From Ochrobactrum quorumnocens (lineage in GTDB: Bacteria > Pseudomonadota > Alphaproteobacteria > Rhizobiales > Rhizobiaceae), in contig NZ_CP022604.1 in assembly GCF_002278035.1 (NCBI RefSeq), positions 558,001 to 622,000 of the forward strand: DNA of 64,000 nt. The letters run 5' to 3'. The notes under the pieces were generated by a model, which was given only the letters and a program-made list of their open reading frames with translations, was not told the origin of the DNA and searched no databases. The translations under genes and the position numbers were made by a program. Below are positions 1-64,000 of the stretch, piece by piece. The number at the start of each line of letters is the position of its first letter. Position 1 is the first letter of the stretch.

Positions 1-2
1 CG

Positions 3-416
3 GAAATTGATGGTGGTGCCGATGCAATCGCCAAGTCAGGCGCTTCAAAGCCGCAATGGTATCGTGATGCAACCGCCCGCTATTCGACCGATGCGGTTAA
101 ACTCGCGACGAGCATGGGCTACAAAATCGGCGGTTATTCATTGAACGGCGATCAGGGTGCATCGCTGCTTGCGCCTGTCGTTGCAAGGCGCATTTCGGCT
201 GCACGCGATGGTGATGTCATCATTTCGCATATCAATCAGCCAACGCGCTCGGCAGGTGAGGGCGTGGCCAAGGGCATTCTGGCACTTCAGGCCAAGGGCA
301 TGAAGTTTGTGAAGCTAAGAGACGTTGAGACGTCCATGACGCTCAACCCGGTGCCGGACCATAATCTGCACGCAGGCGCACCTGCGACACTTGCAAAGCC
401 GCCCGCAAACAAGTGA
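3..416 (+). CDS. Polysaccharide deacetylase family protein, C-terminal part (5' truncated by window)
   Basis: The open frame runs in from the window edge, so the start codon and the N-terminal metal-binding half are missing; 137 residues remain. The visible part has the C-terminal signature of NodB-like carbohydrate esterases: a WYRDATARYS segment, then GGYSLNGDQGASLLAP, then GDVIISHINQPTRSAGEGV, where the late histidine is the usual catalytic-base region. The family removes N-acetyl groups from polysaccharides or peptidoglycan in the cell envelope. The natural substrate cannot be told from this piece. A mosaic repeat follows the stop codon. Confidence 0.75.
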   Translation, partial: EIDGGADAIAKSGASKPQWYRDATARYSTDAVKLATSMGYKIGGYSLNGDQGASLLAPVVARRISAARDGDVIISHINQPTRSAGEGVAKGILALQAKGMKFVKLRDVETSMTLNPVPDHNLHAGAPATLAKPPANK

Positions 417-428
417 TGGTTTTAAGTT

Positions 429-536
429 CTAGAGCGTGTCGCGCTTAATAGCACCTATGACGCACGCTCTAGATTCTTTTAATTGTCGCATGTTCGCGGG
501 AGCTCGAATGAATCTATTTGAGCACGACATGCTTTA
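429..536. repeat. Mosaic intergenic repeat (CTAGAGC hairpin plus GACATGCTTTA module)
   Basis: A CTAGAGCGTG...ACGCACGCTCTAG hairpin is followed by a module ending ATTTGAGCACGACATGCTTTA, which also occurs near 32230. It matches the style of Rhizobiales intergenic mosaic elements (RIME-like). Its right end contains the TAA (read on the minus strand) that terminates the next gene. Confidence 0.7.
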
Positions 537-941
537 GCTACCGTTTGTCTTGTCCTTTGGGGACAGGCTTTTCATGACTGCTGCGTAATTGCGTCCAAGG
601 CTTTCAAACAAAGCATTCTCGCCAGTCAATGGGGCAACGGAAAGCGTTGTGCCGTCATTGCCCAACGTGACAAAAACAACCTGATCTTGTGGTTGGCCTG
701 CAATAGCAATAGCGCCAATACGTTGTGTTTCACTGGTGTCGAGCGCAGGCATGTTGAACAGAACTTCTCCGCCCACACGTTCTGCTGCCTTGGCAAGGGC
801 AGTGTCAAATCCTTCGATCAGAACGTCGATGGCTCCGAGCGCAAATTCAAGCTCGACTGCTTCCAGCGTCATTACATCCTGATCGGCTTCAGCAGCGCTG
901 GATGTAGCTGGCTCATGGCCATTATGAAGGGTGCGATCCAT
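534..941 (-). CDS. Hypothetical protein, acidic, 135 aa
   Basis: I do not recognise a family. The start is set at the ATG at 941 because GGAGAGGA lies 4 nt upstream; an in-frame start at 1013 would add 24 residues but lacks such a site. The protein is acidic at the N-terminus, has no signal peptide or membrane segment, and ends in a probable alpha/beta region (QDQVVFVTLGNDGTTLSVAPL). The stop codon TAA lies within the terminal TGCTTTA of the adjacent mosaic repeat, so the repeat boundary defines the C-terminus. It is divergent from the DUF1499 gene. Confidence 0.6.
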   Translation of the reverse strand: MDRTLHNGHEPATSSAAEADQDVMTLEAVELEFALGAIDVLIEGFDTALAKAAERVGGEVLFNMPALDTSETQRIGAIAIAGQPQDQVVFVTLGNDGTTLSVAPLTGENALFESLGRNYAAVMKSLSPKDKTNGS

Positions 942-1158
942 GTCGTCCTCTCCGACGAATCCGAAAAAAGCCCCCATATACGCGATCATGCCCTTCGTTA
1001 GAAGTTGCTGCAATAGCTTTTATATTGATTTCACTCTATTTTTCCCGCTCATTCTTTGTAACTGGATGAATTGACAGTGCGTGCCTTGCCTTTTCCTTTT
1101 GCGTCCGAGCTCTCTCTGTTATGCATGGAAGCGCTCTGAAACGCGGTTGGGATCCTGC

Positions 1159-1947
1159 ATGAGAAAACTTCGCTATCAACGCCGACAGTCTCGTTCAGCC
1201 ATTTGGGCTTTGCGTTTTGGCGTATTTGCGGCCGTGCTTTCAGCGCTGGGTCTTATCCTGCACAGGTTCGGCAAGCTGGAAACGCCGGATTTTGTTCTGG
1301 TCGCTATCCTCGGTGGTGGGCTTGCGATACTCGCGCTGTTATGTGCCGCAAAAGGACTACGTAATTTGTGGGTCAATGGCGACAAGGGTGGAGCACGCTC
1401 TTTCTGCGGCAGCTTTCTGGCTTTTGCAGTTCTGCTGCCGCTCTGTTTTGTAGGCTCTCTATGGTATGGCTCGCCACAGCTTTATGATCTGACAACTGAT
1501 TTTGAGACGCCGCCACAGTTTCCATCGACAATGCCAGCCCGCTTGCCGGGCATGAACGCGCTCTCAGTTGATGTTGCCGCGGATATGATAGGGCAAATGT
1601 CAGCCTATCCGGATGTAATGGGGCGCCGTTATCCCGCAGCTCCAGATCGGGTTGCGCAAGGGGTAGAAAATACCCTCAAGGCCTTTGGCTGGACGCAGAT
1701 TAGTCGCGACATTCCTTTGCCAGAGCAGAATGCTACGCGTTTTGCTGCGACGGCCCACAGCACTTTTCTTGGCTTGAAGAGCGATGTGGTTATCCGTCTG
1801 CTTGATGAAGGCGAAACCACCTATGTCGATATGCGATCCTTGTCGCGTTACGGCAAACGGGACATGGGGCTGAATGCCGCCTTTATAACCGAGTTTTTGT
1901 CGGCACTCGAAGGCGAGGTCAACAAGGCTCCAGCCGATGTTGAATGA
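1159..1947 (+). CDS. DUF1499 domain-containing membrane protein, 262 aa
   Basis: The basic N-terminus (MRKLRYQRRQSR) is followed by three hydrophobic segments within the first ~110 residues. A C-terminal DUF1499 domain then starts near TPPQFPSTMPARLPG and contains the conserved SDVVIRLLDEGETTYVDMRS and SRYGKRDMGLNA stretches. ATG 1159 is chosen over an upstream start at 1081 because the family-like sequence begins there. DUF1499 has no established function. The stop TGA abuts the stop of the convergent MBL-fold gene, forming TGATCA with no gap. Confidence 0.75.
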   Translation: MRKLRYQRRQSRSAIWALRFGVFAAVLSALGLILHRFGKLETPDFVLVAILGGGLAILALLCAAKGLRNLWVNGDKGGARSFCGSFLAFAVLLPLCFVGSLWYGSPQLYDLTTDFETPPQFPSTMPARLPGMNALSVDVAADMIGQMSAYPDVMGRRYPAAPDRVAQGVENTLKAFGWTQISRDIPLPEQNATRFAATAHSTFLGLKSDVVIRLLDEGETTYVDMRSLSRYGKRDMGLNAAFITEFLSALEGEVNKAPADVE

Positions 1948-2853
1948 TCAGCGCGGCTGATAGATCCCATTCAGGGATGGATAGCCATCAGTGATGATTT
2001 CCCCGCGTCCGACGAGATCTTCGAGATGCGCCAGTACCGAGAGTGCTGCAGCACCATGCAGACGTGGGTCGGTTTCGCGATAGATCGCTTTGACCATATC
2101 CGGGATCGTGCGATCGCCTTGAACGATCCGCTCCAGTATTGCGCGTTCTCGCATTTTACGATGTGCACGCAATCCCCGCACAAACGCCGCCGGCTTTGTG
2201 ACTGCACCTCCATGGCCAGGCAGATAGATATCATCATCGCGTTCAAGCAGCTTCTCAAGCGAAGCCATGTAATCGCTCATTGAACCGTCTGGTGGCGCAA
2301 CGATAGACGTCGCCCATGCCATCACATGATCGGCAGAAAACAGGATGCCTGTGCCTTCGAGGCCGAAGGCCATGTGGTTGGCTGCATGGCCGGGGGTGTG
2401 TATCCCGCGCAGCGCCCAACCGTCGCCGTCGATCTTTGCACCATCGGACAGGACCAGATCGGGCGCGAAATCGGTATCGGCACTTGCCTCAAGAAAGTTC
2501 ACTTCGCCGCTATAATAAGGACGGGCGGGGCGATGTGGACCCTCGGCAACAACAAGCGCACCAGTCTGTTCCTTCAGCTGCCTTGCGAGGGGGGAATGGT
2601 CGCGATGGGTATGGCTTACAAAAATATGACTCACAGGGCGCTTGGCGATTGCAGCGAGAAGAGCCTGAAAATGCTCTTCGTTCTCTGGACCTGGATCGAT
2701 AACGGCGAGCGTATCTGTCCCTATGATATAGCTGTTTGTGCCATGAAATGTAAAAGCGCTCGGATTATTCGCAGTCAGGCGGAGCAGGTCTTTACGCAAG
2801 GCAACCGGCGCCCCATATTCCGGGGAGAAGCTGCCGTCGAAATCAAGCGCCAT
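1948..2853 (-). CDS. MBL-fold metallo-hydrolase, 301 aa
   Basis: The metal-binding motif HTHRDH is visible in VSHIFVSHTHRDHSPLA, preceded by FHGTNSYIIG...AVIDPGPE and followed by GIHTPGHAANHMAF, DHVMAWATS and LPGHGG, which supply the later metal ligands. This is the glyoxalase II / beta-lactamase-like fold. The C-terminus carries the winged-helix-like extension of the LACTB2 type (RAHRKMRERAILERI). A GTG at 2964 in the same frame would add 37 residues, but ATG 2853 fits the family start and leaves ~138 bp for divergent promoters with bioY. The substrate is unknown. Confidence 0.75.
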   Translation of the reverse strand: MALDFDGSFSPEYGAPVALRKDLLRLTANNPSAFTFHGTNSYIIGTDTLAVIDPGPENEEHFQALLAAIAKRPVSHIFVSHTHRDHSPLARQLKEQTGALVVAEGPHRPARPYYSGEVNFLEASADTDFAPDLVLSDGAKIDGDGWALRGIHTPGHAANHMAFGLEGTGILFSADHVMAWATSIVAPPDGSMSDYMASLEKLLERDDDIYLPGHGGAVTKPAAFVRGLRAHRKMRERAILERIVQGDRTIPDMVKAIYRETDPRLHGAAALSVLAHLEDLVGRGEIITDGYPSLNGIYQPR

Positions 2854-2991
2854 TGAATAATCCAACTCGTTTTGGTTTGTCGGTTTGTATTGTTGCAATT
2901 CTTCGAACGGCTTAGGACGAATATAGTCCGGTTTCAAATGATTATCTGGTGAAGCGATACTCACAGCGCCGATTATAGGAGTGAGACAAAG

Positions 2992-3591
2992 ATGCGTCAG
3001 AGAAATAAATCAAAAATTGCCGTGGCGTCTCTTCCCGCTGGCTACTTGCAAACCAAGCAACTGACACGGGCTTTCCGGTTTGTTGTGCTGGCAATTCTTG
3101 GTAGCGCGGTTCTCACGCTCTCAGCAAATATCAAGGTTGATCTTCTCTACGTCAATGTGACGATGCAGACTGCAGCACTGTTTGCAATTTCTGCGCTTTA
3201 TGGTTCACGTCTGGCTGTTGCCACTGTCGCGCTTTATCTGCTTGAGGGTGTGCTCGGCATGCCTGTTTTCACAGGAACACCCGAAAAGGGCGTGGGCCTT
3301 GCCTATATGATGGGGCCTACTGGTGGCTATCTGCTTTCTTATCTCGTTGCCGCATGGATGATTGGTCGAGCTGCGGATAAGGGGCTCGCACACAAGCCGC
3401 TTGCGCTTGGCGGTGTCATGCTGCTTGCAGAAGCCGTCGTGCTCGTCATGGGCGCGGGCTGGATGGCTTATTTGTATGGCATTGAAAAAGGTATCGCCTT
3501 TGGCTTTGGTGCCTTCATCATCGCCGATCTGGTCAAGCTTGCACTTGCGGCCTGTAGTGTCCCGGCAATGTTGGCACTATTCAAGCGTTGA
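2992..3591 (+). CDS. bioY: Biotin transporter BioY (S component)
   Basis: This is a 199-residue integral membrane protein with about six hydrophobic helices. It carries BioY family signatures: VNVTMQTAALFAISALYG, ALYLLEGVLGMPVF, GVGLAYMMGPTGGYL and the C-terminal FGFGAFIIADLVKLALA. BioY is the substrate-binding component for biotin uptake; in many alphaproteobacteria it works with BioM/BioN or alone. No bioMN genes are adjacent in the window. GGAGTGAGACAAAG precedes the ATG. It is divergent from the MBL-fold hydrolase. Confidence 0.9.
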   Translation: MRQRNKSKIAVASLPAGYLQTKQLTRAFRFVVLAILGSAVLTLSANIKVDLLYVNVTMQTAALFAISALYGSRLAVATVALYLLEGVLGMPVFTGTPEKGVGLAYMMGPTGGYLLSYLVAAWMIGRAADKGLAHKPLALGGVMLLAEAVVLVMGAGWMAYLYGIEKGIAFGFGAFIIADLVKLALAACSVPAMLALFKR

Positions 3592-3738
3592 TCAGCACAA
3601 TCCATTGATAAATCTCAAGGTCCGAGTTCGTTGCGCGGCCTTTTTCATGACTTTGTTGAAACTGCTTTGCGATTGACAATTAGTCGGCGGCAAAGCTTTG
3701 TTAGACTGCATAAAATCAGGTTTGTCGGGGAGAAAAGC

Positions 3739-4260
3739 GTGAAGTTTGAAGTGCTGGAAGTTGAGCCGCTGACAAAGGCGGCTTTTGCCCCTTTTGGGGA
3801 TGTTATCGAGGTGAACGGTGCTGAGCGACGTCTCATCAACAATGGCACGACGGAACGCTTCCACGATCTTGCCCGCGTCGAGGCCGTTGGCACTGACGCA
3901 CGTGTTCTGATCAATATTTTTCGCGGACAGTCTTTCTCAGCACCAATCGACATCGTGATGATGGAGCGCCATCCTTTCGGATCTCAGGCCTTCATACCCT
4001 TAAACGGCAGGCCGTTTCTGATGGTGGTGGCAGAAGATGCTGAAGGCAAACCCGCGCGACCGAGAGCGTTTTTGGCGCGAGGTGATCAGGGCGTCAACTA
4101 TTGGCGCAATGTCTGGCATCATCCGCTTGTATCCCTTGAGCAGACGTCAGATTTTCTTATTGTTGACCGCGCAGGCAACGAGGATAATCTGGAGGAGTAT
4201 TTCCTTCCGGATGTCGCCTATCGCATCGAGACAATCCCGGCTTTTGAAACGCAAATCTGA
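3739..4260 (+). CDS. allA: Ureidoglycolate lyase (AllA family)
   Basis: The 173-residue protein matches the ureidoglycolate lyase/hydrolase family: [44 protein letters not shown], and the closing [11 protein letters not shown] and FLIVDR motifs of the cupin-like fold. It releases glyoxylate and urea from ureidoglycolate in allantoin (purine) degradation. The start is GTG 3739, preceded by GGGGAGAAAA; upstream in-frame starts lie in sequence without family character. The next gene (5-hydroxyisourate hydrolase) starts 8 nt after the stop, so the two form a ureide catabolism operon. Confidence 0.88.
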
Positions 4261-4268
4261 GGATCAAA

Positions 4269-4625
4269 ATGGGCAAGCTATCTACACATGTTCTCGACAC
4301 TGCGCATGGTAGTCCGGCGGCAGCGATGCGGATTGAGCTTTATAGGCTTGGAGCCTTGGGAAAAACGGAGCTGATTAAGCGTACTGTCACCAATCTCGAT
4401 GGTCGCACAGATGAGCCGCTGCTGAGCGGGAGTGAAATGCAGGAAGGCACTTATGAGCTGCAATTTCATGTCGCTGAATATTTTGAAGCACGCGGCGCAG
4501 ACGTTGCCAATCCTCCGTTCCTTGATCTCATCCCAATCCGTTTCGCGATCGCGGATGAAGACGGCAATTACCATGTGCCACTTCTGGTCAGCCCCTGGTC
4601 TTATTCGACCTATCGCGGAAGCTGA
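4269..4625 (+). CDS. uraH: 5-hydroxyisourate hydrolase (transthyretin-like)
   Basis: The 118-residue protein has the N-terminal [11 protein letters not shown] motif and ends in the diagnostic YRGS tetrapeptide of HIU hydrolases. It hydrolyses 5-hydroxyisourate to OHCU after urate oxidation. It is placed directly downstream of ureidoglycolate lyase, with AGGATCAAA ahead of the ATG. The length is typical of the family. A terminator-like hairpin follows at about 4653-4686. Confidence 0.93.
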
Positions 4626-4652
4626 CTTATCCCCCTCTACCTGAGAGCCATT

Positions 4653-4686
4653 AAGCTCCCCGCATTACCAACGCGAGGAGCTTTTT
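4653..4686 (+). terminator. Hairpin with T-tract after uraH; also covers the next gene's Shine-Dalgarno
   Basis: Arms AAGCTCC/GGAGCTT with an inner CGC/GCG and a loop of about 9 nt are followed by TTTTT. The right arm contains GAGGAG, the only good ribosome binding site for the ATG at 4687. The structure may therefore end the allA-uraH transcript and also restrict translation of the DUF2793 gene on read-through RNA. Confidence 0.5.
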
Positions 4687-5523
4687 ATGGATCAAACACC
4701 AAATCTGAAACTTCCCTATATCATGCCCAGTCAGGCGCAGAAGCATGTCACGCATAATGAGGCGCTGCGATTGCTTGATGCCGTCGTGCATCTCAGTGTG
4801 AAATCGCGCATACAAACTGGCGCGCCCATCGGACCGCTCTCAGGTGAGCGGCATATAGTTGCAAGCCCTGCAACCGGCTTGTGGGTTGGAAAAGACGGAA
4901 TGATTGCCTTCTTCATCGATGACGGCTGGTCTTTTGTTACGGTCGCAAAAGGCTGGCTTGCCTATGTCGAGGATGAAGGCAGATTGCTGGTGTTCAACGG
5001 CACTGAGTGGGAGGTCACAGGCTCGGTGCCCGATAGCCTGTCGCTCTCGATGCTTGGTGTGCAGGCCACAGCGGATGCAATCAACCGTTTTGCAATCTCG
5101 TCGGAAGCAAGCCTCTTTAACAATGCGGGTGCCGGCCATCAGATCAAAGTGAACAAACAGGCGGCAACAAATACAGCAAGCCTGTTGTTCCAATCAAACT
5201 GGACGGGCCATGCAGAGATGGGCCTGAATGGCGATAATAATTTCAGCATCAAGGTTGGCGACGATGTGGGCAATTGGCGCGAAGCTGTTAAGGTTGATCG
5301 AGCAACCGGCAATGTCGCAGTCGGCTCCATATGGCCGGAAACTCGCCTGCATGTCGACGGCCCGATACGTCCTGCATCTTTTGCGATAGCAGATTTGCCA
5401 TCGGCAGCAGCGCATGGGGCAGGGGCGATGGTTTTTGTCAATAATGCAAGTACCGGCCCCCAAATGGTCTATTCAAACGGTTCTGGCTGGCTCAGCATGC
5501 GAACGGGCGCAGCAATCACCTGA
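4687..5523 (+). CDS. DUF2793 domain-containing protein, 278 aa
   Basis: The N-terminus (MDQTPNLKLPYIMPSQAQKH, then VTHNEALRLLDAVVHLSV) is the signature of DUF2793, a domain known from phage and gene-transfer-agent structural proteins; as I recall, the Rhodobacter head-spike genes belong here. The domain covers about residues 1-90. The rest (KVNKQAATNTASLLFQSNW, IKVGDDVGNWREAVKVDR, ATGNVAVGS) looks like the beta-rich shaft of a tail-fibre or spike, and the last ~60 residues match the end of such fibres. No other phage gene is adjacent. A complete GTA cluster lies 37 kb downstream, so this may be its spike. Confidence 0.75.
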   Translation: MDQTPNLKLPYIMPSQAQKHVTHNEALRLLDAVVHLSVKSRIQTGAPIGPLSGERHIVASPATGLWVGKDGMIAFFIDDGWSFVTVAKGWLAYVEDEGRLLVFNGTEWEVTGSVPDSLSLSMLGVQATADAINRFAISSEASLFNNAGAGHQIKVNKQAATNTASLLFQSNWTGHAEMGLNGDNNFSIKVGDDVGNWREAVKVDRATGNVAVGSIWPETRLHVDGPIRPASFAIADLPSAAAHGAGAMVFVNNASTGPQMVYSNGSGWLSMRTGAAIT

Positions 5524-5583
5524 CGCACTATCGATTGGACGCAACGGTTTAGCTGCGTCCTCTGATCGCAATCTGCCGCATTT

Positions 5584-5687
5584 ACAGCGGTTCCAGTTAA
5601 TATTGAATCGTTGGAGCCGCTTTAACTAATTTTTTTTACGCATTTCCGAACGCAAAGCCGGTTCCCACTTTTGCTGGAAATGCTTTA
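5584..5687. repeat. Mosaic intergenic repeat (GGTTCCAGTT...GGAGCCGCT hairpin plus GCATTTCC...GGAAATGC module)
   Basis: A hairpin module (AGCGGTTCCAGTTAAT...GTTGGAGCCGCTTTAA) is joined to a second module (GCATTTCCGAACGCAAAGCC...TTTTGCTGGAAATGCTTTAA). The same two modules recur at 23275, 28949 and 57218. The terminal CTTTAA contains the TAA that ends the minus-strand AraC gene. Confidence 0.8.
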
Positions 5688-6716
5688 ATTTTGGAGAATA
5701 CCGGCCTTTTTGGCCTGTAAGGACAGATGCTCATGAATAGTCAGAGTTCCACCGTCTCCCTGTAGCGGTATGGGATCCTGAGCTTCGCGCGCTTCCTTCG
5801 GTGTAAGCCCGAAACGGGCTTTGAAAGCCTTCGTGAGCTGCGTTCCATCGTGAAATCCGCAACGATAAGCGACCTCCTTCAAGGAAATTGCCTTGCCCTT
5901 CTTGTCGATAACAATCCGGTACGCGAGATCCAATCTTTTATCGCGAATAACCTTTGCCACGCCTTCATCCGGCTCAAAGGCGCGATAAAGATGCGACCGT
6001 GACATGCGGAAATGCTGCTGTATCGAATGTGGTCCCAGCAGCGGATTTGTGATGTTCTTGTCGATGTAAGCAAGGATACGGTTGCGTATGGGCAGGTTGA
6101 TCGGGACATTCTCAACTGAACCTTTGTCGGCACCCTTGATGCATGAAGCAAGCAGCACCAACAAAGCATCCTTGGCGGCAATAGATTCCATCGCCGAAAG
6201 CTCCTGAACAACATCATTCAAGCCACGCAGATATTCAAACAAAAGCTGTGTCGTGGGAGCCTCGGCTTTAAGAATCATCCCATGCAGATTGCGCCAGCCA
6301 ACAAGCTTCTCAAGTTCTTGACGAGGCATGATGACGGTCAGACGCGCGCCTGCTTCAGCTTGACTGGATATGACTTGGGCCATGTCGAGAATGAAAATAT
6401 CACCGGGCTTCGCAGAGACAGCAACACCATTGAAGTCGCCGCTCAAAGTGCCAGCCAGCATGACCTGAAGGACATAATGATCAAGACCACTCTGGGCGAT
6501 GATACTCGTTGTGCGCTCATAATGTTGACTGTTGAACGTTGTAGAACCGACCAACATATTGCCGAAGGGGTAAGAACGTAATGTTCCTATAAAGCCTCTT
6601 TTATTTTCATCATCGAGCGACGACACTTCGTAAAACAGCTTTACGGCGTCACGCCAGAAGTCGTCACGAATTTCGGCATCGACCATATCTGTCGATAAAA
6701 ACAGCTCTTTTGTCAT
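5685..6716 (-). CDS. AraC-family transcriptional regulator with AraC-binding-like N-terminal domain
   Basis: The 343-residue protein has an N-terminal cupin-like effector domain (roughly residues 1-200, with SGLDHYVLQVMLAGTLSGDF and AKPGDIFILDMAQ). Its C-terminal AraC/XylS double helix-turn-helix shows MSRSHLYRAFEPDEGVAKVI and SLKEVAYRCGFHDGTQLTKAFKARFGLTPKEARE. ATG 6716 with GGGGTAGGA just upstream is preferred over a TTG at 6782. The TAA stop lies inside the terminal CTTTAA of the adjacent repeat. It lies downstream of betB on the same strand but beyond a strong terminator, so it is probably its own unit. The effector is unknown. Confidence 0.85.
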   Translation of the reverse strand: MTKELFLSTDMVDAEIRDDFWRDAVKLFYEVSSLDDENKRGFIGTLRSYPFGNMLVGSTTFNSQHYERTTSIIAQSGLDHYVLQVMLAGTLSGDFNGVAVSAKPGDIFILDMAQVISSQAEAGARLTVIMPRQELEKLVGWRNLHGMILKAEAPTTQLLFEYLRGLNDVVQELSAMESIAAKDALLVLLASCIKGADKGSVENVPINLPIRNRILAYIDKNITNPLLGPHSIQQHFRMSRSHLYRAFEPDEGVAKVIRDKRLDLAYRIVIDKKGKAISLKEVAYRCGFHDGTQLTKAFKARFGLTPKEAREAQDPIPLQGDGGTLTIHEHLSLQAKKAGILQN

Positions 6717-6859
6717 TCCTACCCCGTCGCGGGAAGCTATTATCATGTTTCCCGCGCAAGGGTATTCGATAAAAGCAATCAATTAGTCGTTAAAATTCAA
6801 TATAATAAGAAAAATAGTGATCAATATTTCGAGAAGCCGAAGTTTATCTGCCAATATTG

Positions 6860-6885
6860 TGTCGTAAATATAATGTAAGACGACA
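6860..6885. promoter_or_regulatory. Inverted repeat TGTCGT-N14-ACGACA upstream of the AraC gene
   Basis: Two perfect 6-base arms flank 14 AT-rich bases, about 145 bp ahead of the AraC start and within the AT-rich betB-araC gap. It may be a binding site for the regulator, but there is no direct evidence for this. Confidence 0.25.
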
Positions 6886-6891
6886 GATACA

Positions 6892-6935
6892 AAAGTCCTG
6901 ACAATATTAGTGATTGCTAATATTGTCAGGACTTT
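6892..6935 (-). terminator. Long perfect palindrome downstream of betB (probable terminator of betIAB)
   Basis: The arms GTCCTGACAATATTAG and CTAATATTGTCAGGAC are perfect over 16 bases, extend by AAA/TTT, and have a 6-base loop. Read on the minus strand the stem is followed by TTTT. It lies 23 bp past the betB stop. The stem is unusually long and AT-rich for a terminator, so an additional role as a protein-binding site is possible. Confidence 0.6.
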
Positions 6936-6958
6936 GCAGTTTCAACTAAAATGAACTT

Positions 6959-8422
6959 TTAGTAAGGGCTGTCGACCTTGCCCATTTCTACATAGACGGT
7001 CTTGATCTGGCTGTAATGCGTCAGGGCTGCGATGCCGTTTTCACGCCCTATGCCGGATTGCTTGTAGCCACCGAATGGCACTTCCACAGGTGTCAGATTA
7101 TAGGCATTGATCCAGCAAGTCCCGGCCTTGATTTGGCTGATCACGCGATGGCCACGTGCGATGTCAGCCGTAAACACACCAGCGGCCAAACCAAATTCAG
7201 TATCGTTGGCGCGTGCAATCACCTCATCTTCGTCTGTGAACTCCAGAACGCTCATGACAGGGCCAAAGATTTCTTCACGGGCGATCATCATGTTGTCGGT
7301 TACGTCTGTGAAGATGGTCGGCTCGATGAAACAGCCCTTATCGAATCCCTGCAGCTTTGGAACGCCGCCACCATAGGCGAGGGTCGCGCCTTCGGCTTTG
7401 CCTTTTCCGATATAGGAGAGAACCTTGTCGCGCTGCGCACCATTGACGAGCGGTCCCATCTGGGTCGCTTCATCAAGCGGATCGCCAATACGAATCTTGC
7501 GCGTACGTTCGACGAGACGTTCAACAAATCGTTCACGTACATTCCTATGAACGAACACGCGGGTGCCGTTTGAACAGACCTGACCGGTTGAATAGAAGTT
7601 GCCGAGCATCGCGCCGCCAATGGCACTTTCAAGATCTGCATCGTCGAAAACGATAATTGGCGATTTGCCACCAAGTTCCATCGTGACATGCTTCAAATGC
7701 TCGCCAGCCTGCGACATGATCCGCTTGCCTGTCGGAACCGATCCGGTCAGGGAAACCTTGGCAGTCAGGCGGTGATTGACGAGTGCAGCACCCACATCAC
7801 CAAAGCCCTGAACGACGTTGAACAGACCATCCGGCAGGCCCGCTTCCTTATAGGCTTCAGCCAGCGCGAGCGCGGAGAGGGGCGTGTTTTCTGATGGCTT
7901 GAAGATGAATGCATTGCCCATGGCGAGCGCCGGGGCAGATTTCCATGCGGCGATCTGAATCGGATAATTCCATGCGCCAATACCGACGCAGATGCCGAGC
8001 GCTTCACGACGCGTATAGGCAAACGATCCACCAAGCTCCACGAACTCGCCATTGAAACCGGAGATGATGCCGCCGAAGAATTCGAGAGCATCTGCGGCGG
8101 ACGCTGCATCTGCAACAAGCGTTTCCTGAAGCGCCTTGCCGGTGTCGAGTGTCTCAAGCTTTGACAGTTTCTTGTTTTTCTCGCGTAAAATTTCCGCCGT
8201 GCGGCGCAGAATGCGGCCGCGCTCGACAGGCTTGAGTGCCGCCCATTCGACCTGTGCTTTGAGGGCTGCCGCATAGGCGGCCTCAATCACATCAGGCGTT
8301 GCCGAATAGAGCTTGGCGATTTCTTCACCAGTTGCTGGATAGAAAACGGGAAGCGGCTTTCCCGCTTTGTCTTCGACGAATGCGCCGCCGATGAAATGCG
8401 AGGCTTTGGGTTGTACTTTCAT
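6959..8422 (-). CDS. betB: Betaine aldehyde dehydrogenase
   Basis: The 487-residue aldehyde dehydrogenase has the NAD-binding and catalytic motifs: [36 protein letters not shown], the Glu motif [10 protein letters not shown] and the catalytic cysteine in [14 protein letters not shown]. Together with betA it converts betaine aldehyde to glycine betaine, the second step of the choline osmoprotection pathway. The start at 8422 is fixed by GAGGAG 6 nt upstream; a start at 8443 would place that site inside the gene. It is the last gene of betI-betA-betB, about 120 bp after betA. Confidence 0.95.
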
Positions 8423-8544
8423 TTTATTCTCCTCGGGTTTCATCCTTGCATTTGAGCCAAAATTATAAGGCGGTTTTGCGTGGGATAATACGTAAAAACA
8501 AATAGTTAGAGTAGCTTCGGTAATCCGGCTTCAACAGAGTCGCT

Positions 8545-10200
8545 TTAACGATCGGAAACTTGCCAACGTGGGTTAATCCAGGGTTCCTGATTGGAGCGTG
8601 CTAGGGGCGTGCGGCCAAGAATGTGATCGGAAGCCTTTTCACCGGTCATAATCGACGGCCCATTGAGATTGCCGTTGGTTATACGCGGGAAAATAGACGA
8701 ATCTGCAACACGCAGGCCATCAATGCCGATAACACGACATTCAGGGTCAACGACGGCCATCGGATCGTCAACTGCACCCATCTTACAGGTTCCGCAAGGA
8801 TGGAATGCACTTTCCACATGTTCGCGGAGGAAGTTGTCGATCTCATCATCCGATTGCACATTTGCGCCGGGCTGAATTTCGGCGCCACTAAAGGGCGCGA
8901 AGGCATTCTGGCCGAATATTTCTCGGGTTAGCCGCACGCAATGGCGGAAGTCTGCCCAGTCATCCTCGTGCGACATATAGTTGAACTGAATCCGTGGCTT
9001 GTCTCGTGGGTTGGCCGAGCGAAGCGTCACACTGCCGCGCGATTTGGATCGCATTGGCCCGACATGTGCCTGAAATCCGTGAGACTCTGCTGCTGCCTTG
9101 CCGTCATAACGAATGGCGACTGGGAGGAAGTGATATTGAATATCGGGATATTCCACCCCTGCTTTCGAGCGCACGAAAGCGGCAGATTCAAAATGGTTGG
9201 TGGCGCCATCTCCTGATTTGAAGAACAGCCATTGCGCGCCGATCATCGCTTTCGAGAAAAGGTTGAGCTTGGAGTAGAGCGTGATGGGCTGCGTGCATTC
9301 CTGCTGGATATAGACTTCAAGATGATCTTGCAGATTTTGGCCTACACCGGGGCGGTCTGCCACTACATCAATTCCATGCTCTTTCAGCTGCACCGCAGGG
9401 CCAATGCCCGACAGCATCAGAAGCTTTGGTGAGTTGATAGACGAAGCCGCTATAATGACTTCGCGTCGTGCACGAATGGTTGAGAAGGTGCGACCTGCTT
9501 CGATTTCGACGCCCACGGCGCGTTTGCCCTCAAGCACGATCTTGCGTGCGAGGCCTTTGACGAGTTTGACATTCGGGCGCTTTAAAGCCGGTTTCAGATA
9601 GGCATTAGCCGCAGACCAGCGGCGTCCATTATGGATCGTCTGCTCCATCGGGCCGAAGCCTTCCTGCTTTTGGCCATTATAGTCTTCCGTGACTTCAAAA
9701 CCCGCTTGATGTCCCGCATCCACAAAGGCCTTGAATAGTGGATTATCGCGTCTGCCACGCTGAATATGCAACGGACCATCCGTACCGCGCCATCCGTCTT
9801 GTCCGCCATGCGAATTTTCCATCCGCTTGAAATAGGGCAACACATCGGCATAGGACCAGCCCCGCGCGCCACTTTCTGACCAATGGTCGTAATCGCGGGC
9901 ATGACCACGCACGTAAACCATGCCGTTGATCGAAGAGGAGCCGCCAACCACTTTGCCACGCGGCGTGACCAGGCTGCGTCCACCAATATGTGGTTCAGGT
10001 TCGGTAGAAAACCCCCAGTCGTACGTTTCCATATTCATGGGGAAGGAGAGGGCGGCAGGCATCTGGATCAGCGGTCCGATGTCCGGTCCGCCAAATTCGA
10101 TCACGATAACCGAATGTCTGCCGTCTTCGGAGAGGCGGTAGGCCATAGCTGAACCGGCAGAGCCGGAGCCGATGATAACGAAGTCCGCTTCCATGCTCAT
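8545..10200 (-). CDS. betA: Choline dehydrogenase (GMC oxidoreductase)
   Basis: The 551-residue FAD enzyme has the N-terminal dinucleotide fold [20 protein letters not shown] and the GMC signatures ([36 protein letters not shown]). The C-terminal active-site region includes [15 protein letters not shown] and [19 protein letters not shown]. It oxidises choline to betaine aldehyde at the membrane. Its ATG overlaps the betI TGA (ATGA at 10197-10200), which implies translational coupling. Confidence 0.95.
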
Positions 10201-10781
10201 TTCTCCACCGACAGCTGAACGGCAATGTAATCTTCCACGAGAGCGATCGCAGATGCTGCATTTGGTGCGTCGGCACCCAACGCATGCCGGATATAAAGTC
10301 CGTCAATCAGCGCACCTGCACCTTCGGCAATGCGATTTGCACGGTCGCGGCTGGTCAGTTGTTCAAGTGCAAAGACGAAATTTGAATGCAGGCGGCGCGC
10401 ATAAATGCGTAAGAGCCGTTTGGTGTCTTCCGACTGCTGCGCGTGGACATAGAAGGTCAGCCAGGCGGCAATCGTTTCCTGTGCGAACTGCGAAGCGGAA
10501 AAGTTCACCGCAATAATCGCTGCAATGCGTTCTTGTGGGGTTTCAGCAAGCTTCATTGCGGCGTTCAAGTCACTTCCAAGCTCGCGAAGCAGATGACGCA
10601 TGGTGGCGAGGATGAGTTTGTCCTTGCCGCCAAAATAATGATGCGCGAGCGCAGGCGATACACCTGCTTCATGAGCAATCTGCGCAACAGTTACGTCCAG
10701 TGAACCGCGCTGGCCGATTGTGCGGATGGCAGCATCGATCAGTTCGCGCCGCCGTAAAGGTTCCATCCCGATCTTGGGCAT
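10197..10781 (-). CDS. betI: Transcriptional repressor BetI (TetR family)
   Basis: The 194-residue protein has an N-terminal TetR helix-turn-helix ([17 protein letters not shown], then [28 protein letters not shown]), with the conserved [19 protein letters not shown] core of BetI. BetI represses the choline-to-betaine genes and releases DNA in the presence of choline. It is the first gene of betI-betA-betB; no choline sulfatase gene (betC) is present between them. A palindromic operator lies ~42 bp upstream. Confidence 0.93.
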
Positions 10782-10823
10782 AATCGTTGTTCCGTTTTGA
10801 GGCCTTTGATCTCTATTTTATAT

Positions 10824-10843
10824 TTGATTGACTGATCAATCAA
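10824..10843. promoter_or_regulatory. BetI operator candidate
   Basis: The perfect inverted repeat TTGATTG-ACTGAT-CAATCAA is centred ~52 bp upstream of the betI ATG. It matches the known BetI-type site built on TTGATTG arms and fits autoregulation of the betIAB operon. Confidence 0.75.
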
Positions 10844-10945
10844 TAAAAACTCTGACAAATGAAGGTCAGAGTTTGTGGCAATGGAAACGTCCGCGAATAA
10901 GGTTGCGGGCTTGCGCGTATTGTCCGCTCTGCATACATTTGAGAG

Positions 10946-11410
10946 ATGAGCAGAGCTTTTACCAAGGAACAGGATGACGCTCCGACTGATCTCGGTGAGC
11001 GTCCCATTAGCCCGCATCGTAATCTCGTCACGCCGGATGGCATGAAGCTGATTGAGGACGAACTTGCGCGGCTGCACCGCGAATTGGCTGAGGCCAATGT
11101 CGCGGGAGAACGCTCCACAATTGCGCGTCTTTCACGCGATTTACGCTACTGGACAGCGCGCCGCGAAACGGCTGAGCTGTCCGTGTCGGAGCGCGATAGC
11201 AACGTTGTGCGTTTTGGAATGACGGTCGAACTCGAAGATCTCGACGGAACGGCCCGCACATGGACCATCGTCGGCGAAGACGAAGCTGATCCGGCCAAGG
11301 GTAAAATATCTCACATGGCCCCGGTCGCCATCATGCTTTTTGGTAAACCGGTAGGTGACGTCGTCATGATCAACGGCAAGGAGTGGGAGATCGTGGCTGT
11401 TAGTGGTTGA
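10946..11410 (+). CDS. GreA/GreB-family transcription elongation factor-like protein
   Basis: The 154-residue protein has a GreA-like layout: an N-terminal helical hairpin region (TPDGMKLIEDELARLHREL...IARLSRDLRYWTARRETAEL) and a C-terminal FKBP-like domain (GMTVELEDLDGTARTWTIVG; GKPVGDVVMINGKEWEIVAV). Gre factors enter the RNA polymerase secondary channel and rescue backtracked complexes. The acidic tip typical of GreA is not obvious, so it could instead be a Rnk/Gre relative. It converges with corA with a single base between stops. Confidence 0.75.
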   Translation: MSRAFTKEQDDAPTDLGERPISPHRNLVTPDGMKLIEDELARLHRELAEANVAGERSTIARLSRDLRYWTARRETAELSVSERDSNVVRFGMTVELEDLDGTARTWTIVGEDEADPAKGKISHMAPVAIMLFGKPVGDVVMINGKEWEIVAVSG

Positions 11411-11411
11411 A

Positions 11412-12404
11412 CTACAACCACCCCTTCCTGCGGAAATAGAAAAGCGGAAGCAGGGCAGAGGCAACCATCAGGCCAAGCGCCATTGGATATCCCCACGGCG
11501 AATTCAATTCCGGCATGAAAGAGAAGTTCATGCCGTAAATGGACGCAACCAGTGTCGGCGGCATGAAGCCCACAGCCGCAACGGAGAAAATCTTGATGAT
11601 GGCGTTCTGCTCGACGGAGATGAGTCCAACAATTGTATCGAGTAGGAATGTGACCTTATTGGATAAAAAGTCCACGTAAGCGACGAGTGATTGCGCGTCG
11701 CGTTCGAGCGACTTGATCCATGATCGGGTGTCTTTCTTGGTGGCGACAGGACTGTTGATCGCAGAAAGATAAACCAGCATGCGGCTGACACCAGCCAGGC
11801 TTTCACGCATTCTGGACAGGAATGTTCCTTGTCCACCGATCTGTGTGAGGATGTGCCGGAAATCCTCAGTCGTCATTGGTCTCGCCTTCGGCTGGCGGCG
11901 ATAGATGGAATGCGAAGCTGCATCGATCTTACCAGCCACACCTTCCAGAATATCCGCGAGCCTATTGGTGGTGGCCTCGATAATGCCCAGCATGATGGAC
12001 AGGCCAGAGCACTTGGCCGGGATCAATCCGTTACCTGGCTTTATTGCGCGCGCAATGTAGATGCTGACGGATTTGGGATTCGCGTAACGCACGGTGACGA
12101 GCCGCGAGCCGTGCAGGATGAAGGTGACCGGCGCCAGTTCGCGGTGATCGAGATCAACAGCATGTAGAATCGGAACGGTCAGATATTGTGCACCGCTTTC
12201 CATGTAGAAGCGGCTCGATTCTTCAATTTCCGTCATATCTTCGCGTGTAGGAATGGAGATGCCTGTCCATGCTTCGACGATGTGATCTTCATTGACGCCC
12301 GGCGCGAGCAGGTCGATCCATATGACATTGTCGGGCAAGGGGTTCCCCGGTTCCACCTCGACGCTTTCGAGATGATCTCCGTTAAGGCAGTAAAGCGTAA
12401 TCAT
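11412..12404 (-). CDS. corA: CorA-family magnesium/divalent cation transporter
   Basis: The 330-residue protein has the cytoplasmic CorA domain (WIDLLAPGVNEDHIVEAWTG; TVRYANPKS) and two C-terminal transmembrane helices. The diagnostic YGMNF motif lies after the first (LVASIYGMNFSFMPELNSPWGYP). It ends with basic residues. ATG 12404 is used; a TTG at 12419 is in frame but less likely. CorA is a pentameric channel for Mg2+ in the inner membrane. It is convergent with the Gre-like gene. Confidence 0.9.
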   Translation of the reverse strand: MITLYCLNGDHLESVEVEPGNPLPDNVIWIDLLAPGVNEDHIVEAWTGISIPTREDMTEIEESSRFYMESGAQYLTVPILHAVDLDHRELAPVTFILHGSRLVTVRYANPKSVSIYIARAIKPGNGLIPAKCSGLSIMLGIIEATTNRLADILEGVAGKIDAASHSIYRRQPKARPMTTEDFRHILTQIGGQGTFLSRMRESLAGVSRMLVYLSAINSPVATKKDTRSWIKSLERDAQSLVAYVDFLSNKVTFLLDTIVGLISVEQNAIIKIFSVAAVGFMPPTLVASIYGMNFSFMPELNSPWGYPMALGLMVASALLPLFYFRRKGWL

Positions 12405-12493
12405 GCGGCACCCGGTCAAACAGTCTCAATTTTAGCCTGCTACATTGCGCGATAATTGTTAACGGAATGCGGCAAGCACGGTTAAAGCAGATT

Positions 12494-12545
12494 GGGCGCA
12501 TCGCGAAAAGTGTGAAACGGTTTTCGGGATACGCGTTATGCGCCC
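12494..12545. repeat. Mosaic repeat, GCGCATCCCGAAAAGTGTGAAA-type hairpin
   Basis: The arms GGGCGCAT and ATGCGCCC enclose the recurrent core CGCGAAAAGTGTGAAACGG followed by TTTTCGGG. The same core is found at 30838 and 49056. It lies in the corA-gntR divergent gap. Confidence 0.7.
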
Positions 12546-12615
12546 ATGTAATCCACATTGACATGAGAGATTGTGACATATAAATGATCAAATCATCTGA
12601 TGACTTTGGTGAATT

Positions 12616-13293
12616 ATGGAAGCATTATCGAGAAAAAGCCTGGCGGAAGCAGCCGAGCAATCCATTCGGTCTGAAATTACAGCCGGCAATTGGCGCGTGG
12701 GCGAGCAATTGCCCAATGAAGCGAGCCTCTCTGCCAGACTTGGTGTCAGCCGTGGAACTGTACGTGAAGCTGTGCGAGCGCTGGTCGCTCAAGGCATGCT
12801 GGAAACACGACAGGGGTCTGGAACCTATGTGTTATCCGCATCCGACACGAGCCGCAGCTTTGATCGCATTCGCCATACCAGTCTGCGTGATCGTTTTGAA
12901 ACGCGGGCTGCCCTTGAAGTTGAAGCGGCGCGTCTTGCCGCGCAACGCGCAACATCGGAAACGATCCGCCATCTTGAACTGAAGCTGGAGCAGCGCAATA
13001 AACGCGCTGACGAGAACAGAACCGATTTTGTTTTGCGGGATTTTGCCTTTCATGAAGCCATTGTTGCAGCATCGGGCAATAGCGCGCTGGTTGCGGTCTA
13101 TGCGTTCTTTTCCCAGTCCATCCGGGAATCGATAGAAGCCACACTCGACGGAGAGTTGCCGGAACCAGGTCATGAAGAACATCGCGCCATTATAGAAGCC
13201 ATAGCAACCGGCAATCCCGATTTGGCGGGCGCTGCGGTGCGTCGATTTATGACGCCTCTGATTGAAGAACTTGAAAGGCTGTTGGCATCATGA
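12616..13293 (+). CDS. GntR/FadR-family transcriptional regulator (FCD domain)
   Basis: The 225-residue protein has an N-terminal winged helix of GntR type (AEQSIRSEITAGNWRVGEQL; ASLSARLGVSRGTVREAVRA; GMLETRQGSGTYV) and a helical FCD effector domain with metal-site histidines (DFAFHEAIVAASGN; GHEEHRAIIEAI). The stop overlaps the start of the MFS gene as ATGA, so the regulator and transporter are co-translated and it probably controls that transporter. Confidence 0.88.
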   Translation: MEALSRKSLAEAAEQSIRSEITAGNWRVGEQLPNEASLSARLGVSRGTVREAVRALVAQGMLETRQGSGTYVLSASDTSRSFDRIRHTSLRDRFETRAALEVEAARLAAQRATSETIRHLELKLEQRNKRADENRTDFVLRDFAFHEAIVAASGNSALVAVYAFFSQSIRESIEATLDGELPEPGHEEHRAIIEAIATGNPDLAGAAVRRFMTPLIEELERLLAS

Positions 13294-14594
13294 GCCACAC
13301 AAATGAAGTTCCGTCGCGTCCCGTGACGGAGGAAGAACTGGCGCAACATGCAGAGCCATTTGTCGATGCGGAAGCCGATAGTGTGCCGCAGCCTGCCGCA
13401 CAGCGCCTGCCAAGTCCTGCTTTGCGTGTGCTGCTTGGTCTGAGCCTCGTGCTGATTGCAGCTAACTTGCGCCCTGTCTTTTCAAGTGTTTCCGTCCTTC
13501 TGCCCGAAATCATAGAAGCCACCGGCATGTCGGCAACTGCTGCAGGTCTTTTGACGACCTTGCCGGTTGTCTGTCTCGGTGTATTTGCACCTTTTGCACC
13601 TCGTCTCGCACAGCGGTTCGGTGCTGAGCGTGTATTGCTTTTTGTGCTGATTGTTTTGACCATAGGCACCGCAATCCGCGGCATCGGCAATTCGGCTTCC
13701 CTCTATATTGGCGCAATATTAGCTGGCGCTGCTATTGCGACCGGCAATGTTTTGCTGCCCGGCGTGGTGAAGCGTGACTTCCCGAAAACGGCTGCGATTA
13801 TGACTGGCTTTTATACGATGGCGCTGTGTGGTGGCGCTGCTGCAGCTGCGGGCTTTACCATTCCGATTGAACATATGCTCGGCGGTTCATGGAACTTGGC
13901 GCTGGCCTTCTGGGCTATTCCGGCAGCTCTCGTGCTTGCTCTGTGGTTGCCGCAGGCGCTGCGGGCAAAGCACAATGTTGCGCATTCCGGATTTAAAGTC
14001 ATCGGGCTGTGGAAAGATAAGCTTGCCTGGCAGGTCACACTCTTTATGGGGTTGCAATCCTCCATGGCCTACGTGGTTTTCGGCTGGCTTGCTCCGATCT
14101 TACGCGAGCAGGGCTTGAGCGCGACCGCAGCCGGAGGCCTGGTCTCGTTCTCAATCATGGTGCAGGTCGTTACCTGTCTTGCTATCCCGTCGATTGCTGT
14201 TCGACAGAAAAGCCAAAGCCTGCTCAATGCAGTGCTTTGCATCAGCGCGGCCCTTCCGCTGATAGGCTTTCTTTATCTGCCGCAATGGAGTTTCTGGATA
14301 CTTGCAGCCATTCAAGGAATTGGGCAGGGCGGTCTGATTGCCGCTGCGATGATGGTGATTGTGCTGCGTTCGCCAGATTCCCATACAGCCGCGCACCTCT
14401 CAGGCATGGCGCAATGCGTAGGTTATACGCTGGCCTCCATCGGGCCACTGGTCGTGGGAATGATCCACGGTGCTACAGGCAGTTTCGAAGCTTGTGGTAT
14501 CTTCTTCGCACTGCTGGGCGTGGGCGCTGCAATCAATGGCTGGGGTGCTGGACGGGCGCAGCATGTTGGCGTGAAAGTTATAAAAGAAGCATAA
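13290..14594 (+). CDS. MFS transporter, CynX/NimT-like
   Basis: The 434-residue protein has a ~45-residue hydrophilic N-terminus and then twelve predicted membrane segments. It resembles the CynX/NimT cyanate or 2-nitroimidazole transporter group: LVLIAANLRPVFSSVSVLLPEI, GLLTTLPVVCLGVFAPFAP and LAFWAIPAALVLALWLPQA. The substrate is not known. It is translationally coupled to the upstream GntR gene and followed by a strong terminator. Confidence 0.85.
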   Translation: MSHTNEVPSRPVTEEELAQHAEPFVDAEADSVPQPAAQRLPSPALRVLLGLSLVLIAANLRPVFSSVSVLLPEIIEATGMSATAAGLLTTLPVVCLGVFAPFAPRLAQRFGAERVLLFVLIVLTIGTAIRGIGNSASLYIGAILAGAAIATGNVLLPGVVKRDFPKTAAIMTGFYTMALCGGAAAAAGFTIPIEHMLGGSWNLALAFWAIPAALVLALWLPQALRAKHNVAHSGFKVIGLWKDKLAWQVTLFMGLQSSMAYVVFGWLAPILREQGLSATAAGGLVSFSIMVQVVTCLAIPSIAVRQKSQSLLNAVLCISAALPLIGFLYLPQWSFWILAAIQGIGQGGLIAAAMMVIVLRSPDSHTAAHLSGMAQCVGYTLASIGPLVVGMIHGATGSFEACGIFFALLGVGAAINGWGAGRAQHVGVKVIKEA

Positions 14595-14623
14595 GAAAAG
14601 CCCCGGTTCTCCGGGGCTTTTCT
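14594..14623. terminator. Rho-independent terminator
   Basis: Perfect 13-bp arms AGAAAAGCCCCGG / CCGGGGCTTTTCT enclose the loop TTCT. It lies between the convergent MFS and small helical protein genes and can act in both directions. Confidence 0.85.
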
Positions 14624-14636
14624 TGTTAATGTGAAC

Positions 14637-14999
14637 TCAGATAAACTGTCCGAGGCCTGGGATCGAGCCGACCACTGCATCGACGGGTTCGTCGCCAGCC
14701 TTTTCCTTGGCAAAGCGGATGGTTTCTTTGGCAACGCCAGAGATTTCACCCATGCCAAGACCTGCACCCATCAACTGAGTACCAAGGCCCATCACGCCAC
14801 CCATAAGTCCGGAAAGCAGACCACCACCCTTCACTTGTGAAATGGCTTCATCGGCACCCGGAAATGCTGCGAGCAGCTGCTGTACTTTGTCAGCTGGCCC
14901 TTCCTTCTGCAGAAACGCCAAAATCATGCCAACAGCTTTCTGTGCTGTTGCCGCATCGATGCCGACATTCGAGGTGATGCGCGCGATCAGTTCATCCAT
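14637..14999 (-). CDS. Small helical protein with glycine-rich hydrophobic core (DUF2267/DUF2780-like)
   Basis: The 120-residue protein has an N-terminal helical part (MDELIARITSNVGIDAATAQ then AVGMILAFLQKEGPADKV), a Gly/Leu/Met-rich middle (GGGLLSGLMGGVMGLGTQLM) and a C-terminal VDAVVGSIPGLGQFI. Similar rhizobial proteins are annotated as DUF2267 or DUF2780; I am not certain which. The function is unknown. Confidence 0.65.
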   Translation of the reverse strand: MDELIARITSNVGIDAATAQKAVGMILAFLQKEGPADKVQQLLAAFPGADEAISQVKGGGLLSGLMGGVMGLGTQLMGAGLGMGEISGVAKETIRFAKEKAGDEPVDAVVGSIPGLGQFI

Positions 15000-15206
15000 G
15001 AGAGTCTCCCAAATTTCTTACGTTTACGTAATATGCATTCTCGTTAGCGCTTTGCAAGCTTTCCTAATTCAAAATATTGGGAAATTTCTGCATTCCTATG
15101 ACGGCAAATAAAGTATCCAAGCCAGAATTCGGCTTTATCGTTGTTGCGCGACGGTGGTGCTAGTATATCGTAAAGGAAGCAAACCTTTTACGGAGCGACC
15201 TGCCTA

Positions 15207-16721
15207 ATGACCGCCGACGATGCAATTTTCCTTGGTGCAAGCCGCAAACCAGATGATTCCTACCAGCAGCCGGAATATCTGGCACTGAAATACGGGAACA
15301 GGCACGGGCTTGTAACCGGTGCAACGGGTACCGGTAAGACGGTGACATTGCAGGTTCTGGCTGAGAGCTTTTCAGCAGTCGGTGTTCCGGTTTTTTGCGC
15401 CGACATCAAGGGTGATCTTTCGGGGATCGCGGCGAAAGGTATCGTTAATGATAACCTGACCAAGCGCGCAACAGAGATTCACCTTGACCCTTATGAAATG
15501 CGGGCTTCTCCGGTTATTTTCTGGGATATTTTCGGTGAGCAGGGCCATCCGGTTCGCGCGACCATTTCCGAAATGGGACCACTGCTGCTTTCGCGCCTGA
15601 TGAACCTCACGGATGCGCAGGAAGGCGTGCTTAATGTTGCTTTCCGTCTCGCTGACGAAGAAGGCCTGCTTCTGCTGGATTTGAAAGATCTGCAGGCAAT
15701 GCTTACAGAAATGGCAGAGCGCTCCGCTGAACTCTCTGCAAAATACGGCAACGTCAACAAGGCGTCTGTCGGTGCAATCCAGCGTTCATTGCTTGTGCTT
15801 GATCAGCAGGGCGGTTCCAAGTTCTTCGGCGAACCGGCGCTGCGCATTGCTGATCTGATGCGCACCACGACCGACGGACGTGGCGTGATAAGCGTGCTTG
15901 CGGCTGATAAGCTGATGATGAGCCCACGTCTTTATTCGACATTCTTGTTGTGGCTTATGTCGGAATTGTTCGAGGAACTGCCGGAAGTCGGCGATCCGGA
16001 CAAGCCGAAGCTCGTATTCTTCTTCGATGAAGCGCATTTGCTGTTTGATGAAGCGCCAAAGGCGCTGGTCGATCGTGTGGAGCAAGTGGTGCGTCTGATC
16101 CGCTCTAAGGGCGTCGGCGTTTATTTCGTGACGCAGAACCCGCTTGATGTGCCGGAAACTGTTCTTGCCCAGCTTGGTAATCGTGTGCAGCACGCGCTGC
16201 GTGCCTATACGCCGCGCGAAACAAATGCAGTGAAGACGGCAGCCGATACGTTCCGTCCAAATCCTGATTTCAAGACTTTTGAGGCAATCACCAATCTTTC
16301 GACCGGTGAAGCACTGATTTCAACATTGCAGGCCAAGGGTGTACCTTCAATGGTGCAGCGCACGTTGATCCGCCCGCCATCGTCGCAGATTGGTCCGTTG
16401 ACGCCAGAAGAGCGCGCAAAGATTATAGCAGCGAGCCCTGTTTCTGGTCAGTACGATCAGACCGTCGATCGCGATTCAGCATTTGAAATGCTGGCCAGAA
16501 AGGCACAGGCCGCAGCTGTGGCACAGCAGAAAGCCAAGGAAGAAGAATCCGGGCAAGGTGGCAGCATTCTTGGTGATCTGGTGGGAACCGCACTCGGAAC
16601 TGGCCGCCGTTCAGGGCGTCAGACCGTTGCCGAAACAGCAATGAAGTCTGTGGTTCGCTCGGTCAGCAACTCACTCGGCCGTGCGCTGGTTCGCGGTATT
16701 CTGGGTAGTTTCAAGCGCTGA
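15207..16721 (+). CDS. HerA-like helicase C-terminal domain ATPase (DUF853 / YjgR)
   Basis: The 504-residue protein has Walker A GATGTGKTVTLQ near residue 45 and Walker B KLVFFFDEAHLLFDEAPKAL near residue 275, followed by GVGVYFVTQNPLDVPETVLAQLGNRVQHALRAYTPRE. This pattern is typical of the DUF853/YjgR group of HerA/FtsK-like ATPases. The last ~90 residues are low-complexity linker and a basic tail. The cellular role is unclear. CGGAG precedes the ATG. A terminator follows. Confidence 0.88.
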   Translation: MTADDAIFLGASRKPDDSYQQPEYLALKYGNRHGLVTGATGTGKTVTLQVLAESFSAVGVPVFCADIKGDLSGIAAKGIVNDNLTKRATEIHLDPYEMRASPVIFWDIFGEQGHPVRATISEMGPLLLSRLMNLTDAQEGVLNVAFRLADEEGLLLLDLKDLQAMLTEMAERSAELSAKYGNVNKASVGAIQRSLLVLDQQGGSKFFGEPALRIADLMRTTTDGRGVISVLAADKLMMSPRLYSTFLLWLMSELFEELPEVGDPDKPKLVFFFDEAHLLFDEAPKALVDRVEQVVRLIRSKGVGVYFVTQNPLDVPETVLAQLGNRVQHALRAYTPRETNAVKTAADTFRPNPDFKTFEAITNLSTGEALISTLQAKGVPSMVQRTLIRPPSSQIGPLTPEERAKIIAASPVSGQYDQTVDRDSAFEMLARKAQAAAVAQQKAKEEESGQGGSILGDLVGTALGTGRRSGRQTVAETAMKSVVRSVSNSLGRALVRGILGSFKR

Positions 16722-16740
16722 TTTATGCTGGTTTGAAATG

Positions 16741-16770
16741 AAAAAAGCCCCGGAAATCCAGGGCTTTTTT
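16741..16770. terminator. Bidirectional Rho-independent terminator
   Basis: The arms AAAAAAGCCC and GGGCTTTTTT surround a 10-base loop. It lies between the convergent HerA-like and L,D-transpeptidase genes. Confidence 0.8.
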
Positions 16771-16792
16771 AATGCATTTCGCGAGTTCCAGA

Positions 16793-17509
16793 TTACATAA
16801 CCAAAATAGGCGACTTAGCTGGTACGCGATTATAAAGGTCGATGATGTCCTGGTTCATCAAGCGTACGCAGCCCGAAGAAACGGCTTTACCAATCGACCA
16901 CCATTCAGGATTGCCGTGCAGACGATAAATCGTGTCCTTGCCATCCTTGAAGATGTAAAGAGCGCGTGCACCGAGCGGGTTTTTGAGACCTGGGGCCATG
17001 CCGCCATTGCGTGAGCTATATGGCTCGAGTTCCGGCTGACGGGCGACCATCTCATCCGGTGGTGTCCAACGTGGCCATTCGCGCTTGTACTGAATAACGG
17101 CGCGGCCCGACCATGCAAAGCCGTCGCGACCAATGCCGACGCCGTAACGCATTGCCTGGCCATTGCCCAGTACCAGATAGAGGAAGCGATTGGTGGTATC
17201 GACAACGATCGTTCCCGGCATTTCGCCTGTCGGATCCTGAACGACCTGACGCAAATAGCGCTTATCCATTTTCTGGATCGGAATAGCAGGCAGCTGATAG
17301 CCATTGTCTTCCACTGCGGCATACATTGATGCCCAGCTGCCGTACGAGGCGTCTACATTCGCCTGCGGGGTCCTGTTAATAGGATTGCCTGAAGCATCCA
17401 CATCGACAATTGGAACATTCTGCCCCAACTGAGCACAACCGGCGAGGCCGGCCGCCGCTGTTGCTGTCATGGCCGTAAGAAAAGAACGGCGGGTAAGGGT
17501 GGTGTGCAT
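16793..17509 (-). CDS. L,D-transpeptidase (YkuD domain), exported lipoprotein-like
   Basis: The 238-residue protein has an N-terminal export signal with a twin-arginine-like start (TRRSFLTAMTATAAAGLAGC) that ends in a lipobox LAGC. The YkuD domain contains GTIVVDTTNRFLYLVLGNGQ, YRLHGNPEWWSIGKAVSSGC and the catalytic SSGCVRL motif. The enzyme forms 3-3 cross-links in peptidoglycan or attaches proteins to it. Many such proteins occur in Rhizobiales, and no specific paralogue can be assigned. Confidence 0.9.
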   Translation of the reverse strand: MHTTLTRRSFLTAMTATAAAGLAGCAQLGQNVPIVDVDASGNPINRTPQANVDASYGSWASMYAAVEDNGYQLPAIPIQKMDKRYLRQVVQDPTGEMPGTIVVDTTNRFLYLVLGNGQAMRYGVGIGRDGFAWSGRAVIQYKREWPRWTPPDEMVARQPELEPYSSRNGGMAPGLKNPLGARALYIFKDGKDTIYRLHGNPEWWSIGKAVSSGCVRLMNQDIIDLYNRVPAKSPILVM

Positions 17510-17799
17510 ATGAAAACCAGATTAGTGACGGGAGGAGCTACAGATACAACGGTTAGGGTTAATGAAGTGCGACCAACCCGTTGTTTTGATCACAAGTTGC
17601 GGTGTTATAGGGATGCCAAACGCTATTGTTCGGCGATTTGTGGGAGCAAAACGCCCCATAATTATGGCTACCAGCCGTTCGTAATAAGGCCTAAACGTGG
17701 CTAAAAGCCCGGGATAGGCCTCGTGTTGCCGTTGCGACACAATTTTGGTCACAACAGACGGTTGTTGCACAAAGTTGCCCGTTCAAGTTTTAGTGAGAT
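17510..17799. other. Intergenic gap, no gene
   Basis: The gap lies between two minus-strand genes and must contain the L,D-transpeptidase promoter. No convincing ORF, RNA or known repeat is seen. Confidence 0.5.
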
Positions 17800-18453
17800 T
17801 CAATCAAGGAGCTGAAGGCTCGGCAAAATCAAAGTGGGCGGATACTGCTTGTATTCGTCGGGCTGGTTGGATCGATTGATCCAGACCGAGCGCATGCCGA
17901 ATCGCGCGGCCCCTGCAACATCCCATCTATTGGAAGATTGAAACGAAATTGCAGACGGGTAAAGCCGCCACTGCGTAGTAACCAGTTCATAGACCGCAGG
18001 TGCGGTTTTGTAGCGCTGCACAGTGTCTACAGAGATCACATCGTCGAGCAGGGCATCAAGCGCCGCTGATTTAACCGCAGCCTCCAACATGGCTGGAGAG
18101 CCATTGGAGAGAATGGCTAACCGCGCGCCGCGGCTCTTGAGGTTTTTGAGTGCTGCTGGCACTTCAGGATAGCAATCGAGTTTCCAGTAAGCATCAAGAA
18201 GATCGGTGCGAAGGGTCGGGTCTACGGAAGGGTATCTTGCAAAAGCAAAATCCAGAGCGTGTTCCGTCAGTGTCCAGAAATCTTTGTAGGCTCCCATCAG
18301 GCTTAAAATCCACGAATATTCCAGTTGCTTGGCGCGCCAAAGTTCCGAGAATAAACGTCCATCAGGTCCTGCTTTATCCTCATGTTTACGCACGGCTGAG
18401 TGCACATCAAACAATGTGCCATAAGCGTCGAAAACATAGGAACTATAAGACAC
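17800..18453 (-). CDS. Haloacid dehalogenase, type II (HAD superfamily)
   Basis: The 217-residue protein has HAD motif I FDAYGTLFDVHSAV (nucleophile Asp), motif II LAILSNGSP, a Lys in RYKTAPAVYELV and motif III/IV SSNRWDVAGAARFGMRSVWI, a pattern typical of L-2-haloacid dehalogenases. The GTG start at 18453 is supported by AAAGGAG 7 nt upstream; the in-frame ATGs at 18477 would put that site inside the gene. Such enzymes hydrolyse 2-haloacids, but many family members act on other small acids. Confidence 0.85.
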   Translation of the reverse strand: MSYSSYVFDAYGTLFDVHSAVRKHEDKAGPDGRLFSELWRAKQLEYSWILSLMGAYKDFWTLTEHALDFAFARYPSVDPTLRTDLLDAYWKLDCYPEVPAALKNLKSRGARLAILSNGSPAMLEAAVKSAALDALLDDVISVDTVQRYKTAPAVYELVTTQWRLYPSAISFQSSNRWDVAGAARFGMRSVWINRSNQPDEYKQYPPTLILPSLQLLD

Positions 18454-18666
18454 CGATTTTCTCCTTTCGTGCATCAATCTTAAAAAAAGTAAAGTGGACC
18501 TTATCCTTATGCAATTTCAATAAAAATTCATTGCGTTGAGCAGCAAATTTAGAATATGCGCCATTGCCGCCCGAAGCGTTGCGGCCTATGTAAGTTGCGC
18601 ACGCAAGTTTTCGGGTATGTATCCGCTCTGCCCGCCGCAAGCTGAAAGACAAAGAGGAGAGTTCCA

Positions 18667-19263
18667 ATGGCTTTTGAACTGCCCGCCCTTCCGTACGATT
18701 ATGACGCACTTGCCCCGTTCATGTCGCGCGAAACGCTCGAATTCCACCACGACAAACACCATCAGGCTTACGTTACCAACGGTAATAAACTGCTTGAAGG
18801 TTCAGGTCTTGAAGGCAAGAGCCTCGAAGAAATCGTCAAGGAAAGCTTTGGCAAGAACCAGGCGCTCTTCAACAATGCTGGCCAGCACTACAACCATCTC
18901 CATTTCTGGAAGTGGCTGAAGAAGGACGGCGGCGGCAAGAAGCTGCCAGGCAAGCTGGAAAAGGCGATTGAATCTGATCTTGGCGGCTACGACAAGTTCC
19001 GCGAAGACTTCATTGCTGCCGGTGTTGGTCAGTTCGGTTCGGGCTGGGCATGGCTTTCGGTCAAGAATGGCAAGCTCGAAATCTCGAAGACTGCAAACGG
19101 TGAAAGCCCACTCGTTCACGGCGCAACACCAATTCTTGGCGTCGACGTATGGGAGCATTCCTATTACATCGACTACCGTAATGCGCGTCCGAAGTATCTT
19201 GAAGCTTTTGTCGATAGCCTCATCAACTGGGATTACGTGCTTGAGCTGTACGAAAAGGCATAA
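18667..19263 (+). CDS. sodB: Superoxide dismutase, Fe/Mn family (Fe type)
   Basis: The 198-residue protein carries the metal-ligand motifs: EFHHDKHHQAYV (His), NAGQHYNHLHFWKWL (His) and DVWEHSYYIDYRNARPKYLE (Asp, His). GQFGSGWAWL and NNAGQHYNH are typical of the iron-dependent SodB group. It detoxifies superoxide in the cytoplasm. AGAGGAGAGTTCC precedes the ATG; a terminator follows 26 bp after the stop. Confidence 0.95.
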   Translation: MAFELPALPYDYDALAPFMSRETLEFHHDKHHQAYVTNGNKLLEGSGLEGKSLEEIVKESFGKNQALFNNAGQHYNHLHFWKWLKKDGGGKKLPGKLEKAIESDLGGYDKFREDFIAAGVGQFGSGWAWLSVKNGKLEISKTANGESPLVHGATPILGVDVWEHSYYIDYRNARPKYLEAFVDSLINWDYVLELYEKA

Positions 19264-19288
19264 TCTGCCGCGTCAGTATGAGATATGG

Positions 19289-19316
19289 AAAGCCCCGCGA
19301 AAGCGGGGTTTTTCTT
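19289..19316 (+). terminator. Rho-independent terminator of sodB
   Basis: The stem CCCCGC/GCGGGG with loop GAAA is followed by TTTTTCTTTTT. It ends the sodB transcript. Confidence 0.88.
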
Positions 19317-19593
19317 TTTCAGAATTTATGAATAATCGAAAACATGATTATTAAAATCAAGAATTATGCCTGTTTAAATTGTGGGTACGGCAGAATATCG
19401 AAACTGTTAAACAATAGTATTTTTATCATGTTTTTCACGTTCTCGTGAATTATCTGTAATAATCGATATAAGTTCATCATGTTACTTTTGATTGTTGGAA
19501 TTTATTCGGTGCCTTTGTTGCAAAGGTGACGATTGTATCGGATATTTGTACCAAGAGGCGAATTTTGTTCAGTTTTTAGATGCGGAGGATCGC
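19317..19593. other. AT-rich intergenic region upstream of cytochrome genes
   Basis: The region is noticeably AT-rich, with a loose inverted repeat (GTTTAA at ~19372 and TTAAAC at ~19407). It presumably holds the promoter of the two c-type cytochrome genes. An in-frame extension of the cytochrome c' ORF to 19492 is not supported by a ribosome site. Confidence 0.4.
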
Positions 19594-20034
19594 ATGCGTT
19601 CATTTTTCCTTGTTGTCAGTTCAGTTGCGACTTTGGCCGCTGGTGTGGCTCATGCCGATGTGATTGCCGACCGCCAGGCGATCATGAAGGATATGGGGCG
19701 TTCAGTTGGACAGCTTGCACCGATGGTCAAAGGTGAGAAGCCTTTCGATGCTGCTGCGGCTTTGGCTGCACTTGAGAAACTTGATGCTGACGCAAAGAAA
19801 CTAGACGTCGACACGCTGTTCCCCGCTGGTTCCGATCAAGGGGACACAGAAGCTTCACCCAAGATTTGGGAAAACAAGGAAGATTTCGTCAAGCATGTCG
19901 AAAAGTTCCGCTCAGATGCCGCTGCTGCGCTTGCCGCAAAGCCACAGGATCTTGATGCGTTGAAACCAGCGTTCCAGCAAGTCGCTGCCAATTGCGGTTC
20001 ATGCCATCAAGCTTATCGCGTGAAGAAGAATTAA
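19594..20034 (+). CDS. Cytochrome c' / c556 family protein
   Basis: The 146-residue exported protein has signal peptide MRSFFLVVSSVATLAAGVAHA, a four-helix cytochrome c' body and one C-terminal heme site CGSCHQAYR. The start is at 19594, preceded by GCGGAGGA. It is likely a periplasmic monoheme electron carrier. It lies 11 bp before a diheme cytochrome gene, so the two form an operon. Confidence 0.88.
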   Translation: MRSFFLVVSSVATLAAGVAHADVIADRQAIMKDMGRSVGQLAPMVKGEKPFDAAAALAALEKLDADAKKLDVDTLFPAGSDQGDTEASPKIWENKEDFVKHVEKFRSDAAAALAAKPQDLDALKPAFQQVAANCGSCHQAYRVKKN

Positions 20035-20045
20035 TTCAGAAAACC

Positions 20046-20984
20046 ATGGTCCGTAAACTCGCATATGCCGCAGGCGCTATAGTCATCATGGGTGCTGCTA
20101 CCTTCTGGGTGCTGACAACGCCTCAGACGGTGGACCAGTCGGTAATCGCATCCATGCAGCCGGGTGATGCAACAAAAGGTGAGCAGGTGTTCTGGGCAGG
20201 GGGCTGTGCTTCCTGCCATGCTGCGCCCGGCGCATCGGGTGATGACCGCAAGGTGCTTGCGGGTGGGCATGAGCTGGTTTCTGATTTTGGCACATTCATT
20301 GCGCCCAATATTTCTCCTTCAGAGCAGGGGATCGGTAACTGGACCCTGCATGACTTTGCAAATGCAATGTTGAAAGGCACAGGGCGGGCAGGGGAGCACC
20401 TCTATCCGTCTTTCCCTTATACATCTTACGCAAAGATGCAGCCGCAGGACGTTGCGGACCTCTTTGCTTACATGAAGGCCCTGCCTGTTTCTGATAATGT
20501 GGCAGCGCCGCATAAGCTCGACTTTCCCTTCACGATCCGTCGTGGATTGGGGCTTTGGAAACAGCTCTATCTTTCGGACAAACCTGTCGTCGAACTTGCA
20601 AGCGCATCCGATCAGGTGAAGCGTGGGCAATATTTGACGGAAGCTCTTGGCCATTGCGGCGAGTGCCATACGCCGCGCAATGTCATTGGCGGGCTTGATA
20701 ATAAACAGTGGATGGCCGGTGCCCTGTCGGCTGAAACAGGTGGCGACGGCCGCAAGGGTATCGTTCCCAATATAACGTCTGGTGAAGGCGGCATTGGTGA
20801 ATGGGGTGAGAATGATATTGCTTATGCATTGCAAAGCGGCTTCACACCGGATTTTGATTCGCTTGGTGGTTCAATGGCAGATGTAGTGGCCAACATGGCG
20901 CATTTGACGGATGCGGATCGTGCCGCAATTGCAGCATATCTCAAGGCTATTCCAGCGCATAAGAATGGCTATCCAGCACGTTAA
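20046..20984 (+). CDS. Diheme c-type cytochrome, membrane-anchored
   Basis: The 312-residue protein has one N-terminal hydrophobic anchor (VRKLAYAAGAIVIMGAATFW) and two heme-binding sites: CASCHAAPG near residue 58 and CGECHTPRN near residue 207. Each is in a class I cytochrome domain, with probable distal Met residues in ANAMLKGTGR and GSMADVVAN regions. It resembles cytochrome subunits that accept electrons from periplasmic dehydrogenases. ATG 20046 is chosen because the hydrophobic anchor starts there. The TAA stop abuts a 105-bp palindromic element. Confidence 0.85.
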   Translation: MVRKLAYAAGAIVIMGAATFWVLTTPQTVDQSVIASMQPGDATKGEQVFWAGGCASCHAAPGASGDDRKVLAGGHELVSDFGTFIAPNISPSEQGIGNWTLHDFANAMLKGTGRAGEHLYPSFPYTSYAKMQPQDVADLFAYMKALPVSDNVAAPHKLDFPFTIRRGLGLWKQLYLSDKPVVELASASDQVKRGQYLTEALGHCGECHTPRNVIGGLDNKQWMAGALSAETGGDGRKGIVPNITSGEGGIGEWGENDIAYALQSGFTPDFDSLGGSMADVVANMAHLTDADRAAIAAYLKAIPAHKNGYPAR

Positions 20985-21088
20985 TACCAAGGCGGCTCAA
21001 GATGCTGACGCATCACGCCTTGAAAATGTTCAATCGCCACACGGGCTTAACCAAAGTCCGATGAGTCTTACTCAATGAACTTTGGTAT
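20984..21088. repeat. 105-bp palindromic element (ATACCAA...TTGGTAT)
   Basis: The element is bounded by ATACCAA and TTGGTAT and has internal complementary segments CAAGGCG/CGCCTTG and AACCAAAG/CTTTGGT. It begins at the stop codon of the diheme cytochrome gene. The size and form recall the Bru-RS palindromes of Brucella, but I cannot confirm identity. Confidence 0.6.
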
Positions 21089-21129
21089 AAAGCATTCGAG
21101 CCAAAAGTGAGACCACTTTCATCGGGAGA

Positions 21130-22818
21130 TTAGGCTGTTCTGATCTCTTCGAGTTCAAGCTCCTTTATCATCACTTGCCGCATGACGAATTTCTGAATCT
21201 TGCCTGTTACAGTCATCGGAAACTCGTCTACGAAACGGACATGCGCCGGGATTTTGTAATGTGAGATGCGCTGCTTGCAGAATGCCAGCAGTTCTTCTTC
21301 ACCGAGTTCATGGTCTCGATGTAGTTTGACCCAAACGCAAATTATCTCACCGAACTTATTGTCTGGAACACCGAAAACCTGGGCATCGCTGATGGCCGGA
21401 TGGGTGAATAGAAACTCTTCAATCTCCCGCGGGTAGATATTTTCATCTCCGCGAATAATGAGATCCTTAATGCGCCCGACAATGTTGCAATAACCTTCCG
21501 CATCAATGGTCGCGAGATCACCTGTATGCATCCATCCCGCATCATCAATTGCCTCGGCAGACGCGGCTGCGTCGGCCCAGTAGCCGCGCATGACACTATA
21601 ACCGCGGGTCAGCAATTCGCCTTTCTCGCCGCGTGGTGCGATCGTGCCATCTACATTGATGATCTTCACTTCAAGATGCGGATGGATGCGACCCACTGTC
21701 GATACGCGCTTTTCCAGCGGGTCGGTCGTTGCACTCTGAAAACTGACCGGGCTTGTTTCGGTCATGCCATAGGCAATCGTGATTTCGCTTTGATGCATTT
21801 CGCTGACCCCCCGGCGCATGATTTCAATCGGGCACGGCGAACCAGCCATGATGCCAGTGCGCAGACTGGTGAGATCAAAACGCGCAAATTCCGGATGGTC
21901 GAGCATCGAAATGAACATGGTCGGCACCCCATGCAGGCCGGTACATTTCTCGTCTTCGACTGTTTGCAGTGTCAGCAGCGGATCGAAGCTGTCATTGGGG
22001 ATCACCATACACGCGCCGTGCGTCACACAGGCCAGATTGCCCAGAACCATGCCGAAGCAGTGATAGAAAGGAACCGGAATACACAGCCGGTCCTGTTCAC
22101 TGAGCCGCATCGCCTCGCCAACGAAGAAACCATTATTGAGGATGTTGTGATGAGTGAGCGTCGCACCTTTTGGGCTGCCTGTGGTGCCACTGGTGAACTG
22201 GATATTGATGGGATCGTCAAATTGCAGCTCGTCTGCAAGCTGTAGTCGCTGTTTAATCGTGGTAGTGTTGCCGGAGATTGCGACTTTATCGAAATTAAAC
22301 ATACCAGACGTTCGTTCCTCGCCTAGGCGAATAACACAACGCAGAGCCGGTAGTTGTTCCGCGCTCAGATATCCTGGTCGAGCATCGTCAACCTCTGGAA
22401 CGATGGAGCGCAGGATTTCAATGTAGTCGCTGGTTTTGAGCGAAGGCGCGAGGATAAGCGCTGCACATTCCACCTTTGCCAGAACATGCTTGAGTTCATG
22501 TGCGCGATAGGCCGGATTGATATTGACCAGAATGAGACCGGCCTTCGCACTGGCAAACTGCGTGAACAGCCATTCCAAATTGTTGGGTGACCAGATACCG
22601 ATGCGCTCGCCGGGTTGAAGGCCGATGGCAAGCAATCCTTCGGCCAGTGCATCGGTACGGCTCTTCAATTCGGCATAGGTCAGTCGGATATTCTGGTGAC
22701 GAACCACAACTGCCGGATGATTGGGGTATTTCTCTGCTATCAGGTCGAGGTGGTTGCCGATGGTGTCGCCGATGAGAGCTGTTTCGTTCGCACCGTGGAC
22801 GTAGCTTGCTTGCTGCAT
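21130..22818 (-). CDS. Acyl-CoA synthetase (AMP-binding enzyme, FadD-like)
   Basis: The 562-residue adenylate-forming enzyme has the phosphate-binding motif [18 protein letters not shown] near residue 210, [13 protein letters not shown] near residue 350, [16 protein letters not shown] and [20 protein letters not shown], and the C-terminal catalytic lysine region [15 protein letters not shown]. The group activates medium- or long-chain fatty acids with CoA. It stands alone; the downstream gap holds the 105-bp palindrome. Confidence 0.9.
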
Positions 22819-22903
22819 ATATCCAATACTCCCAATCGATAAGCTATGCGCCTCTCGGGCAGCATGACATTAAGATGGAGGGCGCAAAATCACAGTTTTG
22901 TCG

Positions 22904-23248
22904 TTATCGTTTCGTGCAGCGCACTACGGTTGGCAGTCCGGCGTTGGTGTATTTGCTCTGCATTGTATAGAGCCAGCCTTTGCATTCCGACATGGTTTTG
23001 AAGCAGCGGAAGCGGTCGATGGGCACCAACCCGTCACCGTCACTCACAAAAGGGGAATCATCCACACCGCTGAACTGGCCGATGATAACGCCACTGCCGC
23101 GCGGCGGCGTATTGCAACGCTGACCCGCAAATTCACTAACGTTTTTGCGAACCTGAGCATTTGCGGTAGTAACGAAAGACAACGCAACAAAGGCAGAGAC
23201 GATCAAACTGATTAAAGCTATTGAAATGGCGATACCGGGACGCAACAT
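22904..23248 (-). CDS. Hypothetical secreted protein, four cysteines
   Basis: The 114-residue protein has a clear signal peptide (LRPGIAISIALISLIVSAFV... cleaved after ANA) and a small mature domain of about 80 residues with four cysteines (QRCNTPP, RFRCFKTMSECKGW, VVRCTKR), suggesting two disulfides in the periplasm. No family was recognised. Mosaic repeats lie directly upstream. Confidence 0.65.
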   Translation of the reverse strand: MLRPGIAISIALISLIVSAFVALSFVTTANAQVRKNVSEFAGQRCNTPPRGSGVIIGQFSGVDDSPFVSDGDGLVPIDRFRCFKTMSECKGWLYTMQSKYTNAGLPTVVRCTKR

Positions 23249-23274
23249 CGGGTTCTCCCTTGATCCAAAGCTAT

Positions 23275-23382
23275 TTAAAGCATTTCCAGCAAAAGTGGGA
23301 ACCGGTTTTGCGTTCGAAAATGCGTAAAAACAAATAGTTACAGCGGTTCCGACGATTCAATATTAACTGGAACCGCTGTAAC
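23275..23382. repeat. Mosaic intergenic repeat, two modules
   Basis: The GCATTTCCAGCAAAAGTGGG...GGTTTTGCG module is followed by AATGCGTAAAAACAAATAGT and the hairpin CAGCGGTTCCGACGATT...AACTGGAACCGCTG. This is the same arrangement as at 5584 and 57218, in the opposite orientation. Confidence 0.8.
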
Positions 23383-23459
23383 TGAAGTGATTATACGGCA
23401 TCTGGGGAAGTTTTCTAAGCCCAAGTTTTCGTGCAAGTTCAGATGATTGTTCGCTGAAT

Positions 23460-23565
23460 TAGAGCGCCGTGCACCCATTTGGGTGCACAAAGGTCGCTCT
23501 AACACTTTCAAATGAGAGCATAATTTTACCTTAAACTGATCCAAGTTTAAGGAATTATGCTCTAG
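23460..23565. repeat. Mosaic intergenic repeat, AGAGCGCCGTGC and GCATAATTCC modules
   Basis: Hairpin AGAGCGCCGTGCACCC...GGGTGCACAAAGGTCGCTCT is followed by GAGCATAATTTTACCTTAAA...TTTAAGGAATTATGCTC. The pair recurs inverted at 32280 and 33468, and the first hairpin alone occurs at 60001. Confidence 0.85.
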
Positions 23566-23776
23566 TATCTCGAACTATTCTTGATCTTTCTTTGCGTGGC
23601 ATATTTGTTGACAGAAGGGGATATTTGTCACTAGACAACGGCAGGTTCCGGCACCTGCCGCCTGCAGACTGATGTCTCGGTGAAGTTCGGCGATTTGATT
23701 GTTTCACCCTCGAAGCATTTCGTTGGTGGTAACGCAGGCATCCATCGCAATTGAAATGTGATTTGAGGAGTCTGTG
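23566..23776. other. Non-coding region upstream of the MATE gene
   Basis: Apart from the repeats on its left, this region has a GC-rich AGGTTCCGGCACCT palindrome near 23641 and no credible ORF. It presumably holds the promoter of the MATE pump. Confidence 0.4.
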
Positions 23777-25165
23777 ATGCCTTCGGGACAATCACTCGAT
23801 AATCGTTTTTTGCATGCTTCTCCGGCGCGCGTATTCTTGGCCAATGTGCTGCCCATGACACTCATCATGGTTATGAACGGCTTGCTGAGCGTTGTTGATG
23901 CCGTTTTTCTAGGTCATTTTGTTGGCGCTCGTGCGATGGCTGCGGTCAGTCTGGTGTTTCCTGCCGTTATGCTCACAATCGCGATGTCCACGCTTGTGAG
24001 TGGAGGCATGTCGAGCCAAATAGCAAGACAATTGGGTGGGAGCAGGATTGCAGAGGCTTCAGCAACGTTTGCCCGCGCTCATGGTCTGGCACTTGTTATT
24101 GCTCTGGCTTTGATTGTGCTCTTTTTTCTTGTCGGACGACCGTTGATCAATGGCATGGCGGACGGAGACGTGCAGCTTGCAGAAATGGCTTATCTTTTTC
24201 TGCTGATCACCATGCTTACCTTGCCTCTGCAATTCATACTTGGGCTTCATGCCGATGCATGGCGCAATGAGGGTAGGGCTGGCCTGATCGCTGTGATGTC
24301 TGTCGGGGTGACGCTCGCAAACATTGTGCTGAACTATATCCTTATTGCGGAAATGGGACTTGGTATAGCGGGATCGGCGCTGGGTACGGCTTTTGCGCAG
24401 GCGCTCGGCTTGCTGTTACTGCTCGGTTTCAGGCAATTCAGGCGAGGTGCAATATCGCTGGATGTTTTGTGGCGTAATTCTTGGGTCGAGGGCTGGGCAC
24501 GTATTGCCGGACTAGGCGCCCCATTAAGCTTGAGCTTCATCGGCATTGCATTGAGCACAGCCTTCGTGATCTGCGCGCTCCGGCTTTCTGAAGGCATGGA
24601 TTACGCTTTGAACGTCGCGGCCTATGGCATTGTGATGCGGATTTTTGGCTTCACTTATCTGCCTTTGATGGCGGTGGCGCTCGCCATGCAAAGCATTGTT
24701 GGTAATAATGTTGGCGCGGGGCTTTATAAACGTTCGGATACTGTGCTGCGCATCGCGCTTACCACGGTATTCATTTATTGCCTCATCATCCAGATTGTTG
24801 TTCTGACGGTAAGCAATTCCATAGGCCTGATCTTTGTCGATGATCTTGCCGTAAGCCATGCCGTTGGAGAGATCATTCGTCCGATGACCTATGTTTATCT
24901 CTTCATTGGGCCGGTTTTGGTTTTCGCGCTCTATTTTCAGGCAATTGGTCAGCCTACGCGGGCAGCGATTTTGACACTGAGTAAACCGTTTGTGCTGCTC
25001 CCTGCTTTTGTCACAACACTCACAGCGTTTTGGGGTGGAAAAGCGATTTGGTTCGCCTTCCCACTGGCAGATTGCATGATCGCGGTTATAGCTTTTGCGG
25101 TTATGATCAGTGCTCTTAAAAAGCGAACGCCTGCCGGCGGGCTGGGCTTATCGCCCATAGCGTAG
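23777..25165 (+). CDS. MATE-family efflux transporter
   Basis: The 462-residue protein has twelve hydrophobic segments and MATE signatures in both halves: FLANVLPMTLIMVMNGLLSV...LGHFVGARAMAAVS and LGAPLSLSFIGIALSTAFVI...YLPLMAVALAMQSIVGNNVGAG. MATE pumps export drugs or metabolites using Na+ or H+ gradients. ATG 23777 is 6 nt after GAGGAG; a GTG one codon earlier is too close. A bidirectional terminator follows. Confidence 0.88.
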   Translation: MPSGQSLDNRFLHASPARVFLANVLPMTLIMVMNGLLSVVDAVFLGHFVGARAMAAVSLVFPAVMLTIAMSTLVSGGMSSQIARQLGGSRIAEASATFARAHGLALVIALALIVLFFLVGRPLINGMADGDVQLAEMAYLFLLITMLTLPLQFILGLHADAWRNEGRAGLIAVMSVGVTLANIVLNYILIAEMGLGIAGSALGTAFAQALGLLLLLGFRQFRRGAISLDVLWRNSWVEGWARIAGLGAPLSLSFIGIALSTAFVICALRLSEGMDYALNVAAYGIVMRIFGFTYLPLMAVALAMQSIVGNNVGAGLYKRSDTVLRIALTTVFIYCLIIQIVVLTVSNSIGLIFVDDLAVSHAVGEIIRPMTYVYLFIGPVLVFALYFQAIGQPTRAAILTLSKPFVLLPAFVTTLTAFWGGKAIWFAFPLADCMIAVIAFAVMISALKKRTPAGGLGLSPIA

Positions 25166-25182
25166 TTGTTGGTCGAACATAA

Positions 25183-25229
25183 AAACTAAAACTCCCGCCG
25201 GATCTTCATCAGGCGGGAGTTTTTAGTTT
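25183..25229. terminator. Bidirectional Rho-independent terminator
   Basis: The arms AAACTAAAACTCCCGCC and GGCGGGAGTTTTTAGTTT, nearly perfect over 17 bp, flank a 12-base loop between the convergent MATE and oligopeptidase genes. Confidence 0.85.
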
Positions 25230-25251
25230 CATGAAGCTTAATAATAAGAGG

Positions 25252-27345
25252 CTAAGCTTTTCCGACTGCCTTCAGCGCAAATGCATAGGTGTAGGCGACT
25301 TCTTCCAGTCGAGAGAAGCGGCCTGATGCACCGGCATGTCCTGCATCCATATTGATGCGGAAGAGAACCGGATGATCATCGGTTTTGAGTTCACGCAGCT
25401 TGGCAACCCATTTCGCTGGCTCCCAATAGGTAACGCGCGGATCGGTCAGACCAGCTACTGCCAAAATGCGTGGATAGGCCTGCGCGCTGACATTATCGTA
25501 AGGCGAATAGGCTGCAATGTTACGATAATCGGCCTCAGCGGTGATCGGATTGCCCCATTCCGGCCATTCTGGCGGCGTCAGCGGCAGCGTATCATCGAGC
25601 ATGGTGTTGAGCACATCCACGAATGGAACTTCCGCGATGATGCCGCCAAAGGCTTCCGGTGCCATGTTGGCGATTGCGCCCATCAGCATCCCACCCGCCG
25701 AGCCGCCATGAGCAACGATGCGATCATGGCTGGTGAAGCCTTCTTTGACGAGATGCTCTGCTGCGGCGATGAAATCTGTGAACGTGTTGGTCTTCTTTTC
25801 ACGCTTGCCGTTTTCGTACCACGCAAAACCTTTGTCTTTGCCGCCGCGAATATGCGCAATGGCATAAATGAAGCCACGATCAACAAGTGAAAGCCGTGAT
25901 GTGCTGAAGCTCGCCGGAATGGTGATGCCGTAAGAACCGTAGCCATAGAGCAGGCATGGTGCAGAGCCGTCAAGCTGTGTGTCCTTATGATAAATCAACG
26001 AAACGGGAACCAGTTCGCCGTCAACCGCAGGCGCAAGGATACGCCGCGTTACATAGTCTTCGATATTGTGGCCGGAAGGCACTTCCTGCGTTTTGAGCAA
26101 CGCGCGTTCACGCGTGTCCATATTGTAATCAAACAGCTGTTCAGGCGTTGTCATCGAAGAATAGGAGAAACGAATGACATCCGTATCGTATTCCGCACTG
26201 CCGTGCAGGCCGAGCGAATAGGCTTCTTCATCGAATGCTATGGCGTGTTGCTCGCCGGTTTCACGATCACGGATAACGATGCGTGGCAGGCCATTGTCAC
26301 GCTCCATCCAGACCAGATGTCGCTTATAGGCAGAATGCGAAAGGATCAGCCGTCCTGGTACTTCGGCGACGACTTCTTCCCAGTTTTCCTGCTGTGGTGC
26401 CGATGCAGGTGCGCGCATGATTTTGAAATCTTTGGCGCCATCGATATTGGTCAGAATGAAAAACTCATCGCCACCGGGCGCGATATCGTATTCGACGCCC
26501 GTTTTGCGGGCCATGATCAGCTGCGGTTTTGCAGATGGATCGTTGGCAGGCAACGACCAGCATTCCGAAGTCTCGTGATCATGAATATCGATGAAGATGA
26601 AGTCATCGAGCGCAGAGCCTCCGACGCCAAGGAAGAAACCGGGATCCTTTTCCTCAAAGATCAGCTTGTCCTGCGTCTGTGCCGTCCCGATCTCATGGTA
26701 GAAGACCTTTGACGGTCTGTGATTTTCATCCAGCAAAGTATAGAAGAAACCTTTGCTGCCAGCATCCCAACTGCCTCCGCCATTGGTATCAGTAAGAATG
26801 TCTTCAAGATCCGACATGCTGTCGAGATCACGTACCTTGAGCTTGTAGAACTCTGACCCCTTGTCGTCATATCCCCAGATCAAACGATTGTGATCGGGAG
26901 AATGGTCCGCAGATGCGAGGCGGAAATAGGCTTTGTCTTCTGCTTCCTTGTCGCCATCAAGCAGAATGGTTTCATCGCCGCCATCGCGTGGTGTCCGAAT
27001 GAAATAGGGCTGTTCGCCGCCAGTCCGATAAGAGACGCCGTAAGCGAAAGGGCCATCCTTTGACGGAATGGATGAATCGTCTTCCTTGATGCGTCCGCGC
27101 ATCTCGGCGAAAAGTTCTTTCTGAAGCGCATCCGTGTCCTGCATCAAAGCAGTCTGATAGGCATTTTCTGCGTCCAGATGATCGCGAATTTCGGGCGCCA
27201 GAACAGAAGGGTCTTTGAAGACTTCCTGCCAGTTGTCAGCGCGGAGCCATGCATAGTCATCGGTGCGGGAGATGCCGTGACGGTTATCCTTCGCTGGATG
27301 CTTTGGTGCTTTGGGTGGCTGATGAGAATTGGTGTCGTGTGGCAT
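25252..27345 (-). CDS. ptrB: Oligopeptidase B (prolyl oligopeptidase family S9A)
   Basis: The 697-residue serine peptidase has an N-terminal beta-propeller (DDYAWLRADNWQEV, ENAYQTALM) and a C-terminal alpha/beta-hydrolase domain. The nucleophile is in HGGSAGGMLMGAIAN (Ser ~549), the Asp in AVAGLTDPRVTYWEPAKW and the His in MDAGHAGASGRFS. It cleaves after basic residues in short peptides. ATG 27345 is used instead of the start at 27366 because the family begins at this point. It lies 71 bp downstream of msrB on the same strand. Confidence 0.92.
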   Translation of the reverse strand: MPHDTNSHQPPKAPKHPAKDNRHGISRTDDYAWLRADNWQEVFKDPSVLAPEIRDHLDAENAYQTALMQDTDALQKELFAEMRGRIKEDDSSIPSKDGPFAYGVSYRTGGEQPYFIRTPRDGGDETILLDGDKEAEDKAYFRLASADHSPDHNRLIWGYDDKGSEFYKLKVRDLDSMSDLEDILTDTNGGGSWDAGSKGFFYTLLDENHRPSKVFYHEIGTAQTQDKLIFEEKDPGFFLGVGGSALDDFIFIDIHDHETSECWSLPANDPSAKPQLIMARKTGVEYDIAPGGDEFFILTNIDGAKDFKIMRAPASAPQQENWEEVVAEVPGRLILSHSAYKRHLVWMERDNGLPRIVIRDRETGEQHAIAFDEEAYSLGLHGSAEYDTDVIRFSYSSMTTPEQLFDYNMDTRERALLKTQEVPSGHNIEDYVTRRILAPAVDGELVPVSLIYHKDTQLDGSAPCLLYGYGSYGITIPASFSTSRLSLVDRGFIYAIAHIRGGKDKGFAWYENGKREKKTNTFTDFIAAAEHLVKEGFTSHDRIVAHGGSAGGMLMGAIANMAPEAFGGIIAEVPFVDVLNTMLDDTLPLTPPEWPEWGNPITAEADYRNIAAYSPYDNVSAQAYPRILAVAGLTDPRVTYWEPAKWVAKLRELKTDDHPVLFRINMDAGHAGASGRFSRLEEVAYTYAFALKAVGKA

Positions 27346-27416
27346 GTAAAATCCAGTAAGAAGCAAATGAAATCAGTCCGAACTGTGCGAAGGTTCGGAC
27401 TGTAAGAGCTAAGTTA

Positions 27417-27836
27417 TTATTCTTGATCGAAGATCAGTGCGTTTCCGTTCATGCAATAGCGAAGACCCGTTGGCGCTGGGCCGTCCGGGAAAACATGCCC
27501 CAGATGGGCGTCGCAGTCGGAGCAGCGAATTTCGGTGCGGTTCATACCATAGGAATGATCTTCAAAGGCCGCCACGGCACCTGGCTCGATTGGCTGATAG
27601 AAGCTCGGCCAGCCGGTCCCGGATTCGTATTTCGCTTCCGATTTATACAGCGGGCGATCACAGCAAACGCAGCGATAAGTACCGTGTAGGGAACTGTCGA
27701 AGTTCGGACTGGAGAACGCACGTTCAGTGCCGTGCTGACGGGTGATCTGGTACTGGATCGGCGTAAGCTGCTCGCGCCATTCCGCATCAGTCTTTATGAC
27801 CCTCAGTGTGCGGGATTGATCGGCAGAGTTAGACAT
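27417..27836 (-). CDS. msrB: Peptide-methionine (R)-S-oxide reductase MsrB
   Basis: The 139-residue protein has two zinc CxxC pairs (RCVCCDRPL, RCSDCDAHLGHVF) and the catalytic cysteine in the C-terminal RYCMNGNALIF motif. It reduces methionine-R-sulfoxide in damaged proteins. AGAGGAG lies 7 nt upstream of the ATG. It may be co-transcribed with the downstream oligopeptidase gene. Confidence 0.95.
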   Translation of the reverse strand: MSNSADQSRTLRVIKTDAEWREQLTPIQYQITRQHGTERAFSSPNFDSSLHGTYRCVCCDRPLYKSEAKYESGTGWPSFYQPIEPGAVAAFEDHSYGMNRTEIRCSDCDAHLGHVFPDGPAPTGLRYCMNGNALIFDQE

Positions 27837-28464
27837 TTATATCTCCTCTCTTGTGCGAAGCCGTATGGATTGGACAGACGCACAGTGCAAATTGGGCATA
27901 AACTCTTCAACACACTACTAAATTGCTTGTGCATCTGAATGCCGGCATGTGCTCTGTGGTTCGTGGCAATTATATAGTTGGTGGATAAGCCAAATGCGAG
28001 CTGATCTGAGTGAAATATATTTTAGTTATGCCTTTTTGCTGCCCGACTCCTTATTCAAGGTCGTAATCAATAAATTGTGTTTGCAGTGGCAGTGGTAAAT
28101 AGACTTGGCGGAAAAAATCTATTGCTTATGTGTGAGCTACAAATTAAGGAAGCGGCGGAAAAGAGATGCTAATCCCCCCATCTTCGAGAATATACGACAG
28201 AGCTGACAACAGCGCCGAATGCGTTTGGCTAGTTTGAATAGCGCTTGACGTTTTGTGTTTAAGTACACTGTATTTACACATCCAAGAAGAATTCAATTCT
28301 GTTAATGTAATGTGGTTTGACAATTCTATTGCAAATGGCACTATTCATTGTTATTTGCATCGCGGAATGAGTTGGGCAGGGCATAAGAATTTCGTGTAGA
28401 CGGCAATCGGTTCTGAGAGTCGCAGTCTGCTTGAGCCAAAGCAAAGACAAAAAAAGGAAAAATA
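27837..28464. other. Long non-coding region between msrB and mucR
   Basis: Over 600 bp without a convincing gene; a 65-codon minus-strand frame at 28144-28341 lacks coding character. The region is AT-rich with runs of T/A, as expected for DNA bound by MucR/Ros proteins, which are known to autoregulate. It also holds the divergent msrB promoter. Confidence 0.5.
28317..28347 (+). promoter_or_regulatory. Candidate mucR promoter
   Basis: TTGACA at 28317 is followed by 17-19 bases and a weak -10 (ACTATT or TATTCA). It would give a leader of ~115 nt before the mucR ATG. Confidence 0.3.
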
Positions 28465-28893
28465 ATGGAAAACCCTGAAATCTTCGACGAAAGCGCAGAG
28501 TTGCTTCTCAGCCTTACTGCTGATGTTGTTGCTGCTTATGTCGGAAACAACTCCATTCGTGCAAGCGAACTGCCTCTCCTGATTTCGGAAGTGCATTCTG
28601 CTTTCAAGCGTCACGTTGAGCGTGAAGAAGCTCCGGTCGTTGTGGAAAAGCCGAAGCCAGCCGTTAATCCGAAGAAGTCGGTTACTGACGATTACATTAT
28701 CTGCCTGGAAGACGGTAAGAAGTTCAAGTCGCTTAAGCGTCACTTGATGACCCACTATAGCATGACTCCTGAACAGTACCGTGAAAAGTGGGACCTTGAT
28801 CCTAACTACCCAATGGTTGCCCCTAACTACGCAGCAGCCCGTTCGCGTCTTGCTAAGAAGATGGGCTTGGGCCGTAAGCCTAAGGACGCGTAA
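28465..28893 (+). CDS. mucR: MucR/Ros-family zinc-finger transcriptional regulator
   Basis: The 142-residue protein has the N-terminal oligomerisation region of MucR ([20 protein letters not shown]) and a prokaryotic Cys2His2-like zinc finger [20 protein letters not shown], whose ligands are C-D-H-H as in Brucella MucR. GRKPK at the C-terminus is a basic tail. MucR is an H-NS-like repressor that controls envelope, virulence and cell-cycle genes by binding AT-rich DNA. AAAAAAGGAAAAATA precedes the ATG. Confidence 0.94.
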
Positions 28894-28948
28894 TAAGAAT
28901 CTTGCTGAAGTGTGAAGCTTCGCTTTCGATATCGCAGTGATCATATTT

Positions 28949-29053
28949 TAGAGCGGCTCCAATTGAGACTGAATCGTTGGAACCGCTCTATGTATTTGTT
29001 GTTACGTATTATCCTGAGCAAACCCGCATCGCACTTTGTTGGGAACGCTTTAA
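28949..29053. repeat. Mosaic intergenic repeat
   Basis: Hairpin TAGAGCGGCTCCAATTGAGA...GTTGGAACCGCTCTA is followed by a degenerate GCATCGCACTTTGTTGGGAACGCTTTAA module. It lies between mucR and the convergent small gene. Confidence 0.75.
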
Positions 29054-29113
29054 TAGTGGCCCGGAAAGCATGGAATTTTCTACATGCGTTTCGGGCCATT
29101 ATTTTAAGTTTGG

Positions 29114-29416
29114 TTATTTTGCCGGTATTCGCCGTATATGTCTCCCGCCAAGACGATCAAATGCCTGCTTTAAGGCGATGTGGCGGTTGAGATCATAGCT
29201 CCAGTGACTGTTGACGCCTCTTAGACGTTCACGTTCAATCAGCCGACTGAGCTTGGTTTGTGCCTGCGCCCGCTCTGCGTCCGGTGCGCCTAGCAGCTTA
29301 TCCATATCAATCCCAGCAATCATTTGAAGTGCTACACGCTGCATTGCGCACATGCGTTCTTCTTTTCGAGCAGTTAGAAAATTCATGCTCGCTTCTTTCA
29401 GTGCAACTTCCATCAT
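29114..29416 (-). CDS. Conserved-looking hypothetical protein, helical, 100 aa
   Basis: No family was recognised. The sequence is charged and helical throughout (FLTARKEERMCAMQRVALQM; DAERAQAQTKLSRLIERERL) and ends in a basic tail RIRRIPAK-like. Start 29416 is preferred because GAGGG lies 5 nt upstream; an ATG at 29464 in frame has no ribosome site. It is divergent from the DnaA-domain gene and may share a control region with it. Confidence 0.55.
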   Translation of the reverse strand: MMEVALKEASMNFLTARKEERMCAMQRVALQMIAGIDMDKLLGAPDAERAQAQTKLSRLIERERLRGVNSHWSYDLNRHIALKQAFDRLGGRHIRRIPAK

Positions 29417-29602
29417 TTTGACCCTCATCAGTTTGTTTCTGGTTCGGGTGACAGGATCACTCATATTTGGTTCTGTTGGATAAGATTCCTATTTTATTTG
29501 TTTTCAGTGGATATGCGTTCATTTGCGCGTTGTAAAAAACTTATCCACGCTTGCAATTTTCTCATTATAAGAAGATATTCCTATTACGGTGAGGAAAGAT
29601 GA

Positions 29603-30055
29603 ATGTCTTTGGAACTAACAGATATCATCCATACCCGGGCTGAGGCTCTTGAGGTTCTAAACGTGATCGCAACGCGACACGGACGAGCGCTCAAGATCGA
29701 TAATTCTGGTCGTGCGTTGGGGCGGAGGCGACAGGAAAAAAGCGTGGAACTTTGTGATGCACTGATTGATCTGTTGTCCGCATATTTTTCTGTTAGCGGT
29801 GCAGAACTGCGCTCGCCCTTGCGATGCAGACGGGAAGTCGCACAAGTCAGGCAGTTGGGGATGTATCTCGCACACACGTCGTTCGGAATGGTGATGAGCG
29901 AAGTTGCGGTCGGGTTTGCACGGGATCGTACCACAGTCATGTATGCCTGCCATCTGGTCGAGGACAGGCGCGATGATGAAGGTTACAATGCTATTGTTTC
30001 CACGCTGGAAAAGGTAGTCAGTTTGGGATTCTCGGCTTGGAGAATGGCGGCATGA
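29603..30055 (+). CDS. Stand-alone DnaA domain IV-like DNA-binding protein, 150 aa
   Basis: The C-terminal ~80 residues match the DNA-binding domain of DnaA: RREVAQVRQLGMYLAHTSFG, MSEVAVGFARDRTTVMYACH, where RDRTTV is the DnaA signature loop that contacts the DnaA box, then LVEDRRDD. The AAA+ ATPase domain of DnaA is absent; the N-terminal ~65 residues are of unknown type. It might bind DnaA boxes and modulate initiation or act as a transcription factor. GAGGAAAG precedes the ATG. Its stop overlaps the next gene (ATGA). Confidence 0.85.
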   Translation: MSLELTDIIHTRAEALEVLNVIATRHGRALKIDNSGRALGRRRQEKSVELCDALIDLLSAYFSVSGAELRSPLRCRREVAQVRQLGMYLAHTSFGMVMSEVAVGFARDRTTVMYACHLVEDRRDDEGYNAIVSTLEKVVSLGFSAWRMAA

Positions 30056-30831
30056 GTGAAGTGTTTTCAACCTCCGAAGCAAGAATCCTTCGCTTTTTGA
30101 AGCAAGGCGGATGTGATGTTCAGGACTCTGTACGTGATACGCACGTCCTGCTTGTGGGAGAACAGGGTACGATCGCTGCAACGCGTGTGGAACTCGAGGC
30201 GATGCAGAAGCGTGGCATCCTAAAGTGCGAAGGGCAACGCTTGGTGATCTCTGGGGCTACCCGTAGGACAGCGAGTAAAAGCTTAAAAACTGCGCGCAAG
30301 ACAGAGACCGTCGAATTTGAACATGGGGAGAGGATTGAAATCAATCCGTCTGAATCCCCTTTGGCTAAGCTCTATCGTCTCCGCAATAGCGATGGCGAGA
30401 CTTTCATTTCTGACGATGAGTTTCGGGCAGGCGAACGGTTGCGCTCCGATTTTACCCGCGGCTCCATGATGCCATCGATTTCGGCTCGATGGGATGTCGG
30501 CATTAGCAACTCAACGCGGTCGGGCTCAGGCGGAATGGCCGAACTCACCGATATTGCGCTTGCAAGTCGGATGCGGGTAGAGCGCGCATTGGAAGCAGTT
30601 GGACCTGAATTAAGCGGCGTTCTGATCGATGTGTGTTGTTTTCTCAAAGGTCTTGAGACTGTCGAGCGCGAACGTCAATGGCCGGTGAGGTCAGGAAAAA
30701 TGCTGCTCAAGATGGGGCTTGCAATGCTGAATAGACATTACAATCCGCAAGGAAAAGAGCGTCCATCTCCCACGGTTCTGCATTGGGGAGCGAGTGATTA
30801 TCGACCAACTGCCCATCCTGGCCAGGGTTGA
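30052..30831 (+). CDS. DUF6456 domain-containing protein
   Basis: The 259-residue protein is translationally coupled to the DnaA-domain gene. The N-terminal ~80 residues look like a winged-helix (SEARILRFLKQGGCDVQ, ATRVELEAMQKRGILKCEGQ). The C-terminal half (SPLAKLYRLRNSDGETFISD, EFRAGERLRSDFTRG, then RVERALEAVGPELSGVLIDV, CCFLKGLETVERERQWP) matches the rhizobial DUF6456 family. The role is not known, but coupling suggests joint action with the DnaA-like protein on DNA. Confidence 0.75.
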   Translation: MSEVFSTSEARILRFLKQGGCDVQDSVRDTHVLLVGEQGTIAATRVELEAMQKRGILKCEGQRLVISGATRRTASKSLKTARKTETVEFEHGERIEINPSESPLAKLYRLRNSDGETFISDDEFRAGERLRSDFTRGSMMPSISARWDVGISNSTRSGSGGMAELTDIALASRMRVERALEAVGPELSGVLIDVCCFLKGLETVERERQWPVRSGKMLLKMGLAMLNRHYNPQGKERPSPTVLHWGASDYRPTAHPGQG

Positions 30832-30837
30832 ATCGGA

Positions 30838-30880
30838 ACGCATCCCGAAAAGTGTGAAACGGTTTTCGGATAAGATGCGC
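30838..30880. repeat. Mosaic repeat, GCATCCCGAAAAGTGTGAAA-type hairpin
   Basis: ACGCATCCCGAAAAGTGTGA...GGTTTTCGGATAAGATGCGC is the same core as at 12494 and 49056, and lies directly after the DUF6456 gene. Confidence 0.75.
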
Positions 30881-30942
30881 GGATTGACTGCATTGACCTG
30901 ACCGAAAGTTTAAATAAAAAGCAGTCAAGTACGGGGGTGAGA

Positions 30943-32250
30943 ATGCAAAGCAGTCGGCAAAATCTGGAACGAGTTCTGTCAAAGCTGGAGGCGCGTGCGG
31001 GCGACGAACAGGTGTTCGGCACGGTCTATGCGAATGAAGCACGTGCTGAGGCCGATGCTTCAGACAAACGCCTGCAAGAAGGGTGCTTGCGCGGTCCACT
31101 CGATGGTCGAATTGTTTCGATCAAAGATTTGTTCGATGTGAAAGGGGAGCCGACATTAGCGGGTTCCGTCATTCGCAAATCGGCTTTGCATGCGCAGTGC
31201 GATGCAGTCGTCGTGCAGAGATTGAAAGATGCTGGCGCCGTCATTGTCGGCAAAACGCATATGACCGAATTTGCATTTACCGCGGTTGGATTAAACCCGC
31301 ATTACGGCGTGCCGGGTAATGCGATTGATTCAAATAGAGTCCCCGGCGGCTCCTCCTCAGGAGCTGCGGTTTCTGGAGCTGAAGGCACCAGCGAGATTGC
31401 CATCGGTTCCGATACAGGAGGCTCCATTCGCATCCCTGCGGCTCTGAACGGCTTGGTCGGTTTTAAGCCGACCGCGCGCCGCATTCCCTTGGATGGTGCT
31501 TTTCCGCTCACGCCCGCTCTTGATTCAATCGGACCTTTGGCAAAGACTGTTGCCGACTGCATTCTTGCAGATGCTGTAATGGCTGGTGAAGCGCCCAATC
31601 TGCCAGAGGCAGCATCATTAAGCGGTCTGACTATAGGATTGCCAAAAGGGCTACTTTTGTCAGAGTTGGTGCCGGAGGTGGCGGCTGCGTTCGATTCCGC
31701 AATTTCAGTTCTGGTTGCAGCTGGTCTGCCGATTGTTGAACTGGAATTGGATGATCTCATTCTTCAACTACGCGATGCGACGCGCATCGGTTCGATCGTT
31801 GGCATCGCGGCCAGTCGTATTCATGCCGAAACATGGCTCAAAGACCCAGATGCGAATGTCGATGACAGGGTAAAGCATACGCTTGCAAAGCGGTTGAACG
31901 TCTCCGATGAGGACTTCACGGCGTTGATGCATACGAGAACAAGGCTCGTATCTGAAGTGGATCAGCGGCTCGCTGGTATCGATTTTTTTGTGACGCCGAC
32001 AACGCCGATTGTCGCGCCCACAATTGCATCGGTCAGCGAGGATGCTGCGGAATATGATCGCGTTGAGGGGCTTTTGTTGCGAAATACGCAAATTGCCAAT
32101 CAGTTCGATCTTTGTAGCATAACACTACCCCTACCAGTTACGGGAATGCCGGTCGGTCTGATGATGACAGCACGCAATGGAACCGACAGGCAGTTGTTGT
32201 CCGCAGCACTTTTAGTAGAGCAGTTGCTAAAGCATGTCGCAGTTAAATGA
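30943..32250 (+). CDS. Amidase (amidase signature family)
   Basis: The 435-residue protein has the Ser-cisSer-Lys triad regions: Lys in GRIVSIKDLFDVKGEPTLAG (near 75), and the serines in VPGGSSSGAAVSGAEG and AIGSDTGGSIRIPAALNG. FKPTARRIPLDGAFPLTPALD follows. Such enzymes hydrolyse amides or allophanate-like compounds; the substrate cannot be deduced. ATG 30943 is used, 5 nt after GGGGG. The last residues and the TGA stop lie in a mosaic repeat that starts at ~32229. Confidence 0.88.
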   Translation: MQSSRQNLERVLSKLEARAGDEQVFGTVYANEARAEADASDKRLQEGCLRGPLDGRIVSIKDLFDVKGEPTLAGSVIRKSALHAQCDAVVVQRLKDAGAVIVGKTHMTEFAFTAVGLNPHYGVPGNAIDSNRVPGGSSSGAAVSGAEGTSEIAIGSDTGGSIRIPAALNGLVGFKPTARRIPLDGAFPLTPALDSIGPLAKTVADCILADAVMAGEAPNLPEAASLSGLTIGLPKGLLLSELVPEVAAAFDSAISVLVAAGLPIVELELDDLILQLRDATRIGSIVGIAASRIHAETWLKDPDANVDDRVKHTLAKRLNVSDEDFTALMHTRTRLVSEVDQRLAGIDFFVTPTTPIVAPTIASVSEDAAEYDRVEGLLLRNTQIANQFDLCSITLPLPVTGMPVGLMMTARNGTDRQLLSAALLVEQLLKHVAVK

Positions 32251-32379
32251 ACCCATTTGAGCGCGACATACTCTACAGAATAATTCCTTAAACTTGAATC
32301 AGTTTAAGGTAAAATTATGCTGTAAATATAAAGTGTTAGAGCGATCTTTGTGTGCCCAAGGGCGCGCACGGCGCTCTAG
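32229..32379. repeat. Mosaic intergenic repeat, three modules
   Basis: The AAAGCATGTCGCAG...GCGCGACATACTCTA module is followed by AATTCCTTAAACTTGAATCA...AATTATGCT and by TTAGAGCGATCTTTGTG...GGCGCTCTAG. The left end encodes the C-terminus and stop of the amidase; the right end provides the stop (TAG on the minus strand) of sufE. Confidence 0.85.
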
Positions 32380-32801
32380 GCTGAAACTTTCAGCGCTTCG
32401 GCATCACGACGGATACGCGCAACCATGGAACGCAGACCATTTGAGCGCTGCGGTGTGAGGTGCTCATCAAGCCCGAGTTTTTTGAGCACTTCTTCTGCAT
32501 CAGACGAAACGATTTCTGAGGCCTTACGGCCCGAATAGAAAGCCAGCACGATAGCGACCAGACCCCGCACGATATGTGCATCGGAATCACCAAGAAATTC
32601 GATAACCGGATCGTTGCCTTCATGCGGAATGGTTTTGAGCCACACCTGGCTGACGCAGCCCTGCACTTTGTGCGCTGCATCGCGGGCGTCGTCTGGATAG
32701 GCTGGTAATTCCTTACCCAGATCAATCACATAACGATAGCGGTCTTCCCAATCGTCGAGAAATTCGAAGTCGGAGATGATGCTGTCGATGGTGGTAGTCA
32801 T
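32376..32801 (-). CDS. sufE: Fe-S cluster assembly sulfur acceptor SufE
   Basis: The 141-residue protein matches SufE: DDWEDRYRYVIDLGKELP, the acceptor cysteine in KVQGCVSQVWLKT (near residue 50) and DSDAHIVRGLVAIVLAFYSG. SufE accepts sulfur from SufS in the SUF system; no other suf gene is adjacent. ATG 32801 is taken since the family begins there. The TAG stop is located in the end of the adjacent mosaic repeat. Confidence 0.92.
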   Translation of the reverse strand: MTTTIDSIISDFEFLDDWEDRYRYVIDLGKELPAYPDDARDAAHKVQGCVSQVWLKTIPHEGNDPVIEFLGDSDAHIVRGLVAIVLAFYSGRKASEIVSSDAEEVLKKLGLDEHLTPQRSNGLRSMVARIRRDAEALKVSA

Positions 32802-32900
32802 GATACTTGCCCGAAATCCATTTGGTATATGCGGCCTATATAGTGATAAAAGCCGCAAACGTCACGGAAAACCGTTGGTCTTTGTGGGAATTGCGCCGGT

Positions 32901-32968
32901 TGGATAATGCGTAAGAATAGATAGTTAGAGCGGTTCCGACGATTCGATCTTAGCTGGAACCGCTTTAA
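32901..32968. repeat. Mosaic intergenic repeat
   Basis: AATGCGTAAGAATAGATAGT precedes the hairpin TTAGAGCGGTTCCGACGATT...AGCTGGAACCGCTTTAA. Read on the minus strand, it encodes the last residues ...IESSEPL and the TAA stop of the DUF5330 gene. Confidence 0.8.
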
Positions 32969-33392
32969 GCGTGCGCAGTGCCACTGAACGCGGCGTGGGA
33001 ATCGGAACAACGTGTGATGGGCTTTGTGTCGGCTCCGCTGGCAGCTCGTTCTTTGCGATAATAGGCTCATCCGGTAGAGGCGCTTGTTGTTTCGCGCCGA
33101 AACGATCACTCAGATATTCGAGTATGCCGCCACTACGTTCGAGCATTCCGCTTGCGGCGTTCGAAAGGATTGATGTTCCGTTTTCACAGAATGATGGGTT
33201 GTTTACGCAGAGCTTGCCGATTTCCAATGCTGTTTTGCCATTGGCCAATAGCTGATCAACAGAGTCGGGCTCGCCTTTGGCCTGAACTGGAGCCTTTTGA
33301 GGTGGTGTTTCTTCGTCCGCAGGAAAGAAGTGCGGCATTACCATGAATGCCAGCGACAGCCAGATTACGGATTTGATGAGAAAACGGATCAT
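32925..33392 (-). CDS. DUF5330 domain-containing protein with repeat-derived C-terminus
   Basis: The 155-residue protein has one N-terminal membrane anchor (MIRFLIKSVIWLSLAFMVMP) and a DUF5330-like core with two cysteines (IGKLCVNNPSFCENGTSIL), followed by a proline-rich disordered tail. The family is unstudied and probably periplasmic. The final ~10 residues (AKIESSEPL) and the stop are encoded by a mosaic repeat, so the native C-terminus may have been replaced by repeat insertion. The gene is not obviously damaged, since the affected part is beyond the folded core. Confidence 0.75.
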   Translation of the reverse strand: MIRFLIKSVIWLSLAFMVMPHFFPADEETPPQKAPVQAKGEPDSVDQLLANGKTALEIGKLCVNNPSFCENGTSILSNAASGMLERSGGILEYLSDRFGAKQQAPLPDEPIIAKNELPAEPTQSPSHVVPIPTPRSVALRTLKAVPAKIESSEPL

Positions 33393-33467
33393 TACGCTCG
33401 AGGGTTGTTGGCCGGGATTGGTGGGATCATTGTCTTCTCAATTTGAAAAGATTCCGTAACCAAGTCG

Positions 33468-33576
33468 TTAGAGCATAATTCCTTAAACTTGGATCAGTTT
33501 AAGGTAAAATTATGCTCTCATTTTAAAGTGTTAGAGCGACCTTTGTGCGCCCAAATGGGCGCACGGCGCTCTAGAG
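33468..33576. repeat. Mosaic intergenic repeat, GCATAATTCC and GCGCTCTAG modules
   Basis: TTAGAGCATAATTCCTTAAA...AAATTATGCTCT is followed by TTAGAGCGACCTTTGTGCGC...GCGCACGGCGCTCTAG. It is nearly identical to the repeat at 23460, inverted. Confidence 0.85.
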
Positions 33577-33793
33577 CCTGTTCGAGGTGTTTTGTTGGCA
33601 CCTCTCAATGTGTCGATATCCACCATCTGTTTACCATAGCGGAAAAACTCGGGCTCTGATCTGTCAGATTCTGCATAGAGACGCTCAACATGCTCTCGCT
33701 TTATCGTTTCTTTAAAGCCTCACCTGCAATTCTAGCGTCAACAGGCAGATCCCTGATGGACATGCCACGCGAATATTGAGTGAGTAAGGCAAG
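33577..33793. other. Region upstream of the histidine kinase
   Basis: This is the likely promoter region. A 29-codon frame starting ATGCTCTCGC (33690-33779, MLSLYRFFKASPAIL...) ends just before the kinase TTG start but has a poor ribosome site; it could be a leader peptide or chance. Confidence 0.35.
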
Positions 33794-35644
33794 TTGAACG
33801 CCATTCTTTTAAACGTAGCACAGACCGTAGGCACGCAGGTGCAGGCGCTTGCACGTTTTCACGAACGTTTTTGCCAGCGCTGGACCGAGCAGTCAGATGC
33901 TTTGGCGATTCGTGTCGTCGGTTCGTTTATGCTCGTTCCTGTTCTCCTGTTTGCAGCAGTGCTTGCGTCGGGCGTTACGACTGATTTTGCAGCGCTTGCT
34001 GTGCTCGCCGCCAGTTTTGCCGGTGCGGCGATGATTTTCTGTGCGGTGAGCCTTATGGGCGTAAGCGCCGGTGTTCTTGGTACACTGAACTTTGCAATCT
34101 ATGGAGCGGCTCTTGCCGCGATAGGTGCGTTTGCGAATACCAGCAATATTGCTCTTTGGGTGATGGCAGCAGCATTGCCTCTTGAGGTCTGGTTTGTAAG
34201 CCGCAAGCCTTTGGCAACGTCCGCAGCTGTTGCGGCTGCAGGCTTGGTTCTCAGCGTTTTAGCACTGACAAGCAGTATTGCAGTTGCGGGTGGATCATTG
34301 GCCTCGCTGATCGTCGTGATGCTTTATATGGCGAGCCTCGTTGCTCGCAGCTTCACAATCAAAAGTGCTGTTGTCTCGAAGCCGCTCAATCAGCAAAAGC
34401 CAGTGGTGTCAAAAGGCGATGTTCAGCTCTCAATGGATTTTGAGGGTGTCATTTCCGAAATTGACGCACAGTCGGCTGCACTTCTCGGCGTTGAACCTAA
34501 GACGTGTGAAGGCGTGGCATTCATCGACCGCGTTCATGTCGCTGATCGGGTAGAATATCTTTCACTTCTTGCAGACTTGCGTTCGGGGCGTTCTGCGTGC
34601 CCGGCGGATATCCGCCTGCGTACGCTTGAAAATGGCAATCCGGTTTTCCTCACTTTCCGCATGGAAGGCGTAGCGAGCAATGGCGTCATTGTACTCGTTG
34701 GGCGCTCGCTTGAGGGTGAACAGAAGCTCATCGACGAAATCAATACGCTGAAGGCGCAACTTGAAGCCGAACGCATCGGCAAAGGCCGTTTACTGGCAAC
34801 GGTAAGTCATGAACTGCGCACGCCGCTGAACTCGATCATCGGATTCTCAGATATGTTGTCGCATGAAATGGGCTGTCAGCTGCAGAATGAAAAGCAGCGC
34901 GAATATGCAGGTCTTATTCATAAGTCGGGCCATTATCTGCTCGAACTGGTGAACTCGGTTCTTGATAACTCGCGGCTTGAAACTGGCACTTATTGCATTG
35001 AACCGCAGAGCTTCAATTTCCGCGATGCGGCTGAAATGTGTGCCGCGGTCATGCTCCCACAGGCTGAAAAGAAGGGCCTCGCTCTTTGCCATCGCGTAAA
35101 TGCGACTACGGGAGAAGTGGTCGCGGACCGTCGTGCAGTGCAGCAGGTTTTGCTCAATCTCACAGCCAATGCGGTAAAATTCACGGAACCAGGCGGTTGC
35201 GTTACAATCGATGCGTCCCGTGTGATGGTCGGTGGCCGGCCTCAACTCGAAATCATCGTTTCCGATACTGGTATTGGCATCGAGCCAGAAGATATGCAGC
35301 GCATTGGATCGCCATTCGTGCGGGCCGACAATAATTATACACGCGCGCAAGAGGGAACTGGTCTTGGTCTGTCAGTGGTCAAGGGCCTGGTGGAACTGCA
35401 CCAGGGCACAATGCAAATTAAAAGCTGTGTCGGCGAAGGAACGGTCGTAACCGTTCACTTGCCAGTGGCCGGTCCGCAAAAACTGTACGAACAGGAATCT
35501 TTGGGAGCAGAAGATCAACAGCAACTTGGCACGGTGATTGATATGCACCGTCACCAGGGAGAACGGAATAATGAGTGGCAGAAAGACGAAGTCCGGGAAC
35601 AAAGCCCAGAGCGGATCGATGCGCAAACCCGCAAAACAGCATAG
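33794..35644 (+). CDS. Membrane-bound PAS sensor histidine kinase (DivJ/PleC-like layout)
   Basis: The 616-residue protein has about six N-terminal hydrophobic helices (residues ~35-190), a PAS-like domain (~210-310: VQLSMDFEGVISEIDAQSAA), then HisKA with the phosphorylated His in ATVSHELRTPLNSIIGFSDM (His ~339) and a HATPase domain (NLTANAVKFTEPGG, VSDTGIGIEPEDM, GTGLGLSVVKGLVELHQG). HELRTPLNSIIGFS is typical of the PdhS/DivJ/PleC group of cell-cycle kinases in this order. No response regulator is adjacent. The start is TTG 33794, after AAGGCAAG. The 3' end overlaps the next gene by 74 bp. Confidence 0.85.
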   Translation: MNAILLNVAQTVGTQVQALARFHERFCQRWTEQSDALAIRVVGSFMLVPVLLFAAVLASGVTTDFAALAVLAASFAGAAMIFCAVSLMGVSAGVLGTLNFAIYGAALAAIGAFANTSNIALWVMAAALPLEVWFVSRKPLATSAAVAAAGLVLSVLALTSSIAVAGGSLASLIVVMLYMASLVARSFTIKSAVVSKPLNQQKPVVSKGDVQLSMDFEGVISEIDAQSAALLGVEPKTCEGVAFIDRVHVADRVEYLSLLADLRSGRSACPADIRLRTLENGNPVFLTFRMEGVASNGVIVLVGRSLEGEQKLIDEINTLKAQLEAERIGKGRLLATVSHELRTPLNSIIGFSDMLSHEMGCQLQNEKQREYAGLIHKSGHYLLELVNSVLDNSRLETGTYCIEPQSFNFRDAAEMCAAVMLPQAEKKGLALCHRVNATTGEVVADRRAVQQVLLNLTANAVKFTEPGGCVTIDASRVMVGGRPQLEIIVSDTGIGIEPEDMQRIGSPFVRADNNYTRAQEGTGLGLSVVKGLVELHQGTMQIKSCVGEGTVVTVHLPVAGPQKLYEQESLGAEDQQQLGTVIDMHRHQGERNNEWQKDEVREQSPERIDAQTRKTA

Positions 35645-36593
35645 TCTCGGTCGCCGCCTGCTCAAATTCTTTTTCAGCTCGGCTTCCGCGCTGGCGATTT
35701 TCGCTGGCGATTTCATTGTACGTAATCCCGTCTTAACCGGCGGCGCAACTGCGTTTGCCGTAGTATTGGGCTTTGTTTCGGCCAATGCGCTCTGGTATCA
35801 GCCCGAAGCACATAATGCCGTCTTCTTTAAAACGCGGGCGGACTTCGTCTTCAAGGCGACACCGCGTGCAGTTCTGCCCGGAACGGCTGCTGTAACTAAA
35901 ACCGAAGAGACACCAACGAATACTGTAGGTGAAGACACGCCTGAGTCGACCCCGTCGCAACCACAGACCGAAGCCGCAGAACTGTCTCCGGATCGCCTGC
36001 AAGTGACTGGCTCTATCGATGATATGCTGCCTGCACTTGCGCCTAATGCCGATATTGAGATCGCACGGCTGCAGCAAAGATTGCTGACGCTCGGTATCTA
36101 CCAAGGCGCAGTTGATGGCTTCACTGGGCCGCAGACGCGCGAGGCTATCGATCGTTGGCAAGCTCTCCAGAAGAAGGTGGGTGTTCCGGCGCAAAATAGT
36201 GCAACGCAGATGGCAAATGAGGATGATGTGGCCAAGGTTATCGACCTGGCCGTACCGTCACCCCGTCCTGAGCCTGCAGTTATGAAAGTCGATGCAACCG
36301 CCAAACGCGCGCCGGATCTTGCTTCGCTGGAACGCAAGCCAGCACAAGAAAAGAAGCAGATGGCGGTCACGCCGGCTGTGCAACAGCAAGCTAAGATTTC
36401 CTCACAGGACATCGTTCGCGTGCAGGCCGGTCTGAAAGCCTTTGGTAATGAAATGGTGAGCGTTGACGGTGTGCCCGGTAAATCCACACAGGATGCTATT
36501 CGCGAATTCCAGAAGCTGTTCAACTTGCGTGTAACCGGCGAAGTTGATGCCGCGTTGATCTCTAAAATGCGTGAAATTGGTCTCATAAGTTAG
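35571..36593 (+). CDS. Membrane-anchored protein with two peptidoglycan-binding domains
   Basis: The 340-residue protein has a basic cytoplasmic N-terminus (MSGRKTKSGNKAQ), one or two hydrophobic segments (~25-75), a Pro/Thr/Glu-rich linker and two PG_binding_1 domains: LQQRLLTLGIYQGAVDGFTG...REAIDRWQ (~165-200) and VQAGLKAFGNEMVSVDGVPG...AIREFQKLFNLRV (near the end). Its ATG lies inside the end of the kinase gene (AGGGAGAACGGAATA before it), implying coupled expression and a link between envelope anchoring and kinase signalling. The stop TAG coincides with the edge of an inserted element. Confidence 0.82.
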   Translation: MSGRKTKSGNKAQSGSMRKPAKQHSLGRRLLKFFFSSASALAIFAGDFIVRNPVLTGGATAFAVVLGFVSANALWYQPEAHNAVFFKTRADFVFKATPRAVLPGTAAVTKTEETPTNTVGEDTPESTPSQPQTEAAELSPDRLQVTGSIDDMLPALAPNADIEIARLQQRLLTLGIYQGAVDGFTGPQTREAIDRWQALQKKVGVPAQNSATQMANEDDVAKVIDLAVPSPRPEPAVMKVDATAKRAPDLASLERKPAQEKKQMAVTPAVQQQAKISSQDIVRVQAGLKAFGNEMVSVDGVPGKSTQDAIREFQKLFNLRVTGEVDAALISKMREIGLIS

Positions 36594-36962
36594 GGTCTGT
36601 TGAGAATTAGGATTTGGAGCCCGGTATGAGAGAAAATCGTTCAGCTTCAACAGCAAAGCCGATGGTGGAGCATATCTCCATCAAGGCTTTGCGATGCAAA
36701 AATGGGCGATTTTCACCATATCCTTCGGACGCGGCGAATTTCACTGCAGAATGCGTCGAACAGGCCCTCATGGTGTTTACACCACTTCGGCCGTTTCGTC
36801 AGTTCTGCAACAAAATGCGCGCGTGCGACGCTGGAAACCCAGAGCATTTCCTGTTTAAGATGAATCGTTAGAAATGCTTTATCTTTTTGTTTTTGCGCAT
36901 GTCTTTTTCCCAAAACCGGTTCTCACTTTTGGGGGACATGCTCTAGTTTTCAACAAACCCTA
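36591..36962. mobile_element. MITE-like element, ~370 bp, with 14-bp terminal inverted repeats
   Basis: The left end TAGGGTCTGTTGAGAA and right end TTTTCAACAAACCCTA are inverted copies with two mismatches and both end in TA, as expected for a TA target duplication (IS427/IS630-type insertions). The inside has no transposase; it contains a hairpin around GATGGTGGAGC...CTCCATC and, near its right end, a mosaic repeat. Confidence 0.5.
36866..36946. repeat. Mosaic repeat inside the MITE-like element
   Basis: GTTAGAAATGCTTTATCTTT...TTTTTGCGCAT, then AAAACCGGTTCTCACTTTTG and GGGACATGCTCTAG. It is closely similar to the repeat at 39596. Confidence 0.75.
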
Positions 36963-36975
36963 TGCCGGGTGACAC

Positions 36976-37326
36976 ATGCGTCTGACATCGGATTTCTGGG
37001 TCTCAGCATTGATACGCAAAGTACAGGGTGAGGGCGGTTTTGCGTATCTCGCCCGCCGAGGTTCGAAAGAAGCGGGCGCTATCTTCATCAAACTCAGTTC
37101 ACGCTTCGGCACCTGCGACCTCTACTCGCCAGCTCCGCAAACGTCCTATGAAGAGAATACTGATGGAGAACGCATGTTTTTGCGCATTCTCCATGATGTT
37201 GACGACATCAGAGCAAGCGAGCGCATGGAGCGCGAAGTTCGCTTTGATCCTGATCTGTGGCTGATTGAGTTAGAAGATGTGGCCGACCCGGCGAGCCTAT
37301 TTTCGATTTCGCCAGATAATTTATAG
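36976..37326 (+). CDS. DUF1491 family protein
   Basis: The 116-residue protein matches DUF1491, a small conserved alphaproteobacterial family: LTSDFWVSALIRKVQGEGGF, AYLARRGSKEAGAIFIKLSS and RFDPDLWLIELEDVADP. The function is unknown. It converges with the DUF2336 gene and overlaps it by 6 bp. Confidence 0.85.
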   Translation: MRLTSDFWVSALIRKVQGEGGFAYLARRGSKEAGAIFIKLSSRFGTCDLYSPAPQTSYEENTDGERMFLRILHDVDDIRASERMEREVRFDPDLWLIELEDVADPASLFSISPDNL

Positions 37327-38301
37327 GCTCGTGCGTATTGTTGCCGGGCTTTCGTCGGCAGCGGTTGCCATCTCGCGTAACTTACTGCGTAGCAGTTTCG
37401 ACATATCATCGGCCTTCCAGCGACGGACAAGCATCATCGCTTTCTCGCGGTCAATGGAACGGTAGATCTGAATGAATTCGCGCAGACTATGGCGGTCCGC
37501 CGCAACTGGACCCAGGATTGCTGACATCGTCATGAAGCATTCGGCAGCTGAAAGCCCGAGTGCACGCAAAGCTATAGGCAGGTGTGATTCCGGCCACTGA
37601 CCGATAATGCGATCCGCACGTTCAAACGATACGTCCAATGAATCGGCCAATGCCGTGCGGAAAATCTGATCATCAATCAGCAGCGCGGTGTCTATAAGAT
37701 GTTCAGGTCCTGAAAGCGCACTCGTGCCAAAAAAGGACGGCTGTTGGGATGAACCGTCATTTGCTTTTTCATTGATGCTTAAACCGACCGAAGTGCTTGG
37801 CCTATCGGTTTCAAGGCCGGCAAGGTTTTCCTGCAACGCCAACAAGCGATCAATCGCCGGATCAGCGAAGCTTCGCAGGACACCTTTTAGAATTGGGTCA
37901 TCAGATTGCCTGCGCGCGATGGCACGGGCATGGGCAAGGCCATTCTTACCGATGATCTCGACGAGATCTTCTGACCGGAGAACTAGAGAACGCAAAAGGA
38001 TAGGTGCGGATATCTCAACAGGTTCGTTTGCCAGCGACAGGACAAGACGGCGCGGTGCGTCTTCGATATGCGCGAGCGCATGTGCTGCTTGCCGTTTGCC
38101 GCGCATGGTAGCGCGTTCAAGAAGCGGAAATGTCAGGTCTTCGAGCTGATGAGCTTCCTGGCGTCCGGGGCGCGTGATCGAGGCAAACGCAGCTATTGCA
38201 GCGACCAGAAGGTCGTCTACTTTGCTGCCATCAGCTCTTGATTTTGATTGGTTCCGATTACCTGAAATCTCTTCCAGGACGCGGAACTGATCGTTTGTCA
38301 C
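37321..38301 (-). CDS. DUF2336 domain-containing protein
   Basis: The 326-residue, mostly helical protein matches the DUF2336 family of alphaproteobacteria (repeated helical hairpins such as FPLLERATMRGKRQAAHALA and PVEISAPILLRSLVLRSEDL, then RLLALQENL). It has no signal peptide or membrane segment. The family is uncharacterised; the helical-repeat look suggests a scaffold or regulatory protein. Confidence 0.75.
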   Translation of the reverse strand: MTNDQFRVLEEISGNRNQSKSRADGSKVDDLLVAAIAAFASITRPGRQEAHQLEDLTFPLLERATMRGKRQAAHALAHIEDAPRRLVLSLANEPVEISAPILLRSLVLRSEDLVEIIGKNGLAHARAIARRQSDDPILKGVLRSFADPAIDRLLALQENLAGLETDRPSTSVGLSINEKANDGSSQQPSFFGTSALSGPEHLIDTALLIDDQIFRTALADSLDVSFERADRIIGQWPESHLPIALRALGLSAAECFMTMSAILGPVAADRHSLREFIQIYRSIDREKAMMLVRRWKADDMSKLLRSKLREMATAADESPATIRTSL

Positions 38302-38424
38302 GCAAGGTACTCCGGTAGGCTAAAACTATTAACGCGGCCTGCCGCATGTCGGCAGATTGGATAATAGGTACGAAGCCTTAGCAACTCATTAACCGTGAGT
38401 GAGAAAGCGTCTGTTTTGCAGGTA

Positions 38425-38466
38425 GTTAGAGCGGTTTCAGTCCCGCTTTTGGCTAAAATGCTTTAA
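38425..38466. repeat. Short mosaic repeat
   Basis: AGTTAGAGCGGTTTCAGTCC...GGCTAAAATGCTTTAA is a shortened copy. Its CTTTAA end provides the TAA stop of the minus-strand DUF1254-like gene. Confidence 0.65.
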
Positions 38467-39005
38467 CCCGCTTCATATGGTAGACAACTGGCTTGGGTGA
38501 AGAAGTTCTTCACCTGTTGCTGCCAGCTTGCATCTGGAATGAAACTCCGCAGGACAACTGCTGCCTCGCTAACATCCTGTTCGATAATGATGGAGCGACC
38601 ATCATTCTGCACGCCCTCGGCGCGAAGAGCCGCAATGCCGATCGGATCAGCGATGATCAGATCAAGCTCGCGGTCTGTCGATACATTGTCGTTGAGGCTG
38701 TAAAGATTATCGCCATTGGGTGCATAAACAGACAGCGACCAGAAAGGCAGATTGCCCTCCGCGGTGATATGTACCGGCCCATCCGTGAGATCGAAGCGGC
38801 ATGCTGCCTGTTCCATCAGCGGGTCCTGATCACTTACCAGTCCTGATTTCTCAGATAAATGATGAAAGCGATAGGCATCGCCCAAAGCTTCTAAATGCGA
38901 CCAGGCATTTTTGCTGGAGTATAGCGGGACGAGCAACAGAACGGCGATGTGTACGATAGCGGCACCTACCAGACCAAGAAGCAACAGACGGAGGAGTTTA
39001 GCCAC
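38463..39005 (-). CDS. DUF1254-like membrane-anchored protein
   Basis: The 180-residue protein has an N-terminal membrane helix (KLLRLLLLGLVGAAIVHIAV) and a domain with RFDLTDGPVHITAEGNLPFW, SLSVYAPNGDNLYSLND, typical of DUF1254 proteins. The start is GTG 39005, with GGAGG in the end of the upstream gene and an overlap of 8 bp with it. It forms a pair with the DUF1214 gene. The TAA stop is within a mosaic repeat. Confidence 0.75.
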   Translation of the reverse strand: MAKLLRLLLLGLVGAAIVHIAVLLLVPLYSSKNAWSHLEALGDAYRFHHLSEKSGLVSDQDPLMEQAACRFDLTDGPVHITAEGNLPFWSLSVYAPNGDNLYSLNDNVSTDRELDLIIADPIGIAALRAEGVQNDGRSIIIEQDVSEAAVVLRSFIPDASWQQQVKNFFTQASCLPYEAG

Positions 39006-39594
39006 GGCACGCCTCCACATTTGCAACAGGCACAATACGCGGCATGACAAGATCAACCAGTCCGGAAGAGCTTGCAGCGGGTGTGTCGTAGAGCGTCATG
39101 ACCAGCACAAAATTGCCGCTTCCTTCGACCGGAAGCCAGTTGTCGGGGCTGGCATTCGGCCCGATGGTGACTTTTACGCTACCGTCGTTGTCGTAAAGCA
39201 CTTCGCGTGAGTGGAGTGCTGGCTGGAGGCCAGCGCGGGGTTTTATCGGTTCCAGATTGGAATTGGCCGGATAGAGGGTCCAGAAACGCGCGGACGGTGT
39301 GAAACCGCTCAGACGGTAGCTGCATCCGCTTTTAAGCTCACGTCCGTTGCTATCGCGGCGCGCATAAAAGGGAAGCCCTTCCGCAGTTCCCAGTGCGAGA
39401 TAGGCTTTGCGCGCGGCACGTGCCTTGGAATAAGGGTCAGCATCGGTTGTGCCAGACGCCGGATAGGCATTCCATGCCCCAAGCTGCAATTCGCCGAAGC
39501 CGTCAAAATGGTCGAGTGTGTAATCGGTTGCCCATATGCCGCCGCCAAGCGCAATAGCCAATACCGTCAAGACTTTGAGAATTGTTTTCAGCAT
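38998..39594 (-). CDS. DUF1214 domain-containing protein
   Basis: The 198-residue protein has a signal or anchor helix (TILKVLTVLAIALGGGIWAT) and a DUF1214 domain (RFWTLYPANSNLEP, LHSREVLYDNDGSVKVTIGP, NWLPVEGSGNFVLVMTLYDT). DUF1254 and DUF1214 are often fused in one larger protein; here they are separate, overlapping genes. A mosaic repeat ends 1 base before its ATG, so the leader of its mRNA is repeat sequence with no clear ribosome site. Confidence 0.8.
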   Translation of the reverse strand: MLKTILKVLTVLAIALGGGIWATDYTLDHFDGFGELQLGAWNAYPASGTTDADPYSKARAARKAYLALGTAEGLPFYARRDSNGRELKSGCSYRLSGFTPSARFWTLYPANSNLEPIKPRAGLQPALHSREVLYDNDGSVKVTIGPNASPDNWLPVEGSGNFVLVMTLYDTPAASSSGLVDLVMPRIVPVANVEACRG

Positions 39595-39595
39595 T

Positions 39596-39702
39596 CTAGA
39601 GCGTTTTTGGTTTAGTTTTGGTCATTAGAAATGCTCTATCTCTTTGTTTTTGCGCACATCTTATTCGGAAAGCCGGTTCCCACTTTTCGGGATGTGCTCT
39701 AT
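39596..39702. repeat. Mosaic repeat between DUF1214 and PBP genes
   Basis: CTAGAGCGTTTTTGGTTTAG...GAAATGCTCTATCTCTTTG, then TTTTTGCGCACATC...CGGTTCCCACTTTTCGGG and ATGTGCTCTA. It reaches the 3' end of the PBP gene at one side and the start codon of the DUF1214 gene at the other. Confidence 0.8.
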
Positions 39703-39704
39703 GC

Positions 39705-41864
39705 TCAAAGTACCGATACTTTGGTGCGTCCGGCAAGAGCCGGAACAGGCGGTGCGTTGCGGAATTTGTCGTTAAGCTCCTTGAGCGCTTTCGTGGCTAC
39801 TGGCGAGAGGACACGTGGTGGCGCCACCATCATTTCGTCCGGCTTATCTGTCGAGGCAATTTTGGGTGCAGTCGTCTTTACTGGTACCGGGAAGGCGGGC
39901 GTAATACCCGGTATCGGCTTCAGATCGATATTCTGATGGGCATAGCTCATCATCCGCTGCCAGGCCATGGCAGGCAGAACGCCGCCGGTCAGATCTTTCA
40001 TTGGAGTAAAGTTGTCATTGCCAAACCAGACTGCGGCAGTGAAGTTGCCCGTAAAACCTACAAACCATGCATCGCGATAATTCTGCGTCGTTCCGGTTTT
40101 GCCGCCGACGCGTGTCATCGGCAATGCCGCACGGCGAGCCGTGCCGCGTTCAGGAACCTGCACCAGCATGGAGTTCATCTCGAAAGCTGCTTTCTCGGAC
40201 AAAGCGCGATGAGGCTTGGGTGCATCGCGGGTGAAATCCCAGAGTACCTTGCCCTCCGACGAAACGATTTGCGTGAATGCGTGACGATTGCCAGCCATGC
40301 CGCCATTCGGGAACACGTTGAAGCCTGTTGCCTGATCCATCACGGTCATTTCGGATGTGCCAAGCACCATCGTCTTGTGCGAAGAGATCGGCGATTCCAC
40401 ACCCATGGCTTTGGTCAACGCCACAATAGGAGCTGTGGTTAGATGATCGCGGGCTAGTCGCACTGGAACAGAGTTCAGTGATCGCACCAGTGCAGTTGTC
40501 AAATCAACACGACCCGCGAAACTGCGACCATAATTGCGGGGAGACCAATTGCCCCAACTAATCGGTGCGTCGGAAACAATTGTGCTAGGCGTCATGCCCT
40601 TTTCCATTGCTGCCGCATAAACGTAGGGCTTAAACGATGACCCAGCTTGGCGGAGTGCCTTTGTCGCGCGATTGAACTGGCTTTCGCCGTAATCACGTCC
40701 ACCGACAAGCGCGCGCACCGACCCATCATTTGCGATAACAACGGTTGCAGCTTCGGAAACATTATATTCCTTGCCGTGCTGGCGGAGATGAAATTCGAGC
40801 GATTCTTCGGCAGCTTTTTGAAGGTTGCGGTCGAGTGTCGTGCGCACGGTCAGCGTATGTTGCGGTAGTTTCCCCGCAACCTTTTTCACTTCTTCAAAAG
40901 CCCAGTCGAGGAAATAATCTGGACTTTCATTCTTGGCGCGATCGATCACACTTGCTGGATTGCGGCGCGCAACTGCGACCTGACCATCGCTCATGAAGCC
41001 GCTTTCCACCATGTTGGAAAGAACGACGTTTGCGCGTGCACGTGCGGCCGGAAGATTGACATGCGGTGCAAATTTGGCGGGCGCTTTGAACAGGCCTGCC
41101 AGCATTGCAGCTTCGGCAAGGTTCACATCCTTGATATTCTTACCGAAATAAAACTCGGATGCCGCCGCTATCCCAAAGGTGCCGCCGCCCATATAGGCAC
41201 GGTCGAGGTAAAGCTGGAGGATCTCTTTCTTGGTGAGATTGCTTTCAAGCCAGAGAGCGAGAAACGCTTCTTTGATCTTTCGCTCGAGGGTGCGTTCGTT
41301 GGAAAGAAACAGGTTTTTGGCCAACTGTTGCGTGAGCGTTGAGCCCCCCTGAACAACACCATTGGCACGGAGGTTCTGGCTCAGTGCACGACTAAGGCCC
41401 CAGAAATCGATGCCGTAATGATCGAAAAAGCGTCGGTCCTCTGTGCCGAGGACGGCCTTGATGACATGATCGGGAAGTTCATCAATCGGCACAGCCTGGC
41501 GATGCAAGATACCGCGCTGGCCAAGCTCGTTGCCGTAGCGGTCGAGAAATGTAACGGCATAATCGTCCTGCGCGCGCCAGTCTTTCTTGGTTTCTTCGAA
41601 TGCGGGCATGGCAAGCCCCAGCATAACGACAGAACCTATGACGCCGAGGGTGAAACTCTCATCCAGAACTTCCACGACAAGGCGCCGGAAGCCGCGTACA
41701 CGAAAGCGACGAGAGAAGATGGTGATATTTTCCCACCACTCCCCGGCGTAAAAACGAAGATTGTAGAGACCAGAATCGATCCAGGCATCAAGGCCAATCA
41801 AACGCGAAACCCGGAATGGTTTGCGCTTTTGCTCTTCAGGATCTTTTTTCGCCGTTTTACGCAT
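39705..41864 (-). CDS. Class A penicillin-binding protein (PBP1-type glycosyltransferase/transpeptidase)
   Basis: The 719-residue bifunctional enzyme has an N-terminal cytoplasmic part, one membrane helix (~75-95), a GT51 domain with the catalytic Glu in VLGTEDRRFFDHYGIDFWGL and QGGSTLTQQLAKNLFLS, and a transpeptidase domain with SxxK in RQAGSSFKPYVYAAAMEKGM (Ser ~409), SxN in RSLNSVPVRLA and KTGT in VGGKTGTTQNYRDAWFVG. It polymerises and cross-links peptidoglycan. ATG 41864 is used since an upstream start at 41918 adds non-family sequence. The promoter region is divergent from the GTA leader. Confidence 0.92.
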   Translation of the reverse strand: MRKTAKKDPEEQKRKPFRVSRLIGLDAWIDSGLYNLRFYAGEWWENITIFSRRFRVRGFRRLVVEVLDESFTLGVIGSVVMLGLAMPAFEETKKDWRAQDDYAVTFLDRYGNELGQRGILHRQAVPIDELPDHVIKAVLGTEDRRFFDHYGIDFWGLSRALSQNLRANGVVQGGSTLTQQLAKNLFLSNERTLERKIKEAFLALWLESNLTKKEILQLYLDRAYMGGGTFGIAAASEFYFGKNIKDVNLAEAAMLAGLFKAPAKFAPHVNLPAARARANVVLSNMVESGFMSDGQVAVARRNPASVIDRAKNESPDYFLDWAFEEVKKVAGKLPQHTLTVRTTLDRNLQKAAEESLEFHLRQHGKEYNVSEAATVVIANDGSVRALVGGRDYGESQFNRATKALRQAGSSFKPYVYAAAMEKGMTPSTIVSDAPISWGNWSPRNYGRSFAGRVDLTTALVRSLNSVPVRLARDHLTTAPIVALTKAMGVESPISSHKTMVLGTSEMTVMDQATGFNVFPNGGMAGNRHAFTQIVSSEGKVLWDFTRDAPKPHRALSEKAAFEMNSMLVQVPERGTARRAALPMTRVGGKTGTTQNYRDAWFVGFTGNFTAAVWFGNDNFTPMKDLTGGVLPAMAWQRMMSYAHQNIDLKPIPGITPAFPVPVKTTAPKIASTDKPDEMMVAPPRVLSPVATKALKELNDKFRNAPPVPALAGRTKVSVL

Positions 41865-42009
41865 AAACTCTACTTCGGCACCGAGAAAATTGGGAGACGA
41901 GCAAAACCTGCCCGTCAATCATAACAGATTAATAAGCGAGAACTCACGTTAATTAGTAAACGAAATCCATAAAACTTTTGGGAAAAAATCAGAAATAGGA
42001 AAATAGTCC

Positions 42010-42038
42010 TTGACGGCGTAACGGTGGTTTGCTATCAA
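42010..42038 (+). promoter_or_regulatory. Sigma70-like promoter ahead of the GTA cluster
   Basis: TTGACG (42010-42015), a 17-base spacer and TATCAA (42033-42038) form a promoter with optimal spacing. The start of transcription would be near 42045, just before the three-hairpin segment. Confidence 0.5.
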
Positions 42039-42044
42039 TCAGAT

Positions 42045-42142
42045 ACAGTCAAGAAAGTGTGACTGATGCTGATACAGCCTCGATACCCCCGGCTTTATCA
42101 GCACCCAAAACCCCGGAAGCAAATTGCTTTCGGGGTTTTGCG
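42045..42142 (+). ncRNA. Putative small RNA or attenuator leader upstream of the GTA genes
   Basis: The ~95-nt segment has three consecutive stems: AGTCA/TGACT (42047-42064), TGCTGATA/TATCAGCA with a C-rich 21-nt loop (42067-42103) and a GC-rich terminator-like stem AAAACCCCGGAAGC/GCTTTCGGGGTTTT (42107-42139). Promoter plus hairpins plus terminator is the usual layout of a bacterial small RNA. Since the GTA genes begin right after it in the same orientation, it may also act as an attenuator controlling their transcription. No known RNA family was recognised. Confidence 0.4.
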
Positions 42143-42189
42143 TAAAAAAGAGGTTCAAACTTACTACAAAGCATATTGGGCAAAGCTCT

Positions 42190-42702
42190 TTGAAAACGCG
42201 GAAAATTGACGAGTGCCGTGAGGCTCGGGTCAGGCTGGCTTTTCGCCTGCAAATGAAACACGCCGTTGCCGTCAATGAGATCGCACAGGTGATGGGCTGT
42301 TCTGAAAGACAATATCTTTACTGGTTAAAATGTCTTGGTCTGGATGAGCAGATATTCACCAAGCCATCCGGTACGGAAAGTGCCCTGCAACGGTTGCAAT
42401 CGGAACTCAACAAACTGATCGATGGCGATGAACTGCCGGATAAGAGCAAGGCCGAAGCCCTGATGGCGCTGGCCAAGGCTGTTAAGACTGTCGGTGAGCT
42501 CGCTTCCGAAACGGCTCCGTCCGGACAAGATCACGACACCGGCGCGGTGGTGAGCTTGAGCGAAATTAATCGGGCTTTGGCGCTCATTGACAGAAGAATT
42601 GACGAACTTGCACAAAGGCGCGCGCAAGAAATTCTGGGGCGCGGACTTGACGCGACAACAGATAATGGCGGCGGAATGCGAATGGCTGATCAAGGCGCGT
42701 GA
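42190..42702 (+). CDS. GTA small terminase subunit-like protein (g1)
   Basis: The ~170-residue protein contains a helix-turn-helix-like part (AVAVNEIAQVMGCSERQYLY) followed by helices (SALQRLQSELNKLIDGDELP, KSKAEALMALAKAVKTVGEL) and a C-terminal helix (INRALALIDRRIDELAQRRA). Its position just before the large terminase and this layout fit gene 1 of Rhodobacter-type GTA, the small terminase. The start is uncertain: TTG 42190 is taken; ATG 42253 is an alternative. It overlaps the large terminase gene. Confidence 0.65.
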   Translation: MKTRKIDECREARVRLAFRLQMKHAVAVNEIAQVMGCSERQYLYWLKCLGLDEQIFTKPSGTESALQRLQSELNKLIDGDELPDKSKAEALMALAKAVKTVGELASETAPSGQDHDTGAVVSLSEINRALALIDRRIDELAQRRAQEILGRGLDATTDNGGGMRMADQGA

Positions 42703-43900
42703 CGCGCAATTGCCGCCATCGGGTGACTGGCGGATCTGGCTAATTCTTGGTGGGCGCGGTTCCGGAAAAACAAGGGCAGGCGCCGAATGGGTGTCTGGTA
42801 TGGCGCTCGGGCTCAAACCTTTCGCAGTGCGGGCCTGTGGACATATTGCACTTGTCGGTGAGACTTTTGCCGATGCGCGCGAGGTGATGGTGGACGGTCC
42901 ATCGGGTATTCTGTCTGTCTCACGTGCCAGTCGCCCACGTTATGAGACAACACGTCGGCGGCTCCTCTGGGATAATGGTGCTGTGGCATCGCTCTATTCC
43001 TCCGAAGACCCGGATAGCTTGCGTGGTCCACAATTTGATGCCGCATGGTGCGATGAGTTGGCGAAGTGGAAGAACCCGCAAGCCACATGGGACATGCTGC
43101 AATTTGGGCTCAGACTGGGTGATTTTCCCCGCCAGGTTGTGACAACGACGCCACGTGCAGTGCCATTGCTGAAAACGCTGATGACCGACAATTCAGTGTC
43201 CATGACAGATATGCGGACATCAGAAAATGCCAGCAATCTGGCCGAAGGCTTCATGCAGACCATCAATCAGCATTATGCCGGCACGCGGCTTGGACGGCAG
43301 GAACTGGATGGAGAGCTGATTGAAGAACGTGCGGGTGCTTTGTGGTCGCGGGAGCGGATCGAACAATGTTTCGAACGGGAAGCGCCACAGCTTGTGCGTA
43401 TTCTGGTGGCCGTTGATCCACCCGCTTCCTCGGGCAAGTCATCGGACGCCTGTGGGATAGTCGTTGCCGGTCTTGATGAAAATGGCGTGGGCCATGTGCT
43501 TGCTGATGCAAGCATGTCCATGGCCAAACCGCATCAGTGGGCACGACGCGCGATTGCGCTCTATCACAGCTTTGAGGCGGATGCGATTTTGGCCGAAGTC
43601 AATCAGGGGGGCGAGATGGTTGCGGCAGTTCTTTCGGCAGAAGACGTCTCTGTGCCTGTTCTGATGCGGAGGGCATCGCGTGGCAAGTGGTTGCGCGCGG
43701 AGCCGGTGGCAGCACTCTACGAACAAGACCGGGTTCGACATACCGGACGCTTTCCGGCGCTTGAGGATGAAATGTGTGATTTTGCGCCCGAAGGACTATC
43801 AAGCGGACGTTCGCCGGATCGGCTCGATGCGCTGGTTTGGGCCTTGGGTGAGCTAATGCTTAATGCAGATCGAAAGCCGCGTATCCGCCGCTTCGGGTGA
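42665..43900 (+). CDS. GTA/phage large terminase subunit (g2)
   Basis: The 411-residue protein has Walker A LILGGRGSGKTRAGAEWVSG, the sequence ALVGETFADAREVMVDGPSG, Walker B-like DAAWCDELAKWK, VTTTPRAVPLLKTL, and a C-terminal RNase H-like nuclease domain beginning LVRILVAVDPPASSGKSSDA with later acidic residues (AEVNQGGEM, DRLDALVWALGEL). It packages DNA into the GTA head. Start 42665 (ATG) gives a 38-bp overlap with g1; a TTG at 42587 in frame would add 26 residues. Confidence 0.9.
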   Translation: MAAECEWLIKARDAQLPPSGDWRIWLILGGRGSGKTRAGAEWVSGMALGLKPFAVRACGHIALVGETFADAREVMVDGPSGILSVSRASRPRYETTRRRLLWDNGAVASLYSSEDPDSLRGPQFDAAWCDELAKWKNPQATWDMLQFGLRLGDFPRQVVTTTPRAVPLLKTLMTDNSVSMTDMRTSENASNLAEGFMQTINQHYAGTRLGRQELDGELIEERAGALWSRERIEQCFEREAPQLVRILVAVDPPASSGKSSDACGIVVAGLDENGVGHVLADASMSMAKPHQWARRAIALYHSFEADAILAEVNQGGEMVAAVLSAEDVSVPVLMRRASRGKWLRAEPVAALYEQDRVRHTGRFPALEDEMCDFAPEGLSSGRSPDRLDALVWALGELMLNADRKPRIRRFG

Positions 43901-43928
43901 AAATTCAGAGAAATTGGAGAGCCAATAT

Positions 43929-45122
43929 ATGGCGTGGAACTGGCCGTGGCGCAGAAGTGCCGCGAATGCACCCTTGCATTCTTATGACGGACGGCAGACC
44001 AAGATGGCGAACGGCTTTGTGGCCTTGCATATGGAACGTGGGCCTTCGTGGATCGCGCGGGATTATATATCGCTCGCCCGCGAAGGGTTTATGCGCAATC
44101 CGGTGGCGCACCGCTGTGTGCGCCTGATTGCAGAAGCGGCGAGCAATGTACCCTTGCTGCTTTATGAAGGGACCACCGAACATGAGATACACCCATTGCT
44201 TGATCTCATTGAAAAGCCGCAGGGTGGATTGGATGGTAGCAGTTTCTTCGAGAGGCTTTACGGACATCTGCTGATTTCCGGTAATGCCTATGTGGAGCGT
44301 GTCGATTTGCCGAGTGGTCGCATGGAATTGCATCTTTTGCGGCCTGAGCGGGTAACACTTGAAACATCGAGCGATGGCTGGCCGCAATCGCTGATCTATC
44401 GTTCTGGCAACACAAGCAGAGCCGTATCGCTTTCTGGATCGACCGCTTCTGGACTGCATCTTAAATTGTTCCACCCGCTGGACGATCATTATGGATTTCC
44501 GCCGCTGGAAGCAGCCCTTATGGCGCTCGATATTCACAATGCGGCTGGTGCCTGGAACAAAGCTTTGCTGGATAATTCTGCTCGTCCATCCGGTGCGCTG
44601 GTTTATGCACCAAAAGACGGTGGCAATCTGACGGAAGAGCAGTTTGAGCGGCTTAAGGTGGAGCTGGAGGAAGGATACACGGGAGCATCAGGCGCGGGGC
44701 GTCCGTTGCTTCTCGAAGGTGGGCTTGACTGGAAGGCCATGGGCTACAGCCCGCAGGATATGGATTTCATCGAGGCAAAGAACGGTGCTGCACGTGACAT
44801 CACACTGGCTTTTGGCGTGCCGCCGATGCTGCTCGGTATTCCGGGCGACAATACTTACGCCAATTATGCAGAAGCCAATCGCGCCTTCTATCGCCTGACT
44901 GTTTTGCCACTGATCAACCGCACGGCCAAAGCGCTGGGCTGCTGGCTGGGGCCACTATTTGGTGATGATCTGAGACTTGAGCATGATTCAGACCGGATTG
45001 AGGGATTGTCCCTTGAGCGCGAGTCCTTGTGGCGGCGTGTCTCGGAGGCTTCGTTCCTGAGTGACGATGAAAAACGCGATGCAGTTGGTTATCAGTCGCG
45101 TGCAGAAAGGAGAACGCCATGA
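43929..45122 (+). CDS. GTA/phage portal protein, HK97 family (g3)
   Basis: The 397-residue protein matches HK97-type portal proteins: AREGFMRNPVAHRCVRLIAE, NVPLLLYEG, GHLLISGNAYVERV, HPLDDHYGFPPLEAALMALD, NSARPSGAL and DITLAFGVPPMLLGIPGDNT, YANYAEANRAFYR. It forms the dodecameric ring for DNA entry and tail attachment. The start is ATG 43929, after TTGGAGAG; an in-frame start at 43863 lies in the terminase. Its stop overlaps the next gene (ATGA). Confidence 0.93.
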   Translation: MAWNWPWRRSAANAPLHSYDGRQTKMANGFVALHMERGPSWIARDYISLAREGFMRNPVAHRCVRLIAEAASNVPLLLYEGTTEHEIHPLLDLIEKPQGGLDGSSFFERLYGHLLISGNAYVERVDLPSGRMELHLLRPERVTLETSSDGWPQSLIYRSGNTSRAVSLSGSTASGLHLKLFHPLDDHYGFPPLEAALMALDIHNAAGAWNKALLDNSARPSGALVYAPKDGGNLTEEQFERLKVELEEGYTGASGAGRPLLLEGGLDWKAMGYSPQDMDFIEAKNGAARDITLAFGVPPMLLGIPGDNTYANYAEANRAFYRLTVLPLINRTAKALGCWLGPLFGDDLRLEHDSDRIEGLSLERESLWRRVSEASFLSDDEKRDAVGYQSRAERRTP

Positions 45123-45496
45123 GCAATCTGAGCGAAACCGTCCTAACTTCTGATGCGACATTGGTGTGGTTCGCAAAAATTGCTGGAGCCGTGGCAGGTT
45201 CCGCAGTCTCGCTCGCCTATATGTTGCCGAACGGCAAACGCGAGGCAGCGATACGTTTCGCAGTCGGTATCATATGCGGGATGGTTTTTGGCGGCGCAGC
45301 AGGGGTGAAGATCGCAGAAACGCTGTCGCTACAGGCCCTTCTTGGACGCGCGGAACTGATGCTGATGGGATCGACTGCTGCAAGCCTTGCCGCATGGTCC
45401 GCTCTCGGCGTTCTCAAGCGACTTGCTGAACGAGTAAAGCAGGCGCCGCTTCCCGGATTTCCATTTTCTGAGAGGAACGGGAATGAAAAGTCCTGA
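45119..45496 (+). CDS. Small membrane protein in GTA cluster (g3.5 position)
   Basis: The 125-residue protein has three hydrophobic segments (WFAKIAGAVAGSAVSLAYML, RFAVGIICGMVFGGAAGVKI, LMLMGSTAASLAAWSALGVL) and a short polar tail. It occupies the gene 3.5 position between portal and protease of Rhodobacter-type clusters and may be the DUF6107-type rhizobial protein, which I cannot verify. Both ends overlap the neighbours, so it is co-translated. Confidence 0.65.
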   Translation: MSNLSETVLTSDATLVWFAKIAGAVAGSAVSLAYMLPNGKREAAIRFAVGIICGMVFGGAAGVKIAETLSLQALLGRAELMLMGSTAASLAAWSALGVLKRLAERVKQAPLPGFPFSERNGNEKS

Positions 45497-46163
45497 ATTC
45501 AGGCTTGAAACCAAGCGTGCCTCTCTTGCTCTGGAAGAGGTTGAAATTGACGGCAGCTTCTCAGGCTACGCCAGTGTCTTTGGTCTGCCTGACCTTGGTA
45601 ATGACGTTATCGAAAAGGGCGCATTTGCGAAGTCGCTTTCATCGCGAAAGTCATCTGGTGTACGTATGCTGTGGCAGCACGACGCTGCCGAACCGATAGG
45701 TGTCTGGACAGATATCAGGGAAGATGCAAGCGGGCTTTATGTCGAAGGCAGGCTTGCCAAAGGTGTCGCGCGGGCACGCGAAGCGCTGGAGCTGATGCGC
45801 GCGGGTGGACTTGATGGGCTGTCCATCGGCTTCCGAACGGTCAAGGCCCGCAAGGATGGGCGTACCGGCTTACGTCACATTGTTGAAGCGGATCTATGGG
45901 AAATCTCGGTGGTCACGTTTCCGATGCTGCCACAGGCGCGGATTAATAACCTGAAGGCTGATTTGCCAACAGTCAGACAGTTTGAACGCTGGCTCACGCG
46001 GGATGCGGGGCTGAGCCGTTCCTCTGCACGTACGGTTATAGCAAAAGGCTATGCAGCACTTGCAGCTTTTCACGACAGGAACGGGCGGGAAGCCATCCAG
46101 TCAGACAACGCAGGTCTCGCACAGCGTATGCGCGCCGCCTGCAACATGATGTCTTTTAAATAA
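45483..46163 (+). CDS. HK97 family prohead protease (g4)
   Basis: The 226-residue protein has the herpesvirus/HK97 assembly protease fold: SFSGYASVFGLPDLGNDVIE, GAFAKSL, MLWQHDAAEPIGVW (catalytic His), LMRAGGLDGLSIGFRT (catalytic Ser) and DLWEISVVTFPMLPQARI. It matures the capsid by cutting the N-terminal domain of the major capsid protein. A C-terminal extension of ~60 residues (VRQFERWLTRDAGLSRSSAR) resembles that seen in related GTA proteases. Confidence 0.92.
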   Translation: MKSPEFRLETKRASLALEEVEIDGSFSGYASVFGLPDLGNDVIEKGAFAKSLSSRKSSGVRMLWQHDAAEPIGVWTDIREDASGLYVEGRLAKGVARAREALELMRAGGLDGLSIGFRTVKARKDGRTGLRHIVEADLWEISVVTFPMLPQARINNLKADLPTVRQFERWLTRDAGLSRSSARTVIAKGYAALAAFHDRNGREAIQSDNAGLAQRMRAACNMMSFK

Positions 46164-46174
46164 TCAGGATCAAT

Positions 46175-47461
46175 ATGAAAAATATCAATGCAATCCCGCT
46201 CGAAACCAAGAGCGTGGAAACGAAGGCGCTTGGCTCGAATCTTGGCCCCAATCTTGGTAATGACGGCGATGTGTCGGAAGCCTTCGATGAATTCATGACA
46301 GCCTTCTCGGCTTTTCGCGAGGCCAATGATGAACGCCTGAAGAAGGTTGAAAAAAGTGCCGATGTTGATGTGCTTTTGCGCGATAAGGTTGATCGCATCA
46401 ACCGCGCTCTTGACGAGCAGAAACAGGCGCTTGATCAATATGTGCTAAAAACTGCGCGCCCGCCAATGGGCAAGAATATGCCTGTCGCCAATGTCGAACA
46501 TAAACAGGCTTTCGATGGTTATGTTCGTCGTGGCGATGAACAGGCGCTGCGTGGTATCGAGTTGAAGGCGCATTCTTATGCGTCAGGCCCGGATGGTGGT
46601 TATCTTGTGCCGGCAGAGCTCGAAATGGAAATCGGCCGCAGGCTGGCGGTGCTTTCCCCGATCCGCGGCATCTCCAGCATACGCCAGGTCTCAGGCGCCA
46701 TCCTGAAAAAGCCGTTCTCGGTTAGTGGTCCTGCTACGGGGTGGGTCGGCGAAACGGATGCGCGTCCGCAGACGGCTTCGGCAAAGCTTGCGGAACTCCA
46801 GTTCCCGACCATGGAAATCTACGCCATGCCAGCGGCGACCTCATCACTGTTCGACGATGCCGCAGTCAATGTGGAACAGTGGATTGCTGAGGAAGTGGAA
46901 GCAGCTTTTGCTGAACAGGAGGGCGCTGCGTTCATCACCGGCAACGGTGTGAACAAGCCGATGGGCTTCCTGAGCTACGATACGGTCGAGGATGCAAGCT
47001 GGACCTGGGGTAAGATCGGACACATCGCAACTGGTGTTGATGGTGCGCTGCCTGCTTCGGATCCGTCCGATAAGCTCATCGAGCTCATCTATGCGCTGAA
47101 AGCCGGTTATCGACAGAACGCAAATTTTGTCATGAATCGTAAGACCCAGAGCGTGTTGCGGAAGCTGAAAGATGCGGACGGCAATTATCTCTGGCAGCCA
47201 CCTGCAGCCGTTGGTGAAAAAGCTTCACTGATGGGCTTTGGCCTTGTTGAGGCTGAGCATATGCCGGACATTGCTGCTGGCAATACTCCAATTGCTTTCG
47301 GCGATTTCGAGCGTGGCTATCTGGTTGTAGATCGTATTGGTTTGCGTGTTTTGCGCGATCCGTATTCTGCCAAGCCGTATGTGCTGTTCTATACCACCAA
47401 GCGTGTGGGCGGTGGCGTCCAGGATTTTGATGCGATCAAGCTTCTGAAGTTTGTAGCTTAA
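46175..47461 (+). CDS. Major capsid protein, HK97 family (g5)
   Basis: The 428-residue protein has a helical, charged N-terminal delta domain (~1-110, AFREANDERLKKVEKSADVD), expected to be removed by the protease, then the HK97 fold: GPDGGYLVPAELEMEIGRRL, MEIYAMPAATSSLFDDA, WIAEEVEAAFAEQEGAAFIT, GNGVNKPMGFL, NFVMNRKTQSVLRKLKD and FGDFERGYLVVDRIGLRVLR. It builds the GTA head. It is followed by a terminator, which separates it from the connector gene. Confidence 0.95.
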   Translation: MKNINAIPLETKSVETKALGSNLGPNLGNDGDVSEAFDEFMTAFSAFREANDERLKKVEKSADVDVLLRDKVDRINRALDEQKQALDQYVLKTARPPMGKNMPVANVEHKQAFDGYVRRGDEQALRGIELKAHSYASGPDGGYLVPAELEMEIGRRLAVLSPIRGISSIRQVSGAILKKPFSVSGPATGWVGETDARPQTASAKLAELQFPTMEIYAMPAATSSLFDDAAVNVEQWIAEEVEAAFAEQEGAAFITGNGVNKPMGFLSYDTVEDASWTWGKIGHIATGVDGALPASDPSDKLIELIYALKAGYRQNANFVMNRKTQSVLRKLKDADGNYLWQPPAAVGEKASLMGFGLVEAEHMPDIAAGNTPIAFGDFERGYLVVDRIGLRVLRDPYSAKPYVLFYTTKRVGGGVQDFDAIKLLKFVA

Positions 47462-47469
47462 AGACGCGC

Positions 47470-47494
47470 GACAGCGGTTTTGCTGTCATTTTTT
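47470..47494 (+). terminator. Rho-independent terminator between capsid and connector genes
   Basis: The stem GACAGC/GCTGTC with loop GGTTTT is followed by ATTTTTT, 9 bp after the capsid stop. Partial termination here would make more capsid RNA than tail RNA. Confidence 0.65.
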
Positions 47495-47619
47495 ACAGTC
47501 CTTTTTGGGGAAACCCTGCCGATTTTGGCAGCTAGATTCAGTTCGCGAACACGTTGAATCTTTTTCTGGGGTGTCATGCGTAACTGTCTGATTTGAGAGT
47601 TATTTTAAGGGGAAAATAA

Positions 47620-48180
47620 ATGACAATGTTTCTTGTCACGCCACCGGCGCTCGAGCCGGTGACGGTCGCTGACGCGCGCGCGTTTTTACGAATTTCTACC
47701 GAGAGCGAAGACTACATTTTGCGGCGTCTTGTCAAAACGGCCCGTGAACTTGTTGAAGCCGAAACAGGGTTGGCACTCATCGACCAGACATGGCGTTTGC
47801 GAGTGGACCGCTGGCCGCGTTCAGGGCGTCTGGCGCTGTTCAAGTATCCGGCGAAGGCGGTGACGGCTGTGGTTGCTTATCAACCGGATGGAAGTGCCAT
47901 CAGCATGGAACCGGAAGAGTTCATGCTTCAGCATGGCCGCCGGCCGCAACGCGTTTACATGGCACAATATCCTGAAGCGCAGTCATTCTGCGGTCTTGAG
48001 GTGGACTTCATTGCCGGGTTTGGCGAAACTGGCGTCGAAGTGCCAGATGCGATCAAACAGGCGATACTCACTCTGACTGCGCACCTATACGAAAACCGTG
48101 CTGGCCTCGACAGCAAGCAGGCGGAACTTCCGCCGATGGTCGGTCAGATGGTGGATAGCTGGCGACGCATATCCCTATGA
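47620..48180 (+). CDS. GTA head-tail connector protein (g6)
   Basis: The 186-residue protein matches phage gp6-like connector/adaptor proteins: EPVTVADARAFLRISTESED, RLVKTARELVEAETGLALID, WRLRVDRWP and VDFIAGFGETGVEVPDAIKQ, AILTLTAHLYENR. It forms the ring below the portal. AAGGGGAAAATAA precedes the ATG, after a 158-bp gap containing the terminator. It overlaps the next gene (ATGA). Confidence 0.88.
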   Translation: MTMFLVTPPALEPVTVADARAFLRISTESEDYILRRLVKTARELVEAETGLALIDQTWRLRVDRWPRSGRLALFKYPAKAVTAVVAYQPDGSAISMEPEEFMLQHGRRPQRVYMAQYPEAQSFCGLEVDFIAGFGETGVEVPDAIKQAILTLTAHLYENRAGLDSKQAELPPMVGQMVDSWRRISL

Positions 48181-48515
48181 ACAACGTGCTGTTTATTGAC
48201 CCAGGCCAGCTCACAGCTGAGCTGGCCTTGGAAGCCATGCATCCGGCTGCAGATGGCATGGGTGGTTATCGTGAAACATGGTCGGAAATTGCGTCCGTAT
48301 GGGGGCGCATCGAACCCATATCGAGCAACCAGAGAGATTTTGGAATTCGCCCACGTCCAGAGATAACGCATCGCATTCTGGTGCGTTATCGCGCGGATAT
48401 TTCATCCGATCAGCGTTTACGCAAAGGCGGACGCATATTTGTGCTGCGTTCAGTACACGATCCGGATGAAAGCGGACGCTACCTCGTTTGTCTTGCTGTG
48501 GAGGAGGGACGTTGA
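48177..48515 (+). CDS. GTA head closure protein (g7)
   Basis: The 112-residue protein matches phage head-closure/adaptor proteins: LALEAMHPAADGMGGYRETW, IASVWGRIEPIS and ITHRILVRYRADISSDQRLR, RIFVLRSVHDPDESGRYL. It closes the head below the connector. It is joined to the genes on both sides by 4-bp overlaps. Confidence 0.85.
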   Translation: MNNVLFIDPGQLTAELALEAMHPAADGMGGYRETWSEIASVWGRIEPISSNQRDFGIRPRPEITHRILVRYRADISSDQRLRKGGRIFVLRSVHDPDESGRYLVCLAVEEGR

Positions 48516-48688
48516 ATCTCACCATGACGCTGACCTTTGAAGGTCTCATACGAGCGCTGCGTTTCAGGCAGGTAGCTGTGCGAGAGGATATTGCCGTCGG
48601 GCGTAGGGACACCCGAGGTGACAAGCAAAAATCGAGCGGGGATCAAAATGAAGAATGGCGCGAGCGCATTGCAGAAAGCACTTTATGA
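48512..48688 (+). CDS. Small protein between head closure and tail terminator genes, 58 aa
   Basis: The frame starts at TTG 48512, which overlaps the g7 stop and is 5 nt after GAGGAGGG; an ATG at 48524 is also in frame. The N-terminus (MNLTMTLTFEGLIRALRFRQ) is amphipathic; the rest is charged (EDIAVGRRDTRGDKQKSSGD). No counterpart in the standard GTA gene list is known to me. It overlaps g8 by 41 bp. Confidence 0.5.
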   Translation: MNLTMTLTFEGLIRALRFRQVAVREDIAVGRRDTRGDKQKSSGDQNEEWRERIAESTL

Positions 48689-49058
48689 GGTCTTGAAGAA
48701 CGACGACGAACTTATTGAAACTCTTGGTGGTGAACACGTTTACGATCACGTGCCACCTAAAACACCTTTTCCCTATGTCACGTTGGGTGAAACACTCAGT
48801 AAAGACTGGAGTACAGCAAGTGAGCCGGGGGGCGAGCATTTTCTCAATATCCAGATATGGGCGCGCGAGGCAGGGCGCAAACGCGTGCTTGATATTGCCG
48901 GGCGCATTGCCACGCGGCTCGACGAGGAACCGCTCGAAGTGAATGGTCATCGGGTGATCAATCTCATGCTGACCGAAGTTTTGGCACGTAACACCGACGG
49001 TTTCGGCAGTTATCTTGGCACCATGCGTTATCGCGCCGTGACCGAACCTGCTGATTAG
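48648..49058 (+). CDS. GTA tail terminator protein, DUF3168 (g8)
   Basis: The 136-residue protein matches DUF3168/gp17-like tail terminators: ALQKALYEVLKNDDELIETL, VYDHVPPKTPFPYVTLGETL, HFLNIQIWAREAGRKRVLDI and NLMLTEVLARNTDGFGSYLG. ATG 48648 is preceded by GCGGGGATCAAA. The TAG stop is the first three bases of a mosaic repeat. Confidence 0.88.
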   Translation: MKNGASALQKALYEVLKNDDELIETLGGEHVYDHVPPKTPFPYVTLGETLSKDWSTASEPGGEHFLNIQIWAREAGRKRVLDIAGRIATRLDEEPLEVNGHRVINLMLTEVLARNTDGFGSYLGTMRYRAVTEPAD

Positions 49059-49195
49059 AGCGCATCCCGAAAAGTGTGAAGCTATTTTCGGACGAAATGC
49101 ACTCAAAAACAAATACTTAGAGCGGACCCGTTCTAGTCGTGAGATATTACGCGTTTCCGGATGCAAAGCCTATTTTCATTTAGCTGGAAATGCTC
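49056..49195. repeat. Mosaic repeat inside the GTA cluster, between g8 and g9
   Basis: The TAGAGCGCATCCCGAAAAGT module ends near AAATGCACTC, followed by AAAAACAAATACTTAGAGCG and a degenerate ATTACGCGTTTCCGG...GCTGGAAATGCTC module. It puts ~150 bp of hairpin-forming sequence between genes that are normally tightly packed. Confidence 0.75.
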
Positions 49196-49212
49196 AAATC
49201 AAGGATCAATAA

Positions 49213-49626
49213 ATGGCAGCTCAACGCGGCAAGGACATCTTGCTGAAAATCGCGACCGGCGAAAGTGCGTATGAAACTTGCGCAGGCTTGCGCACCAAGC
49301 GCATCGCTTTCAATGCCGAAACAGTTGACGTAACGGACGCCGATGCGGCTGGTCGCTGGCGGCAGCTACTGGCTGGAAGCGGTGTGCAGCGCGCTTCAGT
49401 TAGTGGATCAGGTATTTTCAAAGACGCGGCTTCAGATGCATTAATCCGTAGTCTGTTCTTTCATGGAGATATCCGCAACTGGCAGATCGTGCTGCCAGAT
49501 TTCGGCACCATTACCGGGCCGTTTCAGATCGTAGCGCTTGAGTATGGCGGCAATCACGACGCTGAAGTGACTTTCGAGATAGCGTTGGAATCGGCGGGGC
49601 TGATTACCTTTGGAGAGGTTCTATGA
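49213..49626 (+). CDS. GTA major tail protein, TP901-1 type (g9)
   Basis: The 137-residue protein matches major tail proteins: MAAQRGKDILLKIATGE, AGLRTKRIAFNAETVDVTDA, WRQLLAGSGVQRASVSGSGI, FKDAASDALIRSLFFHGDIR and FQIVALEYGGNHDAEVTFEI, ALESAGLITF. It forms the tail tube. It comes after the mosaic repeat and overlaps g10 by 4 bp. Confidence 0.92.
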   Translation: MAAQRGKDILLKIATGESAYETCAGLRTKRIAFNAETVDVTDADAAGRWRQLLAGSGVQRASVSGSGIFKDAASDALIRSLFFHGDIRNWQIVLPDFGTITGPFQIVALEYGGNHDAEVTFEIALESAGLITFGEVL

Positions 49627-49970
49627 TGGTCAATCGCCATCGTGGCGAGGTCGCGGCAAAACTCGATGGCCGCGACTGGACACTCTGCCTTACACTTGGC
49701 GCGCTTGCGGAGTTGGAAGCGGCATTTGAAGCAGATAATCTCTCAGACCTCATTGCACGCTTTTCGACAGGCCGACTTGCAGCCCATGATATGCAGCGCA
49801 TCATTTGCGCGGGCCTCCACGGTGGTGGTCATAATGTGAGCTATGACGACGTTTCGGAAATGCGAGCTGAAGGCGGTGCAGCCGGGTTCGCATATATCGT
49901 TTCATCACTTCTGACAGCCACATTCGGAAGTGCTGAAAAGCCGGAAAGCGATTCCGCGTCAAACCCTTGA
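49623..49970 (+). CDS. GTA tail assembly chaperone family protein (g10)
   Basis: The 115-residue protein matches GTA TAC-like proteins: NRHRGEVAAKLDGRDWTLCL, TLGALAELEAAFEADNLSDL, RFSTGRLAAHDMQRIICAGL and HNVSYDDVSEMRAEGG. Tandem ATG codons at 49623 and 49626 are both possible starts. It assists tail assembly around the tape measure. Confidence 0.88.
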   Translation: MMVNRHRGEVAAKLDGRDWTLCLTLGALAELEAAFEADNLSDLIARFSTGRLAAHDMQRIICAGLHGGGHNVSYDDVSEMRAEGGAAGFAYIVSSLLTATFGSAEKPESDSASNP

Positions 49971-50182
49971 GTGCCGCAGTTGAATCAAGCCCTTCACATA
50001 AACCTTTCCCATGGGCTGAGGTGATGCGGGCAGGATTTGGTTTGCTGCGGCTTTCCTCAAAAGACTTCTGGGCAATGACCCCGCGTGAATTTTCAGCGGC
50101 CTTGGGGCCCGTATCGCGCAACACAAATGCCCCCTCGCGTGCGGCGCTTGATGCGCTCATGCACACTTTTCCCGACAGGTAA
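49967..50182 (+). CDS. Small tail assembly chaperone (g10.1)
   Basis: The 71-residue protein starts at a TTG that overlaps the g10 stop (TTGA). FPWAEVMRAGFGLLRLSSKD and FWAMTPREFSAALGPVSRNT match the small phage tail assembly chaperone family found in this place in Rhodobacter-type GTA. The conserved W and LSP/LSS-x-FW pattern supports it. Confidence 0.82.
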   Translation: MSAAVESSPSHKPFPWAEVMRAGFGLLRLSSKDFWAMTPREFSAALGPVSRNTNAPSRAALDALMHTFPDR

Positions 50183-50187
50183 TTTAA

Positions 50188-50736
50188 ATGACAGACGAAA
50201 CTGTAACCGTTTCCGTTGAGGCAGATACGAGCGCGTTCGATCATGCGTTGACCGATCTTGAAAAGCGCTCGTCAAGCTTCGGCTCCAACCTCACGACGGC
50301 ACTCAAAAGCGCTATCGTTTCCGGTAAGGGACTGGAAGATGTGCTGCGCGGCCTCGCAAGCAACTTGGCCGGCTCGGCACTTTCCGCCGGCCTTCAGCCG
50401 CTACAAAATTTAGGCTCGTCGATGATGTCGGGCATGATGACTGGTATTCGTGGCATCATGCCGTTTGCCAAAGGCGGTGTGGTTTCCAGTCCGACTTACT
50501 TTGGCATGGGCAATGGTTCTCTGGGCCTGACCGGAGAAGCTGGCGCAGAAGCCATTCTGCCGCTCGCGCGTGGTGCTGATGGACGACTTGGAGTCGCCAC
50601 CGGCGGCAATTCTGGAAAACCTGTGCAGGTCGTCTTCAATATGTCTTCGCCTGATGCATCCTCTTTCCGCAAATCTGAAGCGCAGCTTTCAACCATGCTG
50701 GCGGGTGCGGTCCGTCGCGGTGCCCGGAGATTGTGA
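50188..50736 (+). CDS. GTA tail tape measure protein, short (g11)
   Basis: The 182-residue protein: N-terminal VEADTSAFDHALTDLEKRSS, a helical middle (LEDVLRGLASNLAGSALSAG), and the C-terminal motif FAKGGVVSSPTYFGMGNGSL, GLTGEAGAEAILPLARGADG typical of GTA and lambda-like tape measures. The small size agrees with the short tail of GTA particles. It sits 5 bp after g10.1. Confidence 0.9.
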   Translation: MTDETVTVSVEADTSAFDHALTDLEKRSSSFGSNLTTALKSAIVSGKGLEDVLRGLASNLAGSALSAGLQPLQNLGSSMMSGMMTGIRGIMPFAKGGVVSSPTYFGMGNGSLGLTGEAGAEAILPLARGADGRLGVATGGNSGKPVQVVFNMSSPDASSFRKSEAQLSTMLAGAVRRGARRL

Positions 50737-50737
50737 G

Positions 50738-51367
50738 ATGGAAGCCTTTCATGATGTCCGATTTCCACTCGGAGTCTCTTTTGGCGCAACCGGTGGCCCG
50801 GAATGGCGTAATGAAATCATTACACTCACATCCGGTATGGAAAAGCGCAACGCACGCTGGGCACATTCCCGTCGCCATTTTGATGCAGGCACAGGATTGC
50901 GTTCGCTTGATGATCTGAAAGCAGTGCTTGCCTTCTTCGAGGCCCGGCACGGTTCGCTCCATACTTTTCGTTTCCGCGATCCGTTCGACTTTTCATCTGC
51001 TGCCGGGAGTGTGGCACCGTCGCCGTTCGATCAACAGATTGGCGTTGGCAACGGAATACGTGCGAAATACCAGCTCATCAAACGCTATGAAACTTATGAC
51101 CGTCCGATTACACGGCCCGTTAGTGGATCGGTGCAGATTGGCGTCGACGGAGTGCGGCTCGCGGAAGGCGAGGCTTTCACAATCGATAATGTGACAGGTA
51201 ACGTGATTTTCATGCCTGATTATCTGCCCGGAGAGGGAGCCACCGTGACGGCTGGTTTTCTGTTCGATGTACCAGTGCGTTTCGATACTGACCTGCTGAT
51301 GGCCAGCATTGCGTCGTTCCAGGCAGGCGAAATCCCCTCCATTCCGATCATTGAGGTTAAAGCATGA
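50738..51367 (+). CDS. GTA distal tail protein, DUF2460 (g12)
   Basis: The 209-residue protein matches DUF2460: FHDVRFPLGVSFGATGGPEW, TLTSGMEKRNARWAHSRRHF, DAGTGLRSLDDLKAVLAFFE, ARHGSLHTFRFRDPFDF and PVRFDTDLLMASIASFQAGE, IPSIPIIEVKA. ATG 50738 immediately follows the g11 stop. It forms the distal tail ring. Confidence 0.93.
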   Translation: MEAFHDVRFPLGVSFGATGGPEWRNEIITLTSGMEKRNARWAHSRRHFDAGTGLRSLDDLKAVLAFFEARHGSLHTFRFRDPFDFSSAAGSVAPSPFDQQIGVGNGIRAKYQLIKRYETYDRPITRPVSGSVQIGVDGVRLAEGEAFTIDNVTGNVIFMPDYLPGEGATVTAGFLFDVPVRFDTDLLMASIASFQAGEIPSIPIIEVKA

Positions 51368-52239
51368 TTCCTGTTCCGGCAGCGCTTGAATCACACTTGA
51401 AGGGTGAAGTCACAACCCATTGCTTTGCCTGGCTTATAAGACGTTCGGATAGTGCCGTGCTCGGTTTTACAGACCATGATCGTGACTTGTTTCTGGATGG
51501 AATTGCCTGCGAGCCTTTGACCGGTCTGAACAGTAGCGAAGCCACGACAACGCTCGGGCTTTCTGTTGCGGGCGGCGAGGTCGAAGGCGCTCTGTCGTCA
51601 ACACGCATCAGCGATGTTGATATCGAGCAGGGGCGCTATGATGGGGCGGTCATAGAAAGCTATCTGGTCAACTGGTCAAGTTCTGAACAGCACATGCTTT
51701 TGCGACGCTGGACAGTTGGAACGATCAGCCGATCGGGTGGCCGATTTGTCATGGAACTGAAAGGCGCTGCGGCGGCTTTCGATGCCGTTTGTGGCCGCCG
51801 GATACTACGTCAATGCAACGCTGTTTTAGGCGATGAACGCTGTGGTGTGAACCAAATCGATCCACGGTTCTCTGCTTTTGGTTCGGTCAATGTTGCCGAG
51901 GGTGCTGTGCTGATGGTGAGTGGACTTCAAGGATTTGCAAGCGGCTGGTTTGCGGAGGGACTGCTGACCTGGACGAGCGGCAAGAACGCGGGGAAAGCAA
52001 TTCGTGTTCTGGGGCAGAATGGCAGCAGTCTGCGCCTGATCGAGTCGTCGGTTTTGCCAGTGAAAGTTGGTGACACGTTTCGCATTGTTGCCGGCTGCGA
52101 CAAGAGCTTTGCCACCTGCAAAGCAAAATTTTCAAATGGCACCAATTTTCAAGGCTTTCCGCACCTTCCCGGGAATGATGCAGCCTTTGCCTATGTGAGC
52201 GGCGGTAACGAATATGACGGAAGTGCATTGGTGCCATGA
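51364..52239 (+). CDS. GTA tail hub protein, DUF2163 (g13)
   Basis: The 291-residue protein matches DUF2163 with the C-terminal phage BR0599-like domain: HLKGEVTTHCFAWLIRRSDS, LGFTDHDRDL, VCGRRILRQCNAVLGDERCG and GCDKSFATCKAKFSNGTNFQ, GFPHLPGND. The conserved cysteines (QCN, RCG, GCDKSFATC) are arranged like the iron-sulfur ligands of lambda gpL-like tail hubs, an inference. It overlaps its neighbours by 4 bp on both sides. Confidence 0.92.
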   Translation: MIPVPAALESHLKGEVTTHCFAWLIRRSDSAVLGFTDHDRDLFLDGIACEPLTGLNSSEATTTLGLSVAGGEVEGALSSTRISDVDIEQGRYDGAVIESYLVNWSSSEQHMLLRRWTVGTISRSGGRFVMELKGAAAAFDAVCGRRILRQCNAVLGDERCGVNQIDPRFSAFGSVNVAEGAVLMVSGLQGFASGWFAEGLLTWTSGKNAGKAIRVLGQNGSSLRLIESSVLPVKVGDTFRIVAGCDKSFATCKAKFSNGTNFQGFPHLPGNDAAFAYVSGGNEYDGSALVP

Positions 52240-52670
52240 TGGTTGTCGAGAAAGTTTTGGCCGAGGCCGGAAACTGGATAGGGACGCCCTATCGCCACGG
52301 CGCATCAATGCGCGGTGTAAGCTGTGACTGTCTTGGGCTGGTCCGTGGTATTTGGCGGACGCTTTACGGCGTTGAGCCAGAACATCCGGGGATCTACGCC
52401 CCTGACTGGGCAGAGGCTGCATCGGGCGATCCGCTCATGGAAGCGGCGCACAGGCATATGAGAGTGCGTGTCAGCAGTGCTCCCCAACCGGGGGACTTGC
52501 TCATCTTCCGCTGGCGCCCCGATGTCGCGGCGAAGCATCTCGGCATCATGATACGGGAAAACCGTTTTATCCACGCCTATGAGGGGCATTGCGTGATGGC
52601 GTCTGCACTGGTGCCGCAATGGCGAAAGCGTATCGCCGGAACTTTTATCTTCCCTGAAGCGAAAGTGTGA
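52236..52670 (+). CDS. GTA NlpC/P60 family peptidase (g14)
   Basis: The 144-residue cysteine peptidase: IGTPYRHGASMRGVSCDCLG (catalytic Cys in CDCLGL near residue 31), DLLIFRWRPDVAAKHLGIMI and RFIHAYEGHCVM with the catalytic His region. It should cut peptidoglycan peptides during DNA delivery through the cell wall. Confidence 0.93.
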   Translation: MMVVEKVLAEAGNWIGTPYRHGASMRGVSCDCLGLVRGIWRTLYGVEPEHPGIYAPDWAEAASGDPLMEAAHRHMRVRVSSAPQPGDLLIFRWRPDVAAKHLGIMIRENRFIHAYEGHCVMASALVPQWRKRIAGTFIFPEAKV

Positions 52671-52673
52671 GTA

Positions 52674-55600
52674 ATGGCAACAATCGTTCTGCAAGCGGTC
52701 GGTGCTGCTGTTGGCGGCATTTTTGGCCCCGTTGGGGCCGTGATCGGTGCTGGTTTGGGCGCTATGGGGGGCTATGCCGTTGATACCGCGATCATCAACT
52801 CGACCCGCCATATGGAGGGTGCACGTCTCAATGGTGGCCGCGTAGCAACAGCAGAAGAAGGTGCAGCACTACCCTTGGTCTACGGCACGGCACGACTTTC
52901 AGGTACATTGATCTGGGCGACACGGTTTGAGGAAAAGAAAACCACCGAACGCCAAGGCGGCAAAGGTGGTCCGAAAGTGACCAGCTATAGCTATTTCGGT
53001 AACGCAGCCTATGCTGTTGCGGAAGGCGAAATTGCTGGCATCCGTCGTGTCTGGGCTGATGGTCAGGAACTTGATCTCACTGAAGTCGATATGCGTATCT
53101 ATCTGGGCACGCAGGAACAACAGCCCGATCCTTTGATTGAGGCCAAGCAGGGTGCAGGCAATGCGCCTGCCTATCGTGGCACTGCTTACGTGGTGTTTGA
53201 GCGTATTCCGCTCGATGTGTTTGGAAATCGTCTACCGCAATTTCAGTTCGAGGTCATGCGGCCGGTTGGTAAGGTGGCGCGCGATATTCGTGCTGTCGCG
53301 CTCATTCCCGGGTCTACCGAGTTTGGCCTCTCGCCAAGTCCGGTCAGTGACAGGCCTTTCCCTGGTGAAAGCCGCACGCTCAACCGCAATGCGAAGCGCG
53401 GGCATAGCGATTGGACTGTCGCTATGGATGAGTTGCAGATGCTCTGCCCGAACCTGCGGCATGTGGCGATTGTTCTGCCGTGGTTTGGCAATGATCTGAG
53501 GGCTGGTGCGTGCACCATTCGCCCGGGCGTCACGCATCAGAGTTCATTCTCGTCGAGCCGGGCCTGGAAGGTAGAAAATATCACGCGTGCTGATGCGCAC
53601 CTTATTTCGACCAGTGGTGAGGGTGCTGCTTATGGCGGCACACCTTCAGATCAGAGCGTAATCGATGCAATCCGTGATGCGAAAGCGCGCGGCCTGAAGG
53701 TAACGCTTTATCCGTTCATCATGATGGACGTGCCAGCCGATAATCAATTGCCATCACCATATGGCGGTGTCGGCCAATCAGCCTATCCATGGCGCGGGCG
53801 TATCACTTGCCATCCTGCAATCGGTGTAGCTGGCTCACTTGATAAGACAGCCGAGGCAGGAAATCAGGTCACAGCTTTCGTCAACGGAACATGGGGTTAC
53901 AGGCGTTTCCTGAATCACTGTGCAAATCTGGCGTTGCAGGCCGGTGGCGTCGATGCCTTTTTGCTTGGCTCAGAATTGCGCGGGCTCACCAGCATCCGCG
54001 ACAGTCGTGAAAGCTTTCCGTTTGTCACACACCTTTGCACACTCGCCACTGAGATGCGCACAAAGCTTGGACAAAGCTGCCGCATTACCTATGGCGCGGA
54101 TTGGACCGAATATTTTGGTTATCAGGCGCAGGATGAAACCGGCGATCTGTTTTTCAATCTCGATCCGCTGTGGTCACATCCTGCGTTGGATGCAATTGGC
54201 ATCGACAATTATATGCCGCTTGCCGATTGGCGGGATGACGATTTTGATGGGGGAAATCCTGATAGCTTCGAAGGCCCTTATGATCTCAATGGTCTGACAA
54301 CCAGCATAGAAACGGGTGAGGGCTTCGACTGGTATTATGGGAGCAGCGAAGATCGTGTTGCGCGTATTCGTACTCCAATCAGTGATGGGCTTGCTGGTAA
54401 ACCTTGGGTCTATCGCTACAAGGACATTCGCGCGTGGTGGAGCAATCCCCATTATAATCGCATTGATGGCGCGGAGGCTGCCACACCGACAGCTTGGGTG
54501 CCGCAATCCAAGCCGATCTGGTTTACAGAACTCGGATGCCCGGCAGTCGACAAAGGGCCGAACCAACCCAATGTCTTTCCTGATCCCAAATCATCGGAAA
54601 ATGCGACGCCTTATTTCTCAAACGGTTCACGCGCCGATATCGGTATGGATCGTTTCCTGCGCGCACATTTCAGACACTGGCCTGAAAACAACCCGGTATC
54701 GTCGGTGTATGGCGGTTCGATGCTGGACATGGATCGCGTTTATTTGTGGTCTTGGGATACGCGACCATTTCCGGAGTTTCCGCTGAAAGGTGACGTATGG
54801 GGAGATACGCCGAACTGGCGCCTCGGTCATTGGCTTAACGGGCGTATCAGTGGAGTTTCGCTTGATGAACTGATAGCTGCCATACTGGCGGACTTTGGAT
54901 TGCCAGAGGCCGATTGTGCCGCGGCCGATGGGCACCTCACTGGTTTTGTGATTTCGGAACCGTCAACAGCACGTGGTGTTCTGGAGCCGCTGATGAACGT
55001 GTTTGGCGTCCATGGTTTTGAGCAGGCCGGGCGGTTCGTATTTCGGAGCGTCGCTCGTGCGGCACCGACGCTTGATGTAGTGCATATGTTGGTCGAGCCA
55101 CAGGATGGCGAAGCATTGAGTTCTGTTCTCGACGATCAGGGCGATCTGCCTTCTATTGCCGAACTATACTGCAACGATCCGATGCGTGACTTTCAGGTGC
55201 TTGGGGCCTCTGTGCGTCGGGATACAGGGCAGGGCACGGAAAGCCTTAGCCTGTCTGGTTCGATGGAAACTGGGCAGGCAACGGCTCTCGCCGAAAGCTG
55301 GATGGCGCGCCGCTATGCTGAACGGCGGACCGCGAGTTTCTCTTTGCCGTGGTCTGAAGCAGCGCTTCACGTCGGCGACCGTGTCCGGCTTGATGTCTTG
55401 GGCGGCGGGCGCGACTATGTCGTAACGGCGTTGGAAGACGGAGAAGTACGGGCTGTCAAAGCCGTCGCACTTGCACCGAATATTGTGTTTGCAGACAAAG
55501 GTGAAACTCCCAAGCTTCCGCCGGGAAAACCGGTCTCCGATATGAAGCCGATTTTCCATCTCATCGACCTGCCGCTTTGGCCGAGCGCGGAAGATCCCGC

Positions 55601-56486
55601 GGGTCAGTTCCGCATCGCTTGTCATGCGAAACCATGGCGTGGCGTCGCGGTTTACGCCTCACCGTCTGATGATGGCTTTGCCGAACGCAGCCTGATCAGC
55701 GAGCGCGCTGTGATGGGTGAACTGACAAAGCCAATTAAGGGAGCTCCAAGCGGACGTTTGATCGACGGGAATGCGATAGAACTTGTGCTTTATTCAGGTG
55801 AACTGGGATCAAAGCCGCTTGCTCAGATTCTGAACGGGGCCAATACGGCGTTTTTAAAATCTCCCAATGGAAAATGGGAAGCTTTTCAGTTTCTCGAAGC
55901 AGAGGAAATCGGACAAAACCGCTGGCGATTGAGCAGACTTTTACGCGGGCAGCTTGGTACGGAAACAGAAAGCCTTATTGAGAAGCCAGTCGGGACCCCG
56001 TTTGTATTGTTTGATGGTGGAGTGCAGGGCATAGGACTGCAAGCTTCTGAAATAGGGCTTGAGCTTAACTGGCGTATAGGGGCAGCAGGCAAATCATTCT
56101 CGGATGAATTTTTTGATACAGCGAAAGCGATCGGCGGCTTGCAAGCCCTGGAGCCTCTAAGCCCGGTACATCTCAAGACTGAACAACTCGAGAATGGTGA
56201 CTTATCCTTTCAGTGGGTCAGGCGAGGGCGGATCGATGCTGATAGTTGGATGGGCGCGGATATCCCGCTTGGTGAAGAGCGTGAAGTCTATCAGGTGGAA
56301 GTCTGGCAGTCCGATAAGCTGGTGCGAAGCGCACAGGTGCAGACCACGTCCTGGATCTATCCGAATCCAGAGCGCTTTGCTGAACTCGGCACGAATGAAT
56401 TCCAGATTCGCGTAGCAATGGTGAGTTCCAAAACAGGAGCCGGTGATTTCACTACGCTCGATACTTCAAACATTCTGTTAAAATGA
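52674..56486 (+). CDS. GTA tail tip / host specificity protein with TIM-barrel domain (g15)
   Basis: The 1270-residue protein has an N-terminal hydrophobic segment (ATIVLQAVGAAVGGIFGPVG), a phage tail region (PLVYGTARLSGTLIWATRFE), a glycoside-hydrolase-like TIM barrel (~400-720, with LGSELRGLTSIRDSRESFPF, YGADWTEYFGYQAQDETGDL, DAIGIDNYMPLADWRDDDFD, PIWFTELGCPAVDKGPNQPN) and tail domains to the end (PPGKPVSDMKPIFHLIDLP). It matches the GTA 'megatron' that forms the tail fibre hub and touches the recipient cell. It is full length and intact. Confidence 0.94.
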   Translation: MATIVLQAVGAAVGGIFGPVGAVIGAGLGAMGGYAVDTAIINSTRHMEGARLNGGRVATAEEGAALPLVYGTARLSGTLIWATRFEEKKTTERQGGKGGPKVTSYSYFGNAAYAVAEGEIAGIRRVWADGQELDLTEVDMRIYLGTQEQQPDPLIEAKQGAGNAPAYRGTAYVVFERIPLDVFGNRLPQFQFEVMRPVGKVARDIRAVALIPGSTEFGLSPSPVSDRPFPGESRTLNRNAKRGHSDWTVAMDELQMLCPNLRHVAIVLPWFGNDLRAGACTIRPGVTHQSSFSSSRAWKVENITRADAHLISTSGEGAAYGGTPSDQSVIDAIRDAKARGLKVTLYPFIMMDVPADNQLPSPYGGVGQSAYPWRGRITCHPAIGVAGSLDKTAEAGNQVTAFVNGTWGYRRFLNHCANLALQAGGVDAFLLGSELRGLTSIRDSRESFPFVTHLCTLATEMRTKLGQSCRITYGADWTEYFGYQAQDETGDLFFNLDPLWSHPALDAIGIDNYMPLADWRDDDFDGGNPDSFEGPYDLNGLTTSIETGEGFDWYYGSSEDRVARIRTPISDGLAGKPWVYRYKDIRAWWSNPHYNRIDGAEAATPTAWVPQSKPIWFTELGCPAVDKGPNQPNVFPDPKSSENATPYFSNGSRADIGMDRFLRAHFRHWPENNPVSSVYGGSMLDMDRVYLWSWDTRPFPEFPLKGDVWGDTPNWRLGHWLNGRISGVSLDELIAAILADFGLPEADCAAADGHLTGFVISEPSTARGVLEPLMNVFGVHGFEQAGRFVFRSVARAAPTLDVVHMLVEPQDGEALSSVLDDQGDLPSIAELYCNDPMRDFQVLGASVRRDTGQGTESLSLSGSMETGQATALAESWMARRYAERRTASFSLPWSEAALHVGDRVRLDVLGGGRDYVVTALEDGEVRAVKAVALAPNIVFADKGETPKLPPGKPVSDMKPIFHLIDLPLWPSAEDPAGQFRIACHAKPWRGVAVYASPSDDGFAERSLISERAVMGELTKPIKGAPSGRLIDGNAIELVLYSGELGSKPLAQILNGANTAFLKSPNGKWEAFQFLEAEEIGQNRWRLSRLLRGQLGTETESLIEKPVGTPFVLFDGGVQGIGLQASEIGLELNWRIGAAGKSFSDEFFDTAKAIGGLQALEPLSPVHLKTEQLENGDLSFQWVRRGRIDADSWMGADIPLGEEREVYQVEVWQSDKLVRSAQVQTTSWIYPNPERFAELGTNEFQIRVAMVSSKTGAGDFTTLDTSNILLK

Positions 56487-56499
56487 AAAAGGAAATTGC

Positions 56500-56706
56500 A
56501 TGATTGAAGATAAGCCTTGGTATCTGTCTCGTACTGTTTGGGCTGGATTGGTCGCTCTGTTTTTATCGTTGGCAGGCGCTTTCGGCCTTATCAGCGATAC
56601 GGTCGATCAGGGTGCTTTGACCGATATATTGCTGCAACTTGCGACCGGTATCGCCAGCCTTATTGCTGTCTTTGGCCGCTTAGGGGCAACTTCGCGCATT
56701 TCATAA
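56500..56706 (+). CDS. Holin-like small membrane protein at the end of the GTA cluster
   Basis: The 68-residue protein has two hydrophobic segments (TVWAGLVALFLSLAGAFGLI and LTDILLQLATGIASLIAVFG) separated by an acidic loop, and a short basic tail, like small phage holins. It starts 13 bp after g15, with AAAAAGGAAATTGC before the ATG. It may help release particles, although its function is not demonstrated. Confidence 0.65.
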   Translation: MIEDKPWYLSRTVWAGLVALFLSLAGAFGLISDTVDQGALTDILLQLATGIASLIAVFGRLGATSRIS

Positions 56707-56923
56707 TTTTACAAAGCGTGATAGCAAAGTTTTGAAAAGTGGCATAGTTCCGGAATGTTGACGAATGCTCCGGATAATATTATGCATAAAAACAACAGTT
56801 TAGAATGGCGTCAGCCGAGGGTATCTGGTTGATGCTGTTCTACAGACCAAAATTCCTTTGGGTCTATAAGCAGGGTGATCGTTCATGCATCGTTCAGCTG
56901 AGAGGCGCTATATAAGGGACATG
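56707..56923. other. Gap between the GTA cluster and feu genes
   Basis: The gap holds a degenerate repeat-like stretch (AATGCTCCGGATAATATTAT, GCATAAAAACAACAGTTTAG) and presumably the promoter of the FeuN-like gene. No ORF was found. Confidence 0.4.
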
Positions 56924-57220
56924 ATGAAACAGAACCCTGCTCTCAAAATTTTCGCGCTTCTGGCCGTTAGCATTGGTCTGTTGCCGGTTGATGCCGGTGC
57001 TTTGCCAATCGCTACGCCACAGAAGTCTAATCTTCTGGTCGCCGCGGCTGCGGATTGTGCGGCAGTGGGCGAACAAGTGGCTGCCTCACAGGGTGGCCAG
57101 TTGGCCAAGGCAACCCCGACCACACAGAATGGCCGCGCCATGTGTGTGATTGTGGTACTCGTACCTGGTCGCGATGGCGAACGCCCGCGCCGTGTAGAAG
57201 TAGCCGTACCCGCACAGTAG
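56924..57220 (+). CDS. Small secreted protein upstream of feuP (FeuN-like candidate)
   Basis: The ~98-residue protein has a signal peptide (KQNPALKIFALLAVSIGLLP... ending near AGALPIA) and a mature part with two cysteines (AADCAAVGEQVAASQGGQLA, RAMCVIVVLVPGRDGERPRR). In rhizobia a small periplasmic inhibitor, FeuN, is encoded just before feuP-feuQ, and place and size fit here; sequence identity could not be tested. ATG 56924 follows AAGGGACATG; ATG 56921 is equally possible. The TAG stop is the start of a mosaic repeat. Confidence 0.6.
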   Translation: MKQNPALKIFALLAVSIGLLPVDAGALPIATPQKSNLLVAAAADCAAVGEQVAASQGGQLAKATPTTQNGRAMCVIVVLVPGRDGERPRRVEVAVPAQ

Positions 57221-57324
57221 AGCAGTTCCAGTTACGATCGAATTGTTGAAACCGCGTCTCACTGTTTGTTCTTGCGCATTCTCCTACGCAAAACCGCTTC
57301 GCTCTTTTGCTGGAAATGCTTTAA
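57218..57324. repeat. Mosaic repeat between FeuN-like gene and feuP
   Basis: TAGAGCAGTTCCAGTTACGA...GTTGAAACCGCGTCT is followed by CTTGCGCATTCTCCTACGCA...CTTTTGCTGGAAATGCTTTAA. It lies inside the feu unit. Confidence 0.75.
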
Positions 57325-57349
57325 TGCGTCCCTGCGAGGAGCCTCAAAC

Positions 57350-58039
57350 TTGCGTATCCTGATCGTTGAAGACGACAAGGACCTGAACAGGCAGCTCTCG
57401 GATGCGATGGTTGCCACAGGTTATGTTGTTGATAGTGCTTTTGATGGCGAAGAAGGCCATCATCTGGGCGACACCGAACCTTACGATGCTGTGATCCTCG
57501 ATATTGGCCTTCCGCAGATGGATGGCATCAGTGTTGTGGAACGTTGGCGCCGCAGTGGTCGGACCATGCCGGTTCTGATGCTGACAGCGCGTGATCGCTG
57601 GAGTGATAAGGTTGCCGGTATTGATGCTGGTGCCGACGATTATGTCGCCAAGCCTTTTCATATGGAAGAGGTTCTGGCTCGATTGCGTGCATTGATCCGT
57701 CGCGCTGCCGGCCACGCGTCATCGGAATTGGTCTGCGGTTCTCTGCACCTAGATACAAAGACTTCAAAAGCCAGTGTGGACGGCGTGGCGTTGAAGCTGA
57801 CTTCTCATGAATATCGTCTGCTTTCCTATCTCATGCATCATATGGATGAGGTTGTTTCGCGGACGGAACTGGTCGAGCATCTTTACGATCAGGACTTTGA
57901 CCGCGATTCCAACACGATCGAAGTTTTTGTTGGCCGCCTGCGTAAAAAGATGGGCGTCGATCTGATCGAGACAGTCCGCGGCATGGGCTATCGCATCCGC
58001 TCGGACGGGCAAAATGACACGAAGGGGAACGGGAACTGA
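57350..58039 (+). CDS. feuP: FeuP response regulator (OmpR family)
   Basis: The 229-residue protein has a receiver domain (RILIVEDDKDLNRQLSDAMV; phosphorylated Asp in AVILDIGLPQMDG near residue 51; Lys in VAKPFHMEEV) and a winged-helix DNA-binding domain (LKLTSHEYRLLSYLMHHMDE, then NTIEVFVGRLRKKMGVDLIE, TVRGMGYRI). It starts at TTG 57350 with GAGGAG 9 nt upstream. FeuP/FeuQ of Sinorhizobium controls osmoadaptation and cyclic glucan export (ndvA); a similar role is inferred. Confidence 0.88.
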   Translation: MRILIVEDDKDLNRQLSDAMVATGYVVDSAFDGEEGHHLGDTEPYDAVILDIGLPQMDGISVVERWRRSGRTMPVLMLTARDRWSDKVAGIDAGADDYVAKPFHMEEVLARLRALIRRAAGHASSELVCGSLHLDTKTSKASVDGVALKLTSHEYRLLSYLMHHMDEVVSRTELVEHLYDQDFDRDSNTIEVFVGRLRKKMGVDLIETVRGMGYRIRSDGQNDTKGNGN

Positions 58040-58062
58040 AGCTTTTAAGCGTTTTCCCCCCT

Positions 58063-59424
58063 TTGCGTTCACTTGCGATACGCGTCGTCACCCTTTCGAC
58101 GCTCTGGGTCATTCTGGCACTCGTCGTTGTGGCCACGCTCATCAGTACCCTTTACGGCGATGCTGCACGCAACAATTTCGAACGACTTCTGACAGCGCAT
58201 CTGTTCAGTCTTGTTGGTGCGGTCAGTATATCGCCGGACGGTACGCTTCAAGGTCGGCCCGAGCTTGGTGAACTGCGTTATTCCAGCCCGCTGTCCGGCT
58301 GGTATTGGTCTGTTGATCCCGTTACTTCAAACATTAATGGCAAGTTGCAATCACTATCCTCAGTAGGGCGTATTGTGCCTGAATTACCAGTAAATCAGGC
58401 ACCGTTTGATAGCTCGTTTATGCGCAGCTATACGCTGCCGGGCTTAAATGGTGAAGAGCTCTATATCGTCGAAACGGAAGTCGTTCTTGACAATGAAAAC
58501 CGCGTTGCGCGCTTCCGCGTGATGGGTAACTTGAGTGAAGTCATGAACGAAATCTCTGATTTTCGCAGCAAGCTTGCTTTTTATCTGGCGATTTTCGGAC
58601 TTGGCAGCGTCTTTATCAATGCTGGCATTATTCTATTCGGCTTGCGGCCACTCGATAAGGTCCGTCAGGCATTGACCGACATTCGTGAAGGTCGATCAGC
58701 GAAGCTCGATACATCGCTTCCGATTGAAATTGCACCGCTCGCAAATGAGATGAATGCGCTGATTGAAAACAACCGGCGCATTGTTGAACGTTCGCGCACA
58801 CAGGTCGGCAATCTTGCGCATTCGCTGAAGACGCCTCTTTCGGTCTTGACCAATGAGGCGCGGGCGATGGGGGGCGAACAGGGGCGGGTTGTTCTTGAGC
58901 AGAGCGAAGCTATGCAGGTGCAGATACAGCATTATCTGCAACGCGCTCGTATAGCGGCACAAAGAGATAGCGTCGTATTCAGAACTCAAGTCACTCCAGT
59001 GCTTGAGCGGATGGAACGGGTGACTGCAAAGCTCAACCCGGCGTTCAAAATCATATTCAGAAATGTGTTGCCGGACGCCGTTTTTGCTGGCGAAAAAGAA
59101 GATCTGGAAGAGATTGTCGGTAATCTGCTGGAGAATGCAGGTAAATGGGGCCGCAGACAGATTAAGATTATTTTGCGACCGGCCGCAGATGCGCAACGGC
59201 AGTTTGAGATTTTGATAGAGGATGACGGTCCGGGCCTAGCTCCTGACAAGATCGAACAAGCACTCAAACGTGGCAATCGTGTCGATGAGACCAAACCGGG
59301 CACGGGGCTTGGATTGGCAATCGTTCAGGACACTGTGCGGGAATATGGTGGCACCTTGCATTTGGACAAAAGCAACTTGGGCGGACTACAAGTTCGCGTT
59401 GTGTTGCCGCTAACTGAAGATTGA
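58063..59424 (+). CDS. feuQ: FeuQ sensor histidine kinase
   Basis: The 453-residue protein has an N-terminal helix (RVVTLSTLWVILALVVVATL), a periplasmic domain (~45-165), a second membrane helix (LAFYLAIFGLGSVFINAGII), HAMP-like linker, HisKA with VGNLAHSLKTPLSVLTNEAR (His ~251) and HATPase (EIVGNLLENAGKWGRRQIKI, EDDGPGLAPD, GTGLGLAIVQDTVREYGG). TTG 58063 is listed as start, but a CTG at 58036 overlapping the feuP stop, after AACGGGAA, would add nine residues (starting KLLSVFPP) and fits a coupled start better. Confidence 0.87.
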   Translation: MRSLAIRVVTLSTLWVILALVVVATLISTLYGDAARNNFERLLTAHLFSLVGAVSISPDGTLQGRPELGELRYSSPLSGWYWSVDPVTSNINGKLQSLSSVGRIVPELPVNQAPFDSSFMRSYTLPGLNGEELYIVETEVVLDNENRVARFRVMGNLSEVMNEISDFRSKLAFYLAIFGLGSVFINAGIILFGLRPLDKVRQALTDIREGRSAKLDTSLPIEIAPLANEMNALIENNRRIVERSRTQVGNLAHSLKTPLSVLTNEARAMGGEQGRVVLEQSEAMQVQIQHYLQRARIAAQRDSVVFRTQVTPVLERMERVTAKLNPAFKIIFRNVLPDAVFAGEKEDLEEIVGNLLENAGKWGRRQIKIILRPAADAQRQFEILIEDDGPGLAPDKIEQALKRGNRVDETKPGTGLGLAIVQDTVREYGGTLHLDKSNLGGLQVRVVLPLTED

Positions 59425-59520
59425 TAGTTGTTTTTGCCACGAGGCGAACTAGAAGGTTAGACTTATTAGCTGCATCCTACGATAGTATGCATGCTCACTT
59501 TTTATGAAGGCCGGTTTGTT

Positions 59521-59967
59521 ATGATAATGGTATCAAGGTTTTCTGCTCCTCTTCTGATCGCTTCGATGGCGTTCATGCTTGCTGCCTGCGGAACATCCGG
59601 TGGTGGAAAAGGTTTGGGACTGACTTCGCTTGGTGGGTCGTCTTCCTCGGTAGAAACGCGTCCGAACTTGCTGGCACCGCTCGGGAATGGGCTTTTGGGT
59701 GGTTCGGCAGGGCAGTTGACCGCAAGTGACCGCAAGAAGGCACTTGAAGCAGAATATCGGGCCCTTGAATATTCGCCTGCTGGTAAAGCGGTTTCATGGA
59801 GTGGCAGTGGATCGACATCTGGGGATGTAACGGCGGCACAGCCTTACCAGGTCGGTTCGCAAAACTGCCGCCAATATACCCATACTTTTACAGTTGCAGA
59901 CCAACTGCAAACCGCGCGTGGTACAGCGTGCCGTAACGCCGATGGCAGCTGGACACCGCTCAACTGA
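59521..59967 (+). CDS. Outer-membrane-type lipoprotein (RT0821/Lpp0805 surface protein-like)
   Basis: The 148-residue protein has a lipoprotein signal (IMVSRFSAPLLIASMAFMLA) with lipobox LAAC, a Gly/Ser-rich linker and a C-terminal domain (RKKALEAEYRALEYSPAGKA, VGSQNCRQYTHTFTVADQLQ, TARGTACRNADGSW). This last part matches 17-kDa surface antigen-related proteins, with a C-x-Q-Y...C pattern. It probably acts at the cell surface; the function is unknown. ATG 59521 is used rather than 59491 because the signal begins there. Confidence 0.8.
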   Translation: MIMVSRFSAPLLIASMAFMLAACGTSGGGKGLGLTSLGGSSSSVETRPNLLAPLGNGLLGGSAGQLTASDRKKALEAEYRALEYSPAGKAVSWSGSGSTSGDVTAAQPYQVGSQNCRQYTHTFTVADQLQTARGTACRNADGSWTPLN

Positions 59968-60000
59968 TCGCTCTAAAGCACGATGCGTAAAATCAAAGAG

Positions 60001-60044
60001 TTAGAGCGTCCTTTGTGCGTCCGAAAGGACGCGCGGCGCTCTAA
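60001..60044. repeat. Single-module mosaic repeat
   Basis: TTAGAGCGTCCTTTGTGCGT...GGACGCGCGGCGCTCTAA is a single copy of the hairpin that also occurs at 23460, 32340 and 33510. Confidence 0.8.
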
Positions 60045-60126
60045 GCCTTTGCGGCGAATTGCCCTAGTCTGCAACTTCAGGCAGGTTAGTGTTGGTTTTT
60101 CCCTCGGCTGAGATTAAGTCTCAGCC

Positions 60127-61260
60127 ATGGAATTCTGGTTGACTGCCGCACTGCTGACTCTTGCAGCTACATTGACTGTTTTGTTGCCGTTGACACGGAA
60201 CAAGCAGGAATTTTTGCCCCCTGAAAAGAACGACCTAGAAGTGTATCGCGACCAGTTGCGCGAGGTTGAGGCCGACGCTGCGCGTGGCATGATCGACGCT
60301 CCCAGTGCCGAACAGGCTCGTATCGAAATCTCCCGACGCATCTTGAATGCCGAAAAGGCCAGTGCGGAATCGGCTGCCAATATGCAGAAAGCTCGATCCG
60401 GTCGGGTGCTGGCTCTCGCAGCGGTTCTGGCCGTTCCTTTGATCGCCTGGGGCATTTACCCGCTTTTCGGAACGCCTGACACGCCCTCGATGCCATTGGC
60501 GGCACGTCTGGCGAATAGCCCGCAAAATAGCTCGGTTGATGAACTTATTGCTCGTGCCGAAGCGCATCTTGCGCAAAACCCCGGCGATGCACGCGGATGG
60601 GATGTATTGGCACCGATTTATCTGCGGATTGGTCGCGGAGCTGATGCAGTCAATGCCTACCGTTCCGCAATTCGCCTTGAAGGTGAAAACTTCCAACGAA
60701 TTCTTGGTCTTGGCGAAGCTTTGATCGCAGTATCCGGTGGGCCAATTACCGCCGAGGCAGAAGGTCTGTTTGAAAAAGCGGCTGCGCTTGAGCCTGATGA
60801 CATCCGGCCTCAATATTACCTCGCGCAAGGCGAGATGCAGGATGGTAATGCAGATGGCGCGGTAAAAAGGCTACAGACGTTCCTTGATAAAGCACCGGCA
60901 GATGCGCCTTGGCGTGCACAGGTTGAGCAGACCATTGCGCGTATCCGCGGAATTGCTCCGCAAGCGCCTGCAAACGGTCCTACAACCGAGGATGTTGACG
61001 CTGCGGCCTCAATGAGCCCTGAAGATCGTCAGGCTATGGTTGAAGGTATGGTTCAACGTTTGGACGAAAGTCTTCGCGAAAATGGCGGGGATATCGATGG
61101 CTGGAAGCGACTTGTGCGCTCATATATGATCCTTAATCGCCGGGATGATGCACTTGATGCGCTGAAACGTGGAGTTGCGGCGTTGGATGGTGAAAAGCGG
61201 GATGAGCTAACAGGCTTTGCCGCAGGACTGGGTTTGGAAGCAGGGAGCGCAACACAATGA
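60127..61260 (+). CDS. cycH: Cytochrome c-type biogenesis protein CcmI (CycH)
   Basis: The 377-residue protein has two N-terminal hydrophobic helices ([40 protein letters not shown]) flanking a cytoplasmic loop ([33 protein letters not shown]) with the leucine-zipper-like pattern of CcmI, then a periplasmic TPR-like domain ([40 protein letters not shown]). CcmI brings apocytochrome c to the heme lyase. It is first in cycH-cycJ-cycK-cycL; the stop overlaps cycJ. Confidence 0.92.
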
Positions 61261-61754
61261 GTGCGACCGCAGAAAGCAGTGGACGTAACACAAAGCCAAA
61301 GGGTAGTTTAACCCGTACAGTGGGCCAGAGAAAGCGCAAGCGCCTGATATTGATCGGTGGTGCTTTGGCTGTTCTCGCTGTCGCGGTTGGCCTGATGCTT
61401 ATGGCTTTTAATCAGGACATTCGATTTTTCCGAACACCTGCCGATTTGACTGAACAGGAAATCACTTCGGGTGCCCGGTTCCGTTTGGGAGGCCTTGTTG
61501 AAGAAGGCTCCGTGATGCGAGAAGGCAGCGAATTGCGCTTTACCGTCACAGACACAATCAAGACCGTTAAAGTCGTCTTCGAAGGAATTGCTCCTGATCT
61601 TTTCCGTGAGGGACAGGGCGTCGTCGCGGAAGGCCGCTTCGGTTCTGACGGTGTATTTCGAGCTGATAATGTGCTCGCCAAACACGATGAAAATTATGTC
61701 CCGAAGGACCTCGCCGACAGCCTGAAGAAAAAGGGCGTTTGGGAAGGTCAATAA
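61257..61754 (+). CDS. cycJ: Cytochrome c maturation protein CcmE (CycJ), heme chaperone
   Basis: The 165-residue protein has a membrane anchor ([20 protein letters not shown]) and an OB-fold periplasmic domain: [40 protein letters not shown] and the heme-binding motif [13 protein letters not shown] with the covalent-heme His. It carries heme to CcmF. It lies in the cyc operon between cycH and cycK. Confidence 0.95.
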
Positions 61755-61791
61755 TGGGAAACGGACCAGTAATCGGAATTGGACAAAGCTT

Positions 61792-63783
61792 ATGAATGTC
61801 GAGATTGGCCATTTCGCGCTTGTTCTGGCACTGGCTTTGTCAGTGGTTCAGTCTATCGCGCCGGTCGTAGGTGCGCAGCGTAGAGACATGCAGTTGATGG
61901 GGGTTGCAGTACCAACTGCACTGGCCGTCTTTGCGTTGATTGCGTTCTCTTTCATGGTTCTGACATTCGCCTATGTCGTCTCTGACTTTTCGGTCCTTAA
62001 CGTGGTCGAAAACTCCCATTCGCAAAAACCGATGCTTTATAAAATTACCGGCGTTTGGGGCAATCATGAAGGCTCTATGTTGCTGTGGGTGCTGATTCTT
62101 AGTTTCTTCAGTGCGCTGGTTGCAGCCTTTTCCGGCAATTTGCCAGAAACCCTGCGTGCGAACGTTCTTGGCGTTCAGGGCTGGATTGGAACTGCCTTTC
62201 TGGCCTTCATCATTTTCACTTCCAATCCATTTACGCGCATTATTCCAGCACCGATTGAAGGTGGCGATTTGAACCCGATCCTTCAGGATATAGGTCTCGC
62301 GATCCATCCTCCGTTGCTCTATCTCGGCTATGTTGGCTTTTCTGTATGCTTTTCCTTTGCTGTCGCTGCCCTCATCGAAGGTCGTATTGATGCGGCATGG
62401 GCGCGTTGGGTTCGCCCTTGGGCGCTGGTCGCGTGGATGTTCCTGACGGGCGGCATTGCAATGGGCTCTTACTGGGCCTATTACGAGCTCGGCTGGGGCG
62501 GCTGGTGGTTCTGGGATCCGGTCGAAAATGCGTCCTTCATGCCATGGCTGGTTGGAACGGCACTGCTGCATTCAGCGATTGTCATGGAAAAACGCTCGGC
62601 CCTCAAAATCTGGACAGTGCTGCTCGCGATCCTGACTTTCTCACTGTCGCTTTTGGGAACCTTCCTTGTGCGTTCCGGCGTATTGACGTCAGTGCATAGT
62701 TTTGCGACCGATCCGGGACGAGGCCTGTTCATTCTCGCTATTCTTGCCATCTTCATCGGTGGTTCTCTGTCGCTTTTCGCTCTTCGCGTTCAGAGCCTGT
62801 CTTCGGGCGGATTGTTCCAACCGATCTCGCGCGAAGGCGCCTTGGTCTTCAATAATCTCTTTCTCACAACCGCTGCCGCAACCGTTCTTATCGGTACGCT
62901 CTATCCACTCTTGCTGGAAGTGTTGACTGGTGACAAGATTTCGGTCGGCGCTCCCTTCTTCAACATGACCTTCGGACCATTGATGATCCCACTGCTGTTC
63001 GCTGTGCCTTTTGGTCCGCTGCTTGCCTGGAAGCGAGGAGACCTATACGGCGTTGCGCAACGGCTGATGACTGCATTCGCATTGTCACTCATTACGGTCG
63101 GTATTGTGATTTGGCGCAGCGAGGCTCATTCCGTGCTCGCAGCGCTCGGCATCGGTCTTGCTGTATGGCTGATCCTTGGTAGCTTGACTGATCTCTGGTT
63201 GAAGGCCGGTATCGGCAAGGTTTCCGCGAGCAAAGCGCTGTTGCGCTTTAAAGGACTGCCACGTTCGGTATTCGGGACAGCTCTTGCGCATATTGGCCTT
63301 GGCGTGACTTTGCTCGGTATTATAAGCGTCACGACGTATGGTACCGAAAGTGTACTGTTGATGCGCCCGGGGGATACGACAAAGGTTGCGGATTATTCGC
63401 TACGCTTTGAAGGTCTACGTCCTTTGACCGGTTCAAACTTCACAGAAAACCGCGGCACGTTTACACTGCTGGATTCATCAAATCGTGACCTGGGTCTGAT
63501 CGAACCGTCTAAGAGGTTTTTCCCGGCCCGTCAGATGCCAACCACTGAATCAGGCATCCGTACTTTATGGTTCAGTCAGGTTTACGTGGCTTTAGGCGAT
63601 GAACCTGGCAATGGCTCCATCGTGGTGCGCGTTTGGTGGAAGCCGGATGTAACGCTGATCTGGTACGGTGCGCTCATCATGATGGTGGGGGCGATGTTCT
63701 CGCTCGCTGACCGTCGCCTGCGTGTCGGCGCTCCATCAAAGGCGCGCAAGTCCGCATCAAAGGAAGCAGAGGCGACAGCATGA
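61792..63783 (+). CDS. cycK: Heme lyase CcmF (CycK)
   Basis: The 663-residue membrane protein has many transmembrane helices and the WWD heme-handling motif [20 protein letters not shown] (~residue 240). [40 protein letters not shown] and [20 protein letters not shown] are typical of CcmF. It attaches heme to apocytochrome c with CcmH/CcmI. The stop overlaps the cycL start by 4 bp. Confidence 0.95.
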
Positions 63784-64000
63784 GGATATGCAAACGTCTT
63801 TCCTTGCTTCTTCTGGGATTGTCGCTGGTATTTAGCGGATCAGCCGCTCTGGCAGTCAATCCAGATGAAGTGCTCGGCGACCCTCAGCTTGAAAAACGAG
63901 CGCGAGAGATATCGGCGGAACTTCGCTGCATGGTCTGTCAGAACGAATCGATTGACGATTCAAATGCCGAACTGGCGCGCGACCTGCGTGTTCTCGTGCG
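63780..64000 (+). CDS. cycL: Cytochrome c maturation protein CcmH/CycL, N-terminal part (3' truncated by window)
   Basis: The first 73 residues are present: a signal peptide ([20 protein letters not shown]) and the redox motif [20 protein letters not shown], which reduces apocytochrome cysteines before heme attachment. It is translationally coupled to cycK (ATGA). The gene continues beyond the window edge. Confidence 0.93.

What the first reader, a model, noticed from the sequence alone, without database searches (positions are those of the whole stretch)
429..57324. Mosaic repeats supply the stop codons of many genes
At least eight genes end at or within a repeat boundary: 534 (TAA), 5685 araC (TAA), 32250 amidase (TGA), 32376 sufE (TAG), 32925 DUF5330 (TAA), 38463 DUF1254 (TAA), 49058 g8 (TAG), 57220 FeuN-like (TAG). 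The repeat ends TAGAGC, CTAGAGC and CTTTAA carry stops in either direction. This suggests insertion near gene ends is tolerated or selected because the element itself provides a terminator of translation and a 3' hairpin.
Basis: seen in the sequence. Interest (0 to 1): 0.75.

Follow-up and report, generated by a model that had tools for sequence, protein, structure and literature searches.

The report
Tiny transposons slip into stop codons
Short mobile DNA repeats in this bacterium favour a four-letter target that stop codons nearly match, and because they copy part of the target and begin with the right letter they usually rebuild the stop codon they split, so the gene's protein stays the same.

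Summary
The coincidence is real. All eight stops exist as listed; six lie exactly on the edge of a repeat. The interpretation needs turning round: the repeat did not bring a stop to a gene that lacked one, it landed at a stop that was already there. The repeats are non-coding elements of about 105 bp, flanked by a duplicated TA, mostly with ends TA-[G/A]AGC. Their target is YTAR: 56 of 66 intergenic insertions against 23% of intergenic TAs. TAA and TAG are TAR, so stops supply three of four target letters, and insertion at that TA rebuilds TAG or TAA in either orientation. Of 26 genes ending this way in four regions, 25 have an orthologue without a detected repeat there and 21 equal it in length. 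In own-genome samples outside the window 18 of 52 copies sit in a stop; random bases predict 3.0, any TA 10.1, YTAR 14.0 (P 0.047). Target choice plus avoidance of coding DNA explains most of the excess; selection is not needed. Two of the eight (amidase, 32925 gene) read into a repeat and take a tail and stop from it. An IS630-family element with matching ends and targets is the likely mobiliser.

The parts
430..536 (+). 107-bp element of a third, rarer class; its right TA is the TA of the stop of the gene at 534-1013
   Evidence: insertion scan; ends and stop; 8 matches to this class in six regions; orthologue ends in TAG in rhi; psg has a different element (class II-like by eye) at the same stop
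534..536 (-). stop codon TAA at the element edge
5583..5687 (-). class I element, full length, TA at both ends
   Evidence: E 2.4e-25
5685..5687 (-). stop codon TAA of the AraC-type regulator at the element edge; protein 2 aa longer than the orthologues compared
8448..8547 (+). partial class I element
   Evidence: E 2.7e-11
23276..23380 (+). class I element, intergenic
   Evidence: E 6.2e-28
23460..23564 (-). class II element, intergenic
   Evidence: E 6.4e-27
28949..29052 (-). class I element, intergenic
   Evidence: E 2.7e-20
32228..32275 (+). half-element into which the amidase gene reads; supplies the last residues KHVAVK and the TGA stop 32248-32250
   Evidence: most orthologues end in LLG or LLS before a TGA
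32274..32378 (+). class II element, full length; its right TA is in the sufE stop
   Evidence: E 1.3e-26
32376..32378 (-). sufE stop, TAG here, TAA in rhi and pit without a detected element, same length
32898..32967 (+). truncated class I element; its hairpin 32926-32967 codes the tail (LKAVPAKIESSEPL) and stop 32925-32927 of the gene at 32925-33392; same tail in pit, not in rhi or psg
33469..33573 (+). class II element, intergenic
   Evidence: E 1.2e-28
36841..36945 (-). class I element with TA recognised at one end only
   Evidence: E 6.7e-21
38427..38465 (+).
39597..39701 (-). class I element, intergenic
   Evidence: E 2.3e-17
49056..49130 (+). partial class I element; its left TA is the TA of the stop 49056-49058 of a tail-completion-like gene; a degenerate copy lies at the same place in pit; same protein end in rhi, which has TGA
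57218..57220 (+). stop TAG here; TAA in all 7 orthologous loci that one search lists, five of them 111 aa from residue 1, two matched from residue 13
59975..60043 (+). partial class II element
   Evidence: E 2.2e-14

Best explanation
The repeats are non-autonomous transposons (MITEs) of the IS630 (Tc1/mariner) type. A transposase inserts them at the TA of YTAR and the TA is duplicated. Their ends are mostly TA-GAGC or TA-AAGC in both orientations, so when the target is the TA of a TAA or TAG stop, the near copy of TA plus the element's first purine is again a stop, and the far copy keeps the old stop. Such an insertion leaves the protein unchanged and survives; insertion elsewhere in coding DNA is mostly removed by selection. 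Shown here: element anatomy, TA duplication, YTAR target, unchanged protein length, excess over random placement, an IS630 with similar ends and the same target in the genome. Inferred: that this IS630 or a relative moves the elements, that an existing stop was the target in each case, and that purifying selection clears coding DNA.
For: Two main classes, each modelled at 105 bp with TA at both ends. A contiguous site without the element in a relative for 49 of 76 elements tested. Target YTAR in 56 of 66 intergenic insertions, background 23%. Rate per available TA over six regions: stops 1.4-5.0%, intergenic 0.15-0.71%, coding 0-0.05%. 25 of 26 stop-edge genes have an orthologue without a detected element there and 21 equal it in length. 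TAG is now the stop in 12 of 26 such genes (four regions) against 55 of 424 genes of the own region (rough Fisher P 1.7e-5). Different elements at one stop in different species: sufE (class II here, class I in psg) and the 534 gene. IS630 element in 3 copies of 1055 bp, targets CTAA, CTAA, TTAG; 29% of 220 element ends match its left end at 15 or more of 26 bases against 0.16% of 6212 random TA sites; best 21 of 26, random best 17.
Against: YTAR alone under-predicts slightly (33 against 26.5, P 0.016, with some copies shared by descent; 18 against 14.0, P 0.047 in the own genome), so an extra effect remains possible. The 26 genes include orthologous pairs. In 7 of 25 genes at least one orthologue without a detected element ends in TGA, and in 3 of these (one pair and 747689) all such orthologues do, so the stop before insertion is not shown there. 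'Without element' means no profile hit near the stop; two orthologue stops read TAAAGC and may hide a remnant, though both genes have another clean orthologue. The 11 stop-edge elements of the held-out regions were not compared with orthologues; some have flanks (GTAC, TTAC) that would not give a stop on the + side. Of the 49 sites the best relative shows TA in 26 and YTAR in 20; 9 align with gaps and 14 have another letter pair, and some matches may be chance. One of the three IS630 copies has GAAC instead of GAGC, and class II left ends match it less well. No transposition was observed.
Confidence: 0.87

Rival explanations
1. Positive selection: insertions at gene ends are kept because the repeat brings a stop or a protective 3' hairpin.
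For: Small excess over the YTAR model in the whole set (33 against 26.5, P 0.016) and in the own genome without the window (18 against 14.0, P 0.047). Two of four folded elements make strong hairpins.
Against: No significant excess in convergent gaps (16 against 13.3, P 0.13) or held-out regions (10 against 8.9, P 0.33). Orthologues already end at the same residue in 21 of 25 comparable genes. The element at 57218 folds no better than shuffles.
Confidence: 0.1
2. The stop in the repeat is really new: elements hit coding DNA just before the gene's end and truncate or extend the protein.
For: True for two of the eight window cases (amidase and the 32925 gene) and probably for the 8 of 110 elements whose only contact is a gene reading in. 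Two stop-edge genes (an orthologous pair) have a reconstructed TAT or TAC codon.
Against: Stop-edge genes equal an orthologue in length in 21 of 25 comparable cases, and in the TAT/TAC pair the pit orthologue without a detected element ends in TAA at the same residue.
Confidence: 0.08
3. Artefact: the gene caller or the wealth of stop triplets in the repeats places stops there.
For: Genes were called with a home-made dicodon caller.
Confidence: 0.02

Closest known systems
RUP of Streptococcus pneumoniae with IS630-Spn1 (PMC2229807, passages read)
   Same: 107 bp, stops in all six frames, ends like those of an IS630 in the same genome, TA-containing targets.
   Different: Other host; sequence not compared; insertion into stop codons not mentioned in the passages read.
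BOX elements of S. pneumoniae (PMC3049150, passages read)
   Same: 58 CDSs overlap BOX; in 36 the repeat encodes the stop codon at the extreme 3' end, without strong evidence of truncation against orthologues.
   Different: Proposed mobiliser is ISSpn2; no target-duplication explanation in the passages read.
Bru-RS1/Bru-RS2 of Brucella (Halling and Bricker 1994, not read; seen through passages of PMC10800456, PMC2267715, PMC3163539, PMC2266754)
   Same: Same bacterial group, 103-106 bp, palindromic, reported insertion sites for IS711, which duplicates the TA of YTAR; here an 841-bp IS with YTAR targets abuts elements in 11 of 15 copies.
RIME1 of Rhizobium (recalled; one search gave only a listing for the phrase 'intergenic mosaic element')
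   Same: Recalled as 108 bp with two palindromes, like class II.
   Different: Sequence not compared.
IS870 (Fournier 1993; only the title seen, in the reference list of PMC6471742; the paper itself is not held)
   Same: A TA-containing target (CTAG) generates a stop codon on insertion.
   Different: There the stop is that of the element's own ORF; here it is the host gene's.
RU-1 of enterobacteria (PMC2759123, passages read)
   Same: Small TA-ended repeat that gives a gene (there too an amidase) a new tail and stop, like the amidase case here.
   Different: Other sequence and host; there the normal stop was lost.

Membership tests
IS630-type MITE | short, without a transposase gene | tested here: met
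   seed copies 90-107 bp, models of 105 bp
IS630-type MITE | TA target duplicated on insertion | tested here: met
   clean sites such as 57218 (98.8% flank identity to rhi); best allele keeps TA in 26 of 49; in a scan not based on families 47 of 208 well-flanked insertions in 12 overlapping comparisons have a duplication holding TA
IS630-type MITE | terminal repeats like those of an IS630 in the genome | tested here: met
   weaker for class II
IS630-type MITE | moved in trans by that transposase | not testable with these tools
   needs a transposition assay
Bru-RS | 103-106 bp palindromic repeat of Brucella and kin | tested here: met
   length, hairpins in three of four copies folded; class I matched in 35 of 35 genomes of the genus that were searched, own included
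Bru-RS | insertion site for a YTAR-inserting IS of the IS711 kind | tested here: inconclusive
   11 of 15 copies of an 841-bp IS abut an element and all 15 targets are YTAR, but kinship of that IS to IS711 (842 bp, PMC3163539) was not tested
Bru-RS | sequence of Bru-RS1 or Bru-RS2 | not tested
   sequence not held
RIME1 | sequence and 108-bp two-palindrome form | not tested
   recalled only

The most novel reading that the evidence does not exclude
The ends are adapted to stop codons: a purine next to TA at both ends together with a YTAR target makes the host's stop codon a safe harbour in either orientation, so the family has evolved (or been kept) to use stop codons as a harmless niche, and it has turned a measurable share of TAA stops into TAG.
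Probability: 0.2. Interest if true: 0.7.

Novelty: new variant of a known kind. Interest (0 to 1): 0.55.

Why it matters
It gives one mechanical reason why small bacterial repeats so often end genes, which was noted for BOX without an explanation in the passages read. Any TA-duplicating element with a purine-first end and a YTAR-like target should show the same signature, so the rule can be tested in genomes already sequenced. It also warns annotators that a stop inside a repeat need not mean a shortened protein.

Tried and rejected
The first TA-null mishandled genes that read into elements and was redone with stricter rules; its figures are not used. A scan for insertions not based on families showed TA duplications but few clean sites, and its printed list was cut; the element-based test replaced it. 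No Rfam family reached its gathering score in the window. The 841-bp IS with 15 copies was first suspected as mobiliser; its ends (GGCTCC, GGGTCC) do not match the elements and it sits at their ends instead. One search failed on orientation and was redone; one search missed reversed copies and was redone. Other transposase loci were examined for matching ends only where a locus was returned. Literature: no paper was found that says target duplication restores a host gene's stop codon; the searches were made, in an open-access library only, so absence is not shown. On re-checking for this report I corrected the IS length (841, not 852 bp), counted orthologues ending in TGA, lowered one membership row to inconclusive and the confidence from 0.88 to 0.87, because three genes have only TGA orthologues.
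Full report
What was checked. The window lies in a 5.65-Mb genome close to Brucella (Ochrobactrum) pituitosa, grignonensis and rhizosphaerae, by a kinase 91, 91 and 88% identical.

What the repeats are. Four syntenic regions were compared: own, B. pituitosa (pit), G008 (psg, a label of mine) and B. rhizosphaerae (rhi). They gave insertions of about 100 bp bounded by TA. These form two main classes, each 105 bp with TA at both ends, and a rarer third of 107 bp (8 matches in six regions). With two held-out own regions there are 250 copies, 163 full length, 110 with TA at both ends. Of four copies folded, two pair much better than shuffles, one moderately, one not. Class I matches 43 of 60 genomes searched, among them 35 of 35 of the genus, own included.

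Where they land. Of the 110, 36 have a gene's stop at an edge, 8 only have a gene reading in, 66 are intergenic. YTAR holds at 56 of 66 intergenic sites (background 23%), 27 of 36 stop sites and 6 of 8 others. Joined flanks find a contiguous site without the element in a relative for 49 of 76 elements; the best allele has TA in 26 (YTAR in 20), gaps in 9 and other letters in 14. The clearest case is 57218-57323: relatives read CAGTAATG and the window has the element between two copies of that TA.

What happens to the gene. Of 26 stop-edge genes in the four regions (orthologous pairs included), 25 have an orthologue with no detected element at the stop and 21 equal one in length; the first such orthologue ends in TAA (19), TAG (1) or TGA (1). 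Of the other four, two (a pair) end in the same residues and differ in length elsewhere, one differs by one residue, and the AraC-type regulator is two residues longer. In 7 of 25 genes some such orthologue ends in TGA, in 3 all do. The 11 stop-edge elements of the held-out regions were not compared. TAG is the stop in 12 of the 26 against 55 of 424 genes of the own region (rough, as the 26 come from four regions). In the window six of eight cases are of this kind; the amidase and the 32925 gene read into repeats and take a tail and stop from them. Amidase and sufE converge on one TTAG, and different elements hit it here and in psg.

How far chance goes. For 98 elements (110 less 10 with a gene reading in and 2 with odd intervals) 33 sit in a stop. 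Expected: 5.2 for random bases, 20.0 for random TA, 26.5 for YTAR-weighted TA in the same gap (P 2e-31, 1.4e-5, 0.016). Own genome without the window: 18 of 52, expected 3.0, 10.1, 14.0 (P 3e-18, 5e-4, 0.047). Held-out own regions: 10 of 31, expected 7.4 for TA (P 0.087) and 8.9 for YTAR (P 0.33). Convergent gaps: 16 of 34, expected 11.0 and 13.3 (P 0.016, 0.13). The YTAR weights come from the intergenic sites of the same data, and the all-region set holds copies shared by descent. Of coding TAs 0 to 0.05% carry an element.

Why stops. TAA and TAG are TAR, and in frame TAR codons are stops only. A YTAR element thus has one in-frame site in a gene, its stop, and with a purine next to TA at both ends it restores a stop whichever way it inserts. 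Of 220 ends 101 begin GAGC, 48 AAGC, 28 CAGC, 7 TAGC; the last two would not restore a stop.

What moves them. One IS630-family element, three near-identical 1055-bp copies, has left ends TA-GAGCGATTTCCC (GAAC in one copy), right ends TA-GAGCAATTTCCC, and YTAR targets in 3 of 3. Element ends resemble its left end far more than random TA sites do. DNA relatives of it occur in 30 of 60 genomes searched, own included. Mobilisation itself is inferred.

Relation to known things. RUP with IS630-Spn1 is the closest working model (PMC2229807) and BOX the closest report of repeats encoding stops (PMC3049150). IS870 makes a stop from a CTAG target for its own gene (title only). IS711 duplicates the TA of YTAR and is associated with Bru-RS (PMC2266754, PMC3163539). 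Passages, not whole papers, were read.

Noticed in passing
L156-L170 (15 loci of G000): An 841-bp insertion sequence (PF13340 and PF01609 in two frames) with YTAR targets in all 15 copies abuts a repeat element at one or both ends in 11 of 15, much as IS711 (842 bp) is reported at Bru-RS.
   Followed up: partly
32200-32400: Convergent amidase and sufE genes share one TTAG; two elements lie in tandem there and psg has another element at the same TA.
   Followed up: yes
42587-56486: A run of co-oriented genes including a tail-completion-like protein (48591-49058) and a 1270-aa protein looks like a phage-derived cluster, with a repeat at one internal stop.
   Followed up: no
12494-12536 and 30836-30878: Short modules like GCATCCCGAAAAGTGTGAAACGG that did not score as class I or II copies.
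   Followed up: no
G042: One 3.3-Mb genome of the genus has a single class I match among 6 candidates, where the other genomes of the genus have at least 14 (only 14 candidates per genome were scored); possible loss of the family.
   Followed up: no
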